Below are positions 1-64,000 of a DNA stretch of 64,000 nt, one piece after another (positions within the stretch are counted from its first letter, which is position 1; each line of letters starts with the position of its first letter). The notes below the pieces were generated by a model that worked only from the letters and a program-made list of their open reading frames with translations, made no database searches and was not told where the DNA came from. Origin of the DNA: Azospirillaceae bacterium (GTDB lineage Bacteria; Pseudomonadota; Alphaproteobacteria; Azospirillales; Azospirillaceae); contig JAPWJW010000003.1 in NCBI GenBank assembly GCA_028283825.1, positions 2,418,501 through 2,482,500 on the forward strand. Direction: 5' to 3'. The translations under genes and the position numbers were made by a program.

Positions 1-12
1 CCAGGCTGGGGC

Positions 13-480
13 ATGCCGCCTGAGACGCCTGACCCCGCTTCGCCCATGGAACGCGCCTTCGCCGAGGCCGCGTCGGCCGCCGCGCGGGGGGAGGTGCCGG
101 TGGGCGCCGTCATCGTCGATCCCGCCACCGGGACCATCCTGGCCGCCGCCTCCAACCGGACGGAGGAACTGGCCGACCCCACCGCGCATGCCGAGGTGCT
201 GGCCATCCGTGCGGCTTGCGCCGCCGTGGGCCAGCCGCGCCTGCCGGGGCTGGATCTGTATGTGACGCTGGAGCCGTGCGCCTTGTGCGCCGCCGCCATC
301 AGTTTCGCCCGGCTGCGGCGGGTCTATTTCGGCGCCTATGATCCCAAGGGCGGGGCGGTGGAACATGGCCCCCGCTTCTTCACCCAGCCCACCTGCCACC
401 ATGCGCCCGACACCTACGGCGGCTTGCAGGAACGGCGCGCCGCCGCCCAATTGCAGGATTTTTTCAGGGAACGCCGTTAG
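13..480 (+). CDS. tadA: tRNA-specific adenosine deaminase
   Basis: Converts adenosine 34 of the tRNA-Arg(ACG) anticodon to inosine in the cytoplasm. The 155-residue product has the zinc deaminase signature: HAE with His59 as ligand and Glu61 as proton shuttle, then EPCALC supplying Cys89 and Cys92. Length fits the family. The first ATG (13) gives a short acidic, Pro-rich extension; the ATG at 46 (MERAFAEA) is nearer the usual family start and is a fair alternative. The gene is complete, with only 12 bases of the window before it. A structured repeat begins 38 bases after the stop. The family assignment is firm; only the start is uncertain. Confidence 0.95.
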   Translation: MPPETPDPASPMERAFAEAASAAARGEVPVGAVIVDPATGTILAAASNRTEELADPTAHAEVLAIRAACAAVGQPRLPGLDLYVTLEPCALCAAAISFARLRRVYFGAYDPKGGAVEHGPRFFTQPTCHHAPDTYGGLQERRAAAQLQDFFRERR

Positions 481-517
481 CCTGCCACCGTTGCCTTGGG
501 GGCCGCGTGCGAACATA

Positions 518-617
518 GGACGCGACGGCGTCCGCCGGAGTTTTCCGGGGAGCGTCAGTGGACTGGAAAACGAGGAAGCCCCAAGCGGCCGGATGGCCGC
601 GCCCGGCGACTGAGGGA
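518..617 (+). repeat. Dispersed hairpin element, copy A
   Basis: First copy of the intergenic structured repeat. Stem 2 is GGACGC/GCGTCC around loop GACG (518-533). Stem 3 is GTTTTCC (540-546) with GGAAAAC (565-571) around a GGGGAGCG...GTGGACT loop. Stem 4 is GCGGCC (585-590)/GGCCGC (595-600) around GGAT. The tail GCCCGGCG...TGAGGG ends at 617. The leading 12-13 bp stem 1 of other copies is absent. It lies between tadA and the next gene, on the tadA strand. Function unknown. Confidence 0.85.
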
Positions 618-643
618 CGTTTGTCAAAATAAAGGACAACCGC

Positions 644-1318
644 ATGCCGCTCTACCGCGACGACTACGGCGCCTTCTACTGGTCCTTGCGCGGCGATGTG
701 ACGGGCGAGGTGGTGCGCGACACGCCTTTTCACAAGGACGCCGGCACCCGCGTGCAGCGGGTGCGGCCGGAACAGCAGGGGCGCATCCTGTGGACGGCGC
801 GGGCCATGTTCGCCCTGTTGGGGCTGGAGGCGCTGACCGTATTGGCGCTGGCCGTCGGGTTGTTGGTCATCCCGCCCGGCTGGCCGGCGGCCCTGGCGTT
901 GAACGCCTTCCTGCCGGGCACCGTGCTGTCGGAACTGACGGTGTCGGTGCTGCTGCCGTTGTCGTGCGAATGGACGACGGTGCGCCACCCCTTGCGCATC
1001 GTCGCGCATCAGGCGCCCAGCCTGCTGCTGGCGCCCTTGCTGCCCATCCTGGGGCCCCTGCTGCATGTCGCGGCCGTGGCCGTGATCATGTGGCGCGATG
1101 GCACGGGGCTCCTGGCCCTGCGGACCTTCCTGGGCCGGACGGACCTGTGGGAGCGGGGCGTGCTGGCGCTGGCGGCCTTGGCGCTGGGCGTCCTGGCCGG
1201 CTGGCTGATCCGCCAGTGCGCGGTCGCCTGGATGGCGTCCCGCCGCCGTCCCGCGACACCCACCCCCGGCCTGCGGGTGGCGGCGTCGCGGGACCGGCGG
1301 GTGGGCCGGGGCGATTAG
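644..1318 (+). CDS. Hypothetical membrane protein
   Basis: A 224-residue protein I do not recognise. The first 45 residues are polar and basic; four or so hydrophobic stretches follow (about residues 50-75, 80-108, 125-150 and 165-190), so it is probably an inner-membrane protein. The tail is Arg-rich and cytoplasmic-looking. Third positions are mostly G or C as in neighbouring genes, and AAGGA sits 9-13 bases before the ATG, so the gene looks real and native. Its stop overlaps the stop of the convergent TPR gene by four bases. No catalytic motif is visible. Confidence 0.7.
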   Translation: MPLYRDDYGAFYWSLRGDVTGEVVRDTPFHKDAGTRVQRVRPEQQGRILWTARAMFALLGLEALTVLALAVGLLVIPPGWPAALALNAFLPGTVLSELTVSVLLPLSCEWTTVRHPLRIVAHQAPSLLLAPLLPILGPLLHVAAVAVIMWRDGTGLLALRTFLGRTDLWERGVLALAALALGVLAGWLIRQCAVAWMASRRRPATPTPGLRVAASRDRRVGRGD

Positions 1319-2220
1319 GCCTCCGGCTTTTCTTCCGTCGCTTCTTCCACTTTGGCCGCTTCGCCGGCGGCCTTGTCGGCGCGATAGGCGTCGAAGGCGA
1401 TCTTGACCGAGCGGGCGGTCTCGCTGTCCGGATACGTGGCGGCCCACTGGTCGGCCAGGTCGGCGGCGGCGTCGCCGTTGCCGCCCTGGGCCATCACGGT
1501 CAGGCAGCGGGCATAGAACTGCTGCGGCACCGGGTGGGTGGGGGTGGTCTGCACCAGCACCCAGATGATCTGCGCCGCCTCATCCGTGCGGCCCATGGCG
1601 ATCAGGGTGTCGGCCAGGGCCAGGCGGGCGTCGCCCTGGGACGGATCCAGGCTGGCGCAGGCGTGGAACTCCGCCGCCGCCGCGTCCAGGCGGCCGGTGT
1701 TGCGCAGCACCAGGCCCAGGTTGAAATGGGTCTCGGCCCGGTTGGGGTCGATCTCCAGCGTGTGGCGCCAGGCGTCCTCCGCCCCGGCCAGGTCGTTGGA
1801 CTGGCCGCAGGCCACGCCCAGGGCGTGCCAGGCCTCCGCGAACTGCGGGTTCAGTTCCACCGCGCGGCGGAAGCTTTCGATGGCCTCGGCCGTCTTGCCC
1901 TGGCCCAGCAGGGCCATGCCCAGGTTCTGGTGGGGCGGCGGATGGTTGGGGTTCAGCGACCGCGCCTTCTTCAGGCAGGTCACCGCCTCATCGAACTTGC
2001 CCAGGCCCTGCAGCACGGCGCCCAGGTTGGACCAGGCGATGCGCACCTCCGGGATGGCGGCATAGATGCGGATGATGGCGCGGTAGGCGTTCTCCGCCTC
2101 CTTCAGCCGGCCCTGGCGGTGCAGGTCGGCTGCCACCCGCATGTCGTTGGTGAAGGGCGCGTTGGCGCTCGCGTCCTTGGAGATTTCGGAAATGCGGCGG
2201 CGACGGTCCTGACGGTTCAT
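1315..2220 (-). CDS. Tetratricopeptide repeat protein
   Basis: A 301-residue protein built from tandem TPR units between about residues 27 and 235. Successive units carry the TPR pattern (for example AWSNLGAVLQGLGKFDEAV, then HQNLGMALLGQGKTAEAI), which forms a helical protein-binding scaffold. There is no signal peptide; the N-terminus is very basic (MNRQDRRRR) and the C-terminus is Ala/Glu-rich and probably disordered, so it is likely cytoplasmic. CAAGGA lies just before the ATG. The partner and pathway are not evident: purD behind it on the same strand is 90 bases away and unrelated. Confidence 0.8.
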   Translation of the reverse strand: MNRQDRRRRISEISKDASANAPFTNDMRVAADLHRQGRLKEAENAYRAIIRIYAAIPEVRIAWSNLGAVLQGLGKFDEAVTCLKKARSLNPNHPPPHQNLGMALLGQGKTAEAIESFRRAVELNPQFAEAWHALGVACGQSNDLAGAEDAWRHTLEIDPNRAETHFNLGLVLRNTGRLDAAAAEFHACASLDPSQGDARLALADTLIAMGRTDEAAQIIWVLVQTTPTHPVPQQFYARCLTVMAQGGNGDAAADLADQWAATYPDSETARSVKIAFDAYRADKAAGEAAKVEEATEEKPEA

Positions 2221-2310
2221 CTCTATGGTGTCCTTGAAAATCCTACGGGGGCCTGCCTCATGGGGTGTTTGAGGTCAGGCCCGCGCCCCTGCTTCCCCTG
2301 AAGACGGACC

Positions 2311-3609
2311 TTACAGGCCCGCCTTCTCCCGCTCAATCGCACGCCAGCCGATGTCCCGCCGGCAGAAGCCTTCCGGCCACCGGATGCGGTCCACCGCCTG
2401 ATAGGCCAGGGCCTGCGCCTGGGCCACGGTCCGGCCCACGGCCGTCACGCCCAGCACCCGGCCGCCGTTGGCCAGCACCGTGTCGCCATCCGCCCTGGTG
2501 CCGGCATGGAAGACGGTGACGCCATCCACGGCGCCAGCCTCATCCAGGCCGCCGATGACGGTGTTCTTCACGTAATCGCCGGGATAGCCATCGGCCGCCA
2601 TCACCACGCACAGCGCGGGCTCGTCGTGCCAGCGCAGATCCACGTGGTCCAGCTGGCCGTCGCAGGTGGCCAGCAGCACCGGCAGGATGTCGGACTTCAG
2701 GCGCCGCATCAGCACCTGGCATTCCGGGTCGCCGAAGCGGGCGTTGAATTCGATCAGGCGCGGCGTCGGCCCGTTCGGGCCGGGCTCGATCATCAATCCG
2801 GCGAACAGCACGCCCTTGAACGGCGTGCCCTCGGCCGCCATGCCCTTGACCGTGGGTTCCACGATCTCGCGCATCACCCGGTCCTGAAGCTCCGGCGTCA
2901 GCACGGGGGCGGGGGAATAGGCCCCCATGCCGCCGGTGTTGGGGCCCTGGTCGTTGTCGAACACCCGCTTGTGGTCCTGGGCGCCCACCAGGGGCAGCGC
3001 ATGCGTGCCGTCGCACAGGGCGAAGAAGCTGGCCTCCTCCCCCTCCATGAACTCTTCGATCACCACCTCATCGCCGGCATCGCCGAAGCGGCCGTTCAGC
3101 ATGGCGTCGTCGATGGCGGCCAGCGCCTCATCCAGGGTCATGGCGATGACGACACCCTTGCCGGCGGCCAGGCCGTCGGCTTTCACCACGATGGGGGCGC
3201 CCTGTTCGGTGGCGTAGGCCTTGGCGGATGCGGCATCCGTGAAGCGCTTATAGGCGGCGGTGGGCACGCCGTACTTGGCGCAGATGTCCTTCATGAAGCC
3301 CTTGGACCCTTCCAGGGCGGCGGCGGCCTGGCTGGGGCCGAAGGCCTTGATGCCGGCGGCGGTCAGCCGGTCCACCAGGCCCAGCACCAGCGGCTGTTCC
3401 GGGCCCACCACCACCAGGTCCACGGCGTTGGCGGTGGCGAAGGCCACCAGGCCGTCCACATCGTCGGCCTTGATATCGACGCAGGCCGCCACATTGCGGA
3501 TGCCGGCGTTGCCGGGCGCGCACCATAGGGTGCCGCACAGGGGGGAGGCCTGGATGGCCCAGCACAGGGCATGCTCCCGCCCGCCGGATCCAACGACAAG
3601 GATCTTCAT
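2311..3609 (-). CDS. purD: Phosphoribosylamine-glycine ligase (GARS)
   Basis: Second step of de novo purine synthesis: joins glycine to 5-phosphoribosylamine using ATP. The 432-residue protein has the family's features in order: N-terminal [14 protein letters not shown], the ATP-grasp region with [11 protein letters not shown] near residue 145, QDHKR and the glycine-rich [10 protein letters not shown] near 225, and the metal-binding [13 protein letters not shown] near 285. Length is normal. The reading frame begins one codon earlier at a GTG (3612); the ATG at 3609, which gives the usual MKILV start, is preferred. It diverges from xseA across about 60 bases, which must hold both promoters. 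Confidence 0.97.
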
Positions 3610-3670
3610 CACGCCTACTCCCGGATCCCGATTCCATCTGTTGCGCGGGGGGTTGTATCATGCCCGCGCC

Positions 3671-5305
3671 ATGACTCAAGACTTCCCCGACTCATCCATC
3701 CCCCCCGCCGCCGATCTGGGCTATGCCGCCACCAAGCCGGTGGCCGGCGGCAACCTGCCGGAGCTTTCGGTTTCCGACCTGTCGCGCGCGCTGAAGCGCA
3801 CGGTGGAGGAGACGTACGGCTATGTCCGCGTGCGGGGCGAGGTCAGCCAGCCCAAGCGCGTCTCCTCCGGCCATCTCTATCTGCGCCTGAAGGATGACCA
3901 GTCGGTGATCGAGGCCGTGTGCTGGAAGGGCACGGTCATGCGCCTGTCGGTGAAGCCCGAGGACGGGATGGAGGTGATCTGCACTGGCCGCCTGACGACC
4001 TACCCCGGCCGCTCGCAATACCAGCTGATCATCGAGACGATGGAGCTGGCGGGCGAAGGCGCCCTGCTGAAGATGCTGGAGGAGCGCCGGCGCCGGCTGG
4101 CGGCGGAGGGGCTGTTCGATGCCCAGCGCAAGCGGCCGCTGCCCTTCCTGCCCCAGGTCATCGGCGTGGTGACTTCGCCCACCGGCGCCGTCATCCGCGA
4201 CATCCTGCACCGCCTGGCCGACCGTTTCCCCCGGCACGTCCTGCTGTGGCCGGTGGCGGTGCAGGGCGAGGGGGCGGCGGCCCAGGTGGCCCGCGCCATC
4301 CAGGGCTTCAACGCCATCGCGCCCGGCGGCCCGGTACCCCGACCCGACCTGCTGATCGTGGCGCGCGGCGGCGGCAGCCTGGAAGACCTGATGGCCTTCA
4401 ATGAGGAGATCGTGGTGCGGGCGGCAGCGGCCAGCCAGATCCCCCTGATCTCCGCCGTCGGGCATGAGACCGACACCACGCTGATCGACTTCGCCTCCGA
4501 CCGCCGGGCGCCCACGCCCACCGCCGCTGCCGAGATGGCGGTGCCGGTGCGGGCGGAGCTGCTGGCCCAGGTGATGGAAAGCGGCCGCCGCCTGGAAGGG
4601 GCGGCGGGCCGCCTGTTGAATGAACGCCGCTCACGGGTGGAAGGGCTGGGCCGTGGCCTGGGCGACCCGCGTGCGCTGCTGGAGGGGGCCGCCCAGCGGC
4701 TGGACGACCGGGGCGAACGCCTGGGCCTGTCCATGACCGGCCTGATCCGCCGCCATCGGACGGAAGTGGCGAAGCTCAGCGCCGGCCTGCGTCATCCGGC
4801 CCAGGTGCTGGCCATGGCCCGCACCCATCTGGACCTTGCCAGCCGGGGCCTGGCTGGCGGCGTCACCCGCCTGATCGCCGATCGTGCCAATCGCGCCCAA
4901 ACCCTGGGCCAGCGCCTGACACCCCAGCCCCTGGTGCGCCGGGCGGAGGAGGGCGGGGTGCGCCTGGCCGACCTGGGCCGCCGGCTGGATGCCAGCTTCG
5001 GCCGCGCCGTGGCCGATGGCGCCCGCCGGCTGGAAGGGCAGTCCAAGCTGCTGGAGACGCTCTCATACCGCGGGGTGCTGGCGCGCGGTTTCGCCCTGGT
5101 GACGACGGCCGAGGGCCATCCCGTCACCCGTGTCGATCAGGCCCCGGCGGGCGAACGGGTGCGGGTGGAGTTCATCGATGGTGCCGTGGGCGCCCTGCTG
5201 GACGGTGAGGCGCCGGCCAAACCCGCCGGGCCGCCCCGCGACTCGGCGCCCACGCCGAAGCCCCGCGCGCCCGGCCGGCCCGGCGGCCAGGGCAGCCTGT
5301 TCTGA
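3671..5305 (+). CDS. xseA: Exodeoxyribonuclease VII large subunit
   Basis: Catalytic subunit of ExoVII, which degrades single-stranded DNA from either end with the small subunit XseB (not in this window). 544 residues. An OB-fold lies at about 25-125 (VRVRGEVSQPKRVSSGHLY), the nuclease core at 145-330 includes GVVTSPTGAVIRDI, VARGGGSLEDLMAFN and SAVGHETDTTLIDFASD, and a long helical, Arg-rich segment follows, as in the coiled-coil arm of the family. The reading frame is open upstream into purD; the ATG at 3671 is chosen because it restores normal length. The C-terminal 30 residues are Pro/Arg-rich. Copy B of the structured repeat begins 24 bases after the stop. Confidence 0.95.
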   Translation: MTQDFPDSSIPPAADLGYAATKPVAGGNLPELSVSDLSRALKRTVEETYGYVRVRGEVSQPKRVSSGHLYLRLKDDQSVIEAVCWKGTVMRLSVKPEDGMEVICTGRLTTYPGRSQYQLIIETMELAGEGALLKMLEERRRRLAAEGLFDAQRKRPLPFLPQVIGVVTSPTGAVIRDILHRLADRFPRHVLLWPVAVQGEGAAAQVARAIQGFNAIAPGGPVPRPDLLIVARGGGSLEDLMAFNEEIVVRAAAASQIPLISAVGHETDTTLIDFASDRRAPTPTAAAEMAVPVRAELLAQVMESGRRLEGAAGRLLNERRSRVEGLGRGLGDPRALLEGAAQRLDDRGERLGLSMTGLIRRHRTEVAKLSAGLRHPAQVLAMARTHLDLASRGLAGGVTRLIADRANRAQTLGQRLTPQPLVRRAEEGGVRLADLGRRLDASFGRAVADGARRLEGQSKLLETLSYRGVLARGFALVTTAEGHPVTRVDQAPAGERVRVEFIDGAVGALLDGEAPAKPAGPPRDSAPTPKPRAPGRPGGQGSLF

Positions 5306-5328
5306 TCCACGCCGTCCCCTTTTTTATA

Positions 5329-5429
5329 GGCCGCGACCGCGGCCGCCGGAGCTTTCTGGGGAGCCGAAGGCGGACTGGAAAGCGAGGACAAGGCAAGGGC
5401 CCGGATGGGCCCGCCCGCCGATTGAGGGA
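5329..5429 (+). repeat. Dispersed hairpin element, copy B
   Basis: Stem 2 GGCCGC/GCGGCC around GACC (5329-5344); stem 3 GCTTTC (5351-5356) with GAAAGC (5378-5383); stem 4 GGGCCC/GGGCCC around GGAT (5397-5412); tail ending TTGAGGGA. Stem 1 is absent. Compared with copy A, stems 2, 3 and 4 all carry base changes on both arms that keep the pairing. It follows xseA on the same strand, and an IS630 element is inserted 13 bases beyond its tail. Confidence 0.85.
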
Positions 5430-5443
5430 ACGACTTAAAACTA

Positions 5444-6494
5444 GAGCATTTTGAAATAAGGCTGAATCGGTAAGGGGGATTCCCATTTATTTGGGCCTCT
5501 GATTCACTGCGTCTGTCTTGAGATGGAGGCAGTGGCGATGGGTCGTCCGTATTCAATGGATCTTCGTGAACGGGTAGTGGCCGCAGTTCAGGGGGGCCTG
5601 TCGCGGCGTCAGGCGGCGGCTCGGTTCGGTGTGAGCGACAGCGCGGCGATCAGGTGGATGAAGCGCCTGAACGAGACGGGTGACGTCGCCCCTGGTCAGA
5701 TGGGCGGTCACAAGCCCAAGAAGATATCCGGTGACCATCACACCTGGCTTGTTGCGCGCTGCCAGGAGCGGCCCTTCACCCTGGCCGTCCTGATCGCGGA
5801 ACTGGGGGAACGCGGCCTGAAGGTCGACTACCGTTCGGTCTGGGAGTTCGTCCGTGGCCAGGGGCTGACTTATAAAAAAAGACGCTGGTCGCCAGCGAGC
5901 AGGACCGCCCCGACGTTGCCCACCGACGAGCGCAATGGGTGAAGCACCGGGCGTCGGTCGATCCGTCCCGCCTGGTGTTCATCGACGAAACCTGGACCAA
6001 AACCAACATGGCGCCACTCCGAGGATGGGGGCCGCGCAGTGAGCGCCTTGTCGGCAAGGCGCCCTTTGGCCATTGGAACACCATGACCTTCCTGGCCGCC
6101 CTGCGCCATGACCGCATCGAGGCTCCTTGGCTCTTGAACAAGCCCGTCAACGGCCAGCGCTTCCAGGTCTATGTCGAGGAGGTTCTCGCTCCGACCTTGA
6201 GCAAGGGCGATGTCGTCATCATGGACAACCTTCCCTCCCACAAGGCCAAGCCCGTTCGCAAGGCCATCCGCGACGCCGGCGCTAAGTTAATCTTCTTACC
6301 AAAATACTCCCCGGACATGAACCCCATCGAGAAGTTCTTCTCCAAGCTCAAGCATTCTTTGCGTGAGGCCCAGCCACGATCTATCGAGGCCCTCTGCAAG
6401 AGCATCGTAAAGACCATGGATACTGTTACGCCAGCGGAATGCTCAAACTACTTCAAAAGTTGCGGGTATGGACCAACCTAAAATCATAATGCTC
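5444..6494 (+). mobile_element. IS630-family insertion sequence, complete
   Basis: A 1051-bp element flanked by a TA dinucleotide at each end (5442-5443 and 6495-6496), as expected for IS630/Tc1-mariner target duplication. The ends are inverted: the left begins GAGCATTTTGA and the complement of the right begins GAGCATTATGA. It carries a single transposase read through a frameshift. Both ends and the coding capacity look intact, so it may be active. Its right edge lies exactly at the stop codon of the minus-strand acyltransferase gene. Confidence 0.93.
5523..6481 (+). CDS. IS630-family transposase made by -1 frameshift
   Basis: DDE transposase encoded in two overlapping frames. The first part (5523-5942) carries a helix-turn-helix domain (MDLRERVVAAVQGGLSRRQA). 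The second (stop 6481) carries the catalytic core with the first Asp in VFIDETW, the second in VVIMDNLPSHK and the final acidic residue in SPDMNPIEKFFSKLK. The frames join at seven consecutive A (5874-5880, in TAT AAA AAA AGA); slipping back one base there gives KKTLVASEQD, restoring a continuous family-typical protein. A -1 slippage of this type is known in IS630 elements, so I read it as programmed rather than as damage. The start may be 5523 or the ATG at 5538 (MGRPYSMDL). Confidence 0.92.
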
Positions 6495-7402
6495 TAATCA
6501 GGCCAGCGCCGGTGGGTCCACAGCCACTGGCCGGGGTTTTCCAGCACCCAGCTTTCCAGCAGGCGGTTGACCTCCACCGTGATGGCGCGGATGTCGGTGG
6601 GGCGATCACCGGTGCGCGGCGGCAGGTCCATGGGCGGCCAGACCTGGATGCGGAAGCGGGCGCCCTTGGCCAGGCGCGTCACCCGCATCGGCGCCACCAC
6701 CGCGCCGTGGCGCACCACCACGTCGCCGGTGATGGTGCTGGTCATGGCGTCGCGGCCCAGGAAGGGCACGGCCAGGCCCTCGTTCAGTTTCTGGTCGGCC
6801 AGGATGCCCAGCACGCCGCCCGCCCGCATGGCGGCCAGGATGCCCTTGGCCGAGGCGCGACCCTTGGGCACCAGGGTGGTGCCCAACTCCCCGCGCGCCT
6901 GGGTCAGCAGCCGATCGACCGAGGGGTTGTTGGGGGCGCGATAGATGGCGGTCATGGTCTGGCCGCACTTGAAGACGGTCATCGCCACCAGTTCCCAGTT
7001 GGCGAAATGGCCGGTCAGGATGACGCCGGGCTTGCCGTCGGTTTCCAGGTTCCGCACATTTTCCGCCCCGATCAGTTCCACCCGCTGCTCCCACTCGCGT
7101 GAGATGGTCTTCAGGTGCGGGTATTCGGCCATGGTGCGGCCCAGGTTGTCCCAGCATTCCAGCGCTATGCGGTGGCGGGCGGCCTCATCCAGGTGGGGCA
7201 GGGCCTTGGCCAGGTTGCGCAGGACCTTAGCGTTGCCGCCCAGCAGCGGGCCCAGCGTGCGCCCCACCCAGCCACCGAAATCGGACGCGGTGTCGGCCGG
7301 CAGCAGGCCCAGCAGGCAGAACAGGGTGCGGACGCCCAGTGCTTCCAGCGGATAGCCCAGCGTGCTGGTCAGCTTGCGGCGAAAGGCGCTGTGATTGGCC
7401 AT
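6494..7402 (-). CDS. Lipid A biosynthesis acyltransferase, LpxL/HtrB type (copy 1)
   Basis: Adds a secondary acyl chain to Kdo-lipid A precursors at the inner membrane. 302 residues. The HX4E catalytic motif is GHFANWE (His132, Glu137), with ADQKLNEG and the conserved RAPNNP nearby. The open frame extends 63 codons upstream, but MANHS is chosen because the neighbouring paralogue begins with the same MANHSxxRR. A hydrophobic N-terminal helix spans about residues 22-45. It is last in the run waaA-lpxK-LpxL-LpxL. The IS630 element abuts it: the TAG stop is made of the TA target plus the terminal base of the IS, so the protein is not truncated. Which acyl chain and position it serves cannot be told. 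Confidence 0.9.
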   Translation of the reverse strand: MANHSAFRRKLTSTLGYPLEALGVRTLFCLLGLLPADTASDFGGWVGRTLGPLLGGNAKVLRNLAKALPHLDEAARHRIALECWDNLGRTMAEYPHLKTISREWEQRVELIGAENVRNLETDGKPGVILTGHFANWELVAMTVFKCGQTMTAIYRAPNNPSVDRLLTQARGELGTTLVPKGRASAKGILAAMRAGGVLGILADQKLNEGLAVPFLGRDAMTSTITGDVVVRHGAVVAPMRVTRLAKGARFRIQVWPPMDLPPRTGDRPTDIRAITVEVNRLLESWVLENPGQWLWTHRRWPD

Positions 7403-7616
7403 GACTGCCCCGTTGCGGCCCGGCCACGATGGCATGGGGCGCATTGTTCTGGGAATGGAATGATCCGATCCCAGGCAGGGGCCCAAGCCCGTGATGAAGG
7501 CGCGCAGGATGGATGCCGCCCGCGCCCAAACGCCGGCGGCGCGTAAAGCTATCGGGTGCTTTTTGCCGCAGGTCAAGGGAAGGCGTCCCAAAGTCAGGGG
7601 AACGCGAAGGGTGGTC

Positions 7617-8531
7617 TCAGTCCGGCCAGCGGTTATGGCTCCACATCCACTGGCCGGGCTGGGCCCGCACCCAGGATTCCAGCAGGGCGTTGACCCGGGC
7701 CATGCCGGCGAAGGTGCCGGTGGCGCGGTCGCCCGCCTTTTCCAGCACCATGGGTGCCATGGCCTCGACCCGGAACAGGGGGCCCCCCTTGGTCGCCGGC
7801 AGGCGCGTCACCCGGACGGGAACGATGGGCGCCTCATACCGCAGGGCCAGGTCGGCGGTGAAGGCGCCGGTCATGGCATCGCGCCCGAAGAAGGGCACGG
7901 GGATGCCCTCGTTCAGCTTCTGGTCGGTCAGCACGCCGATATGGCCGCCGCCGCGGATGGTGGACATCAGGCCGCGTGCGGATTCGCGGCCTTTGGGCAC
8001 CAGGAAACCCTGCAGCGGGCCCCGCGCGCGGGCCAGCAGGCGGCCGACCCAGGGGTTGTTGGGTGCCCGATAGACCATGGTCAGCGGCAGGCCCATCTTG
8101 TGACAGGCCAGCGCCGCCATTTCCCAGTTGGCCAAGTGGGCGGTGATGCAGATGCCGGGGCGGCCGTCGTCGCGCAGCGCCCACAGATGTTCAGCACCCA
8201 CCATCTCGATCCGCGCATCCCATTGGGCGGAAATGGTCTTGATGTGCGGATATTCCGCCATGGTGCGGCCCAGGTTTTCCCAGGACTGGCGGGCGATGGC
8301 CCGGCGCTGTTCTGGCGTCAGTTCCGGCATCGCCCGTTCCAGGCGGCGCAACACCTTGGCGTGGCCGCGCAGGCGTGGGCCGACCGTGCGGCCCGCCCAG
8401 GCGCCCACGCTTGACGCCGCCTCCACCGGCAGCAGGCTCAACACGCCGTAGATCAGGTAGACGGCCACCGCTTCCAGGCGATGGCCCACGGTACGGCTGA
8501 AGGCGCGGCGCAGACGGCTATGGTTGGCCAT
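7617..8531 (-). CDS. Lipid A biosynthesis acyltransferase, LpxL/HtrB type (copy 2)
   Basis: 304-residue paralogue of the preceding acyltransferase, sharing long identical blocks (NLGRTMAEYPH, YRAPNNP, LVPKGR, DQKLNEG, FGRDAMT) and the same ending NRWPD/RRWPD. The HX4E motif is AHLANWE (His about 132). Expected role: secondary acylation of lipid A at the inner membrane. The frame opens four codons earlier (MPRA-MANHS); the ATG at 8531 is preferred by comparison with the paralogue. It lies 59 bases after lpxK, and a 214-bp gap separates it from copy 1. The two look like a tandem duplication that has since diverged, perhaps in acyl-donor or position preference. Confidence 0.9.
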   Translation of the reverse strand: MANHSRLRRAFSRTVGHRLEAVAVYLIYGVLSLLPVEAASSVGAWAGRTVGPRLRGHAKVLRRLERAMPELTPEQRRAIARQSWENLGRTMAEYPHIKTISAQWDARIEMVGAEHLWALRDDGRPGICITAHLANWEMAALACHKMGLPLTMVYRAPNNPWVGRLLARARGPLQGFLVPKGRESARGLMSTIRGGGHIGVLTDQKLNEGIPVPFFGRDAMTGAFTADLALRYEAPIVPVRVTRLPATKGGPLFRVEAMAPMVLEKAGDRATGTFAGMARVNALLESWVRAQPGQWMWSHNRWPD

Positions 8532-8590
8532 GGCACGCGGCATTGCAGATCAGGCGATGCATGCTCGAAAACGGTCCTGCCGGGGGGCGC

Positions 8591-9574
8591 TCAGCGGCGC
8601 ATTGCCCCCACAACACGGTCCAGCGCACCGATCTCGTCGAACGCCAGCGTCACCGGCAGGGTGAAAACGGCGCTTTGCAGCGCGGCAGGCAGTCGCACCC
8701 AGTCCTTTTCCGTCGTCAGCGGCACCGCCCCCTGGGCTTCCGCCCGGGCCAGCAGGTGGGCGATTTCGTCCCCCGTATAGGGATGATGATCGGCGAAGGA
8801 GACTGTTTCGATAACGGAAAGGCCTAGCTCACGGCAGGTATCGAAGAACTTCTGGGGCCGGCCGATGCCGGCGAAGGCCAGCACCGGCCGGCCGGCCAAG
8901 GTCGCCGCCACCGCCGCGTCCGGTACCAGGCGGGCCGTCAGCACCGGCAGGCCGGGGGCCAATGCCGCCACCTGCGCCGTGGCGCCGGTGCGATCCGCCC
9001 CCACCAGCACCAGGCCCTGCGCCCGGGCCAGGCCGTCGGCCAGATCCTCGCGCAAGGGGCCGGCGGGAATGACCCGGCCGTTGCCGAAGCCCGCCCCGCC
9101 ATCGACCACCAGCAGCGACAGGTCCTTGGCCAGACGCGGGTTCTGGAAGCCGTCGTCCATCACCACCGCTTCGGCCCCGCCGGCCCGCGCGGCGCGGGCG
9201 CCGGCCAGGCGGTCGGCAGATATCCAGGCGGGGGCGCTGGCCGACAACAGCAGGGGCTCGTCGCCCACATCGGCGGCACTGTGCCGGGCGGGATCGACCT
9301 GGAGGGGCCCCGTCAGGCGTCCGCCGTATCCACGGGATAGGTAGTGGGCGGCTAGGCCCCGCGCCCGCAGGTGCCGCATCACCGCCTGGGCCAGCGGCGT
9401 CTTGCCCGCCCCGCCCGCCACCAGGTTGCCGACGCAGATGACGGGGATGCCGGCGGACTGCGGCACCGTCCCGGCCTGCCGTCGCCGCGCACCCGCCGCG
9501 TAGGCATGGCCCAGCGGCGCCAGCAGGGCCGCCGCCAGCCCGGGGGGGCGGTACCAGAAGCCGGGCGCCCTCAC
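8591..9574 (-). CDS. lpxK: Tetraacyldisaccharide 4'-kinase
   Basis: Phosphorylates the 4' position of the lipid A disaccharide to make lipid IVA, at the cytoplasmic face of the inner membrane. 327 residues, normal for the family. An N-terminal amphipathic/hydrophobic segment (about 8-28) is followed by the Walker A motif GNLVAGGAGKTP (Lys58), and HYLSRGYGG, VMDDGFQNP (Walker-B-like) and SFADHHPYT are all present. Its start overlaps the waaA stop in an ATGA, so the two are translationally coupled. The order waaA-lpxK then acyltransferases gives a compact Kdo/lipid A operon. Confidence 0.95.
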   Translation of the reverse strand: MRAPGFWYRPPGLAAALLAPLGHAYAAGARRRQAGTVPQSAGIPVICVGNLVAGGAGKTPLAQAVMRHLRARGLAAHYLSRGYGGRLTGPLQVDPARHSAADVGDEPLLLSASAPAWISADRLAGARAARAGGAEAVVMDDGFQNPRLAKDLSLLVVDGGAGFGNGRVIPAGPLREDLADGLARAQGLVLVGADRTGATAQVAALAPGLPVLTARLVPDAAVAATLAGRPVLAFAGIGRPQKFFDTCRELGLSVIETVSFADHHPYTGDEIAHLLARAEAQGAVPLTTEKDWVRLPAALQSAVFTLPVTLAFDEIGALDRVVGAMRR

Positions 9575-10875
9575 GGGGCTGCCGCCTTCAGCGAAACGTC
9601 CTGGTGCAGGCCGGCTTGGGCCAGCAGGGGCGCCAGGGCGGCCATCACCCGGTCCACCGCACCCCTATTCTCTTCCGCCACGGCCAGGGCGGCCTGGGCC
9701 TGGGCGTCGCGGCGGATGGGATCGGTCAGCAGCTGGCGCACCGCTTCCGCCAGGGCATCGACATCGGGCGCCCGCACGGCGCCGCCCGCCGCCTCCAGCG
9801 CTGTGGCGATCTCCGCGAAGTTCTGCATGTGCGGGCCGTAGATGACGGCGGCCCCCAGTTGCGCCGGTTCGATGGGGTTGTGTCCGCCCACCGGCACGAA
9901 CGACCCGCCGATGGCGGCCACCGGCGCCAGGCGGAAGAACAGGCCCAGTTCCCCCAGCGTGTCGGCCACGTGCACGGGATCGGCCAGGCCGGGCAGCTTG
10001 CCTTCCGACCGGCGGCTGACCGTCAGCCCCTGGGCCTGGATGGCCGCCGCGACCGCGGCCCCCCGCGCCGGGTGGCGGGGCACCACCACGGTCAGCAGGC
10101 CGGGGATGCGGTGGGTCAGCATGCGGTGCACCTGTGCCGCCAGCGCGTCTTCACCCGGGTGGGTGCTGGCGAAAACCCAGCGCGGCCGTCCGTCGGTGGC
10201 CCGGCGCAGGGCCGACAAGGCCTGGGTGTCGGCCGGCAGGGGGGATGTGGAGTATTTCAGGTTGCCGACGCAGCGCACGTCGCCCAGGCCCAGGTCGCGC
10301 AGGCGCCCCGCCTCCAACGCCGTCTGCGCCAGCGCCAGGCGGAAGGTGGACAGCAGGCGGCGGGCCGTGCGCGGCGCGCGGCGCCAGTTGCGGTGGCTGC
10401 CCGCCGACAGCCGCGCGTTGACCAGGGCGGTGGGCACGCCGTCCCGGCGCAGGCGGCGCAGCAGGTTGGGCCAGAATTCCGATTCGATCCACAGTGCGGC
10501 GTCGGGGCGCCAATGGTCGGCGAAACGCTTCACCGCCGCCGGCAGGTCCACCGGCACGAACTGGTGGATGGCGCCCGGCGGCAGGCGCTGGGCCATCAGG
10601 GCGGCGGAGGTCACGGTGCCGGTGGTGACCAGTACGGTGGGCGCCGGCGCCAGGGCCAGCAGCCGGTCGATCAGCGGCAGCACGGCCATCGACTCGCCCA
10701 CGCTGGCGGCATGCAGCCAGATCAGCTTGCCCGCCGGACGGGGCAGGCCGGGATGGCCCAGCCGTTCCCCCAGGCGCCGGGGGTCCTCCTTGCCCGCGGC
10801 CAGCCGGCGGGCAAGCAGGCGGCGGACGGCGGGGCCGGCCAGGGCGGTCAGCCCGCGATAAAGCGCTTCCAGCAT
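9571..10875 (-). CDS. waaA: 3-deoxy-D-manno-octulosonic acid (Kdo) transferase
   Basis: Transfers Kdo from CMP-Kdo to lipid IVA, the first step of LPS core assembly. 434 residues. The N-terminal membrane-anchor helix (LYRGLTALAGP) is followed by the acceptor domain with HAASVGE, whose Glu is the family's catalytic base. The nucleotide domain carries FASTHPGED, PRHP, GGSFVPVGGHNPIEPA and the final GPHMQNF. The ATG at 10875 (MLEALYRG) is chosen over an upstream in-frame codon at 10917 because family members begin at this helix. It is first in the waaA-lpxK-acyltransferase run. Whether it adds one, two or more Kdo residues cannot be read from the sequence. Confidence 0.95.
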   Translation of the reverse strand: MLEALYRGLTALAGPAVRRLLARRLAAGKEDPRRLGERLGHPGLPRPAGKLIWLHAASVGESMAVLPLIDRLLALAPAPTVLVTTGTVTSAALMAQRLPPGAIHQFVPVDLPAAVKRFADHWRPDAALWIESEFWPNLLRRLRRDGVPTALVNARLSAGSHRNWRRAPRTARRLLSTFRLALAQTALEAGRLRDLGLGDVRCVGNLKYSTSPLPADTQALSALRRATDGRPRWVFASTHPGEDALAAQVHRMLTHRIPGLLTVVVPRHPARGAAVAAAIQAQGLTVSRRSEGKLPGLADPVHVADTLGELGLFFRLAPVAAIGGSFVPVGGHNPIEPAQLGAAVIYGPHMQNFAEIATALEAAGGAVRAPDVDALAEAVRQLLTDPIRRDAQAQAALAVAEENRGAVDRVMAALAPLLAQAGLHQDVSLKAAAP

Positions 10876-10975
10876 GGGGTGGGGTTCGGACCGTGAAGTG
10901 GGGGGCCACCCTACCACCCGGGTGAAGGCGGCTTCAACGGACGGTACCCCAGCCTTGCGCGCCCGGCTTACCCCT

Positions 10976-12019
10976 TCAGTTGGGCACGACCTCCTCGACC
11001 GGCGTTTCCAGCACCGGATGGCCCCGGAAGGGGCGCAAATTGTTCAGGAACTGTGCTGCCGACGCGGACCAGGAGAAGGTCAGGGCGTGGCGCCGGCAGG
11101 CGTCGCCGGGGATATCCAGTGCTGCCAGGGCGGCCTTTTGCAAATCCTCGCCCAGCACGGCGACGTCGGATCCGGCCAACACGTCCAGCGGGCCGGGCAC
11201 GGGGAAGGCCGCCACCGGCACGCCCGACGCCAGCGCCTCCAGCAGCACCAGGCCGAAGGTGTCGGTGCGCGAGGGGAAGACGAAGACGTCGCCGGCGGCA
11301 TAATGCCGGGCCAGTTCCTCGCCATGCTTGGCGCCCACGAACTGGGTGGCCGGGTACTTGTCCCGCAGGGTGTCCAACTGCGGGCCATCGCCCACCACCA
11401 CCTTGGTGCCGGGCAAGTCCAGGGACAGGAAGGCCTCGATGTTCTTCTCCACCGCCACCCGGCCGACATACATGAAGATGGGGCGGGGGAAGGGCAGGAA
11501 GTCCTTCTCGCGTGGCCGGAACAGGGTGGTGTCCACGCCCCGCGACCAGCGCTTGATGTTGCGGAAGCCGCGATCCGTCAGGTCGGTCTCGATCGACGGC
11601 GTCGCCACCATGACGGCCGACGCCGGGGCATGGAAGCGCCGCACCAGGGCGTAGCTCAGGCGCAGCGGAATGGGCAGGCGGTCGCGGACATATTCCGGGA
11701 AGCGCGTGTGGTAGGCGGTGGTGAAGGGGATGCGCCGGCGCAGGCAATAGCGCCGGGCGGCCAGGCCCAGCGGGCCTTCCGTGGCGATGTGGATGGCGTC
11801 CGGCCCGATCTCGTCGATCATGCGGCGCAGCTTGGCCCCGGGCTTCAGCGCCAGGCGGATTTCCGGGTATGTCGGCATGGGCACGGTGCGGAAGCGGTCG
11901 GGGGCGATGACCTCGACCTCATGACCCAGCTGGCGCAGTTCGTCCCGCGTTGTGGTCAGGGTGCGGACCACGCCGTTCACCTGGGGGTGCCAGGCGTCGG
12001 TGACGATCAGGATCTTCAC
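10976..12019 (-). CDS. GT4-type glycosyltransferase, candidate glycolipid synthase
   Basis: Retaining GT-B glycosyltransferase of 347 residues. It begins at a GTG (12019) giving the typical MKILIVTDAWHPQVNGV start. It carries TAYHTRFPEYV, VATPSIETDL, the linker VGRVAVEKNIEAFL, and the donor-binding DTFGLVLLEALASGVPV. This resembles the MgtA/SqdX-like lipid and mannosyl transferases. It overlaps the metallophosphoesterase before it by four bases (GTGA), so the two form one translational unit. That pairing matches the plcP-agt arrangement for replacing phospholipids with glycolipids, where this protein would glycosylate diacylglycerol. The role is inference; the fold is clear. The nearby waaA-lpxK block leaves an LPS role possible. 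Confidence 0.8.
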   Translation of the reverse strand: MKILIVTDAWHPQVNGVVRTLTTTRDELRQLGHEVEVIAPDRFRTVPMPTYPEIRLALKPGAKLRRMIDEIGPDAIHIATEGPLGLAARRYCLRRRIPFTTAYHTRFPEYVRDRLPIPLRLSYALVRRFHAPASAVMVATPSIETDLTDRGFRNIKRWSRGVDTTLFRPREKDFLPFPRPIFMYVGRVAVEKNIEAFLSLDLPGTKVVVGDGPQLDTLRDKYPATQFVGAKHGEELARHYAAGDVFVFPSRTDTFGLVLLEALASGVPVAAFPVPGPLDVLAGSDVAVLGEDLQKAALAALDIPGDACRRHALTFSWSASAAQFLNNLRPFRGHPVLETPVEEVVPN

Positions 12020-12849
12020 GCTGCAGCCTTCTGCGTCGTCTTCTCGGCCTTGGCCGGGTCCCGCGCCACGGCGCGCTTGCGCACTTCGTCCGCCCAATGA
12101 ATGATCTCCAGCGTGCCGTCGGCGTGTTCGACCAAGGCGGTGCATGATTCCACCCAGTCCCCATCGTTGCAGTAGAGGATGCCGTCCATGTCGCGCATCT
12201 CGGCATGGTGGATGTGGCCGCAGATGATGCCGTCCACCTGGCGGCGGCGGGCCTCGTCGGCCAGCGCCTGCTCATAATTCCCGATGAACTCCACCGCCTT
12301 CTTGGTGCGGTTCTTCAGGTAGGCGGACAGGGACCAGTACTGGAAGCCCAGGCGGCGGCGGGCGGCGTTCAGCCAGGTGTTCAGGGTCAGCAGCACCGTG
12401 TAGGCGCTGTCCCCGACATAGGCCAGCCACTTGGCGTATTTCACCACGGCGTCGAACTGGTCGCCGTGCAGGATCAGGAAGCGCCGGCCATCGGCCGTGG
12501 TGTGCACCGTGTCTTCCAGGATGGTGACGCCGCCGAACTGCAGCCCGATGAAGTCGCGGAAGACTTCGTCATGGTTGCCGGGGATCATGAAGACCTTGGC
12601 GCCCTTGCGCACCCGGCGCAGCACCTTCTGCACCACATCGTTATGGGCCTGCGGCCAGAACCAGCCCTTTTTCAGGCGCCAGCCATCGACGATGTCGCCC
12701 ACCAGGTACAGGTAGTCCGACTCCGTGTGCTTCAGGAAATCCAGAAGCATCTCGGCCTGGCAACCCCGGGTGCCCAGGTGAAGATCGGACAGCCAGATGC
12801 TGCGATAACGCCGCGTCGTCTCGTGTTCCGTCTCCATGTCCGTCTCCAT
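12016..12849 (-). CDS. Metallophosphoesterase, LpxH/PlcP-like
   Basis: Calcineurin-like phosphoesterase, 277 residues, with all metal motifs in order: SDLHLG, VGDIVDGW, PGNHDE, LHGDQFD and CGHIHH. The family (COG2908) contains LpxH (UDP-2,3-diacylglucosamine diphosphatase) and the phospholipase-C-like PlcP of rhizobia. Direct coupling to a lipid-type glycosyltransferase, and a diacylglycerol kinase divergent 145 bases away, favour the PlcP role of cleaving phospholipid head groups to diacylglycerol; the LPS genes downstream keep LpxH possible. Start: ATG at 12849; the ATG at 12837 has a better-placed GGAG. The divergent spacer has one CTGTCAA resembling half a Pho box, not a full one. Confidence 0.85.
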   Translation of the reverse strand: METDMETEHETTRRYRSIWLSDLHLGTRGCQAEMLLDFLKHTESDYLYLVGDIVDGWRLKKGWFWPQAHNDVVQKVLRRVRKGAKVFMIPGNHDEVFRDFIGLQFGGVTILEDTVHTTADGRRFLILHGDQFDAVVKYAKWLAYVGDSAYTVLLTLNTWLNAARRRLGFQYWSLSAYLKNRTKKAVEFIGNYEQALADEARRRQVDGIICGHIHHAEMRDMDGILYCNDGDWVESCTALVEHADGTLEIIHWADEVRKRAVARDPAKAEKTTQKAAA

Positions 12850-12993
12850 GCTTAACGCCCCCGCGCCCGGAATGACCCACACAGACAATCAATAGTAATG
12901 TTGACAGCGCTATACCCCAGCATGTAGGGCAAGACAAATGGTGATCGGCACATTCCCAGGACTTCACCATATATTCATGGGGCATTCATAAAT

Positions 12994-14010
12994 ATGTCTT
13001 CCGCCCTTCACTTGACTGTCACGGATGCTATGCCGGCAGAAACGGCGCGTCATCTTTTGGTCATCCATAATCCGGTGGCGGGGCGCCGCCGGAAGGGAAT
13101 GATGGGGCGGGTGGTGGATGCCCTGCGCCAGGGTGGGGCGGCCGTGACCGTGGTGGAAACCACCGGTCCCCGCGATGCCGAACGGCTGGCCGGCCTGGCC
13201 GCCGCCGGCACCCTGACCGATGGCCGCGTTCCCGACGCGGTGGTGGCCGCCGGCGGCGATGGCACCATCAATGAGGTGGTGAACGGCCTGCTGGCCGCGT
13301 CCGGCGGCCGGCTTCCCGCATTGGGGCTGATCCCCCTGGGCACGGCCAACGTGCTGGCGGCGGAGCTGGACCTGCCCTGGGGAGTGGACGACCTGGCGCG
13401 CACCCTGGCGCGGGCGGCACCCCGCACCATCCATGCCGGCCGGGCCAACGGCCGGCTGTTCACCATGATGGCCGGCGTGGGCCTGGACGCCCATGTGGTG
13501 GAGGGGGTGGATCCGGCGGTGAAGCGGCGGCTGGGCAAGGGCGCCTATATGCTGGAAAGCCTGGCGCAGATCGCACGCTGGCCCAACCCGTGCTACCAGG
13601 TCACGGTAACGGACGCGGCGGGGGCGACCAGCCGGCACGAGGTGGCGTCCTGCATCGTGGCCAAGGGGCACTTCTATGGCGGGCGGTTCATTTGCGCACC
13701 CGCCGCTCGGCTGGATGCGCCGGGGTTTTACGCCTGCCTGTTCGAGACGTCGGGTCGCCTGGCGGCCCTGCGCTATGGTGCGGCGCTGGTCACCGGGCAG
13801 TTGGCCCGCTGGGGTGCGCTCGACGGTGGCTGGACGGAAGGTTTGGGCTACCGCGTGCTGCCGGCGGCCCGGGTACGGATCGAGGGACCGGTGGACGACC
13901 CGGTGCAGGGGGATGGCGACACCATCGCCCGCCTGCCGGTGGATATGGAAACGGCGGCACCGTTAACCGTACTGGCGCCGCCGCTCCGCCCCGTGTCCCG
14001 TCTGCCCTGA
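12994..14010 (+). CDS. Diacylglycerol kinase family lipid kinase
   Basis: 338-residue DAGK/YegS/LCB5-type kinase: IHNPVAGRRRKG at the start, the nucleotide motif AAGGDGTINEVVNGL near residue 87, and LIPLGTANVLAAELDLP. It would phosphorylate diacylglycerol or a related lipid at the inner membrane. Two starts are possible: 12994 has a poor ribosome site and adds 12 atypical residues, while the ATG at 13030 follows CGGAT and gives a more usual start. It diverges from the metallophosphoesterase/glycosyltransferase pair. If that pair makes and uses diacylglycerol, this kinase would return excess to phosphatidic acid. A hairpin follows the stop. Confidence 0.85.
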   Translation: MSSALHLTVTDAMPAETARHLLVIHNPVAGRRRKGMMGRVVDALRQGGAAVTVVETTGPRDAERLAGLAAAGTLTDGRVPDAVVAAGGDGTINEVVNGLLAASGGRLPALGLIPLGTANVLAAELDLPWGVDDLARTLARAAPRTIHAGRANGRLFTMMAGVGLDAHVVEGVDPAVKRRLGKGAYMLESLAQIARWPNPCYQVTVTDAAGATSRHEVASCIVAKGHFYGGRFICAPAARLDAPGFYACLFETSGRLAALRYGAALVTGQLARWGALDGGWTEGLGYRVLPAARVRIEGPVDDPVQGDGDTIARLPVDMETAAPLTVLAPPLRPVSRLP

Positions 14011-14052
14011 AGGGCGCTTTTGAGGCAGATCATCCCGCCGAAAGGCGCCCTT
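14010..14052 (+). terminator. Hairpin after the lipid kinase gene
   Basis: AAGGGCGC (14010-14017) pairs with GCGCCCTT (14045-14052) across a 27-base loop. There is no T tract, so it is at best a weak terminator. The loop contains TTGAGGCAGATCAT (14020-14033), a 14-mer also found before hemN. Confidence 0.4.
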
Positions 14053-14139
14053 GTACTATAGTAGGACCCAACCAAACCTGGATGCGATCAGGGGGCGGTT
14101 GACCCCGCCCCTGTCGCGGGTACTCTGCCAAATCAAATA

Positions 14140-14475
14140 TTAACGGCCCGCCTGGGCGCCGGCCTCGGCGGTGGCGCGCGGCACGCGGCCACGCCACACG
14201 GACAGGCATTCGTCGGCGCTCTCACCCGTGCCGATGCAATACCAGCCGCGGCGGTCGTTGAAATACAGGCGATAGGTGCCGCGGCGGTCACGCTCGAAAC
14301 GGAAGACCGGGCGGTCGAGATTGGGGAAACGAACGATCAGCTGGTCATGATCCGGCGCGGTCTGGCGCGTCACGGCTTCCCACAGCCCACGCTCCAGCTT
14401 GGGCTGGGCGACGCTGTTCCATTCAGTCAGATCGAAGGGGGTGAAGCGGGCAGAGGAGAAGGGGACGACAGTCAT
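14140..14475 (-). CDS. Small conserved-looking hypothetical protein
   Basis: 111-residue protein I do not recognise. It has no signal peptide or membrane helix and is rich in Arg, Asp and aromatics (FRFERDRRGTYRLYFNDRRG then WYCIGTGE), which suggests a small beta-rich domain. Ribosome-site-like GGTGAG precedes the ATG, and codon use matches neighbours. It is transcribed away from the ATP synthase operon. A 17-bp palindrome lies 38 bases before its ATG, suggesting the gene is repressed or activated by a dimeric regulator. Confidence 0.65.
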   Translation of the reverse strand: MTVVPFSSARFTPFDLTEWNSVAQPKLERGLWEAVTRQTAPDHDQLIVRFPNLDRPVFRFERDRRGTYRLYFNDRRGWYCIGTGESADECLSVWRGRVPRATAEAGAQAGR

Positions 14476-14778
14476 GACTCACCAGCACTCTGCCACCCTG
14501 GATCATTCGGATGTCCGGACGGTCCGGACTTTTAGGTCGGTGCGCCGGGTGGCTTTGGCGCGTTGAGGGGACTATGCCCCCCCAACTGTTAATGGCGCCT
14601 TAAAGGCCCCCGCTCACCCATGGGATAGTATGCCTTCGATGGAGTGATGCAGTTGCGCCCTGCGGCGCCCTGTGTTATGTGCACGACGCCCGACGCCGGG
14701 GTGCTTAGCCCACGGCTCGGACCTACATTCATAAGGCCCTGAAATCCTTCAGGTCTGCGGATTAACCGAGGTTTCCAG
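14476..14778. other. Long leader upstream of the ATP synthase operon
   Basis: 303 bases without a gene. It holds the 17-bp palindrome above and the promoter of atpHAGDC, which must lie here. I see no convincing -35/-10 pair or open frame. The final 60 bases contain AAATCC-TTCAGG and an AT-richer run before the GTG start of atpH. Confidence 0.5.
14513..14529. promoter_or_regulatory. Palindrome GTCCGGAC-G-GTCCGGAC, candidate operator
   Basis: Two copies of the self-complementary 8-mer GTCCGGAC separated by one G, forming a 17-bp perfect inverted repeat. It sits in the divergent spacer between the 111-residue gene and atpH, 38 bases from the former and 250 from the latter. Its form and position suit a dimeric repressor site; the regulator is unknown. 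Confidence 0.5.
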
Positions 14779-15339
14779 GTGGCATCCCAAGGGACAGTCG
14801 TATCCGGACTGGCGGCCCGCTACGCGGCGGCGCTGTTCGACCTTGCCGACGATCAGAAGGCGCTGGACCAAACCGCGCAGGATCTGACGTCGCTCAAGCA
14901 GATTCTCGCCGACAGCGCAGACCTGCGCCGCGTCGTGCGCAGCCCCGCCCTGTCGCGTGCCGATCAGGCCCGCGCCATGGAAGCGGTGCTGGCGCAGGCG
15001 GGCACGTCGGAACTTGTGCGCAAGTTCGTCGGCCTGGTGGCGCAGAACCGCCGCCTGTTCGCGCTGGACGGCATGATCGTCGCCTTCCTCGCCGAACTGG
15101 CCCAGCGCCGGGGTGAGGAGACGGCCACCGTCATCTCCGCCCAGCCGCTGTCCGACACGCAGTTGGTCGAGATTACCGACGCCTTGAAGAAGGCCTTGGG
15201 CTCTAAGGTTACCGTTGCCGCCAGCGTCGACCCGGCGCTGTTGGGCGGCATGATTGTTAAGGTCGGGTCGCGCATGATCGATAGCTCCGTGCGCACCAAA
15301 TTGACCAAGCTCAAAATCGCCATGAAAGGGGTTGGCTGA
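14779..15339 (+). CDS. atpH: ATP synthase F1 subunit delta
   Basis: Peripheral-stalk subunit linking the F1 head to the b subunits. 186 residues. The N-terminal helical domain ([14 protein letters not shown]) and C-terminal [20 protein letters not shown] motif identify it. It starts with GTG, with AGG a few bases upstream. First gene of atpHAGDC; its TGA overlaps the atpA ATG by one base. F0 genes are absent, as usual in alphaproteobacteria, where they form a separate operon. Confidence 0.96.
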
Positions 15340-16868
15340 TGGAAATCCGCGCCGCAGAGATTTCCGCGATCCTGAAGCAGCAGATCGCGAATTTCGGTAC
15401 CGAGGCCGACGTTGCTGAAGTGGGCCAGGTGCTCTCGGTCGGCGACGGTGTGGCCCGCATCCACGGGCTGGACAAGGTCCAGGCCGGTGAGATGGTCGAG
15501 TTCCCGGGCGGGATCAAGGGCCTGGCCCTGAACCTGGAAGCCGACAATGTCGGCGCCGTGATCTTCGGCGACGACCGCGCCATCAAGGAAGGCGACACGG
15601 TGAAGCGCACCGGCGCCATCGTCGAGGTTCCGGTGGGCCGTGGCCTGCTGGGCCGCGTGGTGGACGGCCTGGGCAACCCGATTGACGGCAAGGGCCCCCT
15701 GGTCGATGTCGAGCGCAAGCGCGTCGAAGTGAAGGCCCCCGGCATCATTCCGCGCAAGTCGGTGCATGAGCCCATGCAGACCGGCCTGAAGGCGGTGGAC
15801 GCCCTGGTGCCCGTCGGCCGTGGCCAGCGTGAGCTGATCATCGGCGACCGCCAGACCGGCAAGACCGCCGTGGCCCTCGACGCCTTCATCAACCAGAAGG
15901 GCATCAACGCCGTCGGCGATGAGTCCAAGAAGCTGTACTGCATCTACGTCGCCGTGGGCCAGAAGCGCTCCACCGTGGCGCAGATCGTGAAGACGCTGGA
16001 AGAAGCCGGCGCGATGGAATACTCCATCGTCGTGGCCGCCACCGCGTCCGAACCGGCCCCCCTGCAGTACCTGGCGCCCTACACCGGCTGCGCCATGGGC
16101 GAGTTCTTCCGCGACAACGGCATGCACGCCCTGATCGTGTACGACGACCTGTCCAAGCAGGCCGTCGCCTACCGTCAGATGTCCCTGCTGCTGCGCCGTC
16201 CGCCGGGCCGCGAAGCCTACCCCGGCGACGTGTTCTACCTGCACAGCCGCCTGCTGGAACGCGCCTGCAAGATGGCCGACAGCTACGGCGCCGGCTCGCT
16301 GACGGCCCTGCCCATCATCGAAACCCAGGCGGGTGACGTGTCGGCCTACATTCCGACCAACGTCATCTCCATCACCGACGGCCAGATCTTCCTGGAAACG
16401 GGCCTGTTCTACCGGGGCATCCGTCCGGCCATCAACGTCGGCCTGTCGGTCAGCCGCGTCGGCTCCGCCGCCCAGATCAAGGCGATGAAGCAGGTTGCCG
16501 GCACCATTAAGCTGGAACTGGCCCAGTACCGCGAAATGGCCGCCTTCGCCCAGTTCGCCTCGGACCTGGATGCCGCCACCCAGCGCCTGCTGAACCGTGG
16601 CGCCCGCCTGACCGAACTGCTGAAGCAGCCGCAGTACAGCCCGCTGCCGGTGGAAGAGCAGGTGGTGTCGATCTTCGCCGGCGTCCGTGGCTTCCTGGAC
16701 AAGGTCAAGGTCGACGACGTCAACCGCTTCGAGGCGCGCTTCCTGGACGAGATCCGCAGCAAGGGCCAGGACATCCTGACCGCGATCCGCACCGATAAGC
16801 AGATCAGCAAGGACACCGAGGAAAAGCTGAAGGCCTTCCTGGAGAGCTTCTCCAAGGTTTTCGCCTGA
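15339..16868 (+). CDS. atpA: ATP synthase F1 subunit alpha
   Basis: Non-catalytic nucleotide-binding subunit of the F1 hexamer. 509 residues, full length. The N-terminal barrel is followed by the P-loop GDRQTGKT near residue 170, and by [17 protein letters not shown], which includes the family's conserved Arg-finger region. The ATG overlaps the atpH stop, suggesting coupled translation. A 9-bp perfect hairpin separates it from atpG. Confidence 0.98.
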
Positions 16869-16878
16869 TCCCGTAAAC

Positions 16879-16906
16879 GGCGGGCGGTCCCCCGGGGCCG
16901 CCCGCC
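16879..16906 (+). other. Intercistronic hairpin between atpA and atpG
   Basis: GGCGGGCGG (16879-16887) pairs perfectly with CCGCCCGCC (16898-16906). There is no T tract, so it is more likely an mRNA stabiliser or processing signal that protects the upstream alpha-subunit message than a terminator. Confidence 0.6.
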
Positions 16907-16938
16907 AGTCCAGTTCTCCTAGGAAGTGAAGGCACGGC

Positions 16939-19316
<2,378 letters not shown>

Positions 19317-19333
19317 TCGCCTGAGTAGTACCG

Positions 19334-19366
19334 GGACGGAGGGGGCGTGCCCCTTCCGTCCGTTTT
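19334..19366 (+). terminator. Terminator-like hairpin between atpD and atpC
   Basis: GGACGGAGGGGG pairs with CCCCTTCCGTCC (one G-U pair) around a four-base loop, followed at once by GTTTTCTT. Strong GC stem plus T-rich tail is the form of an intrinsic terminator, yet atpC continues 40 bases later. It probably lowers or uncouples epsilon expression relative to beta. Confidence 0.65.
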
Positions 19367-19406
19367 CTTGAGACGTCTGAACACGTCGCCGAACGGAAGT
19401 CCCATC

Positions 19407-19832
19407 ATGGCCGATAAGGTTGAATTCGAGCTGGTGTCGCCGGAAAAGCTGCTGGTTTCCCAGCCGGTGGACATGGTGGTCGTCCCGGGCAGTGAAGGCT
19501 ACCTGGGCGCCCTGCCGGGCCACTCCCCCCTGATCACCACGCTGAAGCCGGGCGTCATCGACATCTATCTCGATGGCATCACCACCATCAGCAACCGCAT
19601 CTTCGTCGCCGGCGGCTTCGCCGAAGTGACGGAGACCCGCTGCACGGTGCTGGCGGAAGAGGCGGTCGAGGTGTCCGCCCTGGACCGCGCCACGGTCGAG
19701 CAGCAGGTGAAGGACCTGTCCGAGGATCTGGCCGATGCCGCGGATGAGGCGCAGAAGCGCGCGGCCGAGGCCAAGCTGCTGGTGGCGCAGGCCAAGTTGG
19801 AAGCCCTGGGCGCTGGACCGGCCGGCCATTAA
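19407..19832 (+). CDS. atpC: ATP synthase F1 subunit epsilon
   Basis: Inhibitory and coupling subunit of F1. 141 residues from MADKVEFELVSPEKLL. The N-terminal beta-sandwich includes PGSEGYLGALPGHSPL; the C-terminal helical hairpin is Ala/Glu-rich. A longer frame opening at 19347 reads through the hairpin and is rejected as the start. Last gene of the operon. Confidence 0.96.
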   Translation: MADKVEFELVSPEKLLVSQPVDMVVVPGSEGYLGALPGHSPLITTLKPGVIDIYLDGITTISNRIFVAGGFAEVTETRCTVLAEEAVEVSALDRATVEQQVKDLSEDLADAADEAQKRAAEAKLLVAQAKLEALGAGPAGH

Positions 19833-20206
19833 GCCGTATTGATTTGGCGGCTGAACTGATTCGGTCGCCAAATCCCGTGGGACGCTGGGTCGCAGTGCCT
19901 AGTTCCCTTGCGGCGAAAGCCGGTTTCCTTGATTTAACACAATAGTTTCCGCCCTCGGCGGGTGGGATTTTGCCGATCGGTGGCATCGTGTTAGCTTGGG
20001 CCCCGGCGCCCCAGCCTCGCGGATGTTACGGATTTGTGGCATACCGGCTGGTGGGGCATCACGAAGAAGCCCACCGGCTTTTTTGTTTTCAGGGGGTTCG
20101 ATCACCCGCGGTGGGGCCGCGGTGCGGGGAATCGGATCCGTGGAATGGTCATAGGCGTGCCGCCGAGCATGTGTGGCGCCCTGGGGCATGAAGAAACGGA
20201 ACGCGC
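19833..20206. other. Intergenic region with two hairpins after atpC
   Basis: 374 bases without a recognised gene. GATTTGGCG (19842-19850) pairs perfectly with CGCCAAATC (19867-19875) just behind atpC but lacks a T tract. Further on, TTGCCG (19970) and TAGCTT (19992) are spaced like a sigma70 promoter and would start a roughly 85-base transcript ending at the terminator at 20047-20086. That would be either a leader with attenuator for the ferritin-like gene or a small RNA. The promoter is a weak match. Confidence 0.45.
20047..20086 (+). terminator. Intrinsic terminator upstream of the ferritin-like gene
   Basis: GCTGGTGGG (20047-20055) pairs with CCCACCGGC (20070-20078; one G-U pair), followed by six T (CTTTTTTG). 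Good form for rho-independent termination. It may end the atp message or a short leader RNA. Confidence 0.6.
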
Positions 20207-21046
20207 ATGGCAGACGTTAACGGTACGGAATCCGGATCCGGTCATTGGACGATCGCCGGCCTGTCTTGGGACAAGCTGGCCCCCGCCCAAGTCACCCCCG
20301 ATATCCTGAAGCTCATCAAGGCCGCGGCCCTGGTCGAATACAACGGCGACACCTACGCCGACTACCTGTGCAACGTGTTCGCCGACGACGCGGAATTCTG
20401 CGTCACCGCCCGCAAGTGGGCGGTGGAGGAGATTCAGCACGGTGAGGCGCTGGGCACCTGGGCCGAGCGGGTGGACCCGTTCTGGAGCTTCCAGGACGCC
20501 GTTACCCGCTTCCGCGAAGGCTACAAGATCGACATCGACGTCAACCAGTCGGTGCGCGGTTCGCGCGCCGGTGAACTGGTGGCGCGCTGCATCGTCGAGA
20601 CCGGCACCAGCAGCTATTACACAGCATTGGCCGAGGCGACGGAAGAGCCGGTGCTGAAGCAGATCTGCCGCCTTATCGCGGCGGATGAGTTCCGGCACTA
20701 CAAGCTGTTCTACGATTACCTGGGCGATTATCTGGTCAAGGAACGTCTGGGCAAGCTGGGCCGGCTGCGCGTGTCGCTGTCCCGTATCAATGAGACGGAG
20801 GATGATGAGTTGTCCTTCGCCTACCACGCCGCCAACAACGGCAACGCCCCTTATCACCGCGAGACGGCCTTCGCCGACTATGTGCGGAAGGCCTACAGCT
20901 ACTACCGGCCCCATCACCTGGACCGCATGGTCGCCATGGTGTTCAAGGCCAGCGGCCTGAAGCCCCAGGGCTGGCTGCACGACTTCGCCTCGCGCTACGC
21001 CTACAAGCGCATGATGAAGAAGGCCGGCGTGCCCTTGGCCGCCTGA
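20207..21046 (+). CDS. Ferritin-like di-iron domain protein
   Basis: 279-residue, mostly helical cytoplasmic protein. Two Glu-x-x-His motifs, in EEIQHGEA (near residue 71) and ADEFRHYKLF (near 160), with further acidic residues in ALVEYNGDTY and IVETGTSSYY, match the four-helix di-iron bundle of ferritin-like and desaturase-like proteins. Substrate or storage role is unknown. It stands alone, between a terminator upstream and a strong terminator downstream, so it is probably a single-gene unit. The family-level assignment is sound; the function is open. Confidence 0.75.
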   Translation: MADVNGTESGSGHWTIAGLSWDKLAPAQVTPDILKLIKAAALVEYNGDTYADYLCNVFADDAEFCVTARKWAVEEIQHGEALGTWAERVDPFWSFQDAVTRFREGYKIDIDVNQSVRGSRAGELVARCIVETGTSSYYTALAEATEEPVLKQICRLIAADEFRHYKLFYDYLGDYLVKERLGKLGRLRVSLSRINETEDDELSFAYHAANNGNAPYHRETAFADYVRKAYSYYRPHHLDRMVAMVFKASGLKPQGWLHDFASRYAYKRMMKKAGVPLAA

Positions 21047-21073
21047 CGCTCCCCTTCGTCCGCTGAAAAGCAG

Positions 21074-21111
21074 AACGCCGCCCAGGGTGACCCGGGCGGC
21101 GTTTTGTTTTT
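21074..21111 (+). terminator. Intrinsic terminator of the ferritin-like gene
   Basis: AACGCCGCCC (21074-21083) pairs perfectly with GGGCGGCGTT (21094-21103), followed by TTTGTTTTTG. Classic rho-independent terminator. Confidence 0.88.
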
Positions 21112-21121
21112 GTTTTCGTGT

Positions 21122-21244
21122 TCCCTCAAATGCCGGGCGGCCGGCTTGGGCTTCCTCGGTTTCCAGTCCGCTGACGCTCCCCAGAAACCTGCGGCGGCGC
21201 CGGTCGGCGCCTACAGCGGCGTGAGGAAAAGCCTCACGCCGCTG
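21122..21244 (-). repeat. Dispersed hairpin element, copy C
   Basis: Minus-strand copy. Stem 1 is a perfect 13-bp hairpin CAGCGGCGTGAGG/CCTCACGCCGCTG (21214-21244). Stem 2 is GGCGCC/GGCGCC around GACC. Stem 3 is GGTTTC/GAAACC with the usual GGGGAGCG...GCGGACT loop. Stem 4 has lost its GGAT loop and is shortened to GCCGG/CCGGC. The tail reads ATTTGAGGG. The element overlaps the 3' end of rppH: the stem 1 arm supplies the last codons and stop of that gene. Confidence 0.82.
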
Positions 21245-21722
21245 GCACCAAATGCCTAAAGGCGGCCACCACCTGAACGTAAAGCTCGCGCTTGAAGGGC
21301 ACGATCAGGTCCACGGTCTTTTCCAGCGACACCCACTGCCAGGCATCGAACTCCGGATGCTCGGTATCCAGGTCGATATCGCTATCCTGACCGGTGAAGC
21401 GGCAGGCCAGCCACTTCTGCTTCTGGCCGCGATACTTGCCCTTCCAGGCGACGCCGACCAGTTCCGGCGGCAGGTCATACTGCAGCCAATCCGCCGTCTC
21501 CTCTAGGATGGTCGCCTTGGCCGTGCCGATCTCCTCCTCCAGTTCGCGCAAGCCGGCTTGCGCCGGCGTCTCCCCCTTGTCGATGCCGCCCTGGGGCATC
21601 TGCCAGGCGCCTGGGGTGTCGCGGCGCTGGCCGACGAAGACCAGGCCTTGGGCGTTCAGCAGGCAGATGCCGACGCAAGGGCGATAGGGCAGGGTGGTGG
21701 GATCGACAGGCTTGGCCGTCAT
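21234..21722 (-). CDS. rppH: RNA pyrophosphohydrolase (Nudix)
   Basis: Removes pyrophosphate from mRNA 5' ends, starting decay, or acts on dinucleoside polyphosphates. 162 residues. It opens with the conserved [11 protein letters not shown] and carries a complete Nudix box at residues 45-67 (GG-x5-E-x7-REL-x-EEIG) with all catalytic Glu present. Other family features, including [11 protein letters not shown] and [12 protein letters not shown], are intact. The final PAA-stop is encoded within copy C of the dispersed repeat, so the C-terminus was shaped by that insertion. Confidence 0.94.
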
Positions 21723-22151
21723 CGGGGGCTCACAACTGATCGTGGGGATTGGGCGCAGCCTAACCGGCCGTCCGCCGTCCCGCCACCCGCTCGCCGGCGC
21801 GTTTTCCGAGTCGCGGGGGCAAAATCGGCATTTTCGGCAGGCTGTCCCGCCCCTGATTCATACCGCGTCCGCGAGAACGCAACGATCGGTCGTGCGCATG
21901 CCATCGCAGGAACGAGTTGACGCGATTGCTGCGGTGCTTCCGACAGGAAATATGTCAGCATATATGACCTATTTTCGGAAGGAACGAGGCCTGCTTAGAT
22001 GATGAGGCAAGCCGGGGAAACATCGGCGCCAGGCCCGTCGGAACCCTAAACCGCAAGGGCCTGTTTCCTTCCCATGGCGGCCGTCCGCAACGGCCCCATA
22101 TGACAGGGAAGGGCACGTACAGGGGCAGTTCCACCGCGTTGGAGATGCGTT
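21723..22151. other. Intergenic region before the indolepyruvate oxidoreductase gene
   Basis: 429 bases with no convincing gene. AT-richer than its surroundings around 21930-21990. A hairpin CAGGCCC/GGGCCTG (22030-22063) followed by TTTCC might be a leader attenuator for the next gene. A 34-codon open frame at 21898-22002 has no ribosome site and is not called. Confidence 0.4.
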
Positions 22152-25100
22152 ATGACGCTGGCCGCCGTTACCCTTGATGACAAGTACGTCCTGGCCGATG
22201 GCCGGGTCTACATGACCGGCACCCAGGCCCTGGTGCGCCTGCCCATGCTGATGCGGGAACGCGACAGGTTGGCCGGGTTGAACACCGCCGGCTTCATCTC
22301 CGGCTATCGCGGCTCCCCCCTGGGGGCCTACGATCAGGCCTTGTGGTCGGCGCGCAAGCACCTGGCCCGCCACGACATCCATTTCCAGCCGGGCGTGAAT
22401 GAGGAACTGGGCGCCACCGCCGTCTGGGGCAGCCAGCAGGTCAACCTGTTCAAGGGCGCCAAGGTCGATGGCGTGTTCGGCATCTGGTATGGCAAGGGCC
22501 CCGGCGTCGACCGCTCGCTGGACGCGCTGAAGCACGCCAACTTCGCCGGGACCAGCCGCCACGGCGGCGTCCTGGCCATCGCCGGCGACGACCACGCCTC
22601 CAAATCCTCCACCCTGCCGCACCAGTCCGACCAGGCCTTCATCCACGCCTTCATGCCGGTGATCAGCCCGGCCGGCGTGCAGGAGTTCCTGGACTACGGC
22701 CTGATCGGCTTTGAGATGTCGCGCTATTCCGGCTGCTGGGTGGGTTTCACGGCCCTGGCCGACACCATCGATACCTCCGCCATCGTGCGGGTGCCCTCGG
22801 TGCGCAATGAGGTGCTGCTGCCCGCCGATTTCGAGATGCCGCCCGGCCGGCTGAACATCCGCCTGCACGACACGCCGCTGATCCAGGAAGACCGCATGAT
22901 CCAGTGGAAGCTGGACGCGGCGCGTGCCTTCGCCCGGGCCAACCGGCTGGATAAGCTGATCCTGGGCGCTGAAAGACCCCGCCTGGGTATCGTCACCGTG
23001 GGCAAGTCCTATCTGGACGTCCGCCAGGCGCTGGACGAACTGGGCATCAGTGCCGAGATGGCGGCCGACCTGGGCATCGCCGTCTTCAAGGTCGCCATGA
23101 CCTGGCCCTTGGAACCCCACGGCATCCGCGCCTTCGCCGAGAACGCCGAAGAGCTGCTGGTGGTGGAAGAGAAGCGGTCGCTGATTGAGGCACAGCTGAA
23201 GGAACAGCTGTACAACTGGGACCGCCGCCCCCGCATCCTGGGCAAGACGGATGAGGCCGGCCGGCCTCTGCTGTCGGAAAAGGCGGAACTGTCGCCCACC
23301 ACCATCGCCCTGGCGCTGGCCGGCCGCATGGCCAAGCTGGGCCTGATGGTCGACCGCGTGGCGGAGCGGGTGCAGGCGCTGGAGGCGCAGTTGCGCCCGT
23401 CGGCCTCGGCCAGCACGGTGGTGCGGGCCCCCTTCTACTGCTCCGGCTGTCCGCACAACACCTCCACCCACCTGCCCGAGGGCAGCCGTGGCCTGGCCGG
23501 CATCGGCTGCCACTACATGGTGACGTGGATGGGCCGCAACACCGATGTCTTCAGCCAGATGGGTGGCGAGGGCGTGCACTGGATCGGCCAGTCGCCCTTC
23601 GCGGGGGAGGAACACGTCTTCGCCAACCTGGGCGACGGCACCTATTTCCATTCCGGCATCCTGGCGGTGCGCGCCTCCGTCGCCGCCAAGGTCAACATCA
23701 CCTACAAGATCCTCTACAACGACGCCGTCGCCATGACCGGCGGCCAGAAGGTGGACGGCAGCCTGTCCGTGCACCAGATCGCCCGCCAGCTGGAGGCCGA
23801 GGGGGTGGAGCGCATCGTCGTGGTCAGCGATGACCCCGACCGTTACGGCCTGGGCCAGGGCCTGCCGGCCTTCACCACCATCGAGCACCGCGACGATCTG
23901 GACCGAGTGCAGCGCGAGATGCGCGAGATCAAGGGCGTCAGCGTCCTGATCTATGAACAGACCTGCGCCGCCGAGAAGCGCCGTCGCCGCAAACGCGGCA
24001 CCTTCCCCGACCCGGCCCGCCGGGTGGTGGTGAACGAACTGGTGTGCGAGGGCTGTGGCGATTGCTCCACCAAATCCTCCTGCCTGTCGGTGGTGCCGGT
24101 GGAGACGGAGTTCGGCCGCAAGCGCCAGATCGACCAGTCCAGCTGCAACAAGGACTTCTCCTGCCTCAAGGGCTTCTGCCCCAGTTTTGTTACCGTGGAA
24201 GGCGGCAGCTTGCGTAAGCCCAAGCCCGTGGGCGGCAAGGCGGAGGGCATGGAGACCTTGCCGGAACCGGCGCGCCGCACCCTGGACCGTCCCTGGAACA
24301 TCCTGGTGACGGGCGTGGGCGGCACCGGCGTCGTCACCATCGGCGCCCTGGTCGCCATGGCGGCGCACCTGGAAAGCCGGGGCTGCACCGTGCTGGATAT
24401 GGCCGGCCTGGCGCAGAAGGGCGGGGCGGTCACCAGCCATCTGCGCATCGCCGAACGGCCGGAGGACATCCACGCCACCCGCATCGCTGCCGGTGGCGCT
24501 GACGTGGTGCTGGGCTGCGACATCGTGGTGGCGGCCAATGCCGACGCCCTGTCCAAGATGGCCCGGGGCCGCACCCACGCCATCCTGAACACCCATGAGG
24601 CGGTGACCGCCGCCTTCGTCACCAACCCGGACTTCCAGATGAACGGCGGGTCCATGGTGGCGACGGTGGCCAAGGCCTGCGGCGGCGACGCCGTCAACGC
24701 GGTGGACGCCACCCGCATCGCCACCGGCCTGCTGGGCGACAGCATCGCCACCAACCTGTTCATGCTGGGCTACGCCTATCAGAAGGGCCTGGTGCCGGTG
24801 GGTGGCGAGGCCATCGAGAAGGCCATCGAGATGAACGGGGCGGCGGTGAAGATGAACACCGACGCCTTCCGCTGGGGCCGCCGCGCCGCCCTGGACCAGC
24901 TGGCGGTGGAAAAGATCGCCACGCCGAAGGGCCCGGCGGCCGACGCCCCGCACCGCCGGCTGTCGGAAACGCTGGATGAGGTCATCGCCCGCCGGGTGGA
25001 TTTCCTCACCGGCTATCAGGACGCGGCGTACGCCGACACCTATCGCCAGTTCGTGGCCAAGGTGCGCGGTGTGGAGGCCGCCAAGGTTCCGGGTGCCGAC

Positions 25101-25640
25101 CAGTTGACGGAGGCGGTGGCCCGTACCCTGTTCAAGTTAATGGCCTATAAGGATGAGTATGAGGTGGCGCGCCTCTACACCCAGAGCGGCTTCCTGGACC
25201 AGGTGCGCCAGCAGTTCCAGGGCGACTATAAGTTGGTGTTCCACCTGGCCCCGCCCACCACGGCCCACGCCGACCCGGCGACGGGGACAGTGCGCAAGCA
25301 GACTTTCGGTCCGTGGATGCTGACGGCCTTCCGCGTGCTGGCCCGGCTGAAGGGCCTGCGCGGCACCGCCTTCGACATCTTCGGCCGCACGGCGGAACGG
25401 CGCATGGAGCGCCAGCTGATCGTCGATTTCCGCGCCGTGGTGGATGAGTTGCTGGCCGGCCTGTCGTCTGACAATCACGCCCTGGCGGTGGAGATCGCGG
25501 AACTGCCGCAGAAGATCCGCGGCTACGGCCACATCAAGGACCGCGCCCATGCCGAGGTGAAGGCCAAGGAGGCGGCACTGCTGCGCGACTGGCGCACCCC
25601 CGGCGCCCCCGGCCGTAGCGCGCCGCTGGCGGCGGAGTAG
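22152..25640 (+). CDS. Indolepyruvate ferredoxin oxidoreductase, fused form
   Basis: Oxidatively decarboxylates indolepyruvate and other aryl pyruvates to acyl-CoA with thiamine diphosphate, passing electrons to ferredoxin. 1162 residues, the length of the single-chain IorA-IorB fusion. The N-terminal pyruvate-binding region includes SGYRGSPLGAYDQ. A Cys-rich segment YCSGCPHN is near residue 428. The TPP domain (GVHWIGQSPF, FANLGDGTYFHSG) follows. Cluster-type cysteines lie at about 631 (CEGCGDCSTKSSC) and 664 (CNKDFSCLKGFC). The gamma-like domain starts near 720 (GVGGTGVVTIGAL). Probably works in aromatic amino-acid catabolism. It is monocistronic; threonine dehydratase follows after 110 bases. 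Confidence 0.93.
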   Translation: MTLAAVTLDDKYVLADGRVYMTGTQALVRLPMLMRERDRLAGLNTAGFISGYRGSPLGAYDQALWSARKHLARHDIHFQPGVNEELGATAVWGSQQVNLFKGAKVDGVFGIWYGKGPGVDRSLDALKHANFAGTSRHGGVLAIAGDDHASKSSTLPHQSDQAFIHAFMPVISPAGVQEFLDYGLIGFEMSRYSGCWVGFTALADTIDTSAIVRVPSVRNEVLLPADFEMPPGRLNIRLHDTPLIQEDRMIQWKLDAARAFARANRLDKLILGAERPRLGIVTVGKSYLDVRQALDELGISAEMAADLGIAVFKVAMTWPLEPHGIRAFAENAEELLVVEEKRSLIEAQLKEQLYNWDRRPRILGKTDEAGRPLLSEKAELSPTTIALALAGRMAKLGLMVDRVAERVQALEAQLRPSASASTVVRAPFYCSGCPHNTSTHLPEGSRGLAGIGCHYMVTWMGRNTDVFSQMGGEGVHWIGQSPFAGEEHVFANLGDGTYFHSGILAVRASVAAKVNITYKILYNDAVAMTGGQKVDGSLSVHQIARQLEAEGVERIVVVSDDPDRYGLGQGLPAFTTIEHRDDLDRVQREMREIKGVSVLIYEQTCAAEKRRRRKRGTFPDPARRVVVNELVCEGCGDCSTKSSCLSVVPVETEFGRKRQIDQSSCNKDFSCLKGFCPSFVTVEGGSLRKPKPVGGKAEGMETLPEPARRTLDRPWNILVTGVGGTGVVTIGALVAMAAHLESRGCTVLDMAGLAQKGGAVTSHLRIAERPEDIHATRIAAGGADVVLGCDIVVAANADALSKMARGRTHAILNTHEAVTAAFVTNPDFQMNGGSMVATVAKACGGDAVNAVDATRIATGLLGDSIATNLFMLGYAYQKGLVPVGGEAIEKAIEMNGAAVKMNTDAFRWGRRAALDQLAVEKIATPKGPAADAPHRRLSETLDEVIARRVDFLTGYQDAAYADTYRQFVAKVRGVEAAKVPGADQLTEAVARTLFKLMAYKDEYEVARLYTQSGFLDQVRQQFQGDYKLVFHLAPPTTAHADPATGTVRKQTFGPWMLTAFRVLARLKGLRGTAFDIFGRTAERRMERQLIVDFRAVVDELLAGLSSDNHALAVEIAELPQKIRGYGHIKDRAHAEVKAKEAALLRDWRTPGAPGRSAPLAAE

Positions 25641-25751
25641 GCGGGAAGGGGCCTGGGTTGCCACAAATCCGCTATCGTCCGGTGCCGCTTGGCCTCAAGG
25701 TGGGCGGCCACGGATGATGGCGGGCGGCGTGGTATCAGAAGGACGGACGTG

Positions 25752-26987
25752 ATGGGCAGCAAGGCGGGTGCGGATCTGGTCACCCTGGACGATGTGCGGG
25801 CCGCCGCCTTGGCCCTGGTGGGCCAAGTGAACGACACCCCCTGCATCCACTCGCGCACCCTGTCGCGCATTGCCGGCAGCGAAATCTGGGTGAAGTTCGA
25901 GAACCTGCAGTTCACCGCCAGCTTCAAGGAGCGCGGCGCCCTCAACCGCCTGCTGGCCCTGACGCCGGAGGAGCGCAAGCGCGGCGTCATCGCCATGTCG
26001 GCCGGCAACCACGCCCAGGGTGTCGCCTATCACGCCGGGCGCTTAGGCATCCCCGCCACCATCGTGATGCCCGAGGGCACCCCCTTCATCAAGGTGGAGC
26101 ATACGGAGAACTTCGGCGCCAAGGTGGTGCTGAAGGGGGCCGTGCTGGCGGAAGCCGCGGCGGAGGCCGAGCGCCTGCAACAGGAACATGGCTACGTCTT
26201 CGTCCATCCCTATGACGACCCCCTGGTGATCGCCGGCCAGGGCACCATCGCGCTGGAGATGCTGAACGCCGCCCCGGACCTGGATGTCCTGCTGGTGCCG
26301 GTGGGCGGCGGCGGCCTGATCTCCGGCATGGCGGTGGCGGCCAAGGCGCGCAACCCGAAGATCGAGGTCATCGGGGTGGAGGTCACGGCCTATCCGCCCA
26401 TGTACCAGGCGCTGAAGGGCCTGCCGGTCAGCGTCGGCGGCGATACCATCGCCGAGGGCATCGCCGTCAAGAATGTGGGCGCCACCACGCTGGAGATTGT
26501 GCGCCGGATGGTGGACGACATCATCCTGGTGGAGGATTGGGAGGTGGAACGGGCCGTCGCCCTGTTCCTGAACATCGAAAAGACGGTGGCCGAAGGCGCG
26601 GGGGCGGCCGGCCTGGCGGCGGCATTGAAGCATCCGGAGCGCTTCGCCGGCCGCAAGGTCGGCCTGGTGCTGTCCGGCGGCAACATCGACCCGCGCGTGC
26701 TGGCCAGCGTCATCCTGCGCCAGCTGGTGCGCGAGGGCCGCATCGTCACCCTGCGCGTGGTCATCCCCGACCGGCCGGGCGCCCTGGGCCGTATCACCAC
26801 CCTGATCGGCGAGGCCGGCGGCAACATCATCGAGGCCGTGCACCAACGTTTGTTCAGCACCGCCAACGTCAAGGCGACGGACATCGACATCACCGTGGAG
26901 TGCCGTTCCGCCAACCATGCCGGCCGGGTGGTCGATGCGCTGCGCAATAATGGTTTCCAGGTGAAGCCGCTGACGGGGGAAGGGTGA
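25752..26987 (+). CDS. ilvA: Threonine ammonia-lyase (threonine dehydratase)
   Basis: PLP enzyme turning threonine into 2-oxobutyrate and ammonia, feeding isoleucine synthesis or catabolism. 411 residues from MGSKAGADLVTL; an upstream in-frame codon at 25689 is not used. The PLP lysine is Lys59 in FTASFKERGA; the glycine-rich phosphate loop is VPVGGGGLISG. A single ACT domain (about 330-405, VVIPDRPGALGRITTLIGEA) gives amino-acid control. The length with one short ACT domain resembles the TdcB/short IlvA group rather than the 500-residue two-ACT E. coli IlvA. It ends four bases before the convergent ParA gene. Confidence 0.92.
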   Translation: MGSKAGADLVTLDDVRAAALALVGQVNDTPCIHSRTLSRIAGSEIWVKFENLQFTASFKERGALNRLLALTPEERKRGVIAMSAGNHAQGVAYHAGRLGIPATIVMPEGTPFIKVEHTENFGAKVVLKGAVLAEAAAEAERLQQEHGYVFVHPYDDPLVIAGQGTIALEMLNAAPDLDVLLVPVGGGGLISGMAVAAKARNPKIEVIGVEVTAYPPMYQALKGLPVSVGGDTIAEGIAVKNVGATTLEIVRRMVDDIILVEDWEVERAVALFLNIEKTVAEGAGAAGLAAALKHPERFAGRKVGLVLSGGNIDPRVLASVILRQLVREGRIVTLRVVIPDRPGALGRITTLIGEAGGNIIEAVHQRLFSTANVKATDIDITVECRSANHAGRVVDALRNNGFQVKPLTGEG

Positions 26988-26990
26988 GGG

Positions 26991-28008
26991 TCAGCCGAGC
27001 AGATCCGCCAGCGGGTCCCGGACCGGAAAATGACAGCGTTCGGCTATCTTTTCAGACAGTGCTTTGAAGTCCTGATAGCACGCGGTCACCGCTGCCTGAT
27101 GGCCGCCTATCGCTCCGTCGGCAGGGCGCAACATGAACATGGGCTTGTTCGCCTCTTGGGCCAGCGCCATTAGAGAGCGATAATCCTTCAAGCGGCCCAG
27201 GCAGTGCGGGTCAGTTTCCGGTTTCACATCCGGCTCAGCCGGGGGTTCCTGAAGCATTTCGGTACGGTAGGCGCTGGGCACGCGCTTCATCCAGCGATCA
27301 AATGCCTTTACCGGTCGGTCCATGCGCACCGAATGGCGAACCATGATATAGCCGGCCGGCAGCATTTCTCCGCCTGGTATCACGACGTCAGGTTTCTTGT
27401 TCCTGGAACGCCGTTGCGACCAACCATCCCGCCATTCGCGCAGGCTGGGCCCTAGATTACGCAGGCCCTGCAACGAAAACAGATCGGGCCCCAATGGAAT
27501 GGCCACAAAGTCGGCGGCGATGAGGGCCGCCCGGTTGATCGCGCCCAAATTCGGACCGACGTCGATCAGCATAATGGCGGCATCGGCCCTTTCCGCCGCG
27601 TTGGCCAGTATGCGGGCGAAAGCCGAAACAATGCGCAGGGGACCGATTTCACCGTCGCTGCTGTTCATCCATTCCGTGAGAGAGCCTGTCCTCGAAACGG
27701 GATAGGGTTAGATCGCCCGGGATGAGGGCGATGCGTTCAGTGATCGCTTCCAGCGCGGGTGGCGTAAAGTCGCCGGTTTGTTCATGGAGGGGCTGGACCG
27801 CCCCATAGATCGTGGGCCGTCCGTCAGTTGGCGCCCATATCTCTTCAAGTCGTTCTTCCGGCAGGAACATTGAGGTCAGGTTGGCTTGGGGATCGAGGTC
27901 CGCGACCACGACCCTTTGGCCCAATTCAGCGAACATCCAGGCCAAGTGATAGACCAGGGAGGTCTTGCCGACACCGCCCTTGTTGTTGAAAAAGGCAATG
28001 GTCGTCAT
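26991..28008 (-). pseudogene. ParA-family ATPase, frameshifted
   Basis: The N-terminal part (28008 to 27649) begins MTTIAFFNNKGGVGKT, the deviant Walker A of ParA/MinD ATPases (Lys10, Lys15), and has ADLDPQANLTSMF. It then runs out of frame after LSRFEDRLSH. The other frame continues at once with WMNSSDGEIG and gives the rest of the domain (LIDVGPNLGAINRAALIAADF, IPLGPDLFSLQGL) to 26991. Removing one of the two C at 27674-27675 joins them as LSHEWMNSS, about 338 residues in total. It is either a real one-base insertion or a sequence error. Its start overlaps the AlbA_2 gene stop by four bases, so both are one operon. Third positions are less GC-rich than in neighbours, suggesting acquisition. 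Confidence 0.8.
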
Positions 28009-29192
28009 GCCTTGTGCCTCACAATGGCCAGGACGTAGCCCGGCTGCACGACGAATTCCAGGGCTGGGTTGCCGTTGGCTTTCAGGGCCTCCCGTGCCCG
28101 GACGATGCCGGATCCGAACCGGTGGACGAACCCCATGCTCTTGGCGGCCTCCGCGATCAGGGGATTGCGATAGTCCGTTACGCCGGGCTGCCCGAAAGTC
28201 TCGGGCGTGACCATGCCATAGGGGCCGCCAGGGCTCAGGACCTCGATCCGGTCATCATACCAGTGTACCCGGACAGGGGCGGCCGTTCCCTCGTAATTCC
28301 GATGGATCAGGGCGTTCCGGACCAGTTCCCTGAGCGCCACGATGGGGTAGTCCGGTATCGGAATTGATCGCGCGGCGTCCGGGTCCAAGGCCACGGCATT
28401 GTGCGCGCCGATGATCTCTTCGATCTGCCGGATCTGGGCGGCCAGCGTGCCGCCGACCTCTTTCTGATCGCGGATGGGATCTGTCAGTTGCGTACCGGCG
28501 ACACGAACGAATTGTACATAGGCCCCGGGCAGCCATTGCCGGGGATCCTTGCCCAACAGCAGAATGCCGCCATTCGTGGGCATGCCATCCGGTGTCAGCA
28601 GGCGCAAGGCCCGCATCTGGTCGCCTTGCTCCCGGTGATTTTCCTCAAGGACCTCGGGCGCGACCATGGAGGGTAGGATTTCTTCCCGTAAGGTCAGCAG
28701 ATTGAGGTCATTGATCGTGGTATCGGGGGTTCCGTGCTGGTCGAACGGTAGCGCTCCCCAGCGACGTTTTTCCGTCAGGCGCCGTTCTTCCTCCGCCGTG
28801 GCGAACCCGCGCCGGGGACCGACACGAATGCACACGCGGCCATCGTATTTAACCGGTGGGTTGTCGGAAGGCTCAACCTCGATGACCGCGACTTCGCAGC
28901 CATCCAAAGTCTCCCGGCGAACGCTCAGTTTCGGTAGGGGCTGGATATTCCCATCTGACCTGAAGGCTGCCAGTGTCTGGAGCATCTGGTCGGTAATCTG
29001 AAGACCGGCACACACGCCATCGTCTTCCTGGCCGATAAAAAGAACACCGGTTTCACGTCGGCCAGCCAGATCATTGGCGAACGCGCAAATGGCGCGACCG
29101 ATCTTGTCCTTATTGGTCGCCGCCCGTGTCCGCTCGACGTTATCAGCTTCCGTGTTCCTGAACAGGCTAAGCAAGATATCAGGAGCAAGCAA
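28005..29192 (-). CDS. Schlafen-like (AlbA_2) ATP-binding protein
   Basis: 395 residues. The N-terminal AlbA_2/Schlafen-type domain (about 15-130) has AICAFANDLAG and VLFIGQEDDG. The C-terminal GHKL-type ATP-binding half (about 285-365) has LRELVRNALIHRNY and YDDRIEVLSPGG, as in the family often annotated as RecG-like or transcriptional regulator. The start is a TTG (29192) with GGAG seven bases upstream; no ATG is available nearby. It is coupled to the ParA gene through an ATGA overlap. AlbA_2-GHKL proteins are common in genomic islands and near defence genes, but I cannot assign a reaction. Lower GC than the flanks supports horizontal origin. Confidence 0.8.
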   Translation of the reverse strand: MLAPDILLSLFRNTEADNVERTRAATNKDKIGRAICAFANDLAGRRETGVLFIGQEDDGVCAGLQITDQMLQTLAAFRSDGNIQPLPKLSVRRETLDGCEVAVIEVEPSDNPPVKYDGRVCIRVGPRRGFATAEEERRLTEKRRWGALPFDQHGTPDTTINDLNLLTLREEILPSMVAPEVLEENHREQGDQMRALRLLTPDGMPTNGGILLLGKDPRQWLPGAYVQFVRVAGTQLTDPIRDQKEVGGTLAAQIRQIEEIIGAHNAVALDPDAARSIPIPDYPIVALRELVRNALIHRNYEGTAAPVRVHWYDDRIEVLSPGGPYGMVTPETFGQPGVTDYRNPLIAEAAKSMGFVHRFGSGIVRAREALKANGNPALEFVVQPGYVLAIVRHKA

Positions 29193-29277
29193 CGTGGATC
29201 TCCAGGAGCACCGGCTTGGGGATTGCCGCTGGTATGACCATAACTCAAATCATAAGGCATCGGCGACGTTATCGCCC

Positions 29278-29703
29278 TCATCCCCGCTGGCGGGTGATTT
29301 CCACCCCGGCGGAGGCCGCATCCGGGAAAATGTCCAGCTTCTCCACGCGCACGGTGACGCTGTGGACGCGGGTGTCGGCCAGCAGGCGGTGGGCCACCGT
29401 TTCGGCGAAGGTTTCCACCAGGTTCAAATGGCCTTCTGCCGCCAGTGCGCGGACGATCTTCACGCCGTCCTCGTACGACACCACGTCGGCGATGTCGTCG
29501 CGGCGGGACCCCATGCGATCCTGGACCATCATGTCCAGGTTGACGCGCAGACGCTGGGCCTGCTTTTCATGGTCATAGATGCCGATGGCGGCCATCACCA
29601 CCAGGTCGCGCACGAAGATGCGCGCCAGGGGCGGCGGTGACTGCGGGTTGGCCACCGCCATCTGGCCCTGCGGGGCGGTCACACGGGCGAAGAGCTTGTT
29701 CAT
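29278..29703 (-). CDS. folB: Dihydroneopterin aldolase
   Basis: Cleaves 7,8-dihydroneopterin to 6-hydroxymethyl-dihydropterin plus glycolaldehyde in folate synthesis. 141 residues with FVRDLVVMAAIGIYDHEK near residue 30, the catalytic-site Glu in AAIGIYDHEK context, VVSYEDGVK, and the second conserved block LVETFAETVAHRLL. An N-terminal extension of about 28 residues precedes the fold; an internal start is possible but no better site is seen. It stands alone, with the structured repeats upstream and the AlbA_2 islet downstream. Confidence 0.92.
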   Translation of the reverse strand: MNKLFARVTAPQGQMAVANPQSPPPLARIFVRDLVVMAAIGIYDHEKQAQRLRVNLDMMVQDRMGSRRDDIADVVSYEDGVKIVRALAAEGHLNLVETFAETVAHRLLADTRVHSVTVRVEKLDIFPDAASAGVEITRQRG

Positions 29704-29753
29704 GCGCGCTGCTCTACCACCCTCGCCGGGTGGCGGGAAGGGGGATCAGCCAA

Positions 29754-29785
29754 ACGGCCGGATGCCGGCGCCCGGCGCTTGAGGG
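29754..29785 (+). repeat. Dispersed hairpin element, 3' fragment
   Basis: Only the stem 4/tail part of the repeat is present: CGGCCGGATGCCGGCGCC followed by the CGGCGCTTGAGGG tail. It lies directly before full copies D and E and ends with the same joining sequence, so it is the remnant of a third tandem unit. Confidence 0.75.
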
Positions 29786-29796
29786 CGGCGCGGAAC

Positions 29797-29921
29797 CAGT
29801 GGCATGAGAACCTCATGCCACTGTAGGTGCCGACCGGCACCGCCGGAGCCTTTCGGGGAACGCAGTGGACTGAAAGGCGAGGAAGCCCAGCCGGCGGATG
29901 CCGGCGCCCGGCGCTTGAGGG
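29797..29921 (+). repeat. Dispersed hairpin element, copy D
   Basis: Stem 1 CAGTGGCATGAG/CTCATGCCACTG (29797-29823); stem 2 GGTGCC/GGCACC around GACC; stem 3 GCCTTTC/GAAAGGC around GGGGAACGCAGTGGACT; stem 4 CCGGC/GCCGG around GGAT; tail GCGCCCGGCGCTTGAGGG. First of two tandem units with a 136-bp period. Confidence 0.88.
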
Positions 29922-29932
29922 CGGCGCGGAAC

Positions 29933-30057
29933 CAGTGGCATGAGAACTTCATGCCACTGTAGGTGCCGACCGGCACCGCCGGAGCCTTTCGGGGAACGCA
30001 GTGGACTGAAAGGCGAGGAAGCCCAGCGGGCGGATGCCCGCGCCCGGCGCATGAGGG
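29933..30057 (+). repeat. Dispersed hairpin element, copy E
   Basis: Nearly identical to copy D, but stem 1 has one changed loop base, stem 4 is CGGGC/GCCCG around GGAT (paired changes relative to D), and the tail reads GCATGAGGGG. It runs toward the 3' end of ccrM on the opposite strand and stops 11 bases short of it, next to a TTGATCAA palindrome. Confidence 0.88.
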
Positions 30058-30067
30058 GCGGGTTTGA

Positions 30068-31293
<1,226 letters not shown>

Positions 31294-31295
<2 letters not shown>

Positions 31296-31989
31296 AAAGG
31301 TTTAGGGCGAGTTGTTCTGAGATTGGAGCAAATGTACGGCGGTGAACGGGCGTGACCCCCAACATCTTGATTGCACCCCGATGTTCGGCCGTTCCGTAAC
31401 CGGCGTTCCTTTCCCACCCGTAACCGGGGTGCGCCAGGGCCAATTCGGTCATCAGGCGGTCGCGGGTGACCTTGGCGATGATCGACGCGGCGGCGATGGA
31501 CAGGCTCAGCGCGTCACCACTGACCAGGGTGGTGATGCGCGGGCAGCACAGGCCCGCCGGCCGCTGGTTGCCATCCACCAGCGCCGTGGTGGGGGCGGGG
31601 CCGCCATCGGCCGCCAGTTCCGCCACTGCCCGGCTCATGGCCAGGAAGGTCGCCTGCAGGATGTTGATCTCGTCGATCTCCTCCACGGTGGCGATGCCGA
31701 CGCCCACCCGGGCATGGGCCCGGATGGTCTCGAACAGGGCATCGCGGGCGGCGGCCTTCAGCTTCTTGCTGTCGTCGATGCCGGCGCACCAGGCGGGCGC
31801 CTCCGCGCCCACCGGCAGGATCACGGCGGCCGCCACCACCGGACCCGCCAGCGGGCCGCGCCCGGCCTCGTCCACGCCGCACACCAGGGTGTCGTGGGCA
31901 TGGCCGGCGTCCAGTTCATGCCGCAGGGTGGGGGGCCCCAGGCGGACAATGATCTCCGAGGTGGCGGGCGTTTTGCGGGGGCGGGGCAT
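31294..31989 (-). CDS. rnhB: Ribonuclease HII
   Basis: Cuts RNA in RNA-DNA hybrids and at single ribonucleotides in DNA. 231 residues. VCGVDEAGRGPLAGPVV carries the first two acidic ligands (Asp and Glu near residue 41), GIDDSKKLKA follows, then VDGNQRP and the C-terminal KVTRDRLMTELA and HPGYGWERNAGYGTAEH. About 25 extra N-terminal residues precede the fold. It is directly upstream of ccrM, a conserved alphaproteobacterial order; its stop lies within the last GANTC site. Confidence 0.95.
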
Positions 31990-32081
31990 CGGGCGCGGAT
32001 TTCCAGGAAAGAACGGGTCCGCATGATGGCGGCGGGATTCATCCGCTGCAAGCCCGGGGGCGGCCCCTTCGGCGCCTCCGG

Positions 32082-32095
32082 TTGAGGCAGATCAT
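32082..32095. promoter_or_regulatory. FNR/FixK-like box before hemN
   Basis: TTGAGGCAGATCAT matches the TTGA-N6-TCAA pattern of FNR/FixK regulators at seven of eight fixed positions, 61 bases before the hemN start. HemN works only without oxygen, so such control is expected. The same 14-mer also occurs in a hairpin loop at 14020, which weakens the case. Confidence 0.45.
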
Positions 32096-32155
32096 TTTGC
32101 GACCGACGCATTCGGCTCAAGATCGGCGCCGGATTGTTCAGCCCACCGCACTATT

Positions 32156-33562
32156 ATGGTCAGCCCGATGCGTCCGGACCTCATCGCCAAATACCGCAAC
32201 CAGCGGGTTCCCCGGTACACCAGCTATCCGCCCTCGCCGCAGTTCAGCGCGGCGGTGACGGCGGACGACTATCGGCGCTGGCTCGGCGGGCTCACTGCGG
32301 CCGATACCCTGTCGCTCTACCTGCACGTGCCCTTCTGCCGCAGCATGTGCTGGTACTGCGGCTGCCACACCGCCGTGGTCGGGCACGAGGCGCCCATCCG
32401 TCGCTATCAGGCGGCGCTGGAGGCGGAGATCGATGCCGTCGCCGGTGCCCTGGTCCCGGACCCTGCCTTGTCCCGGGGCAGCGGCCTGCCGCCCGTCACC
32501 CACATCCATTTCGGCGGCGGCACGCCCACGCTGCTGCCGCCCGACGCCTTCCTGTCGCTGATGGCGCGGTTGGCCGACCGTTTCGGCCGGCCGGCGGCCA
32601 CGGCGGAGATCGCGGTGGAGATCGATCCCCGCACCCTGATCCCCGCCATGGCGGCGGCACTGGGACAGGCCGGTGTCACCCGCGCCAGCCTGGGGGTGCA
32701 GAGCTTCGACGATCGGGTGCAGCGCGCCATCAACCGGGTGCAGCCCTATGCGGTGACGGCCGACGCCGTCGCCCGGCTGCGGGCGGCCGGCGTCAGCGGC
32801 ATCAACCTGGACCTGATCTACGGCCTGCCCCACCAGACGGTTGAAAGCTGTGTCCAATCTGTGGCCCAGGCCCTGGAACTGGCCCCCGACCGGCTCAGCA
32901 TCTTCGGCTACGCCCACATGCCCTCGCTGAAGGCCCACCAGGGCCGGATCGAGACCGCGGCCCTGCCGGGCCCCACCGCCCGCACCGAGCAGGCGGCCGC
33001 CATGGCGGCCGCGCTGGAGGCGGCGGGTTATGTCGCCATCGGCCTGGACCATTACGCCCGGGCCGACGATGTCATGGCGGCGGCGTACAAGGCCGGCCGG
33101 CTGAAGCGGAACTTCCAGGGCTACACCACCGACACCGCCACCGCCCTGCTGGGCTTCGGCGCATCCGCCATCGGCCGGACGCGGGGCGGGTATATCCAGA
33201 ACCACGTGGAGGTCCCCAAATACCTCAAGGCCTTCGAGGCGGACGGTGAGGGATGGGCGGTGGCGCGCGGGCTGGCGCTGTCCGATGATGATCGCCTGCG
33301 CGCCGACATCATCGAACAACTGATGTGCCGCTTCGCCGTGGACCTGGATGAGACCTGCCGCCGGCATGGTGTGCCGGTGCGCGACATGCTGACGCCCCTA
33401 ACCCTCCGCGCGTTGGACGAACTGGTCCACGATGGTATGGTTAAGATGCGCGATTCCAGGGTCGAGGTGTTGGAAGAGGCCCGTCCCCTTGTCCGCAGCG
33501 TGGCCGTCCTGTTCGACGCTTACTTCAGTGCGGAATCCGGTCGCCACAGCTATGCCGTGTAG
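32156..33562 (+). CDS. hemN: Oxygen-independent coproporphyrinogen III oxidase
   Basis: Radical SAM enzyme decarboxylating coproporphyrinogen III to protoporphyrinogen IX without oxygen. 468 residues. The cluster motif is CRSMCWYCGC, with Cys61, 65 and 68 as ligands and Cys70 as in true HemN. THIHFGGGTPTLL, LGVQSFDDRVQRAINRVQP, NLDLIYGLPHQT and a C-terminal HemN domain with FGASAIGRTRGGYIQN are present. Full length matches HemN rather than the shorter HemW. The start may be 32156 or the ATG at 32171. A possible FNR box lies upstream. Single-gene unit. Confidence 0.95.
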   Translation: MVSPMRPDLIAKYRNQRVPRYTSYPPSPQFSAAVTADDYRRWLGGLTAADTLSLYLHVPFCRSMCWYCGCHTAVVGHEAPIRRYQAALEAEIDAVAGALVPDPALSRGSGLPPVTHIHFGGGTPTLLPPDAFLSLMARLADRFGRPAATAEIAVEIDPRTLIPAMAAALGQAGVTRASLGVQSFDDRVQRAINRVQPYAVTADAVARLRAAGVSGINLDLIYGLPHQTVESCVQSVAQALELAPDRLSIFGYAHMPSLKAHQGRIETAALPGPTARTEQAAAMAAALEAAGYVAIGLDHYARADDVMAAAYKAGRLKRNFQGYTTDTATALLGFGASAIGRTRGGYIQNHVEVPKYLKAFEADGEGWAVARGLALSDDDRLRADIIEQLMCRFAVDLDETCRRHGVPVRDMLTPLTLRALDELVHDGMVKMRDSRVEVLEEARPLVRSVAVLFDAYFSAESGRHSYAV

Positions 33563-34185
33563 ATTTTTTTCAGAATTTTTCAAGATGGGGCGGTTTGACG
33601 CGCCCGCGAGATAACTGGTGTTCCCAGCCCACTTTCAAGCCCGGCCTTAGAAGACTGAAAACCAACAGTCCCGCCGCTCAACGGAGGAAAGCCCCCAGCC
33701 GCTGTTGCAACGCAGCAATGTGGCTAACGTGCCCCGCGAAAGTTGCATGAAATTACGAACGCTGGCCGGTTTATGACAGGCAGTGACCGAGAGAGTCATT
33801 TCCTGCATACCTGCCGCTTGCGTGCGTCCTAGAAATCGGGCATACGAAAAACCAACAAGGCTCGACTGTGAAGGTCGACAATGAACGCGAGCGGTGTTCA
33901 AGCCCGGAAATCGGGCCATGTGCTTGGGGCAGGCGCGCATCAGGTTGCTGATAAGTAACCGGGTGGGCGCTACAGGCACCGGATGCCGCTCTGCAAATGA
34001 ATTGGAGGCAGATGTGGGTAGGTCGGTGATACTCGACCCCTGGGGTGCATTTCGATGTCTTGCCGAGGCTGCGGCCCGGGACGTCGTTGACTCCTGCCAC
34101 GCTGCTTTCGTCGCTCAGTTCCGCTCGGATGCGTCTTGGCGTGTTGCCGATGCGGTGTCTTCCTTCGTGATGTGATCGCAGGAAA
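33563..34185. other. 623-bp region without a recognisable gene
   Basis: Lower GC and more even codon phases than the flanks. Short open frames exist on both strands but none has a ribosome site, familiar motif or the GC-rich third-position bias of real genes here. It holds the hemN 3' end (GATTTTTTTCAG just after the stop) and the promoter of the tonB cluster. No Fur-type site is evident. It may be a decayed gene or a long leader. Confidence 0.45.
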
Positions 34186-34845
34186 ATGCCTTACACCTCA
34201 AAACAATCGTCAAATAGTCGCCTGATCGGGATTGTGGCTACCGTCCTGATCCAGGCCGGCCTCGTCTACGCTCTCGTCAACGGCCTTGCGAACAAGGTCG
34301 TGGAGGTGGTCAAGGGTCCTGTTGAGACCAAGATCATCGAAGAGATTAAGCCGGACACGCCGCCGCCGCCGCCGCCACCACCGCCGCCGCATGTGGACGT
34401 GCAGCCGCCGCCGTTCCAGCCGGAAGTCGAGGTCCAGATCGACAACCCGCCGCCGCCGCCCATCGCGGTGACGACGAGCACCCGGCCGCCGACGCCGACG
34501 CCGCCGACCCAGGCCGTTGTGGCGCCGGCGGCGCCGCCGGCTCCGCCAGCGGTGAACGTGAAGCTGGATACGTCCACCTTCCAGCGTTACCAGCCGGAAT
34601 ATCCGCAGGCCTCCATCCGCCTCAGCGAGGAAGGTCGCGTCGAATTCTCCGCCTACTGTGATGCCGATGGCCGCATCACCGAGGCGAAGATCCTCAAGAC
34701 CAGTGGTTCCGAGCGTCTGGATAATGCCGTGCTGAAGCAGGCCGCCGCTGGTCGGTGGAAGTGCACTTCGGCGCAGCAGGACGGCAAGGCCGTCCCCGCG
34801 TGGGGCAACTTCGCCTACCGGTTCCAGCTCAAGGATGCGCGTTAA
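34186..34845 (+). CDS. tonB: Energy transducer TonB
   Basis: Carries proton-motive energy from ExbB/ExbD to outer-membrane receptors. 219 residues. The N-terminal anchor is at about 12-32 (IGIVATVLIQAGLVYAL). A Pro-rich periplasmic spacer at 55-125 includes ten consecutive Pro encoded mostly by CCG. The C-terminal TonB domain (about 130-219) has YPQASIRLSEEGRVEFSAY and the typical SGSERLDNAVLKQAAAGRW. First gene of tonB-exbB-exbD-exbD, followed by a secreted repeat protein. CAGGA lies just before the ATG. Confidence 0.93.
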   Translation: MPYTSKQSSNSRLIGIVATVLIQAGLVYALVNGLANKVVEVVKGPVETKIIEEIKPDTPPPPPPPPPPHVDVQPPPFQPEVEVQIDNPPPPPIAVTTSTRPPTPTPPTQAVVAPAAPPAPPAVNVKLDTSTFQRYQPEYPQASIRLSEEGRVEFSAYCDADGRITEAKILKTSGSERLDNAVLKQAAAGRWKCTSAQQDGKAVPAWGNFAYRFQLKDAR

Positions 34846-34918
34846 TAGTTACCGGGGCTTCTAGCCGCAGCCCGCGCGGGGGCCCTCATCCCATCAACCC
34901 AAATGTGTTGGAATTGTC

Positions 34919-35845
34919 ATGAGCATTAGGGAGCGTTTCAATCTGACCGCCGGTTCCATGGTGCGTTTCGCCATGGTTGCCCTGGTTGTCGGTACCTTCA
35001 CCTCCGTCGCGGTCGCCCAGACCACGACGCCGTCCACCGACAGCTCGGCTCCGGCCGCCGCCGCTCCGGCCACTGACAGTGCCGCTCCGGCTGCCCCGGC
35101 CGCCGATACCGCCGCCCCGGCGGCTGAAGTGGCCGCTCCGGCCGCCGCCACCGAGACCGTCGAGAACCCCTACGGCCTGAGCGCCGTGTGGAACGGCGGT
35201 GACTTCGTGTCCCGTGGCGTTCTGATCATCATGGTCATCATGATGACCGGCACCTGGTACATTATCGTCACCAAGCTGATCGAGCAGACCCTGCTGCTGC
35301 GCTCGGCCGCCCAGGCCGACAAGTCCTTCTGGACCGCCCCGTCCCTGTCCGACGGCGCCAGCAAGCTGGCCAAGAACAGCGTGTTCCGCATGCTGGTCGA
35401 AGACGGCCTGCGCGCCACCGAACACCACGAAGGCACGCTGGTCGACCAGATCGACCTGCACACCTGGGTGACCATGCAGCTGCAGCGCTCGGTCGACAGC
35501 ATCAGCAACCGCATGAAGGCGGGCCTGGCCTTCCTCGCCACCGTCGGTTCGACCGGTCCGTTCGTCGGTCTGTTCGGCACGGTGTGGGGTATCTATCACG
35601 CCCTGACCAACATCGGCATCGCCGGCCAGGCCTCGATCGACAAGGTTGCCGGCCCCGTCGGTGAATCGCTGATCATGACCGCCATCGGTCTGGCCGTCGC
35701 CGTCCCCGCCGTGTTGGGTTACAACTGGCTGCTGAGCCGTAACAAGTCGGCCATGGAACGCGTCCGTAACTTCTCCGCCGACCTGCACGCCCTGCTGGTC
35801 AGCGGTGGTCGTCTCGGCGCCGGCAAGTCCGCCCGGAGCGCCTAA
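34919..35845 (+). CDS. exbB: MotA/TolQ/ExbB proton channel protein
   Basis: Inner-membrane proton-channel subunit energising TonB. 308 residues. A signal peptide (AMVALVVGTFTSVAVAQ) leads into an Ala/Pro/Thr-rich periplasmic stretch (35-80), as in long alphaproteobacterial ExbB. A first membrane helix lies at about 100-122 (LIIMVIMMTGTWYIIVTKL). The conserved channel domain, GLAFLATVGSTGPFVGLFGTVWGI then GPVGESLIMTAIGLAVAVPAVLGYN in two helices, covers 200-285. Codon bias suggests good expression. Three bases separate its stop from the first exbD. Confidence 0.93.
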   Translation: MSIRERFNLTAGSMVRFAMVALVVGTFTSVAVAQTTTPSTDSSAPAAAAPATDSAAPAAPAADTAAPAAEVAAPAAATETVENPYGLSAVWNGGDFVSRGVLIIMVIMMTGTWYIIVTKLIEQTLLLRSAAQADKSFWTAPSLSDGASKLAKNSVFRMLVEDGLRATEHHEGTLVDQIDLHTWVTMQLQRSVDSISNRMKAGLAFLATVGSTGPFVGLFGTVWGIYHALTNIGIAGQASIDKVAGPVGESLIMTAIGLAVAVPAVLGYNWLLSRNKSAMERVRNFSADLHALLVSGGRLGAGKSARSA

Positions 35846-35847
35846 GC

Positions 35848-36291
35848 ATGGGGATGAACGTCGGTTCCGGCGATGGTGATGATGATGGCGAGGTCGTATC
35901 CGCGATTAATACGACCCCCCTCGTCGACATCATGCTGGTGCTGCTGATCATCTTCCTGATCACGGTTCCCGTCGTCACCCATACGGTGAACGTCGAGTTG
36001 CCCAAGGAACGTAATCAGCCTACCAAGACGAAGCCGGAAAACATCGTCATTGCGGTCAACCGTGACGGCGACATTTTCTGGAACCAGGCCAAGGTGCCGG
36101 ACTACACCACGCTTCTTAACAAGTTGAAGGAGCGTTCTGGTGAGAAGCCGCAGCCTGAAGTCCATATCCGTGGCGATCGCAACGCGCGCTACGAATATGT
36201 GGGCCGGGTGGTTGTGGCGGCCCAGCGGGCCGGCATCTCGAAGATCGGCTTCATCACTGAGCCGCCGGCTGGGGTCATCCCGCAGCGCTGA
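35848..36291 (+). CDS. exbD: Biopolymer transport protein ExbD (first copy)
   Basis: 147 residues. An acidic cytoplasmic N-terminus (DGDDDGEVVSAINTTPLVD) is followed by one membrane helix, IMLVLLIIFLITVPVVTH (about 28-48), preceded by the conserved Asp of TPLVDIMLVLL that carries protons. The periplasmic domain ends with RAGISKIGFITEPP. Expressed from the tonB cluster together with a second ExbD; the two share only the helix region and probably form a heterodimer in the ExbB pentamer. Confidence 0.93.
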   Translation: MGMNVGSGDGDDDGEVVSAINTTPLVDIMLVLLIIFLITVPVVTHTVNVELPKERNQPTKTKPENIVIAVNRDGDIFWNQAKVPDYTTLLNKLKERSGEKPQPEVHIRGDRNARYEYVGRVVVAAQRAGISKIGFITEPPAGVIPQR

Positions 36292-36316
36292 CGGTGGGCA
36301 GTTAGGAGTTTAAGCC

Positions 36317-36742
36317 ATGGCTATGAACGTTGGCGGAGGCTCGGAAGACGATGTCATGATGGACATCAACACCACGCCGCTTATCGACGTGATGTTGGTT
36401 CTGATCATCATGATGATCATCACCATTCCGATCCAGACGCACGCGGTGAAGCTGGACATGCCGGTGGGAACCCCGCCGCCATCGAACGCTCCGCCGCCGG
36501 AAGTGATCAATATTCTGGTGGATTTCGACAATACCGTTCAGTGGAATGGCACCACCATTCCGGACCGTCAGACCCTGGAACTGCACCTGCGCGACGCCGC
36601 GACCAAGGTGCCCCAGCCCGAGGTTCATCTTTGGCCGAACAAGCTGGCCAAGTATGACACAGTGGCCATGGTGATGGCCGAGGCCCAGCGCCTTGGCGTG
36701 ACCAAGCTGGGTCTGGTGGGTGCTGAACAGTTCATGGACTGA
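36317..36742 (+). CDS. exbD: Biopolymer transport protein ExbD (second copy)
   Basis: 141 residues with the ExbD layout: DINTTPLIDVMLVLIIMMIITIP as Asp-containing membrane helix (about 14-38), then a periplasmic domain with a Pro-rich linker (GTPPPSNAPPPEV) and LWPNKLAKYDTVAMVMAEAQRLGVTKLGLVG. It differs from the first copy through most of the periplasmic domain. The double ExbD is a known arrangement in TonB clusters of alpha- and gammaproteobacteria. Confidence 0.93.
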   Translation: MAMNVGGGSEDDVMMDINTTPLIDVMLVLIIMMIITIPIQTHAVKLDMPVGTPPPSNAPPPEVINILVDFDNTVQWNGTTIPDRQTLELHLRDAATKVPQPEVHLWPNKLAKYDTVAMVMAEAQRLGVTKLGLVGAEQFMD

Positions 36743-36955
36743 GTACGGGTGCGCGGCGGTCTCGTTACCAAGCAGGTCTTGGAACACGGGGCCGCCGTCG
36801 CCTTTTTGGGGCCGTGACATTTCGGGAACATGGCCCGATACCGGATTTTGTCCCAAATCCTTCCCAAATCCCGGCCCAATTCCGGGTTACTTTCGTCTTT
36901 CTCGAGGGGCCGTTCGCCGGTCCAGCCCCCCTAACAAGCAGGTAGAGTTCACGGA

Positions 36956-38204
36956 ATGATCGCCAAGCACTTCCTTCGTGCCGCACTGCTCACCTCGGCC
37001 CTCACGCTGGGTGGCGCCGCCGTCTTCGCTCCCGTCACGCCGGCTCACGCCGCCGAGACCAAGAAGGTCAGCCCGGCGCTCGGCAATGCCCTGAACGCCG
37101 CCAAGGACGCGATCAAGGCGAAGAAGTACAAGGACGCGCTGGACAAGCTGGCCGAGGCCGACAAGCTCAGCACGAATGTCTCCGAGCGAGACCCTGAACA
37201 TTGAGAACCTGCGCGGCGCCGCCTACAGCGGCCTGGACGATCCGGCGAACCTGGCCAAGGCCCTGGAAGCCACCATCGCCACGGGCTTGCTGTCGGAAGC
37301 CGATGTGGTGAAGCGCGACCTGCTGATCGCCGAGAGCTATTACCGCGTCAAGGCCTACCCCAAGTTCTCCGCGGCGGCGGACAAGTACTACAAGGATGGC
37401 GGCACCGACAGCCGCCTGAAGGAACTGTCCATTCAGATCTACCTGGACCAGAAGGACTACGCGGGCGCCGCCAAGGCCGCGCGCGCCATGATCCAGGCCC
37501 AGGGTGGCAAGCCGTCCAAGACGCTGCTGCAGACGGTGGCCAACGCCGAATACAACCTGGATCACAAGCCCGCCTTTACCGAGGCGATGGAACGCCTGCT
37601 GACCTACTATCCCGACGCGGACAGCTGGGATGGCGTGATCCGCGCGGTGCAGAAGCTGCCGGGCTTCAATTCCAACCGCCTGCAGACCGACGTGCTGCGC
37701 CTGCAGATCGCGACCGGTGTGGCCAAGGACAGCGGCCCCTACCTGGAATTCGCCCAGTTGGCGATGAGCGACGGCCTGGGCGCGGAAGCCAAGGCGACGA
37801 TGGACAAGGGCTTCAAGGCCGGCATCCTGGGCAAGGCCGGTGGCGACCGTGAGAAGCGCCTGGCCGACATGGCCGGCAAGCAGGTCGATGACGATCAGCG
37901 CAAGCTGCCGGACGACGTGAAGGAAGCGGAGGCCCAGGCCGACGGCAAGGCGCTGATCAAGGTGGGGACGCAGTATTTGGCCCTGGGCAATCCGCCCAAG
38001 GCGATCGAGCTGATCACCGCCGGCATCCAGAAGGGCCAGCTGAAGTACCCGGATGAGGCCAAGCTGCGCCTGGTCCAGGCCTATCTGGCCGCCGGCCAGA
38101 AGCCCAAGGCGGTGGAAACCGCCAAGAGCATCAAGGGCACCGACGGCAGCGGCGACATCGCGCGCCTGTACCTGATCCAGGCCGGCATCAACCCGTTCGC
38201 CTGA
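36956..38204 (+). pseudogene. Secreted TPR-like protein, frameshifted
   Basis: A first frame (36956-37204) starts with a clear signal peptide (FLRAALLTSALTLGGAAVFA ending AHA-AE) and a helical KDAIKAKKYKDALDKLAEAD repeat. It ends out of frame after NVSE. A second frame, entered near 37187, continues ETLNIENLRGAAYSGL and gives about 330 more residues of TPR-like helices to 38204. Dropping the C at 37187 joins them. The second part has an ATG at 37176 but would lack the signal peptide, so independent function is unlikely. Downstream of tonB-exbBDD, it is probably a periplasmic partner of that system. Real lesion or sequence error. Confidence 0.8.
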
Positions 38205-38245
38205 TCCCTATCAGCTGGCCGCCCATTGCGGACGGTGGTTTGACG

Positions 38246-38274
38246 AAGGCCGGTCCCTCACGGGGGCCGGCCTT
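38246..38274. terminator. Bidirectional terminator
   Basis: AAGGCCGG and CCGGCCTT pair across a CCCTCACGGGGG loop between the convergent TPR-like and radical SAM genes. Flanked by only short A/T runs; serves either strand. Confidence 0.65.
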
Positions 38275-38289
38275 TGGTCGTTCATGGGC

Positions 38290-39393
38290 TTAAAACAGTG
38301 CCAATTGGTCGCCCGCCTGGGGCGGCGGTTGGAACAGGTCGCAGCGCAGGCCCCAGTGCCGTTCGTTCAGGCCCAGGCGCTTAATGGCCAGGCGGAAGCG
38401 CTTGGCCAGCAGGTCGGCGTAGACGCCGGTGCCGCGCATGCGGGTGCCGAATTGGGCATGGTTGCGCCCGCCGTCGCGGCACTGGCGGATCAGGCTCATG
38501 ACATGCTCGGCTCGCCCCGGCACATGCTGGCGCAGCCATTCCTCCATCAGATCGGCCAACTCCATCGGCAGGCGCAGCAGGATGTAGTGACCCTGGGCGG
38601 CGCCGGCCTCCTTCGCGGCGGCCAGGATGGCCTCCAACTCCGTATCGTTCAGCCCCGGGATCATGGGGGAGGCCAGCACCGATACCGGGATGCCGGCCCG
38701 CGACAGTTCCCTGACGGCGTCCAGCCGCCGCTGCGGCGTCCCGGCGCGCGGCTCCAGCCGTCGGGCCAGGTCGCGGTCCAGCGTGGTGATGGAGACGGCG
38801 ACGCTGGCCAACCCCGCCGCCGCCATCGGCGCCAGGATGTCGATATCGCGCAGCACCAGTGGCGATTTGGTGATGATGCCCACCGGGTGCTGGAAATCCC
38901 GCAGCACCTCCAGCACCGACCGGGTGATGCCCTCCGTCCGCTCGATCGGCTGGTAGGCGTCGGTGTTGGCGCCCAGCGCGATGGGCTTGGGCACGTAACT
39001 GCGCGCGCGCAATTCCTTGGCCAGCAGCGGGGCGGCATCGCGCTTGGCATACAGGATGGTCTCGAAATCGAGGCCGGGCGAATGGCCCAGATAGGCGTGG
39101 CTGGGCCGGGCGAAACAATAGACGCAGCCGTGCTCACATCCCCGGTACGGGTTGATGGAGCGGTCGAAGGGCACGTCCGGGCTGTCGTTATAGGCGATGA
39201 CGCTGCGCGAGGCGTCGTCCCGCACCTGGGTGACGGGCGACCGTCCCAGATCCGCGTCCTCATCCCACCCGTCGTTCCCCGCCCGGGCCCAGCCATCGTC
39301 AGTACGCATGCGGGTGTGCGTCTCGAACCGTCCCACGCGGTTGGAGGCGGTGCCGCGCCCCTTCAGTGGGCGATCATCCAGAATGTCGACCAT
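38290..39393 (-). CDS. PA0069-family radical SAM protein
   Basis: 367-residue radical SAM protein of the spore-photolyase-like PA0069 group. The cluster motif is CEHGCVYC (CX3CX2C) within NPYRGCEHGCVYCFARPSH. KSPLVLRDIDIL and SITTLDRDLARRLEPRAGTP follow, and the C-terminal half has the family's HYILLRLPMEL. Start MVDILDDRPLKGRG (39393) is preferred over an upstream codon at 39522 because it opens with the family's K-GRG-SN motif. Substrate unknown. It diverges from the cytochrome gene. Confidence 0.88.
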   Translation of the reverse strand: MVDILDDRPLKGRGTASNRVGRFETHTRMRTDDGWARAGNDGWDEDADLGRSPVTQVRDDASRSVIAYNDSPDVPFDRSINPYRGCEHGCVYCFARPSHAYLGHSPGLDFETILYAKRDAAPLLAKELRARSYVPKPIALGANTDAYQPIERTEGITRSVLEVLRDFQHPVGIITKSPLVLRDIDILAPMAAAGLASVAVSITTLDRDLARRLEPRAGTPQRRLDAVRELSRAGIPVSVLASPMIPGLNDTELEAILAAAKEAGAAQGHYILLRLPMELADLMEEWLRQHVPGRAEHVMSLIRQCRDGGRNHAQFGTRMRGTGVYADLLAKRFRLAIKRLGLNERHWGLRCDLFQPPPQAGDQLALF

Positions 39394-39593
39394 GGCGCCT
39401 TCCACCAACGACGTCGGAAGAGGGGAGCCTATGTCAGGAAAAATTAGAACACAACATGAACATTTGGGGTGTCCAACGGACCTGGTGGCGTGTCCGTATG
39501 GTGGCCCCTTCCTTTGGCGCATTGCCCAGCCGCCGCCCGGCGGGCACGCTGGGTATCGGGCATGAATGGGCCGGACGGGAGAGTGGGGCGCAC

Positions 39594-40094
39594 ATGATGG
39601 GAAAACGCGGGGCCATCGCGGCGCTTGCCGTCGTGGCCGGGGCTGGCCTGTCGGTCGCGATGGCGGGGCGGGCGGAGACGGCGGGTGTGTCGGTGGAGCG
39701 GGGGCGCTACATCACCATCATCGCCGGCTGTAACGATTGCCATACCGAGGGATACGCGAAAAGCGGCGGAACCTTGCCGCCGACCGCCTGGCTGAAGGGT
39801 GACCCCGTCGGCCACCAGGGGCCCTGGGGCACGACCTATGCCGTCAACCTGCGGCTCTACCTGCGGGATGTGAGCGAGGATGAGTGGGTGGCCCGCGTCC
39901 GCGCCATGAAGACCCGTCCGACGATGCCGTGGTTCAACATGCGGGTGATGGAGGAGGCGGACGTCCGCTCCCTCTACCGTTTCATCCGTTCCCTGCCCGG
40001 TGACGCCGGCCCGCCCATGCCGGATTATGTGGCACCTGGTGATCGGCCCACGACGCCGGTGACCGTCCACGTGCCCCAGCCGCCCCAGCCCTGA
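39594..40094 (+). CDS. Periplasmic cytochrome c
   Basis: 166 residues. Signal peptide (IAALAVVAGAGLSVAMA, cleavage near GRA-ET), then a single heme-binding site CNDCH in GCNDCHTEGYAKSGG. C-terminal helices include VRSLYRFIRSLPGDAGPP, as in small class I cytochromes, with Met candidates for the sixth ligand in TMPWFNM. The open frame extends 76 codons upstream without signal-peptide sense; the ATG at 39594 is chosen. Monocistronic; electron partner unknown. Confidence 0.85.
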   Translation: MMGKRGAIAALAVVAGAGLSVAMAGRAETAGVSVERGRYITIIAGCNDCHTEGYAKSGGTLPPTAWLKGDPVGHQGPWGTTYAVNLRLYLRDVSEDEWVARVRAMKTRPTMPWFNMRVMEEADVRSLYRFIRSLPGDAGPPMPDYVAPGDRPTTPVTVHVPQPPQP

Positions 40095-40101
40095 TACCCG
40101 T

Positions 40102-40258
40102 GCCCTTGATCGTGACCGATCAAGGGCGCCCTCAAGCGCCGGGCGCCGACATCCGTCGGCTTGGGCTTCCTCGGTTTCCGGTCCACTGCGTTCCCCAGAA
40201 ACCTGCGGCGGCTGCCGTCGCAGCCTACAGCGGCATGAACCGAACTTTCATGCCGCTG
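40102..40258 (-). repeat. Dispersed hairpin element, copy F (with fifth stem)
   Basis: Minus-strand copy. Stem 1 CAGCGGCATGAA/TTCATGCCGCTG (40228-40258); stem 2 GGCTGC/GCAGCC around GACG; stem 3 GGTTTC/GAAACC; stem 4 GCCGAC/GTCGGC around GGAT; tail GCGCTTGAGGG. A fifth hairpin GCCCTTGATC/GATCAAGGGC (40102-40127) follows. Pairs in stems 2 and 4 differ from copies A-E on both arms. Confidence 0.85.
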
Positions 40259-40281
40259 GTGTCAGGCCTCATCCAGACATG

Positions 40282-40317
40282 AAAAAGGCCGCCCCGAATC
40301 TCTTCGGTAGCGGCCTT
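40282..40317 (-). terminator. Intrinsic terminator of the desaturase gene
   Basis: On the minus strand AAGGCCGC (40317-40310) pairs with GCGGCCTT (40292-40285) around a 17-base loop, followed by TTTC. It lies 24 bases after the desaturase stop and before copy F of the repeat, so the repeat is not part of a fully terminated desaturase message. Confidence 0.8.
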
Positions 40318-40340
40318 GCTTCCAAGCGAAGATCGGTGCG

Positions 40341-41621
40341 TCAGGCCGGCGTGACGGCCAGGCGGGCGCACACCGCCTCGATCAGCAACTGGCGGGCGCG
40401 ATCAACGATGTCGTCCATGGACGGCGTGCGCACGAACATGGCGGCCGCCCGTTCCCGCAGCTCATCCCGGGTGGGCAGGGTCGGCATGCTGGGCAGCGAC
40501 GGCATGTGCAGGTCGGGCAGGCTGGGCATGTGCAGGTCCGGCATATGCAGCGAGGCCAGCATGGCCTCCGCCTGGGCGCGGGCGTTTTCCAGCTTGTGCT
40601 GCAACTCCGCCTTCACATCGGCCAGCGAGGGGGTATCGGCCAGGGTGGCCTGCAGGCGGGCGGCGATCTGCTCCACATGGAAGGTGGCGACCAGCTGGCT
40701 GGCGGCCTTTTCGATGATGGCCTTGCCCAGGCGCTGCTCGCCACGCACCACGGTGGCCGGCGGGCGGTGCAGGTCCCAGGTGATGCCCACCCACGACAGG
40801 GCTTTCAGGATGTAATAGGTCGTGTCCACTTCCCACCAGCGGAAGCCCTGGCAGGCCGCACTCTGATAGGCGTGGTGGTTGTTGTGCCAGCCCTCACCCA
40901 TGCTCAGCAGGGCGAACCACCAGTTGTTGCGGCTGTCATCGCCGGTCAGATAGCGGCGGCGGCCGTACACATGGGCCAGCGAGTTGATGCAGAAGGTGCC
41001 GTGGTAGGCGGCGATGGTGCTCCAGAAGAAACCCACCACCAGGCCGGACCAGCCGAACAGGGCCCAGACGGCCACGCCCAGCACGGTGGCCGGCAGGTGG
41101 TGGTACCGCTCCAGGAAGCGCAGCTCGGGATACTTGGCCAGGTCCGGCACCGCCGCCAGGTCGGTCTTGTCGTGGCGCGGCGTGAAGATCCAGCCCACGT
41201 GCGCGTACCAGAAGCCGCGCTGGACCGGGGAATGCACGTCGTTGGGCGTGTCGGAATAGCGGTGGTGATGGCGGTGCTTGGCCGCCCACCACAGGACGCC
41301 GCGCTGGGCCGAGGTCTGGGCGATGAAGGCCAGCACGAACTGGAACACGCGGCCGGTCTTATAGGCGCGGTGCGAGAAATAGCGATGATAGCCGGCGGTG
41401 ATGCCGAACATGCGCAGGAAATAGAGGCCGACCGCCAGCATAACGTCCTGCATGGCCACGCCCGTCCAGATGGCGGCGAAACAGGCCAGGTGCACGGCGA
41501 TGAAGGGCAGGGTGCCCACGGCCTGGAATTCATCCAGGTGGCTGTCCGACTGCGCGGCGGCGGTTTTGCGGGCGGGCGTGGTCACCTGGCGTTTCACTCC
41601 GGCAAGGGGCGCCGGGCGCAT
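40341..41621 (-). CDS. Acyl-CoA/fatty acid desaturase
   Basis: Membrane di-iron desaturase, probably introducing a delta-9 double bond into acyl chains. 426 residues. Three His boxes: HRYFSH, HRHHHRYSD and HNNHH (in GEGWHNNHHAYQSAA). Four hydrophobic helices pair around 45-90 and 195-235. An unusual C-terminal tail of about 110 residues contains a Met/Pro-rich repeat built on LHMPSLPDLHMPSLP; family members often end soon after the third box. Start at MRPAPLAG (41621) or the in-frame ATG at 41675. A terminator follows. Confidence 0.9.
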   Translation of the reverse strand: MRPAPLAGVKRQVTTPARKTAAAQSDSHLDEFQAVGTLPFIAVHLACFAAIWTGVAMQDVMLAVGLYFLRMFGITAGYHRYFSHRAYKTGRVFQFVLAFIAQTSAQRGVLWWAAKHRHHHRYSDTPNDVHSPVQRGFWYAHVGWIFTPRHDKTDLAAVPDLAKYPELRFLERYHHLPATVLGVAVWALFGWSGLVVGFFWSTIAAYHGTFCINSLAHVYGRRRYLTGDDSRNNWWFALLSMGEGWHNNHHAYQSAACQGFRWWEVDTTYYILKALSWVGITWDLHRPPATVVRGEQRLGKAIIEKAASQLVATFHVEQIAARLQATLADTPSLADVKAELQHKLENARAQAEAMLASLHMPDLHMPSLPDLHMPSLPSMPTLPTRDELRERAAAMFVRTPSMDDIVDRARQLLIEAVCARLAVTPA

Positions 41622-41789
41622 CGGCCGGCGTCGGGTGTCGTCTATATCGGTTGGATAGCAGGAAACGGCGGCCAAGCCGACTCCGTGTTTCGAGGGATCC
41701 TCCGATTGCGTCGCAGTTTAACCGGGGAACCCTGAAGGGGACCTTAACAACGCCACCGGCATCGCGGCCTTGGCCTGGATCAACCGGGG

Positions 41790-42534
41790 CTAAAAATCCG
41801 GTGGCAGGTCGGACGCCGCCACATCGCCGGCGAAGGAGGCGGCGACGGCATGGGCGGACCCACCTTCCATCCACCAGCCGGAATCGGCCAACTTGCCCTC
41901 GTACAATTCCATCACCGGTTTCTGCAGGCGATCAACCAGCACCATGTCGTGCGTCGCCACCAGGCAGGTGGTGCCCAGCTTGTTCAGCTCGATGAACAGC
42001 CGCATGATGCGCAGGCTCATCTCGCGGTCGATGTTGCCCGTGGGCTCGTCCGCGATGATCAGCTTGGGGCGCGTGACCACGGCGCGGGCGATGGCCACCA
42101 ACTGCTTCTGCCCGCCCGACAGGCGCAGGGGCCGCTCGTCCAGCTTGGCCTTCAGCCCCACCCAGGACAGCAGTTCCAGTCACGCTTTCCTGGACATGGC
42201 CCTCATCCTGGCCGGCCAGGCGCAGGGGCAGTGCCACATTGTCGAACACCGTCAGATGGTTCATCAGGCGGAAGTCCTGGAACACCACGCCGATCTGCCG
42301 GCGCAGGGCCGGCAGATCGCGGCGCGGGGTCTTGGACAGGGGATGGCCCAGCAGGGTGATCAGGCCGCGCGACGGCCGTTCCGCCAGATATAGCAGCTTC
42401 AGCAGGCTGGACTTGCCGGCACCGGTGGGGCCGGTCAGGAAATGGAAGGAACCGGGCGCCAGTTCGAAACTGATGTCGCGCAGCACCTCCGGACCGGTGC
42501 CGTACCTGAGACCGACATTCTCGAAACGAACCAA
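41790..42534 (-). pseudogene. ftsE: Cell-division ABC ATPase FtsE, frameshifted
   Basis: N-terminal part: MVRFENVGLRYG, Walker A TGPTGAGKSSL and Q-loop VVFQDFRLMNHLTV, then out of frame after HVQESVT. The other frame gives GLKAKLDERPLRLSGGQKQ (ABC signature), Walker B LIIADEPTGNID and H-loop LVATHD to the stop at 41790. Removing one C of the pair at 42176-42177 restores SVTELLSWVGLKAK and a normal-length FtsE with an extended tail. FtsE normally pairs with membrane protein FtsX encoded next to it; here the following gene is a desaturase and no ftsX is seen. Either an error in an otherwise real gene or a decaying orphan copy. Confidence 0.85.
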
Positions 42535-42572
42535 GGGCGGTTTTCCTCAACAAGGGAAGCGGGCTGAATGAA

Positions 42573-42610
42573 GAAGGCCCGGCCCCGCAGGGTGGCGGTG
42601 ACCGGGCTTC
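42573..42610 (-). terminator. Hairpin upstream of ftsE
   Basis: GAAGCCCGG and CCGGGC-CTTC pair with one bulged base across a long loop. No clear T tract; could end the ParA-like transcript or act as a leader structure for ftsE. Confidence 0.35.
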
Positions 42611-42619
42611 GTTATATAT

Positions 42620-42780
42620 GGGCATTTGATCGTGCCGACCAAATGCCCACCTCAAGCGCCGGGCGCCAACATCCGTTGGCTTGGCTTCCTCGATTTTCAG
42701 TCCGCCTTCGGCTCCCCAAAAATCTCCGGCGGCTGCAGTCGCAGCCTACAGCGGCATGAGTTAAACCTCATGCCACCGCA
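42620..42780 (-). repeat. Dispersed hairpin element, copy G (with fifth stem)
   Basis: Minus-strand copy starting 21 bases after the ParA-like stop. Stem 1 is 12 bp with two mismatches; stem 2 GGCTGC/GCAGCC around GACT; stem 3 GATTTT/AAAATC; stem 4 GCCAAC/GTTGGC around GGAT; tail GCGCTTGAGG. The fifth hairpin, GGGCATTTG/CAAATGCCC (42620-42648), keeps the GGTCGG-CACGATC core seen in copy F with a different outer stem. Confidence 0.85.
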
Positions 42781-42800
42781 TTGGATCGCACGGAGGGCGG

Positions 42801-43631
42801 TCAGCCGGCTTCCGCCGCCTCGGCCTCGGCGCGCTGGCTGGTCGGGAACAGGCCCGCCTTCTCGAACGCCGTCAGGGTTTCCTGCGCCCAGGCGCGCAGG
42901 TCGGTCAGGCCGCTGTGGCCGGTCCACACGTCGATGCCGTAGCGCTTTTCCAGGTCGGCGTCGGTCATCTTCAGCGCGTCGCGGACGGAGATGAACTCCT
43001 TCTCCAGCAGCTTCCAGATGTCGCTTTCGCAGCGCTTGATGGTGATCAGGCCGACGCCCTGGCTCTGGAAGCTCTTCAGGCGGCGGAAGGACTGGTCGTT
43101 CTCATAAGGGCCGAAGCCGCCGGCCACCTCGTTCAGCACGACGAAGCGGCGGCCGAAGGGCAGCCACTCATTCTTGTCGAACGAGTACTGGATCAGGGCG
43201 CGGGCGTCCTCGATGGCCTGGGCCTCGGCCTTGGTCGTGACGATCAGGTCGATGGGGGCGCTGTTGCGGCGGCGCAGCAGGGCGCCGGCGTTGCGCGCCT
43301 CGGCCCAGGCGAACAGGTCGGCGGCGACGTTGGCGCCCACGTCCACCACATGGCCACCCTCCAGCAGGGTGCGGCCGAATTCGTCCCAATACTTGATGGC
43401 CAGGTTGGGGTCGGTCGAGGTCTTGATGTTGGTCAGCTGCTCGCCGATGCCCAGTTCCTTCACGCCGGCGAACAGGCGGCCGAACTTGGAGCGCTGGTTC
43501 AGGGGATCGCTGTCGGCGGCGGACAGTTTGACGGGGCTGCCCTTCTGCTCATGCTGCAGGACCAGCATCTGGGCCACCAGCGTCTTGCCTTGGCCGCCGG
43601 TCTTGGCCATCGAGATATAGGTGCGCGTCAT
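42801..43631 (-). CDS. ParA/MinD-like P-loop ATPase of unknown role
   Basis: 276 residues from MTRTYISMAKTGGQGKT, whose Lys10-Lys16 pattern (K-x-GG-x-GK-T) is the deviant Walker A of the ParA/MinD group. DSDPLNQRSKFGRLF and VVDVGANVAADLF fit the switch and Walker B positions, but the rest is not a standard ParA and no ParB lies beside it. It resembles the mobilisation/StbB-type ATPases only loosely. Codon use is native. An N-terminal extension to 43670 is possible. Function unassigned. Confidence 0.75.
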   Translation of the reverse strand: MTRTYISMAKTGGQGKTLVAQMLVLQHEQKGSPVKLSAADSDPLNQRSKFGRLFAGVKELGIGEQLTNIKTSTDPNLAIKYWDEFGRTLLEGGHVVDVGANVAADLFAWAEARNAGALLRRRNSAPIDLIVTTKAEAQAIEDARALIQYSFDKNEWLPFGRRFVVLNEVAGGFGPYENDQSFRRLKSFQSQGVGLITIKRCESDIWKLLEKEFISVRDALKMTDADLEKRYGIDVWTGHSGLTDLRAWAQETLTAFEKAGLFPTSQRAEAEAAEAG

Positions 43632-43893
43632 CTGGTCGTTCTCCTGGTCCCGCATTCTTCGTCCCGGCATGACCCCTTGTCTCCCCTACCCCTGTCGTCG
43701 TGCTGACGATTCCCCTGGGGGACGGCAAGTCCTCCGGGGCCTGTTGAGACCAGGGCCGGAACGTCGCGCGGGGCGCGTCCGGCCGGGCCTTGAATCGATA
43801 CAGGTTTTCCCCCGGCGCTTCAACTGCGGGCGGCCGGCTCCACCGAAATCGCCGGTGAAGGGCGGTGGGAAGGGGCGGGCGGGAGGCGGGGCG

Positions 43894-44439
43894 TCAGCCC
43901 TTGTGCTCCTGCAGGCGGGGCATGATCTCCACCAGGTTGCAGGGGCGAAAACGGTTGTCCAACTGGAACTTCAGGATCAGGTCCCAGCCGTCGCGGCAGG
44001 CGCTGGGGCTGCCCGGCAGGGCGAACAGATAGGTGCCGCCGGCGACACCGCCGGTCGCCCGGCTTTGCAGGGCCGAGGTGCCGATCTTCTCATAAGACAG
44101 GGTGCGGAACATCTCGCCGAAGCCATCGATTCGCTTCTCATACACGCTCTCGAACGCCTCCGGCGTGACGTCGCGGCCGGTCAGGCCGGTCCCGCCAGTG
44201 GAGATGACCACGTCCACCGCCGGATCGGCGATCCAGGCCCGCAGCTGCGCCGCGATGGCATCCTGGTCGTCCTTGACGATGGCCCGGCCCGCCAGCACGT
44301 GGCCGGCGCCGGCCAGCCGCTCCACCAGGGTGTCGCCCGATTTGTCGGCCGCCAGGTCGCGGGTGTCGGACACGGTCATGACCGCGATCTGCACGGGCAG
44401 GAAGGGGCGGGTTTCATCGATGCGGGACAAGGGCGGCAC
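43894..44439 (-). CDS. moaB: Molybdenum cofactor biosynthesis protein MoaB
   Basis: 181-residue MoaB/MogA-fold protein, likely adenylating molybdopterin before molybdenum insertion. VMTVSDTRDLAADKSGD near residue 20, the phosphate-binding VVISTGGTGLTGRDVTPEAFE near 80-100, and YLFALPGSPSACRDGWD near 145 are all conserved. Preceded on the same strand by a phosphatase-like gene 69 bases upstream; a functional link is not obvious. Confidence 0.92.
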   Translation of the reverse strand: MPPLSRIDETRPFLPVQIAVMTVSDTRDLAADKSGDTLVERLAGAGHVLAGRAIVKDDQDAIAAQLRAWIADPAVDVVISTGGTGLTGRDVTPEAFESVYEKRIDGFGEMFRTLSYEKIGTSALQSRATGGVAGGTYLFALPGSPSACRDGWDLILKFQLDNRFRPCNLVEIMPRLQEHKG

Positions 44440-44508
44440 TCCACCGGAAAGGGCTGTCGGGCTTTCCCTTAAGTGCGATGCCGCTGGGCCGGCGTCAACC
44501 GGACGGGC

Positions 44509-45324
44509 TCAGACTTCCACCACTTCCAGCAATTCGCCCCCGGCATCGAAGCAGCCGCAGGCCAGCACGCCGCCGAAACCACAGCCGCCGTCCAGGGTGA
44601 TGGCGTGGGCGTTGGCCACCAGGCCGCCATGGCTGGGGTCATAGCCCCGCACCACCCGGCTGAAGCCGGCGTAGGGCTGTTCGATACGGGGGAAGGCGGT
44701 GCCGCCCCACCAGAAGCTGTCGCCCTGGGCCGCCAGGGGGCGCGAGGTGTCGATGCCGGCGTTGACGAACAGCATCTCCGGCATGCCGTCCTGGCGCCGC
44801 TCGGTATAGGCGGCGCGGCGCACGGCCGCGAACAGGGTGTCGTGGCCGGGGGCGGCGCGTTGGGCGGCGCGCAATTGCCCCGTCCAGCGGGCCAGCGACA
44901 CCGCGCCGTCGCGGGCGGCGGCCACGCCCTGGTAGGCGCTGCCGCCATAGGCCGCCAGGGTGGCGTCCACCCCTTGGGTCATCATCCATTGCAGCACTTC
45001 GGCGGGATTGGGCGCGAACTGCAACTGCAGCAGCTTCTGCCACATCTCCTCCTGCCCGCCGCGCAGGTAGACCAGGTCGCCGACGATGACGCCGCGGATG
45101 GACAGCACGGCCCGGCGGAAGGACAGCAATTCGTCCAGCGTGTCGCGCACGCGGGGCCCGCGGCCGATCAGGTTGCCCAGGTAGAGCAGCCGGTCGCCCG
45201 GCTGGAAACGGGCGCCGATATCGTCATGCAGGGCCGCCAGCCGGTCCACGTCGCCGTGGATGGCGCCAACGGCCCAAATGCGGCGCGGCCGGCCCAGCAC
45301 GACAAAGCGTTCCTGTTCGTTCAT
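44509..45324 (-). CDS. Phosphatase-like metallophosphoesterase with altered metal motifs
   Basis: 271-residue protein with the calcineurin-like layout but weakened motifs. AVGAIHGDVDRL keeps the GD-x-H region in altered form; YLGNLIGRGP stands where GD-x-VDRG is expected; and YLRGGQEEMW replaces the usual GNHE. C-terminal GGLVANAHAITLDGGCGFGG is typical of Ser/Thr-phosphatase-like members. The loss of the Asn-His pair suggests reduced or changed catalysis; it may bind rather than cleave. Alone between moaB and a bidirectional terminator. Confidence 0.75.
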   Translation of the reverse strand: MNEQERFVVLGRPRRIWAVGAIHGDVDRLAALHDDIGARFQPGDRLLYLGNLIGRGPRVRDTLDELLSFRRAVLSIRGVIVGDLVYLRGGQEEMWQKLLQLQFAPNPAEVLQWMMTQGVDATLAAYGGSAYQGVAAARDGAVSLARWTGQLRAAQRAAPGHDTLFAAVRRAAYTERRQDGMPEMLFVNAGIDTSRPLAAQGDSFWWGGTAFPRIEQPYAGFSRVVRGYDPSHGGLVANAHAITLDGGCGFGGVLACGCFDAGGELLEVVEV

Positions 45325-45383
45325 GCGTGGGGTCAGACCGGCAAAAGAAGGGGTTCGGACAGTGTATGCGCCGCCGCCCCATG

Positions 45384-45418
45384 AAAAAAGGGGTGATCGA
45401 GACCGATCACCCCTTTTT
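45384..45418. terminator. Strong bidirectional terminator
   Basis: GGGGTGATCG (45390-45399) pairs perfectly with CGATCACCCC (45404-45413) around AGAC, flanked by AAAAAA on the left and TTTTT on the right. It works on both strands; on the minus strand it ends the carD message. Confidence 0.9.
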
Positions 45419-45508
45419 CCACTAAATATAGTGATCTTGGCGAACCGTAACCCCTATGGGCGGATGCCCATTGGACCAAGTGCGGATGCCTTAAGATCAG
45501 GGCCCGGA

Positions 45509-46009
45509 TCAGGCGGCCTTGGCCAGCACGGCTTCCAGGCGCTCGGTCGCCTTGCGCTCGTCGATCTTCTCGACGGCGGCCAGTTCACGGGCCAACCGCT
45601 CCAGCGCGGCATGATAGATCTGGCGTTCGCTGTAGGACTGGTCGGACTGGTCGGTGCCGCGGTGCAGGTCGCGCACCACCTCGGCGATCGACACCGGATC
45701 GCCGGAGTTGATCTTGGCCTCATACTCCTGGGCCCGGCGGCTCCACATGATGCGCTTGATCTTGGACGGGCCCTGAAGGGTCTCCATCGCGTCCTTGATC
45801 CGGTCCTTGGTGGACAGGCGACGCAGGCCGGCGTTCTTGGCCTTCATCACCGGGACCTTCAGCGTCATCCGCTCCTTCTCGAAGGTGATGGCGTACAGCA
45901 CCACTTCCATATCGGCGATGGCGTGCTTTTCGATCGCCACGATTTGTCCTACGCCGTGGGCGGGGTACACGACGTAATCACCGGTGACGAAGTCGAGCTT
46001 ATCGGTCAT
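45509..46009 (-). CDS. carD: CarD-family transcription regulator
   Basis: 166-residue RNA-polymerase-binding regulator that stabilises open promoter complexes, including at rRNA promoters. The N-terminal Tudor-like RNAP-interaction domain has FVTGDYVVYPAHGVGQIVAIE; the C-terminal helical DNA-binding domain has IMWSRRAQEYEAKINSGD and ERQIYHAALERLARELAAVE. Normal length. Downstream of fdxA on the same strand across 419 bases that contain the fdxA terminator. Confidence 0.94.
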   Translation of the reverse strand: MTDKLDFVTGDYVVYPAHGVGQIVAIEKHAIADMEVVLYAITFEKERMTLKVPVMKAKNAGLRRLSTKDRIKDAMETLQGPSKIKRIMWSRRAQEYEAKINSGDPVSIAEVVRDLHRGTDQSDQSYSERQIYHAALERLARELAAVEKIDERKATERLEAVLAKAA

Positions 46010-46428
46010 TTGGATCGGCTCTCACAAAAACGGCTATGGCGTCCCGCCTGACAGGCGGGCCCGGGCGCCGGGACGGCATGCAAAAAGTCGGTGGCGGCCC
46101 ATGGGGGGCCGCGACACGGGGCGGTCAGCACGAAGGCGCTGGGGGAACGTGGCACGCACTAGGCGTTCGTGAACGGCGTGCCGATCCTCGCGTCCAGGAC
46201 TATAACCGATATGACGTTGCCATGACAGGCCATCAAGGCCGTGTTCGACTTAAGTTCCGGGCATAGGCCAGGATGTCGGACATGCGAATCGCGCATGTCT
46301 TGGGCAGGTGCTGCCGAAGATTTAGGCGATGCCGGTTTTCACTGACGCCGCCATTCCCGCGTAAAGTGCGGAGAAGTCGTAAAAGGCGCCGCCCGGTCGT
46401 GCGGGCGGTGCCTTTTACCGGACTGGAC
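46010..46428. other. Intergenic region between fdxA and carD
   Basis: 419 bases. It holds the fdxA terminator at one end and, toward carD, a GGCGTCCCGCCTG...CGGGCCCGGGCGCCGGGACG inverted region (about 46037-46073) that would fold in the carD leader. Expected site of the carD promoter; no open frame looks real. Confidence 0.5.
46379..46418 (-). terminator. Intrinsic terminator of fdxA
   Basis: GTAAAAGGC-x-CCGCCCG pairs with CGGGCGG-x-GCCTTTTAC across a six-base loop with one mismatch, 11 bases after the fdxA stop. The built-in A and T runs make it usable from either side. Confidence 0.85.
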
Positions 46429-46767
46429 TCAATTACCGCTGCCGGGCTTGTCGCTGAAATAGGTCTTGTACTTGTCGGGCACGTTCTTGAAGGCGTCGGC
46501 CTCGGGCAGGGCCGCCTTCTTGCGGTTCAGGTTCGGCCAGAGGGTGGCGAACTGGCGGTTCATCTCCAGCCACTGCTCGGCACGGCCGTCCGTGTCGGGC
46601 AGAATGGCCTCGGCCGGGCATTCCGGTTCGCAAACGCCGCAGTCGATGCATTCGTCGGGGTGAATGACCAGCGTGTTCTCACCCTCGTAGAAGCAGTCAA
46701 CGGGGCAGACTTCCACGCAGTCGGTGTACTTGCATTTGATGCACTGCTCGGTCACGACGTACGGCAT
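46429..46767 (-). CDS. fdxA: 7Fe ferredoxin FdxA
   Basis: 112-residue ferredoxin with one 3Fe-4S and one 4Fe-4S cluster. It starts [25 protein letters not shown] and has [12 protein letters not shown] near residue 40; the C-terminal 40 residues ([19 protein letters not shown]) are the usual alphaproteobacterial extension. AAGGAG precedes the ATG at 46767; a longer upstream frame is not used. Partner to carD in many alphaproteobacteria. A terminator follows. Confidence 0.95.
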
Positions 46768-47267
46768 GCTTGCACTCTCCTTCAAATTCCATTCCCCAGG
46801 CGCCCAAACAGGGGGCAGCCACCATGGGGACGGCACCGGGCACGTATATCCCGATAACGGCCAGGGGTATAGCACCCGCAACGTCGGCCTGATTCACGCC
46901 CTCCGGATTGCGGGCCGGATGACAGCGGGAGAGGTAAAACAAGCGTGGGGCCGACGCAACTGCGATGAATGCACATCGCCGCTGTCCGGCGTGGCACCCC
47001 ATGAAAGCCTTGCGCGCAAAGGGTGCGCGCCGCGTTGAATTTTCCCGTATCGTCCGGATAGTCTTGAGCGCCACCGTCGCCAGGACGACATTTCACATCA
47101 GCGGCACGGGGTGTTGACACGTGCCGATGTAGGCCCCGACCGGGGCCGCCGGAAGTTTCCGGGAAGCGCAGCGGACTGGAAACTGAGGAAGCCCCAAGCG
47201 GCCGGATGGCCGCGCCCGGCGCCTGAGGGGCGGCATTTGAGCGTATCGAGCGGCATCGGGGAAACGC
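46768..47267. other. Divergent spacer between fdxA and the histidine kinase
   Basis: 500 bases. Contains the fdxA promoter side, copy H of the structured repeat (47102-47230) and the 37 bases leading to the kinase. CTTGCGCGCAAAGGGTGCGCGCCGCG near 47009 is locally palindromic. No open frame with gene-like features is seen. Confidence 0.5.
47102..47230 (+). repeat. Dispersed hairpin element, copy H
   Basis: Stem 1 position is filled by a shorter, unrelated hairpin CGGCACG/CGTGCCG (47102-47126). Stem 2 GGCCCC/GGGGCC around GACC (47132-47147); stem 3 AGTTTCC (47154-47160) with GGAAACT (47178-47184); stem 4 GCGGCC/GGCCGC around GGAT (47198-47213); tail GCCTGAGGGG. It lies 38 bases before the kinase gene, so here it would be in a 5' leader. 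Confidence 0.85.
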
Positions 47268-49130
47268 ATGACGGCGCACGGCAGCGAGGAAGAATTGGAT
47301 CCCCCGGTGGTGGCCGGCGCGGATACGCGGCCCGATCCGGCCATGGCGGCGCAGCTTTATGCGGTGCTGCAGCAGTTCTCCCAAGCCATCGTCGTGTTCG
47401 GGGCCGATGACCGCGTGGTGTTCGCCAACGACCGGTATCATGAGATGTTCCCGCGTTCCCCCCGGCCCGGCGCCATCCTGGGCTGGCGGTTCGAGGATCT
47501 GCTGCGCCATTCCATCGCCGCGGGCCAGGTGCCGCTGGCCGATGGCGATCCCGAGGCCTATATCGCGCGCCGCCTGTCGCAGCGCGGCATCGCGCGCGAA
47601 GGGCTGATCGGCGAGCGCTGGTATCGCGCGGTGGAGGAACATATCCCCGGCGGCGGCATCGTGCTGAGCTACAACGACATCACCGACCGCCGGCAGGCGG
47701 AGGAGGATCTGCGCAACAAGTCCGCCGTGCTCAGCGCCGCCATGGAATCCGTGCCCGGCGGCTTCATGGTGATGGATGAGCGCTTCAATTTCGTGGTCTG
47801 GAGCCGCAACTGGCCGGCCATCGGTGGCGCCACCGAGGAAATCATCCGCACCCACCCCAACATGGTCGATCTGGCCCGCTGGCAGTCGCGCCGGGGCGAC
47901 TATGACACCATCCGCCTGGACGCGGGTCAGTTCGATACCGGAACGATCGCCTCCATCCCGTGGCTGGGCCGGCTGCTGGAATTGCAGGCTGCCCGCCATC
48001 CCACGCTGACCCCCAGCGCGGAGGAGCGGGAACTGCTGGTGCAATGGCAACTGCTGCGCTACCGGCCCCAGGGGCGGCCGGATGGGGAACGGGCGGAAGG
48101 CAGCGGCACCATCCACATCGGCGGCGAGGCGGGCCGCATCGTGGAGTTTCGCCGCAACCGCATGCCGGGCCTGGGATGGGTTTCCATCTACAACGACGTC
48201 ACCGAACGCTATCGGCATGAGGAGGAGACGGCGCGCGCGCATGAGGAGACCGCCCGCGCCCTGCAGGAACTGCGCGATACCCAGGAAAGCCTGGTGCAGG
48301 CGGAAAAGCTGGCGTCGCTGGGGGAACTGGTGGCCGGCGTGGCGCATGAGCTGAACACCCCGGTGGGTATCAGCTACACCGCCGCCACCTTCCTGGCCGA
48401 CCGCCTGCGCGAGTTCCGGGTGGAAATCGAGACCGCAGCCCCCCGCAAGGCCGCGCTGTTGGATTTCCTGGATCTGGTGGAGGAGACGGCCGGCCTGATG
48501 ACGGTGAACGCCGGCCGCGCCACCCGCCTGGTGCAGAGCTTCAAGAACATCGCCGTCGACCAGACCAGTGATGAGCGGCGCATCTTCTCCCTGAAGCCTT
48601 ACCTGGAAGAGATCGTGATCAGCCTGGGGCCGCAGTGGAAGCGGCCGGGCCACAGCGTGGTGATCGACTGCCCCACCAACCTGGTGCTGGACACCTATCC
48701 CGGGGCGCTGAGCCAGGTGCTGACCAACCTGATCGTGAACGCCACCCTGCATGCCTTCGCCCCTGGCCAGTCCGGGCGCATGACCATCAACGCCACCTCG
48801 CTGCCGCCGGCACCGGCCGGCGCCGGCCGGGCGCCGGTGGAACATGTGGAGATCGTGTTCGCCGACGACGGCTGCGGCATCCCGGCCGAGGCGCTGCCCC
48901 GCATTTTCGACCCCTTCTTCACCACCCGGCGCGGCGCCGGCAGCACGGGCCTGGGCCTCAACATCGTCTTCAACCTGGTGACCCGCACGCTGGGTGGCCG
49001 GATCGAGGTGGACAGCGCCCCCGGCCGGGGCACCCGCTTTTTCCTGCGCTTGCCCAAGGTGGCGCCCGCCGCCCAGCCGGTGCTTCCCCCCCGCAAGGCG
49101 AAGGCCGATCCGCGGCCGGGCGACAGCTGA
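47268..49130 (+). CDS. Soluble PAS-domain sensor histidine kinase
   Basis: 620 residues with no membrane helix or signal peptide. PAS 1 lies at about 28-140 (QAIVVFGADDRVVFANDRYHEM). PAS 2 lies at about 150-320 (ESVPGGFMVMDERFNFVVW), ending GWVSIYNDVTERYR. A coiled linker leads to the phospho-acceptor box LVAGVAHELNTPVG (His360). The ATPase domain has NLIVNATLHAF (N box), FADDGCGIPAE (G1), FDPFFTTRRGAGSTGLGLNI (F/G2). An alanine-rich Pro tail ends it. No response regulator is adjacent. Two peptide-binding proteins follow; co-transcription is possible (87-base gap), hinting at a peptide-linked signal, but that is inference. Confidence 0.93.
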   Translation: MTAHGSEEELDPPVVAGADTRPDPAMAAQLYAVLQQFSQAIVVFGADDRVVFANDRYHEMFPRSPRPGAILGWRFEDLLRHSIAAGQVPLADGDPEAYIARRLSQRGIAREGLIGERWYRAVEEHIPGGGIVLSYNDITDRRQAEEDLRNKSAVLSAAMESVPGGFMVMDERFNFVVWSRNWPAIGGATEEIIRTHPNMVDLARWQSRRGDYDTIRLDAGQFDTGTIASIPWLGRLLELQAARHPTLTPSAEERELLVQWQLLRYRPQGRPDGERAEGSGTIHIGGEAGRIVEFRRNRMPGLGWVSIYNDVTERYRHEEETARAHEETARALQELRDTQESLVQAEKLASLGELVAGVAHELNTPVGISYTAATFLADRLREFRVEIETAAPRKAALLDFLDLVEETAGLMTVNAGRATRLVQSFKNIAVDQTSDERRIFSLKPYLEEIVISLGPQWKRPGHSVVIDCPTNLVLDTYPGALSQVLTNLIVNATLHAFAPGQSGRMTINATSLPPAPAGAGRAPVEHVEIVFADDGCGIPAEALPRIFDPFFTTRRGAGSTGLGLNIVFNLVTRTLGGRIEVDSAPGRGTRFFLRLPKVAPAAQPVLPPRKAKADPRPGDS

Positions 49131-49217
49131 CGAGGCTTGCCCCGATGGGCGTCGTGCCACTACCGTTGGCGGAGGCCCCGGTTCAAAGGGGGCCGGGGGC
49201 TGTTGGGGGCCGTGCTT

Positions 49218-50879
49218 ATGGGGGTTTCGCCGCGTCGTCCGGTCCGGACGATTCGCCTGCGGTCGCTGGTCCGAGGATCGCTTTTGGCGCTTCTGGCCGG
49301 CCTGTGCCTGATGCCGGTGGTTTCGGCCAGTGCCCAGGTGCCGGCGAAAACTCTGGTGCGGGCCATCGGCGGCGCGCCCGACACCCTGGACCCCCAGCGC
49401 GCCGACCTTACCCTGGAAATAACCGTGATCAGCGACCTGCTGGAAGGGCTGCTGGCCCCGGACGGCAAGGGCGGGGCGCGGCCGGCCCTGGCGGAAAGCT
49501 GGACCGTGTCGCCGGATGAGCGCACCTACACCTTCCGGCTGCGGCCCGACGCCCAATGGTCGGACGGAAGCCTGGTGACGGCGGATGATTTCGTCTTCTC
49601 CTGGCGGCGGCTGGCCGACCCCAAGACGGCCGGCCCTTTCGCCTTTTTTACGTGGACGGTGGTGAACGGCGAGGCCATCGCCAAGGGCGCTATCCAGGAC
49701 GTGAGCCGCCTGGGCGTCAGCGCGCTGGACGCCCATACCTTCCAGGTGGAGTTGGTGCGGCCCACGGCCTATTTCCTGTCCATGCTGCAGCATCCGGCCT
49801 TGGCCGCGGTGCAGAAGGCCAGCGTGCTGGCCTGGGGCGACGCCTTCACCCAGCCGGGGCACTATGTCGCCAGCGGTGCCTATGTCCTGGCGGAGAATGC
49901 GCCGGGGGACCACCTGACCCTGGTGCGGAACCCCCATTACTACGACCGGGCCAAGGTGCGGGTGGACCGGGTGACCGACCTGCCGATGGAGGATCGCGCG
50001 GCGGAAACCCGCCTGTTCCAGGCAGGCCGCCTGTCGGTGACCTATGACCTGCCCATCCCGCAGGTGGCGTGGGCGCGGGACACGCTGAAGGGCGCCTATG
50101 TTGCCGGCCCCCTGTTCGATACCTATTTCCTGGCCTTCAACCTGCGTAACGAGCCCTGGAAATCATCGCCGCAATTGCGCGAGGCGCTGACCCTGGCCAT
50201 CGACCGCGACCGGCTGGCCGCCCTGCTGGGGGAGGAACAGCCGGCCTACAGCTTCGTGCCGCCGCTTGCCCCCGGGACGGGCGTCGCGGCGTATGAGCCC
50301 GGCTGGCCCGCCTGGCGCGGCCTGGCCCAGGTGCAGCGGGTGGCGCGCGCCCGCGTCCTGCTGGCGGAGGCCGGTTTCGGGCCCGGTGGTCACTCGTTGC
50401 CGGCGGTGGACCTGCTGTACGCGGCGGGGGGAAATTCCGCCCCGGTGATGGTTGCTGTGGCCGCCATGTGGCGGGAGGCGCTGGGCCTGGAGGTGCGGCT
50501 GGAGGCCCGGGAATTCCGCACCGTTACCGCCCAGGCGCGGGACAAGACCTTCAAGGACCTGGTCTTCACCTCTTGGCTGGGCGACTACCCCGACGCCAAC
50601 AGCTTCCTAGCGCTGCTGCGCGCCGACGCCGGGCCGGAAAACAACAGCGGCTATCGCAACCCGCTGTTCGATGCCCTGATGGAAGAGGCGAACGGCGAGT
50701 CCGATGCCACCCGCCGCGCCGACCTGATGCGCCGGGCGGAACGGCTGATGCTGGACGACACGCCCATCATCCCCCTGTTCCACAAGGGGGTGCACCGCCT
50801 GGTATCGCCCCGCATCGCCGGCTGGACGCCCAACATGCTGGACCTGATCCCCAGCCGCTTCCTGGATCTGGCGCCATGA
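49218..50879 (+). CDS. Oligopeptide ABC transporter binding protein (first copy)
   Basis: 553-residue periplasmic SBP_bac_5 (OppA/MppA-like) protein. Basic N-terminus, then signal helix LLALLAGLCLMPVVSASAQ (cleavage near ASA-Q). Family motifs: RAIGGAPDTLDPQ, WSDGSLVTADDFVFSWRRL and NSGYRNPLFDALM. Start at ATG 49218; the frame is open from 49137. No permease or ATPase genes follow, so it must use a transporter encoded elsewhere. It overlaps the second copy by ATGA. Confidence 0.9.
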   Translation: MGVSPRRPVRTIRLRSLVRGSLLALLAGLCLMPVVSASAQVPAKTLVRAIGGAPDTLDPQRADLTLEITVISDLLEGLLAPDGKGGARPALAESWTVSPDERTYTFRLRPDAQWSDGSLVTADDFVFSWRRLADPKTAGPFAFFTWTVVNGEAIAKGAIQDVSRLGVSALDAHTFQVELVRPTAYFLSMLQHPALAAVQKASVLAWGDAFTQPGHYVASGAYVLAENAPGDHLTLVRNPHYYDRAKVRVDRVTDLPMEDRAAETRLFQAGRLSVTYDLPIPQVAWARDTLKGAYVAGPLFDTYFLAFNLRNEPWKSSPQLREALTLAIDRDRLAALLGEEQPAYSFVPPLAPGTGVAAYEPGWPAWRGLAQVQRVARARVLLAEAGFGPGGHSLPAVDLLYAAGGNSAPVMVAVAAMWREALGLEVRLEAREFRTVTAQARDKTFKDLVFTSWLGDYPDANSFLALLRADAGPENNSGYRNPLFDALMEEANGESDATRRADLMRRAERLMLDDTPIIPLFHKGVHRLVSPRIAGWTPNMLDLIPSRFLDLAP

Positions 50880-52465
50880 AGTGGCTGGCTGTCCTGGTAT
50901 TGGCCCTGGCGACGGCCCTGCCCGCACAGGCGGAGACGGTCTTGCGCCGGGGCATGGGCACGGAGCCGGAAACGCTGGACACCCAGTGCTCGTCGGGGGA
51001 ACCGGAAAGCTATATCGAGCTGGACCTGCTGGAAGGCCTGCTGACCTACGATGCCGAAGGCCGGCCGGTGCCGGGGGCGGCGGAGCGCTGGACCATCAGC
51101 CCCGACGGGTTGACCTACACCTTCATCCTGCGCGCCGACGGCAAATGGTCGGACGGCAGCCCGGTGACGGCGGACGATTTCGTCTTCTCGTGGCGGCGCC
51201 TGGCGGATCCCAAGACAGCGTCGCGCTACGCCTATTTCCTGAACCCGGTGAAGAACGCCCGCGCGGTGGCGGAGGGGCGCCTGGCCCCCGACGCCCTGGG
51301 CGTGGCGGCGCGTGATGCCCGCACCCTGGTGGTGACGCTGGCCGCACCGGCCGCCCCCTTCCTGGCCAGCCTGGCCCACCACAGCCTTTATCCGGTGAAC
51401 CCAAAGGCGGTGCAGGCCTTCGGTGACGGCTACACCCAGCCGGGGCGCTATCTTTCCAACGGGCCCTATGTGCTGGCCGAGGCGGTGCCCCAGGACCACG
51501 TCACCCTGGTGCGCAATCCCTACTTCCGTGCGGCGACCGCGGTGGCCGTGGATAAGGTGATCTATTACCCGACCGAGAACCGGGATACGGAGTTGCGCCG
51601 CTTCCGCGCCGGGGAACTGGACGTGACCTATGACATCCCAGAGGCGCAGATCGCCTGGCTGCGGCAGAACATGGCGGCCGAACTGCGCATCGCGCCCTTC
51701 CTCAGCACCTTCTATTTCGCCTTCAACCTGACGCACGAGCCGTGGAAGTCCGAGCCTAAGCTGCGCCGGGCCCTGACCCTGGCGCTGGACCGCGACATCA
51801 TCACCGGCAAGATCACGAAGTCCGGCCAGCTGCCGGCCTATACCCTGGTGCCGCCAGGGACCCAGGGCTACGACGCGACCGCCGCCCAGCCGGAATGGGC
51901 GTCCTGGCCGCAAAGCCGGCGTAACGAGGAGGCGCGGCGCCTGCTGAAGGAGGCGGGCTACGGTCCCGGTGCCAAGCCACTGGAGCTGGAGATCTACTAC
52001 AGCACCAGCGAGAACTATCGGAAGCTGGCGCTGGCGGCCATGGCGATGTGGAAGATGATCCTGGGCATCAAGGCGGTGCCGGTGAACCAGGAATGGCGGG
52101 TGTTCCTGGACACCCGCAACCGCAAGCTCTACCGCGACCTGGCGCGGGTGGGGTGGATCGGCGACTTCAACGATGCCGCTTCATTCCTGGACATCTACCG
52201 CTCCGACGCCGGCTCGCAGAACCATGCCGGCTACGCCGACGCCGAATTCGACCGGCTGACGGCCGCCGCCACGGTGGAGCGGGATGCCGGCCGGCGGCGC
52301 GACCTGCTGACCCGGGCGGAACGGCGGCTGGTGGAGGATTGCATCCTGATCCCCGTCTACACCTATGCCTCGCACGTGCTGGTGTCGACCCGCGTCCAGG
52401 GCTGGCGGGACAATGTGCTGAACATGCACCCCAGCCGCTATCTCAGCCTCATGCCGCCGGGCTGA
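50876..52465 (+). CDS. Oligopeptide ABC transporter binding protein (second copy)
   Basis: 529-residue paralogue of the previous gene. Signal peptide MKWLAVLVLALATALPAQA. Shares WSDGSPVTADDFVFSWRRL-ADPKTA and the general SBP_bac_5 layout, with NHAGYADAEFDRL and a C-terminal YTYASHVLVSTRVQGW. The ATG sits inside the previous gene's stop (ATGA), so translation is coupled. The pair is a tandem duplication; both substrate specificities are unknown. Confidence 0.9.
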   Translation: MKWLAVLVLALATALPAQAETVLRRGMGTEPETLDTQCSSGEPESYIELDLLEGLLTYDAEGRPVPGAAERWTISPDGLTYTFILRADGKWSDGSPVTADDFVFSWRRLADPKTASRYAYFLNPVKNARAVAEGRLAPDALGVAARDARTLVVTLAAPAAPFLASLAHHSLYPVNPKAVQAFGDGYTQPGRYLSNGPYVLAEAVPQDHVTLVRNPYFRAATAVAVDKVIYYPTENRDTELRRFRAGELDVTYDIPEAQIAWLRQNMAAELRIAPFLSTFYFAFNLTHEPWKSEPKLRRALTLALDRDIITGKITKSGQLPAYTLVPPGTQGYDATAAQPEWASWPQSRRNEEARRLLKEAGYGPGAKPLELEIYYSTSENYRKLALAAMAMWKMILGIKAVPVNQEWRVFLDTRNRKLYRDLARVGWIGDFNDAASFLDIYRSDAGSQNHAGYADAEFDRLTAAATVERDAGRRRDLLTRAERRLVEDCILIPVYTYASHVLVSTRVQGWRDNVLNMHPSRYLSLMPPG

Positions 52466-52469
52466 CGCG

Positions 52470-53783
52470 TCAGGGGGACGGCCAGTCCTGCACGGCGTAG
52501 CGGACGGTCCTGGCCGGCAGCATCAGCGTTGGTGCGGCCTGGCCGGCCGTCACCAGCACCTGGTCCACCGGCACGGCGTCCTCCGCCTCATTGGCCAGGA
52601 AGGCCTGGACCAGCCGCGTGCCACTGGCCGGCAGCAGGAAGGCCGGCACGGGCACCGGCGCCCTGCCCATGCCGGCCAGCCAGTCCGGGCGGCCCTGCCG
52701 GTCGGCGACAGGTGGGTGCACCACCTGCAGATCGACCGCCCCCGCCAGCAGGCCCACGGTCAGCGGCCGCCCCTGGCGCATCAGCACGACGGAGCCCGCT
52801 TGCGCCTTGGGTGCGGCCAGGGTGTAAAGGTCGGCGTCGGGGCGGTTCATGGGGAAGGGCGTCAGCCCCGCCTGGTCGATGGTCAGCGGATCGATGCCGG
52901 TCAGGTGCTTCAGCTTTGCTGCCATCCACACCACGCCGTTGCCCTCGGCGGCGATGGGCCGCTCCGCCGCGTGGTGTTCGCCGGCATAGATCAGCAGCTT
53001 GGCGCCGGGATGGGCCTGTAGGGCGCGGCGGGCCAGGTTCTCCGCCTGGTCCTCGTCCCGCTGCTCTTCGTTGTCCCAACTGGGGCGGGCCGATTCGTAG
53101 GACACCAGGTGGTAGCCCAGCGCCAGCGACTGGCGCAGGAAATCGGCGAAGACCGGATCGCTGGTGTAATAGCCGCTGGTTCGCCGCAGGTAACCGTCGC
53201 GGGACAACTGGTCCATCTTGGCTTGGGAGACGGCGTCGTCGGCATCCCGGGTCAGGGTCTCCGCCGCCAGCAGGGTATAGCCCAGCGGCCGCAAGGCGCG
53301 CGCCACCTCCAGCGCGAAGGCGCGGCCGCGCGGGTCCAGATGGTTCTCATCCAGGATGACGATACGGGTGTGCCGCGCCCGTTCGACGATGGCGGGGATG
53401 GCCGGCACACCCGTCGCTGCCTCCAGGGCTGGGATGTCGCCGGGCGCCAGGTGATAGTCGGCGGCCGTCTTGGCCGGGTTGAAGCGTGGCCGGCCCGTCA
53501 TGCACGACATGGCCTGGCTCCATTGGTCGAAGACGTCGGCGTCCGGGATCCGGTCGGCGTCGGGCAGGTCCAGGCGCGCCAGCAGGCCGAAGGTCGCCTG
53601 CATGTAGCGGCCGTGGCGGACGTCGTCGATGGACTGCTTGTAGGCCGCCAGCAGCCGGTCGTTGTCCAGCGGGGCAGGTGCCGTGTTTTGGGCTGGAGCG
53701 GCCGTCGGCCCGCCGCCTACCATCAGGGCGGCCAGGATGACGACCGATCCGTGCTTGCGAAAGGTGCTGATCAAGGGGCGCAT
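52470..53783 (-). CDS. Secreted ChaN/EreA-like protein of unknown role
   Basis: 437 residues. Signal peptide VVILAALMVGGGPTAAPAQ. The central region has IVILDENHLDPRGRAFALEV (His followed by acidic pocket), LLAAETL, YHLVSYE and LLIYAGEHHAAE, a spacing seen in the ChaN/TIKI/EreA-like hydrolase fold, but similarity is weak by eye. It diverges from padR with a 19-bp near-palindrome between, so it is the likely target of that repressor. Substrate unknown. Confidence 0.6.
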   Translation of the reverse strand: MRPLISTFRKHGSVVILAALMVGGGPTAAPAQNTAPAPLDNDRLLAAYKQSIDDVRHGRYMQATFGLLARLDLPDADRIPDADVFDQWSQAMSCMTGRPRFNPAKTAADYHLAPGDIPALEAATGVPAIPAIVERARHTRIVILDENHLDPRGRAFALEVARALRPLGYTLLAAETLTRDADDAVSQAKMDQLSRDGYLRRTSGYYTSDPVFADFLRQSLALGYHLVSYESARPSWDNEEQRDEDQAENLARRALQAHPGAKLLIYAGEHHAAERPIAAEGNGVVWMAAKLKHLTGIDPLTIDQAGLTPFPMNRPDADLYTLAAPKAQAGSVVLMRQGRPLTVGLLAGAVDLQVVHPPVADRQGRPDWLAGMGRAPVPVPAFLLPASGTRLVQAFLANEAEDAVPVDQVLVTAGQAAPTLMLPARTVRYAVQDWPSP

Positions 53784-53801
53784 GACGACACCAACCGTTC
53801 A

Positions 53802-53820
53802 ATGGTACGATTCGTACTAT
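53802..53820. promoter_or_regulatory. Operator-like palindrome between padR and its neighbour
   Basis: ATGGTACGATTCGTACTAT: GTACGA and TCGTAC form perfect arms around one T, and the outer bases extend it to 19 bp with one mismatch. It lies 25 bases before the padR ATG and 18 bases from the divergent gene, overlapping both likely promoters. PadR regulators bind such short inverted repeats and usually repress their own and the divergent gene. Confidence 0.7.
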
Positions 53821-53845
53821 AGGCGTAACCGACCAGGAAGGCGAC

Positions 53846-54370
53846 ATGGTTTCAGCACGGCCGATCACGGAGCTGGAGGGGGCCATCCTCTCCGAAATCC
53901 ACCACCGGGGGCACGACACGGCCTTCCAGGTGCGCCGCGCCTTCGCCGCCTCGTTCTCGCTGGAATGGAAGGGCAGTGCGGGCGCCGTCTATCCGGCGGT
54001 CAAGCGCCTGGAACGCGATGGCCTGATCCATGCCGGGCCGGCGGAAGGGGGCCGCAATACCCGGCGCCTGTCGCTGACGGCCGACGGCGTGGCGGCGCTG
54101 AACGCCTGGGCCGGTGACGCCGGGCTGGCCACCAGCGTGGGCGTCGATCCCTTCCGCTTGCGCTCCGGCATCTGGACCCTGCTGCCGGTGGAGGAGCGCC
54201 GGGCCCTGTTCGCCCGGCTGGAGGCGGAGATCGCCGCCAGCCTGGCGCAGTTGCAGGGTTATGCCGCCGCGACCGACCCGGTGGAACGCCTGCGGGTGGA
54301 ATTGTGCGTGGCCGTGCAGCAGGCGCGCCGGGACCAGTTGCGGCGCTGGATGGACGGCGGGGAGATGTAG
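53846..54370 (+). CDS. PadR-family transcription repressor
   Basis: 174 residues. N-terminal winged helix with ITELEGAILSEIHHRGHDTAFQVRRAF, WKGSAGAVYPAVKRLERDGLI and the wing GGRNTRRLSLTADG; C-terminal helical dimerisation domain (about 110-170). This is the PadR/Vir-type layout. AAGGCGAC precedes the ATG. Expected to sense a small compound and control the divergent secreted protein through the operator at 53802-53820. Confidence 0.9.
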   Translation: MVSARPITELEGAILSEIHHRGHDTAFQVRRAFAASFSLEWKGSAGAVYPAVKRLERDGLIHAGPAEGGRNTRRLSLTADGVAALNAWAGDAGLATSVGVDPFRLRSGIWTLLPVEERRALFARLEAEIAASLAQLQGYAAATDPVERLRVELCVAVQQARRDQLRRWMDGGEM

Positions 54371-54380
54371 GCCGGACCGC

Positions 54381-54815
54381 TCAGTGGTCGCCCCCCGTCT
54401 GCACCGCCGGCCGTCGGGCGAAGGGCGCGGTGGGCGGCTGGTCGGGTTCCGGCGGCATGTCCCAGCCATGGGCCAAGGTGCTGTCCGCCAAGGGGATGGT
54501 GCTCTGGCCCAGGTCCACCGGTATCTGGAATGCGGATACGCCCGGCACGGGGCAGGAGGCCGACTTGGCGCGCAATGCCCAGCCATCGGGCAGCGGCCGA
54601 TCCCAGACGAACACGGAACAGGGGCCGATGAGAGGCGGGCGGGGCGTATAGGTCTCGTCGATCTGAAAGCCCGGATAGTTGCCCCGTACACTGCCGGCCA
54701 CGCCCGCGAAGGTCTGCGGTGTCAGGGGCGGCGGGGGCGGGACGACCGGCCCCGGTGAGGCGCAACCCGCCAGCCCCACGGTCATGACGCACACCCACCA
54801 CCATTGCTGAACCAT
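54381..54815 (-). CDS. Small lipoprotein of unknown function
   Basis: 144 residues from MVQQWWWVCVMTVGLAGCAS; the LAGC lipobox predicts lipid attachment at Cys18. A Pro-rich stretch (PPPPPL) follows, then a short globular part with CSVFVWDRPLPDGW and two cysteines. It begins at 54815; the reading frame opens five codons earlier. Convergent with padR, ten bases apart. Not recognised further. Confidence 0.7.
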   Translation of the reverse strand: MVQQWWWVCVMTVGLAGCASPGPVVPPPPPLTPQTFAGVAGSVRGNYPGFQIDETYTPRPPLIGPCSVFVWDRPLPDGWALRAKSASCPVPGVSAFQIPVDLGQSTIPLADSTLAHGWDMPPEPDQPPTAPFARRPAVQTGGDH

Positions 54816-54925
54816 GGTGCCCCCTTTCACGACCTATGCGCGTTCCCATCGCGGCGGAGGGTTGCAGGGTGACGACGGCGGCCATGGGGCGGAAACGTGG
54901 CGTTTTTGGGGCAGCCAGCCCAAAC

Positions 54926-54960
54926 AAAAACGCCCGCCGGCAGGGGCCAGCGGGCGTTTC
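54926..54960 (-). terminator. Intrinsic terminator of the translation operon
   Basis: AAACGCCCGC (54959-54950 on the minus strand) pairs with GCGGGCGTTT (54937-54928), followed by TTG-TTTG. Placed 34 bases after the rplS stop, it ends ffh-rpsP-rimM-trmD-rplS. Confidence 0.88.
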
Positions 54961-54993
54961 GTACTCTGGTACCGGACAGGTCCCAAGAAAGCC

Positions 54994-55380
54994 TTACTTG
55001 GCTTCCTTGTTCATGCCGCGACCGGTGGTGCGCTCGGTGATGCGGGCCGACTTGCCGCGACGATCACGCAGGTAGTACAGCTTGGCGCGACGGACGTCGC
55101 CCTTGCGGATCAGCTCGATGCTGTCGATGCGGGGGCTGTACAGCGGGAACACGCGTTCCACGCCTTCGCCGTAGCTGATCTTGCGCACGGTGAAGCTGGA
55201 GCTCACGCCGGCATTGCGGCGGGCGATGACCACGCCTTCGTAGGCCTGCACGCGCTCGCGCGAGCCTTCGATGACCTTCACGTTCACCTTCACGGTGTCG
55301 CCGGGGGAGAATTCCGGCACCGCACGGACGGCGGTCAGCTTCTCGATCTGCTCTTGCTCAAGCTTCTGGATGATGTTCAC
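54994..55380 (-). CDS. rplS: 50S ribosomal protein L19
   Basis: 128 residues from [15 protein letters not shown], read from a GTG at 55380; an upstream frame to 55479 is rejected because it runs into trm[33 protein letters not shown] and [18 protein letters not shown] are the conserved L19 blocks. It sits at the 30S-50S interface. Last gene of the operon, in the same order as in E. coli. Confidence 0.96.
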
Positions 55381-55423
55381 GACATTGCACTCCAAATGAT
55401 GACGCTGGCCAGCCTCACGGCGG

Positions 55424-56239
55424 TCATTCCATGTTCGATTCAGGCGCCGTTTCCGGGTTGGAAACGCCATCCTTTCCATTCAGGCCGCCGCGCCTGCGGC
55501 GACCTTTCTTCACGACCTTGGGCCGGCTCTCCTCGTAGCGCTGCCACAGGTCCGGTCGCCGGTCCTGGGTGATGCGCTCCGCCTCGGCCAACCGCCAGGC
55601 CTTGACCTTCTCATGGTGCCCGGAGAGTAGGACCTCGGGCACCGCGCGCTCCTGCCAGACGGCGGGCCGCGTGTAGTGGGGATATTCCAGCAATCCCCGC
55701 TCGAAACTCTCTTCGCCGGCCGTCTCGACGTTGCCCATGACGCCCGGCAACAGCCGGACACAGGCGTCGATCAGGCACAGCGCCGCGGGCTCCCCCCCCG
55801 AAAGCACGAAATCCCCGAGGCTGATCTCCTCAAGGCCTTGCGCTTCCAGGACGCGCTCATCCACCCCTTCATACCGTCCGCACAGGATGGTGAGGGCCGG
55901 CGCCGATACGAGTTCCCGTACCAACGCCTGGTCCAGCACACGCCCACGCGGCGAAAGGTAGATCGCCCGGCCCCGTTCCGCCTGGTCCTGGGTCAAGCGT
56001 TGCCGGCTGGCGGTCAACGCTGCGTCCAGAACGTCGGGCCGCATGACCATACCTGGTCCGCCGCCGAACGGGGTGTCGTCCACGGAGCGATGCTTATCGC
56101 TCGCGAACGACCGGATGTCCACTGATTCCAGCGACCAGGTGCCATGCTCCAGCGCCTTCCCCGCCAGGCTCATGCCCAGCGGCCCCGGGAACATTTCCGG
56201 GAACAGGGTCAGCACCGTCACATGCCATCCGGGGGTCAT
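55424..56239 (-). CDS. trmD: tRNA (guanine-N1)-methyltransferase
   Basis: Methylates G37 of tRNAs to prevent frameshifting. 271 residues. VLTLFPEMF near the N-terminus, [45 protein letters not shown] (the AdoMet-binding trefoil knot) and YPHYTRP are all present. The C-terminal 40 residues are basic (KKGRRRRGG) and extend beyond the usual length. Overlaps nothing; rimM ends five bases upstream. Confidence 0.97.
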
Positions 56240-56244
56240 GGAAC

Positions 56245-56880
56245 TCAGGCCTCGGCTTCCTCGTCGCCCGTGACCTCATCGGCCTCGGACGCGTCGGCGG
56301 CAACGGCCTCATCGGCGGCGGGGCCGCCTTCCATCTCAGCCAGTTCCTCCGGCGTGGGACGGACCTTCTCAAACAGTCCGGCCGGCGGTTCCACCGTCAC
56401 GATCCCGGCCTTCACGTCGACCACCGGAACGGTGGCGCGGCTGAAGGGGATGGTGATGGTCTTGCCCGAGGCCGCGTGCGCGATCTCCAGCATGTCGCCG
56501 CCACCGAAATCGTAGATGGCCTTGATCTCGCCGAAGGGTTCGCCGTCCGCCGTAGTGGACACCAGGCCGATCAGGTCGGCGTGGTAGAACTCATCCTCGT
56601 CCTCGGGCGCCGGCAGCTGGTCGCGATTGATGAACAGCCGGGTGCCTTTCAGAGCGTCGGCGGCGTCACGGTCGCGCACGCCCTGCAATTCCGCCAGGAA
56701 GTGGTCCTTGCCCATGCCGGTCATGGCCAGGGCGAAGGTACGGGCGCCCGATTCGTCGGTGAGCGCGCCATAAGCGAACAGCGATTCCGGCACGGCCGTA
56801 TAGCTCTTCACCTTGACGCGGCCGCGCACCCCGTGGCTGCCCACGAACTGCCCGACGCAGATGCGCGTGGCGGTATCCAT
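56245..56880 (-). CDS. rimM: Ribosome maturation factor RimM
   Basis: Binds S19 and helps 16S rRNA 3' domain folding. 211 residues. The N-terminal barrel has [21 protein letters not shown]; the PRC-barrel half has [10 protein letters not shown] and [23 protein letters not shown]. The last 45 residues are an acidic Glu/Ala-rich tail ([13 protein letters not shown]), longer than in most homologues. Part of the rpsP-rimM-trmD-rplS order. Confidence 0.95.
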
Positions 56881-56903
56881 ACTCTAAAACTCCAGGAGGC
56901 CTG

Positions 56904-56929
56904 ACGGGGGTGGGAAGCCCCACCCCCGT
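56904..56929 (-). other. Intercistronic hairpin between rpsP and rimM
   Basis: ACGGGGGTGGG (56904-56914) pairs perfectly with CCCACCCCCGT (56919-56929) around AAGC. Lacks a T tract; probable mRNA stabiliser or partial attenuator that raises rpsP over rimM. Confidence 0.6.
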
Positions 56930-56949
56930 AACGATCAGCCGTGGGCCAA

Positions 56950-57303
56950 TCAGCCTTCGGCGCTGGCGGCGGCAGCGGCGGCCAGCTTGGCGCGTTCCTG
57001 GGCCTTGGCCTTGGGCGCGGACTTCTTCGGGGTCTCGGTGACCTTCGGCAGCTCGATGATGTTGGCGCGGCCCAGGAACAGGGCGACGCGATCGGTGGGC
57101 TGGGCGCCGACCGACAGCCAATGACGGGCGCGGTCTTCCTTCAGGGTGATGCGCTCGGCATGTTCACGCGGCAGCATCGGGTTGTAGGTGCCGATCTTCT
57201 CGATGAAGTTGCCGTCGCGGGGCGAACGGCTGTCGGAAACGACGATGCTGTAGAACGGGCGCTTCTTGGCGCCGCCGCGGGACAGACGAATCTTGAGGGA
57301 CAT
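56950..57303 (-). CDS. rpsP: 30S ribosomal protein S16
   Basis: 117 residues. [30 protein letters not shown] is the universal S16 start, and [11 protein letters not shown] follows. The C-terminal 35 residues ([20 protein letters not shown]) form an Ala/Lys extension common in alphaproteobacteria. It follows ffh after a 64-base gap and is first of the four ribosome-related genes. Confidence 0.97.
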
Positions 57304-57367
57304 TTCTTAATTTCCTGACTTGGGTGGTGTTGAACTAAGGGTGAAAAACGAAAACGGGCTGGGGGGA

Positions 57368-58723
57368 TCAGCGGCCTTTGGGCATCAGGGCCGACAGGCC
57401 CTGGCGCATCAGCCCCTTTTTCCCCAGTTTCTTGAACTTGCGCATCATGTCGGCCATGTCCTGGTACTGCTTCAGCAGCCGGTTGACGTCGGCCACCGTG
57501 GTCCCGGACCCCAGCGCGATGCGGCGCCGGCGCGAGGCGTTCAGCACCTTGATGTCGCGGCGCTCCTTCTGGGTCATGGAGGTGATGATCGCCTCCTGAC
57601 GCTTCAGCATGCGCTCGTCGATATTGGCCTTGGACAGCTGGTCCTTGATCTTGCCGACGCCGGGCAGCATGGACAGCATGCCGCCCATTCCGCCCATCTT
57701 CCGGATCTGGCGCAGCTGGGACAGCATGTCGTCCAGGTCGAAGTTGCCCTTCTCCATCTTCGCGGCAAGCTTTTCGGCTTCCTCGCGGTCGATGGTCTCG
57801 GCGGCCTTCTCCACCAGGCTGAGCACGTCGCCCATGCCCAGGATGCGGCCGGCGATGCGGTCGGGGTGGAAGGCTTCCAGCGCGTCGATCTTTTCGCCGG
57901 TGCCCAGCAGCTTGATGGGGCGGCCGGTGATCTGCCGCATCGACAGGGCGGCACCGCCGCGCGCGTCGCCGTCGATGCGCGTCATGACGATGCCGGTGAC
58001 GCCGACCTTGTCGTTGAAGTTGGTGGCGACGGTGACGGCGTCCTGGCCGGTCATCGCGTCCACCACCAGCAGGCTTTCCACCGGCCGGGTGACGTCGCGG
58101 ATGCGCACCACCTCGTCCATCAACTCTTCGTCGATGGCCAGGCGGCCGGCGGTGTCCAGGATGACGACGTCATAGCCTTCCTGGCGGCCGACGCGCATCG
58201 CCCGCTGGGCGATGGTCACCGGATCCTCGCCCGGAACGATGGGCAGGGTGGCGACGTCCACCTGCTCACCCAGTATCCGCAGCTGTTCCTGGGCGGCCGG
58301 GCGTCGCGTGTCCAGCGACGCCATCAGCACCTTTTTCTTTTCCCGAATCTTCAGCAGGCGGGCGATCTTGGCGGTGCTGGTGGTCTTGCCCGAGCCCTGC
58401 AGGCCCAGCATCAGCACCGGCACCGGCGCCTCGGCGTTGAGGTTGATGCCCTCGTTCTGTTCGCCCAGCATCTCGACCAGATGGTCGTGGACGATCTTGA
58501 TGACCATCTGGCCGGGGGTGATGGACCGCAGCACCTCCTGCCCGACGGCCTTTTCCTTGACGCCGTTGACGAAGGCCTTGACCACGGGCAGGGCGACGTC
58601 GGCCTCCAGCAGGGCCACGCGCACCTCGCGCAGCGCAGCACCGACATCCTCTTCCGTGAGGGCGCCGCGCCGACGCAGCCGGTCGAAGATGTCGCCGAGC
58701 CGTCCTGTCAAGCCGTCAAACAT
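57368..58723 (-). CDS. ffh: Signal recognition particle protein Ffh
   Basis: GTPase of the signal recognition particle; targets nascent membrane proteins with 4.5S RNA and FtsY. 451 residues from MFDGLTGRLGDIF. N domain 1-95; G domain with G1 GLQGSGKTT (107-115), DTRRPAAQEQL, DTAGRL, GTGEKIDAL; methionine-rich M domain from about 320 (GMGGMLSMLPG, SRRRRIALGSGTTV). An upstream in-frame codon at 58825 is rejected. First gene of the translation operon. Confidence 0.97.
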   Translation of the reverse strand: MFDGLTGRLGDIFDRLRRRGALTEEDVGAALREVRVALLEADVALPVVKAFVNGVKEKAVGQEVLRSITPGQMVIKIVHDHLVEMLGEQNEGINLNAEAPVPVLMLGLQGSGKTTSTAKIARLLKIREKKKVLMASLDTRRPAAQEQLRILGEQVDVATLPIVPGEDPVTIAQRAMRVGRQEGYDVVILDTAGRLAIDEELMDEVVRIRDVTRPVESLLVVDAMTGQDAVTVATNFNDKVGVTGIVMTRIDGDARGGAALSMRQITGRPIKLLGTGEKIDALEAFHPDRIAGRILGMGDVLSLVEKAAETIDREEAEKLAAKMEKGNFDLDDMLSQLRQIRKMGGMGGMLSMLPGVGKIKDQLSKANIDERMLKRQEAIITSMTQKERRDIKVLNASRRRRIALGSGTTVADVNRLLKQYQDMADMMRKFKKLGKKGLMRQGLSALMPKGR

Positions 58724-59188
58724 ATCCCGTCCTGGGCCAGTGCCGATCCAATTTCCCGTCCTGATGCCCAAACGCAAAAGCGCCAGTGCGCGATACTCGC
58801 GGACTGACGGCACGCCGGGGCGCACGAACGGACCCGATCCGGATCACGCGGACCCAGGGTCGAGGGTGGGGTATCTAGACCGGCGCGGCCCATCTGTCAA
58901 TCCCGGCTTGGGGGGGCAGCAGGTGGCGGTGGGCCGGCGGAGCCATGTGCGCAAGGCGGACCTAAAGGTGGCGCAGGTGTCGTTAACCAGTTCACCGGTT
59001 GTCCCGGTCCTATACAGCTGTAATAGAGGGTGCAGACCGCCCCGCTATTTCGCCTAGGCATGGCTTGGTCCGTGCGGCCCCTCTTCCAGGTCGCATTTAA
59101 GATAATGTATGAACAGGTTATCGGGGTGGTTTTCCATCCGCCCTTTGCAGGTACAATCATGCGGAGCGGCCGCTCCGCGGAGGATGGT
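58724..59188. other. Divergent spacer between ffh and the pentapeptide-repeat gene
   Basis: 465 bases. Carries both promoters; TACAAT near 59152 could be a -10 for the plus-strand gene. An 18-bp perfect palindrome lies at 59161-59178 immediately before that gene's ribosome site. A longer in-frame reading from 59030 or 59105 is possible but crosses the palindrome and looks non-coding. Confidence 0.5.
59161..59178 (+). promoter_or_regulatory. 18-bp palindrome next to a ribosome binding site
   Basis: GCGGAGCGGCCGCTCCGC is a perfect inverted repeat. Its right arm overlaps CTCCGCGGAG (59173-59182), which would pair with the GGAGG ribosome site of the pentapeptide-repeat gene. The two foldings exclude each other. 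It could be a protein operator or an RNA switch on translation. Confidence 0.5.
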
Positions 59189-60541
59189 ATGTCGATGTCG
59201 TCCGGCAGAAATGCCGAACCCGAACGGTCAAGGATGAGCCAGGCGGAATTGCTGGCCATCGTTGGCAAGCATCGGGCCTTTTTGGCGAAACAGCCAGGCG
59301 GCGTGCGGGCCAGCTTCAAGCTGCGCGACCTGTCCCACATGGACCTGTCGGGTCTCAACCTGTCCGAGGCCGATTTCTCCGGCGCCAAGCTGTTCGGCGC
59401 CCGCATGGTGGATTGCGTGCTGACCGGCGCCTCGCTGTATTCGGCCGACCTGCGCCTGGCTAACCTGGAACGCTCCGACCTGCGCCGCGCCGACCTGCGC
59501 GGGGCCTGCATGCGGGGTGCCGTGCTGAACGGCGCCTCGATGGCCGAGGCGGATTTGCGTGAGGGCACCATCATGCACGTCCGCAAGGACGGCAGCATCA
59601 CCCCCCACGAATTCGACGCGATCCCGGTGCAGACGGAACTGTCCTGCGCCACCGTCGTGGGCGCCGATCTCAGCCGGGCCAAGCTGTCCAACACCTTCCT
59701 GGTGCAGTCGGACCTGACGGACTGCATCATGCGCGGCGCCAAGATGGCGCGCGCCAACCTGACCAACACCAACCTGACGGGCTGTGACCTGAAGGGCGCC
59801 GACCTGACGGGGGCCAACCTTACGGGCGCCAAGCTTCACGGCGCCGACCTGACGGGGGCCGAGCTGGGCCTGGCGCGCTTCGCCGGCGCCCTGATGATGG
59901 GCACCATCCTGGACGACAACGCGCGGCGGGCGGAAGAGGTGCTGGAGGGTATCCACGCCCCCACGCCCGAGGATGCGGGCCTGGACCTGTCCGCCATGCT
60001 GGTCCTGCACACCGAATGGGTGGAGACGGGGGGCCGCGACGGCGCCCGCGCCGACCTGTCCAGCCTGGACCTCAGCGGCGCCGACCTGGCCGGCAGCAAC
60101 CTGTCGGCCGCCCTGCTGCACTGCGCCTGCCTGCGCAAGGCCAACCTGGTGGGCACCTCGCTGCCCATGGCAGACCTGTCGCTGGCCGACCTGCGCGATG
60201 CCAACCTCAGCCGCGCCGACCTGCGCGGCGCCTCGCTGGAGCGGGCGACCCTGAACGGCGCCCAGCTGGTGCGGGCCGATCTGGGGCCGGTGCTGATCCA
60301 AAGCTCCACCGGCCGGTTGTGGAGCGCCAATTTGCACCGCGCGCGGCTGGACGGCGCCAACCTGTCCGGCGCCATGCTGAAGCGGGCGGTGCTGTCCCAG
60401 GCCTCGCTGGTGGGGGCCGACCTGCGGGACGCGGAACTGTCGGACGCCAAGATGGCGGGCGCCGACCTGCGCGATGTCGATCTGAACGCCACGGATCTGG
60501 ACGGTGCCGACATGGCGGACGTGGTCGGCATGGTGCACTGA
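59189..60541 (+). CDS. Pentapeptide-repeat protein
   Basis: 450 residues from the ATG at 59189, chosen because GGAGG lies five bases before it. The first 45 residues form an ordinary head (SQAELLAIVGKHRAFL). Then two blocks of A(D/N)LxX repeats, about 50-250 and 300-445 (for example GADLTGANLTGAKLHGADLTG), fold as right-handed quadrilateral beta-helices. A non-repeat spacer near 250-295 (LDDNARRAEEVLEGIHAPTP) separates them. Such helices can mimic DNA and protect gyrase, or act as scaffolds; no quinolone-resistance role can be inferred. Soluble, without signal peptide. Confidence 0.88.
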   Translation: MSMSSGRNAEPERSRMSQAELLAIVGKHRAFLAKQPGGVRASFKLRDLSHMDLSGLNLSEADFSGAKLFGARMVDCVLTGASLYSADLRLANLERSDLRRADLRGACMRGAVLNGASMAEADLREGTIMHVRKDGSITPHEFDAIPVQTELSCATVVGADLSRAKLSNTFLVQSDLTDCIMRGAKMARANLTNTNLTGCDLKGADLTGANLTGAKLHGADLTGAELGLARFAGALMMGTILDDNARRAEEVLEGIHAPTPEDAGLDLSAMLVLHTEWVETGGRDGARADLSSLDLSGADLAGSNLSAALLHCACLRKANLVGTSLPMADLSLADLRDANLSRADLRGASLERATLNGAQLVRADLGPVLIQSSTGRLWSANLHRARLDGANLSGAMLKRAVLSQASLVGADLRDAELSDAKMAGADLRDVDLNATDLDGADMADVVGMVH

Positions 60542-60612
60542 CCTATTTCAATCCGTCACCATCGTTTCCGCCCTCCCCGGACGCCTGCCGGACCCACCAC
60601 TTCCCGGACCCC

Positions 60613-62280
60613 ATGTTCCTGCCCGTCAACGACCGCCCCGCCCGCCGCCTGGCGCTTTGCCTGTTGCTGCTCGGTCCCTTCCTGTTCGGCCTGTGGGCCG
60701 TGCTGCTGGGCCAGGACGGCAATTGGGATCTGCGCAACTATCATTGGTACAACGCCTACGCCTTCCTGACGGGGCGCTGGGGCATGGACGTGGCGCCGGC
60801 CCAGGTGGCCAGCTTCTACAACCCCACCCTGGACCTGCCCTTCTTCCTGGTGGCGCAGGTGCTGCCGGCGCGGGTGGTGGAATTCCTGCTGGGCAGTATC
60901 CAGGGCGCCAACCTGGTGGTGCTGTACGGCCTGGCCTGGGCCGCACAGGGCAATTTGGTGCCGGAACGCCGCCGCACCCTGGTGGCCCTCGCCGCCGCCG
61001 TTTGCGGCATGGTGGGTGGCGGGCAGGTGGGCCTGCTGGGCACCACCTTCTACGACAACGTCATCAGCCTGTTCGTGCTGGGCGGCATCTGGGTGGCCAT
61101 CGGCGGTGATGGTGCCGCCTGGGGCCTGCTGGCCGGTCCGGCCTTCCGCCGCGTGGCGCTGGCGGGCCTGCTGGTCGGCAGCGGCGTGGGGCTGAAGCAG
61201 CCGACCATCGCCTTCGCCGTCGGCACCTGCGCCGCCTTCCTGTTGGCGGGCGGCACCGTCTGGCGGCGGCTGTTCCTGGCCTTCTTCTTCGGGCTGGGGG
61301 TGCTGGCCGGCATGGCCATCTTCTCCGGCCATTGGATGTGGTTCCTGTGGTCCCACTTCCAGAACCCGCTGTTCCCCTATTTCAACAATGTCTTCCATTC
61401 GCCCTGGGGCACGCCCGACCCTTATCGCGATGACAAGTTCATCCCCAAGGGGCCGGTGGCGGCCGCCCTGTTCCCCCTGCTGTGGGCCCAGGATCCCAAG
61501 CTGGTGGGTGAAATCATCTTCCGTGATTACCGGGTGCTGGCGGCCTATGTCGTGCTGCTGCTGACCGGCCTGCTGGCCCTGGTCGGCTGGGCGCGCACGC
61601 GGACCGTGAATGCCGGCGGCCCGGCCCGCGGCCGCCGTTACCTGCTGTGGGCCGGCGCGCTGAGCTACCTGGTGTGGCTGAAGCTGTTCGCCATCTACCG
61701 CTACCTGATCCCGCTGGAAATGCTGGCGCCCGTGCTGATCCTGGCGGCGGTGGGCCTGTGGCCGGTGCCGGTCAAGGTCCGGGCGGGCGTCATCGCCGGC
61801 GTGCTGCTGGCGGTCACCGCCACCGCCCAGTCCGGCACCTGGGCGCGGGTGGCGTGGGGCGACCGGCCGTTCGGCGCCAAGGTGTCTGAGGTGCAGGCGC
61901 CGACGCTGCCCCGTCCCGACCATACCGTCATGCTGATGACGGGATATGCCCCCACCAGCTTCCTCATCCCCGGCTTCCCGCCGCAGATCCCCTTCCTGCG
62001 GCTGCAGAGTTATTTCATCCATCCCGACCAGGGCGACATCCTGCTGAACCGCCAGATGCGGGCGCGCATCGACCAGGGCATCGCCGATGGCGACGACTTC
62101 TACCTGCTGGTGGCGCATTGGGAGATTTGGACGATAGACCAGATTTTGCCACGCTATGGGCTAAAAGGTGCCGGAGAGCCCTGCCAGCCTGTCACGTCGA
62201 CATTGGATGAGCCGATGATGCTGTGCCGCATCGTTTCGCTGCAACCTGCGGCGGACCATGATATGAACCCCGTGAACTGA
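60613..62280 (+). CDS. Multi-spanning membrane protein, probable GT-C glycosyltransferase
   Basis: 555 residues with ten or more hydrophobic helices. After the first helix comes a periplasmic loop with GQDGNWDLRNYHWYNAYAFL, whose acidic and aromatic residues resemble the catalytic first loop of GT-C enzymes using polyprenyl-phosphate sugars. It ends with a large soluble region (about 430-555). Start at ATG 60613. The next genes, a GT2 transferase and gtrA, fit a polyprenyl-P-sugar pathway decorating a surface polymer. The class is likely; the substrate is unknown. Confidence 0.7.
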   Translation: MFLPVNDRPARRLALCLLLLGPFLFGLWAVLLGQDGNWDLRNYHWYNAYAFLTGRWGMDVAPAQVASFYNPTLDLPFFLVAQVLPARVVEFLLGSIQGANLVVLYGLAWAAQGNLVPERRRTLVALAAAVCGMVGGGQVGLLGTTFYDNVISLFVLGGIWVAIGGDGAAWGLLAGPAFRRVALAGLLVGSGVGLKQPTIAFAVGTCAAFLLAGGTVWRRLFLAFFFGLGVLAGMAIFSGHWMWFLWSHFQNPLFPYFNNVFHSPWGTPDPYRDDKFIPKGPVAAALFPLLWAQDPKLVGEIIFRDYRVLAAYVVLLLTGLLALVGWARTRTVNAGGPARGRRYLLWAGALSYLVWLKLFAIYRYLIPLEMLAPVLILAAVGLWPVPVKVRAGVIAGVLLAVTATAQSGTWARVAWGDRPFGAKVSEVQAPTLPRPDHTVMLMTGYAPTSFLIPGFPPQIPFLRLQSYFIHPDQGDILLNRQMRARIDQGIADGDDFYLLVAHWEIWTIDQILPRYGLKGAGEPCQPVTSTLDEPMMLCRIVSLQPAADHDMNPVN

Positions 62281-62306
62281 GCCTATTCTTTAAGGACTTA
62301 TCCGCG

Positions 62307-63287
62307 ATGGTCGATTCCACCGCCCTGGCCGATACCGCCGTCCGGCCCCCCGTCGTGGCCGTGCTGGTGCCCTGTTATAATGAGGAGGCGGCCATCGCCA
62401 AGGTGGTGGCCGATTTCAAGGCCGCGCTGCCGGGCGCCACCGTCTATGTCTACGACAACAACTCCAAGGACCGGACGGTGGAGGTGGCGCGCGCCGCCGG
62501 CGCCGTGGTGCGCAGCGAGCCCTTACAGGGCAAGGGCAACGTCGTCCGCCGCATGTTCGCGGACATCGATGCCGACGTCTACGTCATGGTCGACGGTGAC
62601 GACACCTATCACGCCGCCAGCGCGCCGGCCCTGGTGGACAAGCTGGTGTCGGAAAAGCTGGACATGGTGAATGGCGCCCGCGTCACGGAGATCGAGGCGG
62701 CCTACCGCCCCGGCCACCGCTTCGGCAACGTGCTGCTGACCGGCCTGGTGACCATCATCTTCGGCAAGCGCACCAACGACATGCTGTCGGGCTACCGCGT
62801 CTTCTCCCGCCGCTTCGTGAAGTCCTTCCCAGCACTGGCCGGCGGTTTCGAGACGGAGACGGAACTGACGGTGCACGCGCTGGAATTGCGCATGCCCATC
62901 GCCGAGGTGCAGACGGCCTACAAGGACCGTCCGCCTGGGTCGGTCAGCAAGCTGTCGACCTACAAGGACGGCATCCGCATCCTGTGGATGATCACCAAGC
63001 TGGTGAAGGAGGAACGGCCCATGCTGTTCTTCGGCGTGGCCGCCTTGCTGCTGGTCGCGCTGTCGGTGATCCTGGCCGTGCCCGTGTTCGTCACCTTTGT
63101 GGAGACGGGCCTGGTGCCCCGCCTGCCCACGGCGGTGTTGGCCACCGGCCTCATGACCCTGGGCTTCCTGTCGCTGACCTGTGGCCTGATCCTGGACACC
63201 GTGACCCGGGGCCGGCGTGAGATGAAGCGCCTGCGGTACCTGGAAATCCCGGTGCCGGATTTCGCGCCCGTCAGCCGCCGGGGCTGA
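62307..63287 (+). CDS. GT2 family polyprenyl-phosphate glycosyltransferase
   Basis: 326 residues. GT-A fold with VLVPCYNEEAAIAKVV, the metal-binding VDGDDTYHA (DxD-like) near residue 97, and GKRTNDMLSGYRVFSRRFVKSF. Two C-terminal membrane helices (about 236-258 and 272-296). It resembles DPM1/GtrB enzymes that load sugar onto undecaprenyl phosphate. Tightly placed between the GT-C gene (26 bases) and gtrA (10 bases). Confidence 0.92.
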   Translation: MVDSTALADTAVRPPVVAVLVPCYNEEAAIAKVVADFKAALPGATVYVYDNNSKDRTVEVARAAGAVVRSEPLQGKGNVVRRMFADIDADVYVMVDGDDTYHAASAPALVDKLVSEKLDMVNGARVTEIEAAYRPGHRFGNVLLTGLVTIIFGKRTNDMLSGYRVFSRRFVKSFPALAGGFETETELTVHALELRMPIAEVQTAYKDRPPGSVSKLSTYKDGIRILWMITKLVKEERPMLFFGVAALLLVALSVILAVPVFVTFVETGLVPRLPTAVLATGLMTLGFLSLTCGLILDTVTRGRREMKRLRYLEIPVPDFAPVSRRG

Positions 63288-63297
63288 GGGGCGTCCC

Positions 63298-63804
63298 ATG
63301 GCCTTGCCCCAGCCCGATACGCTGTCGCCCGACCAGGAAGTCGTGGAGATGACCGGCGGCCAACCGGAAGGGCGGCTGAAGGGCGTGCATCGGGAAATCC
63401 TGTCCTTCGCCATGGTCGGCGTCGGCGGATTGCTGATGGACATGGCGGCCTTGTGGGTCGCCATGAACCTGCTGGGCCTGGGGCCGCACAGCGCCGGTTT
63501 CTTCTCCTACTTCGTGGCGGCCAGCTTCACCTGGTGGCTGAACCGGACCTTCACGTTCAGGGGCGCCAGCCGCCGCGCCGCCCTGCGCCAGTGGGCCAAG
63601 TTCCTGGCCGCCAACGCCGTGGGCGGCGTCGTCAACCTGGCGACCTACAACCTGATCGTCTGGCTGGAGGCCCCGGCCTTCGCCGTCGCCCTCCTGCCGT
63701 GGCTGCCGACGTTGTGGCCCTACCTGGCCAAGGGGGCGGGCTCGGTGGCGGGCCTGGGCTTCAACTTCGTGCTGTCTCGCATGCTGGTGTTTGGTCGGAA
63801 GTAA
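63298..63804 (+). CDS. GtrA-family membrane protein
   Basis: 168 residues with four helices, including LSFAMVGVGGLLMDMAALWVA, and the family's FTWWLNRTFTF and GLGFNFVLSRMLVF. GtrA proteins are thought to flip polyprenyl-P-linked sugar across the inner membrane. With the upstream GT2 and GT-C genes this completes a load-flip-transfer cassette. Confidence 0.92.
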   Translation: MALPQPDTLSPDQEVVEMTGGQPEGRLKGVHREILSFAMVGVGGLLMDMAALWVAMNLLGLGPHSAGFFSYFVAASFTWWLNRTFTFRGASRRAALRQWAKFLAANAVGGVVNLATYNLIVWLEAPAFAVALLPWLPTLWPYLAKGAGSVAGLGFNFVLSRMLVFGRK

Positions 63805-63850
63805 TCTCGACGGTATGAAGGCGGGATCGTCATGCTGAGCGACTTGACTG

Positions 63851-63872
63851 GTATGTGGTGCGTACCACATAC
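63851..63872. promoter_or_regulatory. Palindrome before higB, candidate antitoxin operator
   Basis: GTATGTGGT and ACCACATAC are perfect inverted arms separated by GCGT, 25 bases before the higB ATG. Toxin-antitoxin operons are usually repressed by the antitoxin at such a site; the HigA gene would lie just past the window edge. Confidence 0.75.
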
Positions 63873-63897
63873 TGGATAAGAAAATCACGGAGCGGTG

Positions 63898-64000
63898 ATG
63901 GCGATCAAGAGTTGCAGGGACAAGGACACGGCAAGCTTTCTGGCCGGGAAACATGTCCGGCAGTTCCAGGCAATTGAGCGACAGGCCCAGAAGGCGCTCA
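63898..64000 (+). CDS. higB: HigB/RelE-type toxin, 3' end outside the window
   Basis: First 34 codons of a gene running off the right edge: MAIKSCRDKDTASFLAGK then HVRQFQAIERQAQKAL. The K-S-x-RDK start and RRFQAIER-like block are typical of HigB mRNA interferases (toxin first, antitoxin HigA second). CACGGAG lies upstream and a 22-bp palindrome covers the promoter. Truncated only by the window. The antitoxin cannot be seen. Confidence 0.8.
   Translation, partial: MAIKSCRDKDTASFLAGKHVRQFQAIERQAQKAL

Follow-up and report, generated by a model that had tools for sequence, protein, structure and literature searches.

The dispersed repeat of the analysed window (the whole stretch of 64,000 nucleotides) is a large structured element that is unrecorded in Rfam. 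We consider it rather probable that it is a MITE-like, non-autonomous mobile element of about 100–190 bp, one strand of which must fold for the element to spread. The original prediction, a structured RNA or an RNA-templated mobile repeat, is partly supported by the data given below.

Results

Copies of the repeat in the window

The eight copies and one fragment that had been predicted were all recovered from the letters. In the core, stem 2 has the loop GACN and stem 4 the loop GGAY; stem 3 lies between them, with AAGCC as the linker to stem 4, and the tail CGCCCGGCGnnTGAGGG follows. Full-length copies read TACC–H1–core–H5–GGTA, with two terminal hairpins bearing imperfect inverted ends.

Copies 1 (516–616, plus strand) and 2 (5327–5428, plus strand) have no left hairpin. 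Copy 1 comprises stems 2–4 and the tail and ends 27 nt upstream of a predicted gene start at position 644; copy 2 carries the variant tail CGCCCGCCG with the linker AAGGC and lies immediately 3′ of a T-tract. The proposed fold held for stems 2–4, with the small correction that stem 4 is truncated in copy 3 (core at 21123–21213, minus strand, with its left hairpin at about 21214–21246). The first unit of a tandem array is a 5′-truncated copy containing hairpin 4 and the tail only (29749–29785, plus strand). The array also holds copy 4, with its left terminal hairpin H1 at 29796–29823 and its core at 29824–29921, both on the plus strand. Copy 5 has H1 at 29932–29959 and its core at 29960–30057, also on the plus strand, and its site is empty in five of five other Nitrospirillum regions.

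The near full-length copy 6 (40095–40263, minus strand) comprises H5 (about 40102–40128), the core (40129–40227), and H1 (about 40228–40263). Its 3-nt flanks, TGA and TCA with the ends read by eye, are non-identical, and one of them is the stop codon of a predicted gene ending at 40094. Copy 7 (42620–42780, minus strand) has H5 at about 42620–42648, the core at 42649–42748, and H1 at about 42749–42780, and in copy 8 (47097–47260, plus strand) H1 (about 47097–47129) and the core (47130–47229) are followed by a decayed H5.

Covariation, pseudoknot and folded strand

Stems 2, 3, and 4 are paired in spite of differing arms, as predicted: in the eight-row alignment, standard pairs fill 100% of the cells (155/155), with a shuffled mean of 78.9%, and both sides are changed in 11 of 20 pairs. 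The covariation score of 0.613 is well above that of controls with sliding partners (at most 0.098), in agreement with the covariation originally proposed. Stem 3 was found as described, to which we add a hairpin of 2–3 bp inside its loop; the type of this stem differs by lineage. Across genera, the letters of the loops and linkers are near-constant and the arms differ.

Covariation among 181 distinct hairpin-4 copies shows that the tail forms a pseudoknot of two helices, P5 between GCC of the linker and GGC of the tail, and P6 between the CCC after stem 4 and the GGG of TGAGGG. In P6, a final G accompanies a C-run of three in 151 of 157 copies, and another final base accompanies a shorter C-run in 21 of 24 (association p = 4e-19). 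For P5, copies with the tail GGC (n = 164) have the linker GCC in 152 cases, GGC in 1, both readings in 3, and an unclassified linker in 8, and those with the tail GCC have the linker GGC in 16 of 17. A pairing of the linker GCCGG with the tail was rejected, the linker being unchanged, as judged by eye, in copies with the tail GCCG.

As read from the asymmetry of wobble pairs, the folded strand is the orientation given in the original prediction. The loop-closing pair of stem 3 (n = 129) is CG in 83 copies, TG in 31, and CA in none; over all pairs of this stem, G·T occurs 42 times versus 12 for A·C. The corresponding values for stem 2 are 10 versus 4, counted in 141 copies with a strict pattern requiring at least three of six pairs; a looser pattern (247 matches, 845 of 1482 cells paired) was discarded as noisy. 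In stem 4, G·T is found in 6 of 564 cells, and flips from G-C to C-G are common.

Gain of sites and change at shared sites

We compared 52 copies from the repeat's own genome, which belongs to a Nitrospirillum, with five Nitrospirillum relatives; 26 were mappable in at least one of them and 26 were unmappable. For twelve copies, at 11 sites, the corresponding position is empty in every relative; for two (sites A and B), it is occupied in all five. At five gaps, the repeat has opposite orientations in different species. As judged from these alignments and the gene contexts below, repeat sites are shown to be gained, near gene ends, which bears out the suggestion of a mobile repeat.

At sites A and B, little change is seen in the tail or in the hairpin 4 linker and loops, and the arms are altered in pairs. 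Between close species, two-sided changes outnumber all others by 34 to 9, and at one site the stem 3 type was switched with the flanks retained. These paired arm changes and stem-type swaps at shared sites point to probable exchange between copies. Because part of these two-sided changes resembles block exchange between copies, their count gives too high a figure for independent compensatory events. No stem–stem association was observed in 34 parsed copies (p = 0.91, 0.40, and 0.19), a comparison of low power.

Ends, target repeats and genomic context

Full-length copies are bounded by TACC...GGTA with flanking TNA repeats. The end rule, which forces these four letters at each end, found 13 copies; one (L007) was judged spurious and 12 were used, 11 of them from other genera. 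An earlier, stricter rule (8 copies, 3 exact repeats) was replaced. TNA is present on the left in 11 of 12 copies and on the right in 12 of 12, and exact repeats of 3 nt occur in 7 of 12 and of 4 nt in none of the 12. Terminal inverted repeats, as in MITEs, are thus present in the 12 full-length copies: over 10 free positions, the likeness of the ends is 6.2 within a copy versus 4.3 between copies (0/5000 shuffles). The copies also show a MITE-like 3-nt TNA target-site duplication, in which the agreement is marginally above that expected from TNA composition (p = 0.05 without L007, 0.027 with it). Most copies in the own genome are without H5, where a target repeat is undefinable, and anchored multi-species alignments at such copies gave no clean junctions.

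Convergent gaps are preferred, being occupied in 23 of 66 cases versus 25 of 299 for other gaps (co-directional 21/234, divergent 4/65), and hold 26 of the 52 intergenic copies. In co-directional gaps, 10 copies are sense and 12 antisense, with no strand preference. A cis-riboswitch was rejected on these same counts, the orientation not being fixed. Among 38 copies having a gene on the opposite strand, 23 have its stop codon within 15 nt of the tail; about 8 of these 23 face CTA, that is TAG and not TNA (by eye).

Abundance and distribution

The expectation of hundreds of copies per genome agrees with the own genome, where a covariance-model search found 56 copies at E < 0.01 in 443,519 contiguous bases, extrapolating to about 900 per genome; another search gave at least 150 matches, with a worst E of 3.3e-19 among the matches listed. 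With a broader model, 35 of 385 Alphaproteobacteria genomes matched, the own genome included, and carriers occur in 26 of 277 genera sampled within the class. A phylum-wide search matched 12 of 299 genomes, all Alphaproteobacteria, a result from which we do not infer a limit to the class.

With a Nitrospirillum copy as query, the only matches among plasmid records were two Niveispirillum plasmids (30% of the query), and phage records gave none; a query from another genus matched four plasmids, of Niveispirillum, Azospirillum, and Novosphingobium. IMG/VR contigs hold 41 copies, 8 of which have an ATG 10 or 13 nt downstream of the tail (a raw count with no chance baseline), two of these eight being near-identical.

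Search for a mobiliser

Neither the six PF13340 matches inspected in the own genome nor the fetched Nitrospirillum stretches yielded an autonomous relative bearing TACC ends. IS5-like parents were rejected, as two elements with three copies each end in AGAG (six of eight PF13340 matches inspected). Scanned for TACC–GGTA pairs flanked by exact TNA repeats, the fetched Nitrospirillum stretches yielded none, not even the repeat's own copies. A REP/RAYT origin was rejected, since the Y1 transposase model PF01797 matched nothing in the own genome but did match in 5 of 14 controls, as was a TnpB-type OMEGA element (PF07282, 0 matches in the own genome). Of the 11 matches to RVT_1 in the own genome, 8 have equal scores; the four loci of this multicopy reverse transcriptase that were fetched gave no match to the repeat.

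Discussion

In agreement with the claim that no named family matches, comparison with Rfam (4227 models, gathering score) gave 0 matches in the window; a 401-base stretch gave 14 scattered weak matches (best E 0.014), and 10 loci gave three weak matches, none at the repeat. The literature search found no description of the repeat, and six 16-base stretches of the tail were absent from the open-licence papers searched.

HEARO and OMEGA RNAs are structured RNAs of IS200/IS605-related elements and, like the repeat, represent structured RNA on a dispersed mobile element; the repeat differs in that it lacks a match to Rfam at the thresholds applied, its genome has no PF07282 match, and its full-length copies have TNA repeats. 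The RIME elements of rhizobia are alphaproteobacterial intergenic mosaics of palindromes, and the repeat resembles them by description only. With MITEs it shares short length, lack of coding capacity, inverted ends, short target repeats, and patchy gain between species, but it differs in having a pseudoknotted internal core with conservation across genera, and no parent transposon was found. PMC5082802 describes Br-REP1 and Br-REP2 of Bradyrhizobium as many intergenic stem-loop copies, with Br-REP1 (consensus CCGGAATCTCGAGATTCCGG) in a convergent 3′-UTR overlap. Many intergenic copies with stem-loops are thus common to our repeat and to REP/BIME elements, these two included; by eye, its sequence differs from that of Br-REP1 as given there. 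Compared with REP/BIME, it is larger and pseudoknotted, and no RAYT-type transposase was found in its own genome.

According to the MITE-like model, insertion at TNA would make the stop codons TAA and TGA (TTA and TCA on the opposite strand) natural targets that survive insertion. Machinery acting in trans may recognise the folded strand, as RNA or displaced single-stranded DNA, and for that reason only foldable copies would spread. Exchange between copies would reshuffle the arms and keep the loops uniform. At the old sites A and B the loops are kept, against this reading, in which mobile remnants should decay; this requires exchange or local selection. Also weighing against the model are the failure to find an autonomous relative in the sequences covered, the modest share of exact repeats (7 of 12), the prevalence in the own genome of copies without H5, and the tails that face TAG.

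A reading in which a pseudoknotted, class-wide mobile RNA spreads in alphaproteobacterial genomes and phages through its own folded transcript, with an enzyme in trans and stem exchange maintaining an evolving pool of paired arms in each genome, seems to us unlikely. It is unlikely that the fold is kept by the host as a structured RNA or insulator, affecting mRNA ends, termination, or translation from 3′ UTRs or between genes. The constancy of loops and tail with co-changing arms at sites A and B in six Nitrospirillum genomes, the convergent-gap bias, and the ATG spacing in IMG/VR, which resembles that of a ribosome-binding site, would fit such a role, but the absence of 12 copies from all five relatives, the flipped orientations at five gaps, and the lack of a strand preference in co-directional gaps argue against it.

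The RNA-type pseudoknot, the one-strand G·T bias, the 5′-truncated copy in the window, the A-rich sequence seen by eye after TGAGGG in many copies, and the RVT_1 matches would suit a bacterial counterpart of SINEs, in which a folded plus-strand transcript is recognised and copied back by a reverse transcriptase in trans. We regard this as distinctly unlikely: inverted ends with 3-bp repeats, as found at full-length copies, typify DDE transposition and not target-primed reverse transcription, and the four fetched reverse transcriptase loci held no match to the repeat. Very doubtful is an ordinary double-stranded DNA MITE in which the fold is unused and hairpin-templated repair or gene conversion maintains the perfect palindromes. 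The excess of two-sided changes, the common G-C to C-G flips, and the few G·T intermediates in stem 4 would fit it; against it, P5 and P6 covary without forming the arms of a single palindrome, and loop and linker letters stay near-constant across genera as arms differ.

Hundreds of natural variants, together with orthologous sites at graded divergence, allow a direct test of why a mobile repeat has retained an RNA-like fold, and of whether selection on the structure serves transposition or the host.

Structure of the Element Copies

The eight copies of the element were taken directly from the window sequence and aligned. All 155 cells of the three main stems and of a small hairpin within the stem-3 loop are paired, and 11 of the 20 pairs show two-sided change. 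The pairing and covariation scores were matched by none of 500 shuffles, and both were lost when the partners were slid, which bears out the original prediction of eight structured copies with compensatory changes. Its statement that no named family fits also holds in the Rfam comparison, where no family exceeded its cut-offs in the window and there was no consistent match below them.

The excess of G.T over A.C mismatches in stems 3 and 2 indicates that the strand written TAGG...TGAGGG is likely the folded one. In the six pairs of long stem 3 (774 cells, 129 hits) we counted 42 G.T, 12 A.C, and 57 other mismatches, and its loop-closing pair is CG in 83 hits, TG in 31, and CA in none. For stem 2 the ratio is 10 to 4 (141 copies, preselected for at least three of six pairs); stem 4 is neutral, with 6 G.T and 4 A.C in 94 copies (83 perfect; 25 different arms).

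What barely varies across genera is GAC in the stem-2 loop, the linker AAGCCAAG, GGA in the stem-4 loop, and CGCCCGGCGnnTGAGG. Stem 3 has the long form GGGGAGC..GGACT in most window copies; there is also a short form, GAGCACCGAAGGGCGCAGC, and elsewhere the loop can be, for instance, CCCATG or CTTATG.

Pseudoknot of the Core

The pseudoknot consists of P5, the linker GCC with the tail GGC, and P6, the CCC after stem 4 with the GGG of TGAGGG. It was examined in 181 distinct hairpin-4 copies (138 Nitrospirillum, 43 other). Their selection rule required at least four perfectly paired positions in stem 4, a tail of GGC or GCC, and TGAGG, which constrains stem-4 pairing and those letters in advance but leaves the linker, the C-run, and the final base free. 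In these counts and in the alignment of these copies, which rest on related sequences and hence overstate independent events, the length of the C-run ahead of the tail triplet tracks the last base of TGAGGN (p = 4 × 10−19): three C go with a final G in 151 of 157 copies, and fewer C with another base in 21 of 24 (C-run/last-base counts 112/5/3/18 in Nitrospirillum and 39/1/0/3 in others). A GGC tail is accompanied by a GCC linker in 152 of 164 copies (1 opposite, 3 ambiguous, 8 unclassified), and a GCC tail by a GGC linker in 16 of 17.

In a 58-row MAFFT alignment of these copies, 95.2% of 669 cells of the pseudoknot and stem 4 are paired versus 76.2% after shuffling, with 114 versus 38.8 two-sided cells; two measures counting pairs or types are weaker, being equalled by 24 and 29 of 500 shuffles. 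The middle P5 pair is CG in 48 rows and GC in 9. The outer pairs are unpaired in 8 of 49 lettered cells for P6 and in 5 of 58 for P5.

Copy Number and Distribution

The source genome comprises 7.16 Mb in five contigs, the window being C3:2418501-2482500. The ObgE protein beside one copy is 98% identical to those of Nitrospirillum viridazoti CBAmc, N. amazonense BR 11622, and "Azospirillum sp. B4", and from this similarity the host is taken as a Nitrospirillum. With a model of the eight copies (home-built, like the others used here, so that E-values are rough), at least 150 matches were obtained in this genome, and 56 copies at E < 0.01 were counted in 443,519 contiguous bases containing the window, in agreement with the predicted hundreds of copies; extrapolation from this one region gives about 900 per genome.

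The same model finds at least 69 matches in every one of the seven Nitrospirillum genomes sampled and matches 14 of 240 sampled genomes of the class; a broader one, built from 42 copies from other genera and viral contigs, matches 35 of 385 sampled genomes and 26 of 277 genera at E 1e-4, the source genome being included each time. A search of 80 named obgE loci with the narrow model yielded 17 matches (E ≤ 0.05), comprising three Nitrospirillum records and strain B4, Aerophototrophica crusticola and Niveispirillum irakense (E 5e-5 or better), and, weakly (E 5e-4 to 0.014), a Niveispirillum MAG, Paramagnetospirillum marisnigri, Magnetospirillum fulvum, and an uncultured Magnetospirillum. The tail pattern is also present in 30 stretches of IMG/VR contigs; IMGVR_UViG_2708742415_000004 (loci L309, L327, L328) carries 14 pattern matches spread over three stretches, with five of the matches lying in a 108-bp tandem array.

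Ends, Target Repeats, and Mobility

Full-length copies were sought in the fetched loci as those with a hairpin adjoining TACC upstream and another adjoining GGTA downstream. This rule yields 13 copies, one of which (L007) looks spurious; the remaining 12 include one from Nitrospirillum and two from a single other genome. Flanking TNA is present at the left end of 11 of the 12 and at the right end of all; the 3-nt repeats are identical in seven and extend to 4 nt in none, and identity beyond TNA composition is marginal (p = 0.05, L007 excluded). Ends of the same copy are more alike than ends of different copies (6.2 versus 4.3 of 10 free positions). The right hairpin is absent from most Nitrospirillum copies, so the target cannot be defined there.

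By eye, about eight copies in L069-L087 have a second left module, GGAGCGnAGCGAC, in place of the left hairpin, to the left of TAGG/AAGG; phage-type copies have a hairpin at its position. In L058 and L107 (both from another genome, G041), CCCTTCGACAA..CTCAGGAGCGCG precedes hairpin 4; it resembles a repeat common in other bacteria, as if a repeat lay within a repeat.

Mobility, which the original prediction had raised as one option, is shown by site gains among Nitrospirillum. Of 52 copies of the source genome, 26 could not be placed in any of five relatives; among the 26 mapped, two are occupied in all five, whereas none of the five has an element at the positions of 12 others (11 sites), these being "empty" in the sense of no profile match, which remnants may escape. 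A profile search found 12–15 copies per 379–400 kb of the relatives versus 53 in 443.5 kb of the source genome, a comparison that favours the latter, whose copies built the profile; the eight-copy model gives 16 and 12 for two relatives. By that profile the density in C3:2218501-2662019 is about three to four times that of the relatives. The high density is likely a lineage-specific expansion.

Similar 3-bp TNA or TWA repeats are known in the IS5-family groups IS1031 and ISL2 and in PIF/Harbinger elements. The ends and repeats suggest a candidate DDE-type transposase acting in trans, with the folded form being perhaps a displaced strand or a transcript; two IS5-like elements inspected in the source genome have ends different from those of the element. 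Spread at the RNA level is possible, given that the genome carries 11 RVT_1 matches, eight equal in score. Neither a Y1 transposase nor a TnpB-type protein was found in it.

The eight equal-scoring reverse transcriptase genes (457-aa frame) lie at C1:730836, C1:777940, C2:346623, C3:219228, C3:608955, C3:1134094, C3:2161356, and C5:705798. In the three copies fetched, a 1.85-kb unit is 99.8% identical, and by its look it may be a recently active group II-type intron.

Gene Context

Our home-made finder called 366 genes in the 443.5 kb. Four of the 56 copies overlap a predicted gene and 52 are intergenic: 26 in convergent, 22 in co-directional, and 4 in divergent gaps. Convergent gaps are enriched: 23 of 66 are occupied, against 21 of 234 among co-directional gaps and 4 of 65 among divergent ones (convergent versus all others, p = 2.4 × 10−7). 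The lack of strand preference in co-directional gaps (12 antisense, 10 sense) speaks for a fold that serves the element itself, not a flanking gene. The tail faces an oppositely oriented gene in 38 copies, and in 23 of these the copy stops no more than 15 nt from that gene's stop codon; about eight of the 23 stop codons, by eye, are TAG, a triplet that TNA does not include. Insertion at stop codons combined with selection against gene damage could produce this pattern.

In viral contigs the tail may act as a ribosome-binding site: ATG follows TGAGG by 10 or 13 nt in 8 of 41 IMG/VR copies by a raw, uncontrolled count. Such tails precede open frames in L308, L312, L314, L318, L322, L326, L333, and L336, including, by look, tape-measure-like and primase-like ones; L308 and L314 are near-identical.

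Probable Exchange between Copies

The element is oriented oppositely in different species at five gaps, namely H, K, R, and those of source-genome copies 16 and 22. After removal of three opposite-orientation members, 18 shared sites gave 81 ortholog pairs. Stem 2 shows 64 two-sided and 16 other changes (11 pairs unparsed) and stem 4 shows 119 and 13 (8 unparsed), although some parses are one base off or misread (e.g., g5 copy 8), which may inflate the two-sided counts. Among the three closest genomes (93–94.5% identity) the numbers are 34 and 9. Point mutation is expected to give one-sided states first.

This two-sided excess, the swapping of stem-3 type with retained flanks at sites B, C, D, E, and R, the arm sets common to several genomes, and the absence of stem–stem association in 34 parsed source-genome copies (low power) point to exchange between element copies. 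A fresh insertion replacing the old copy at the same site is a possible alternative. At site M the slow route via G.T pairs is seen; taken together with the signs of exchange, this indicates that both processes occur.
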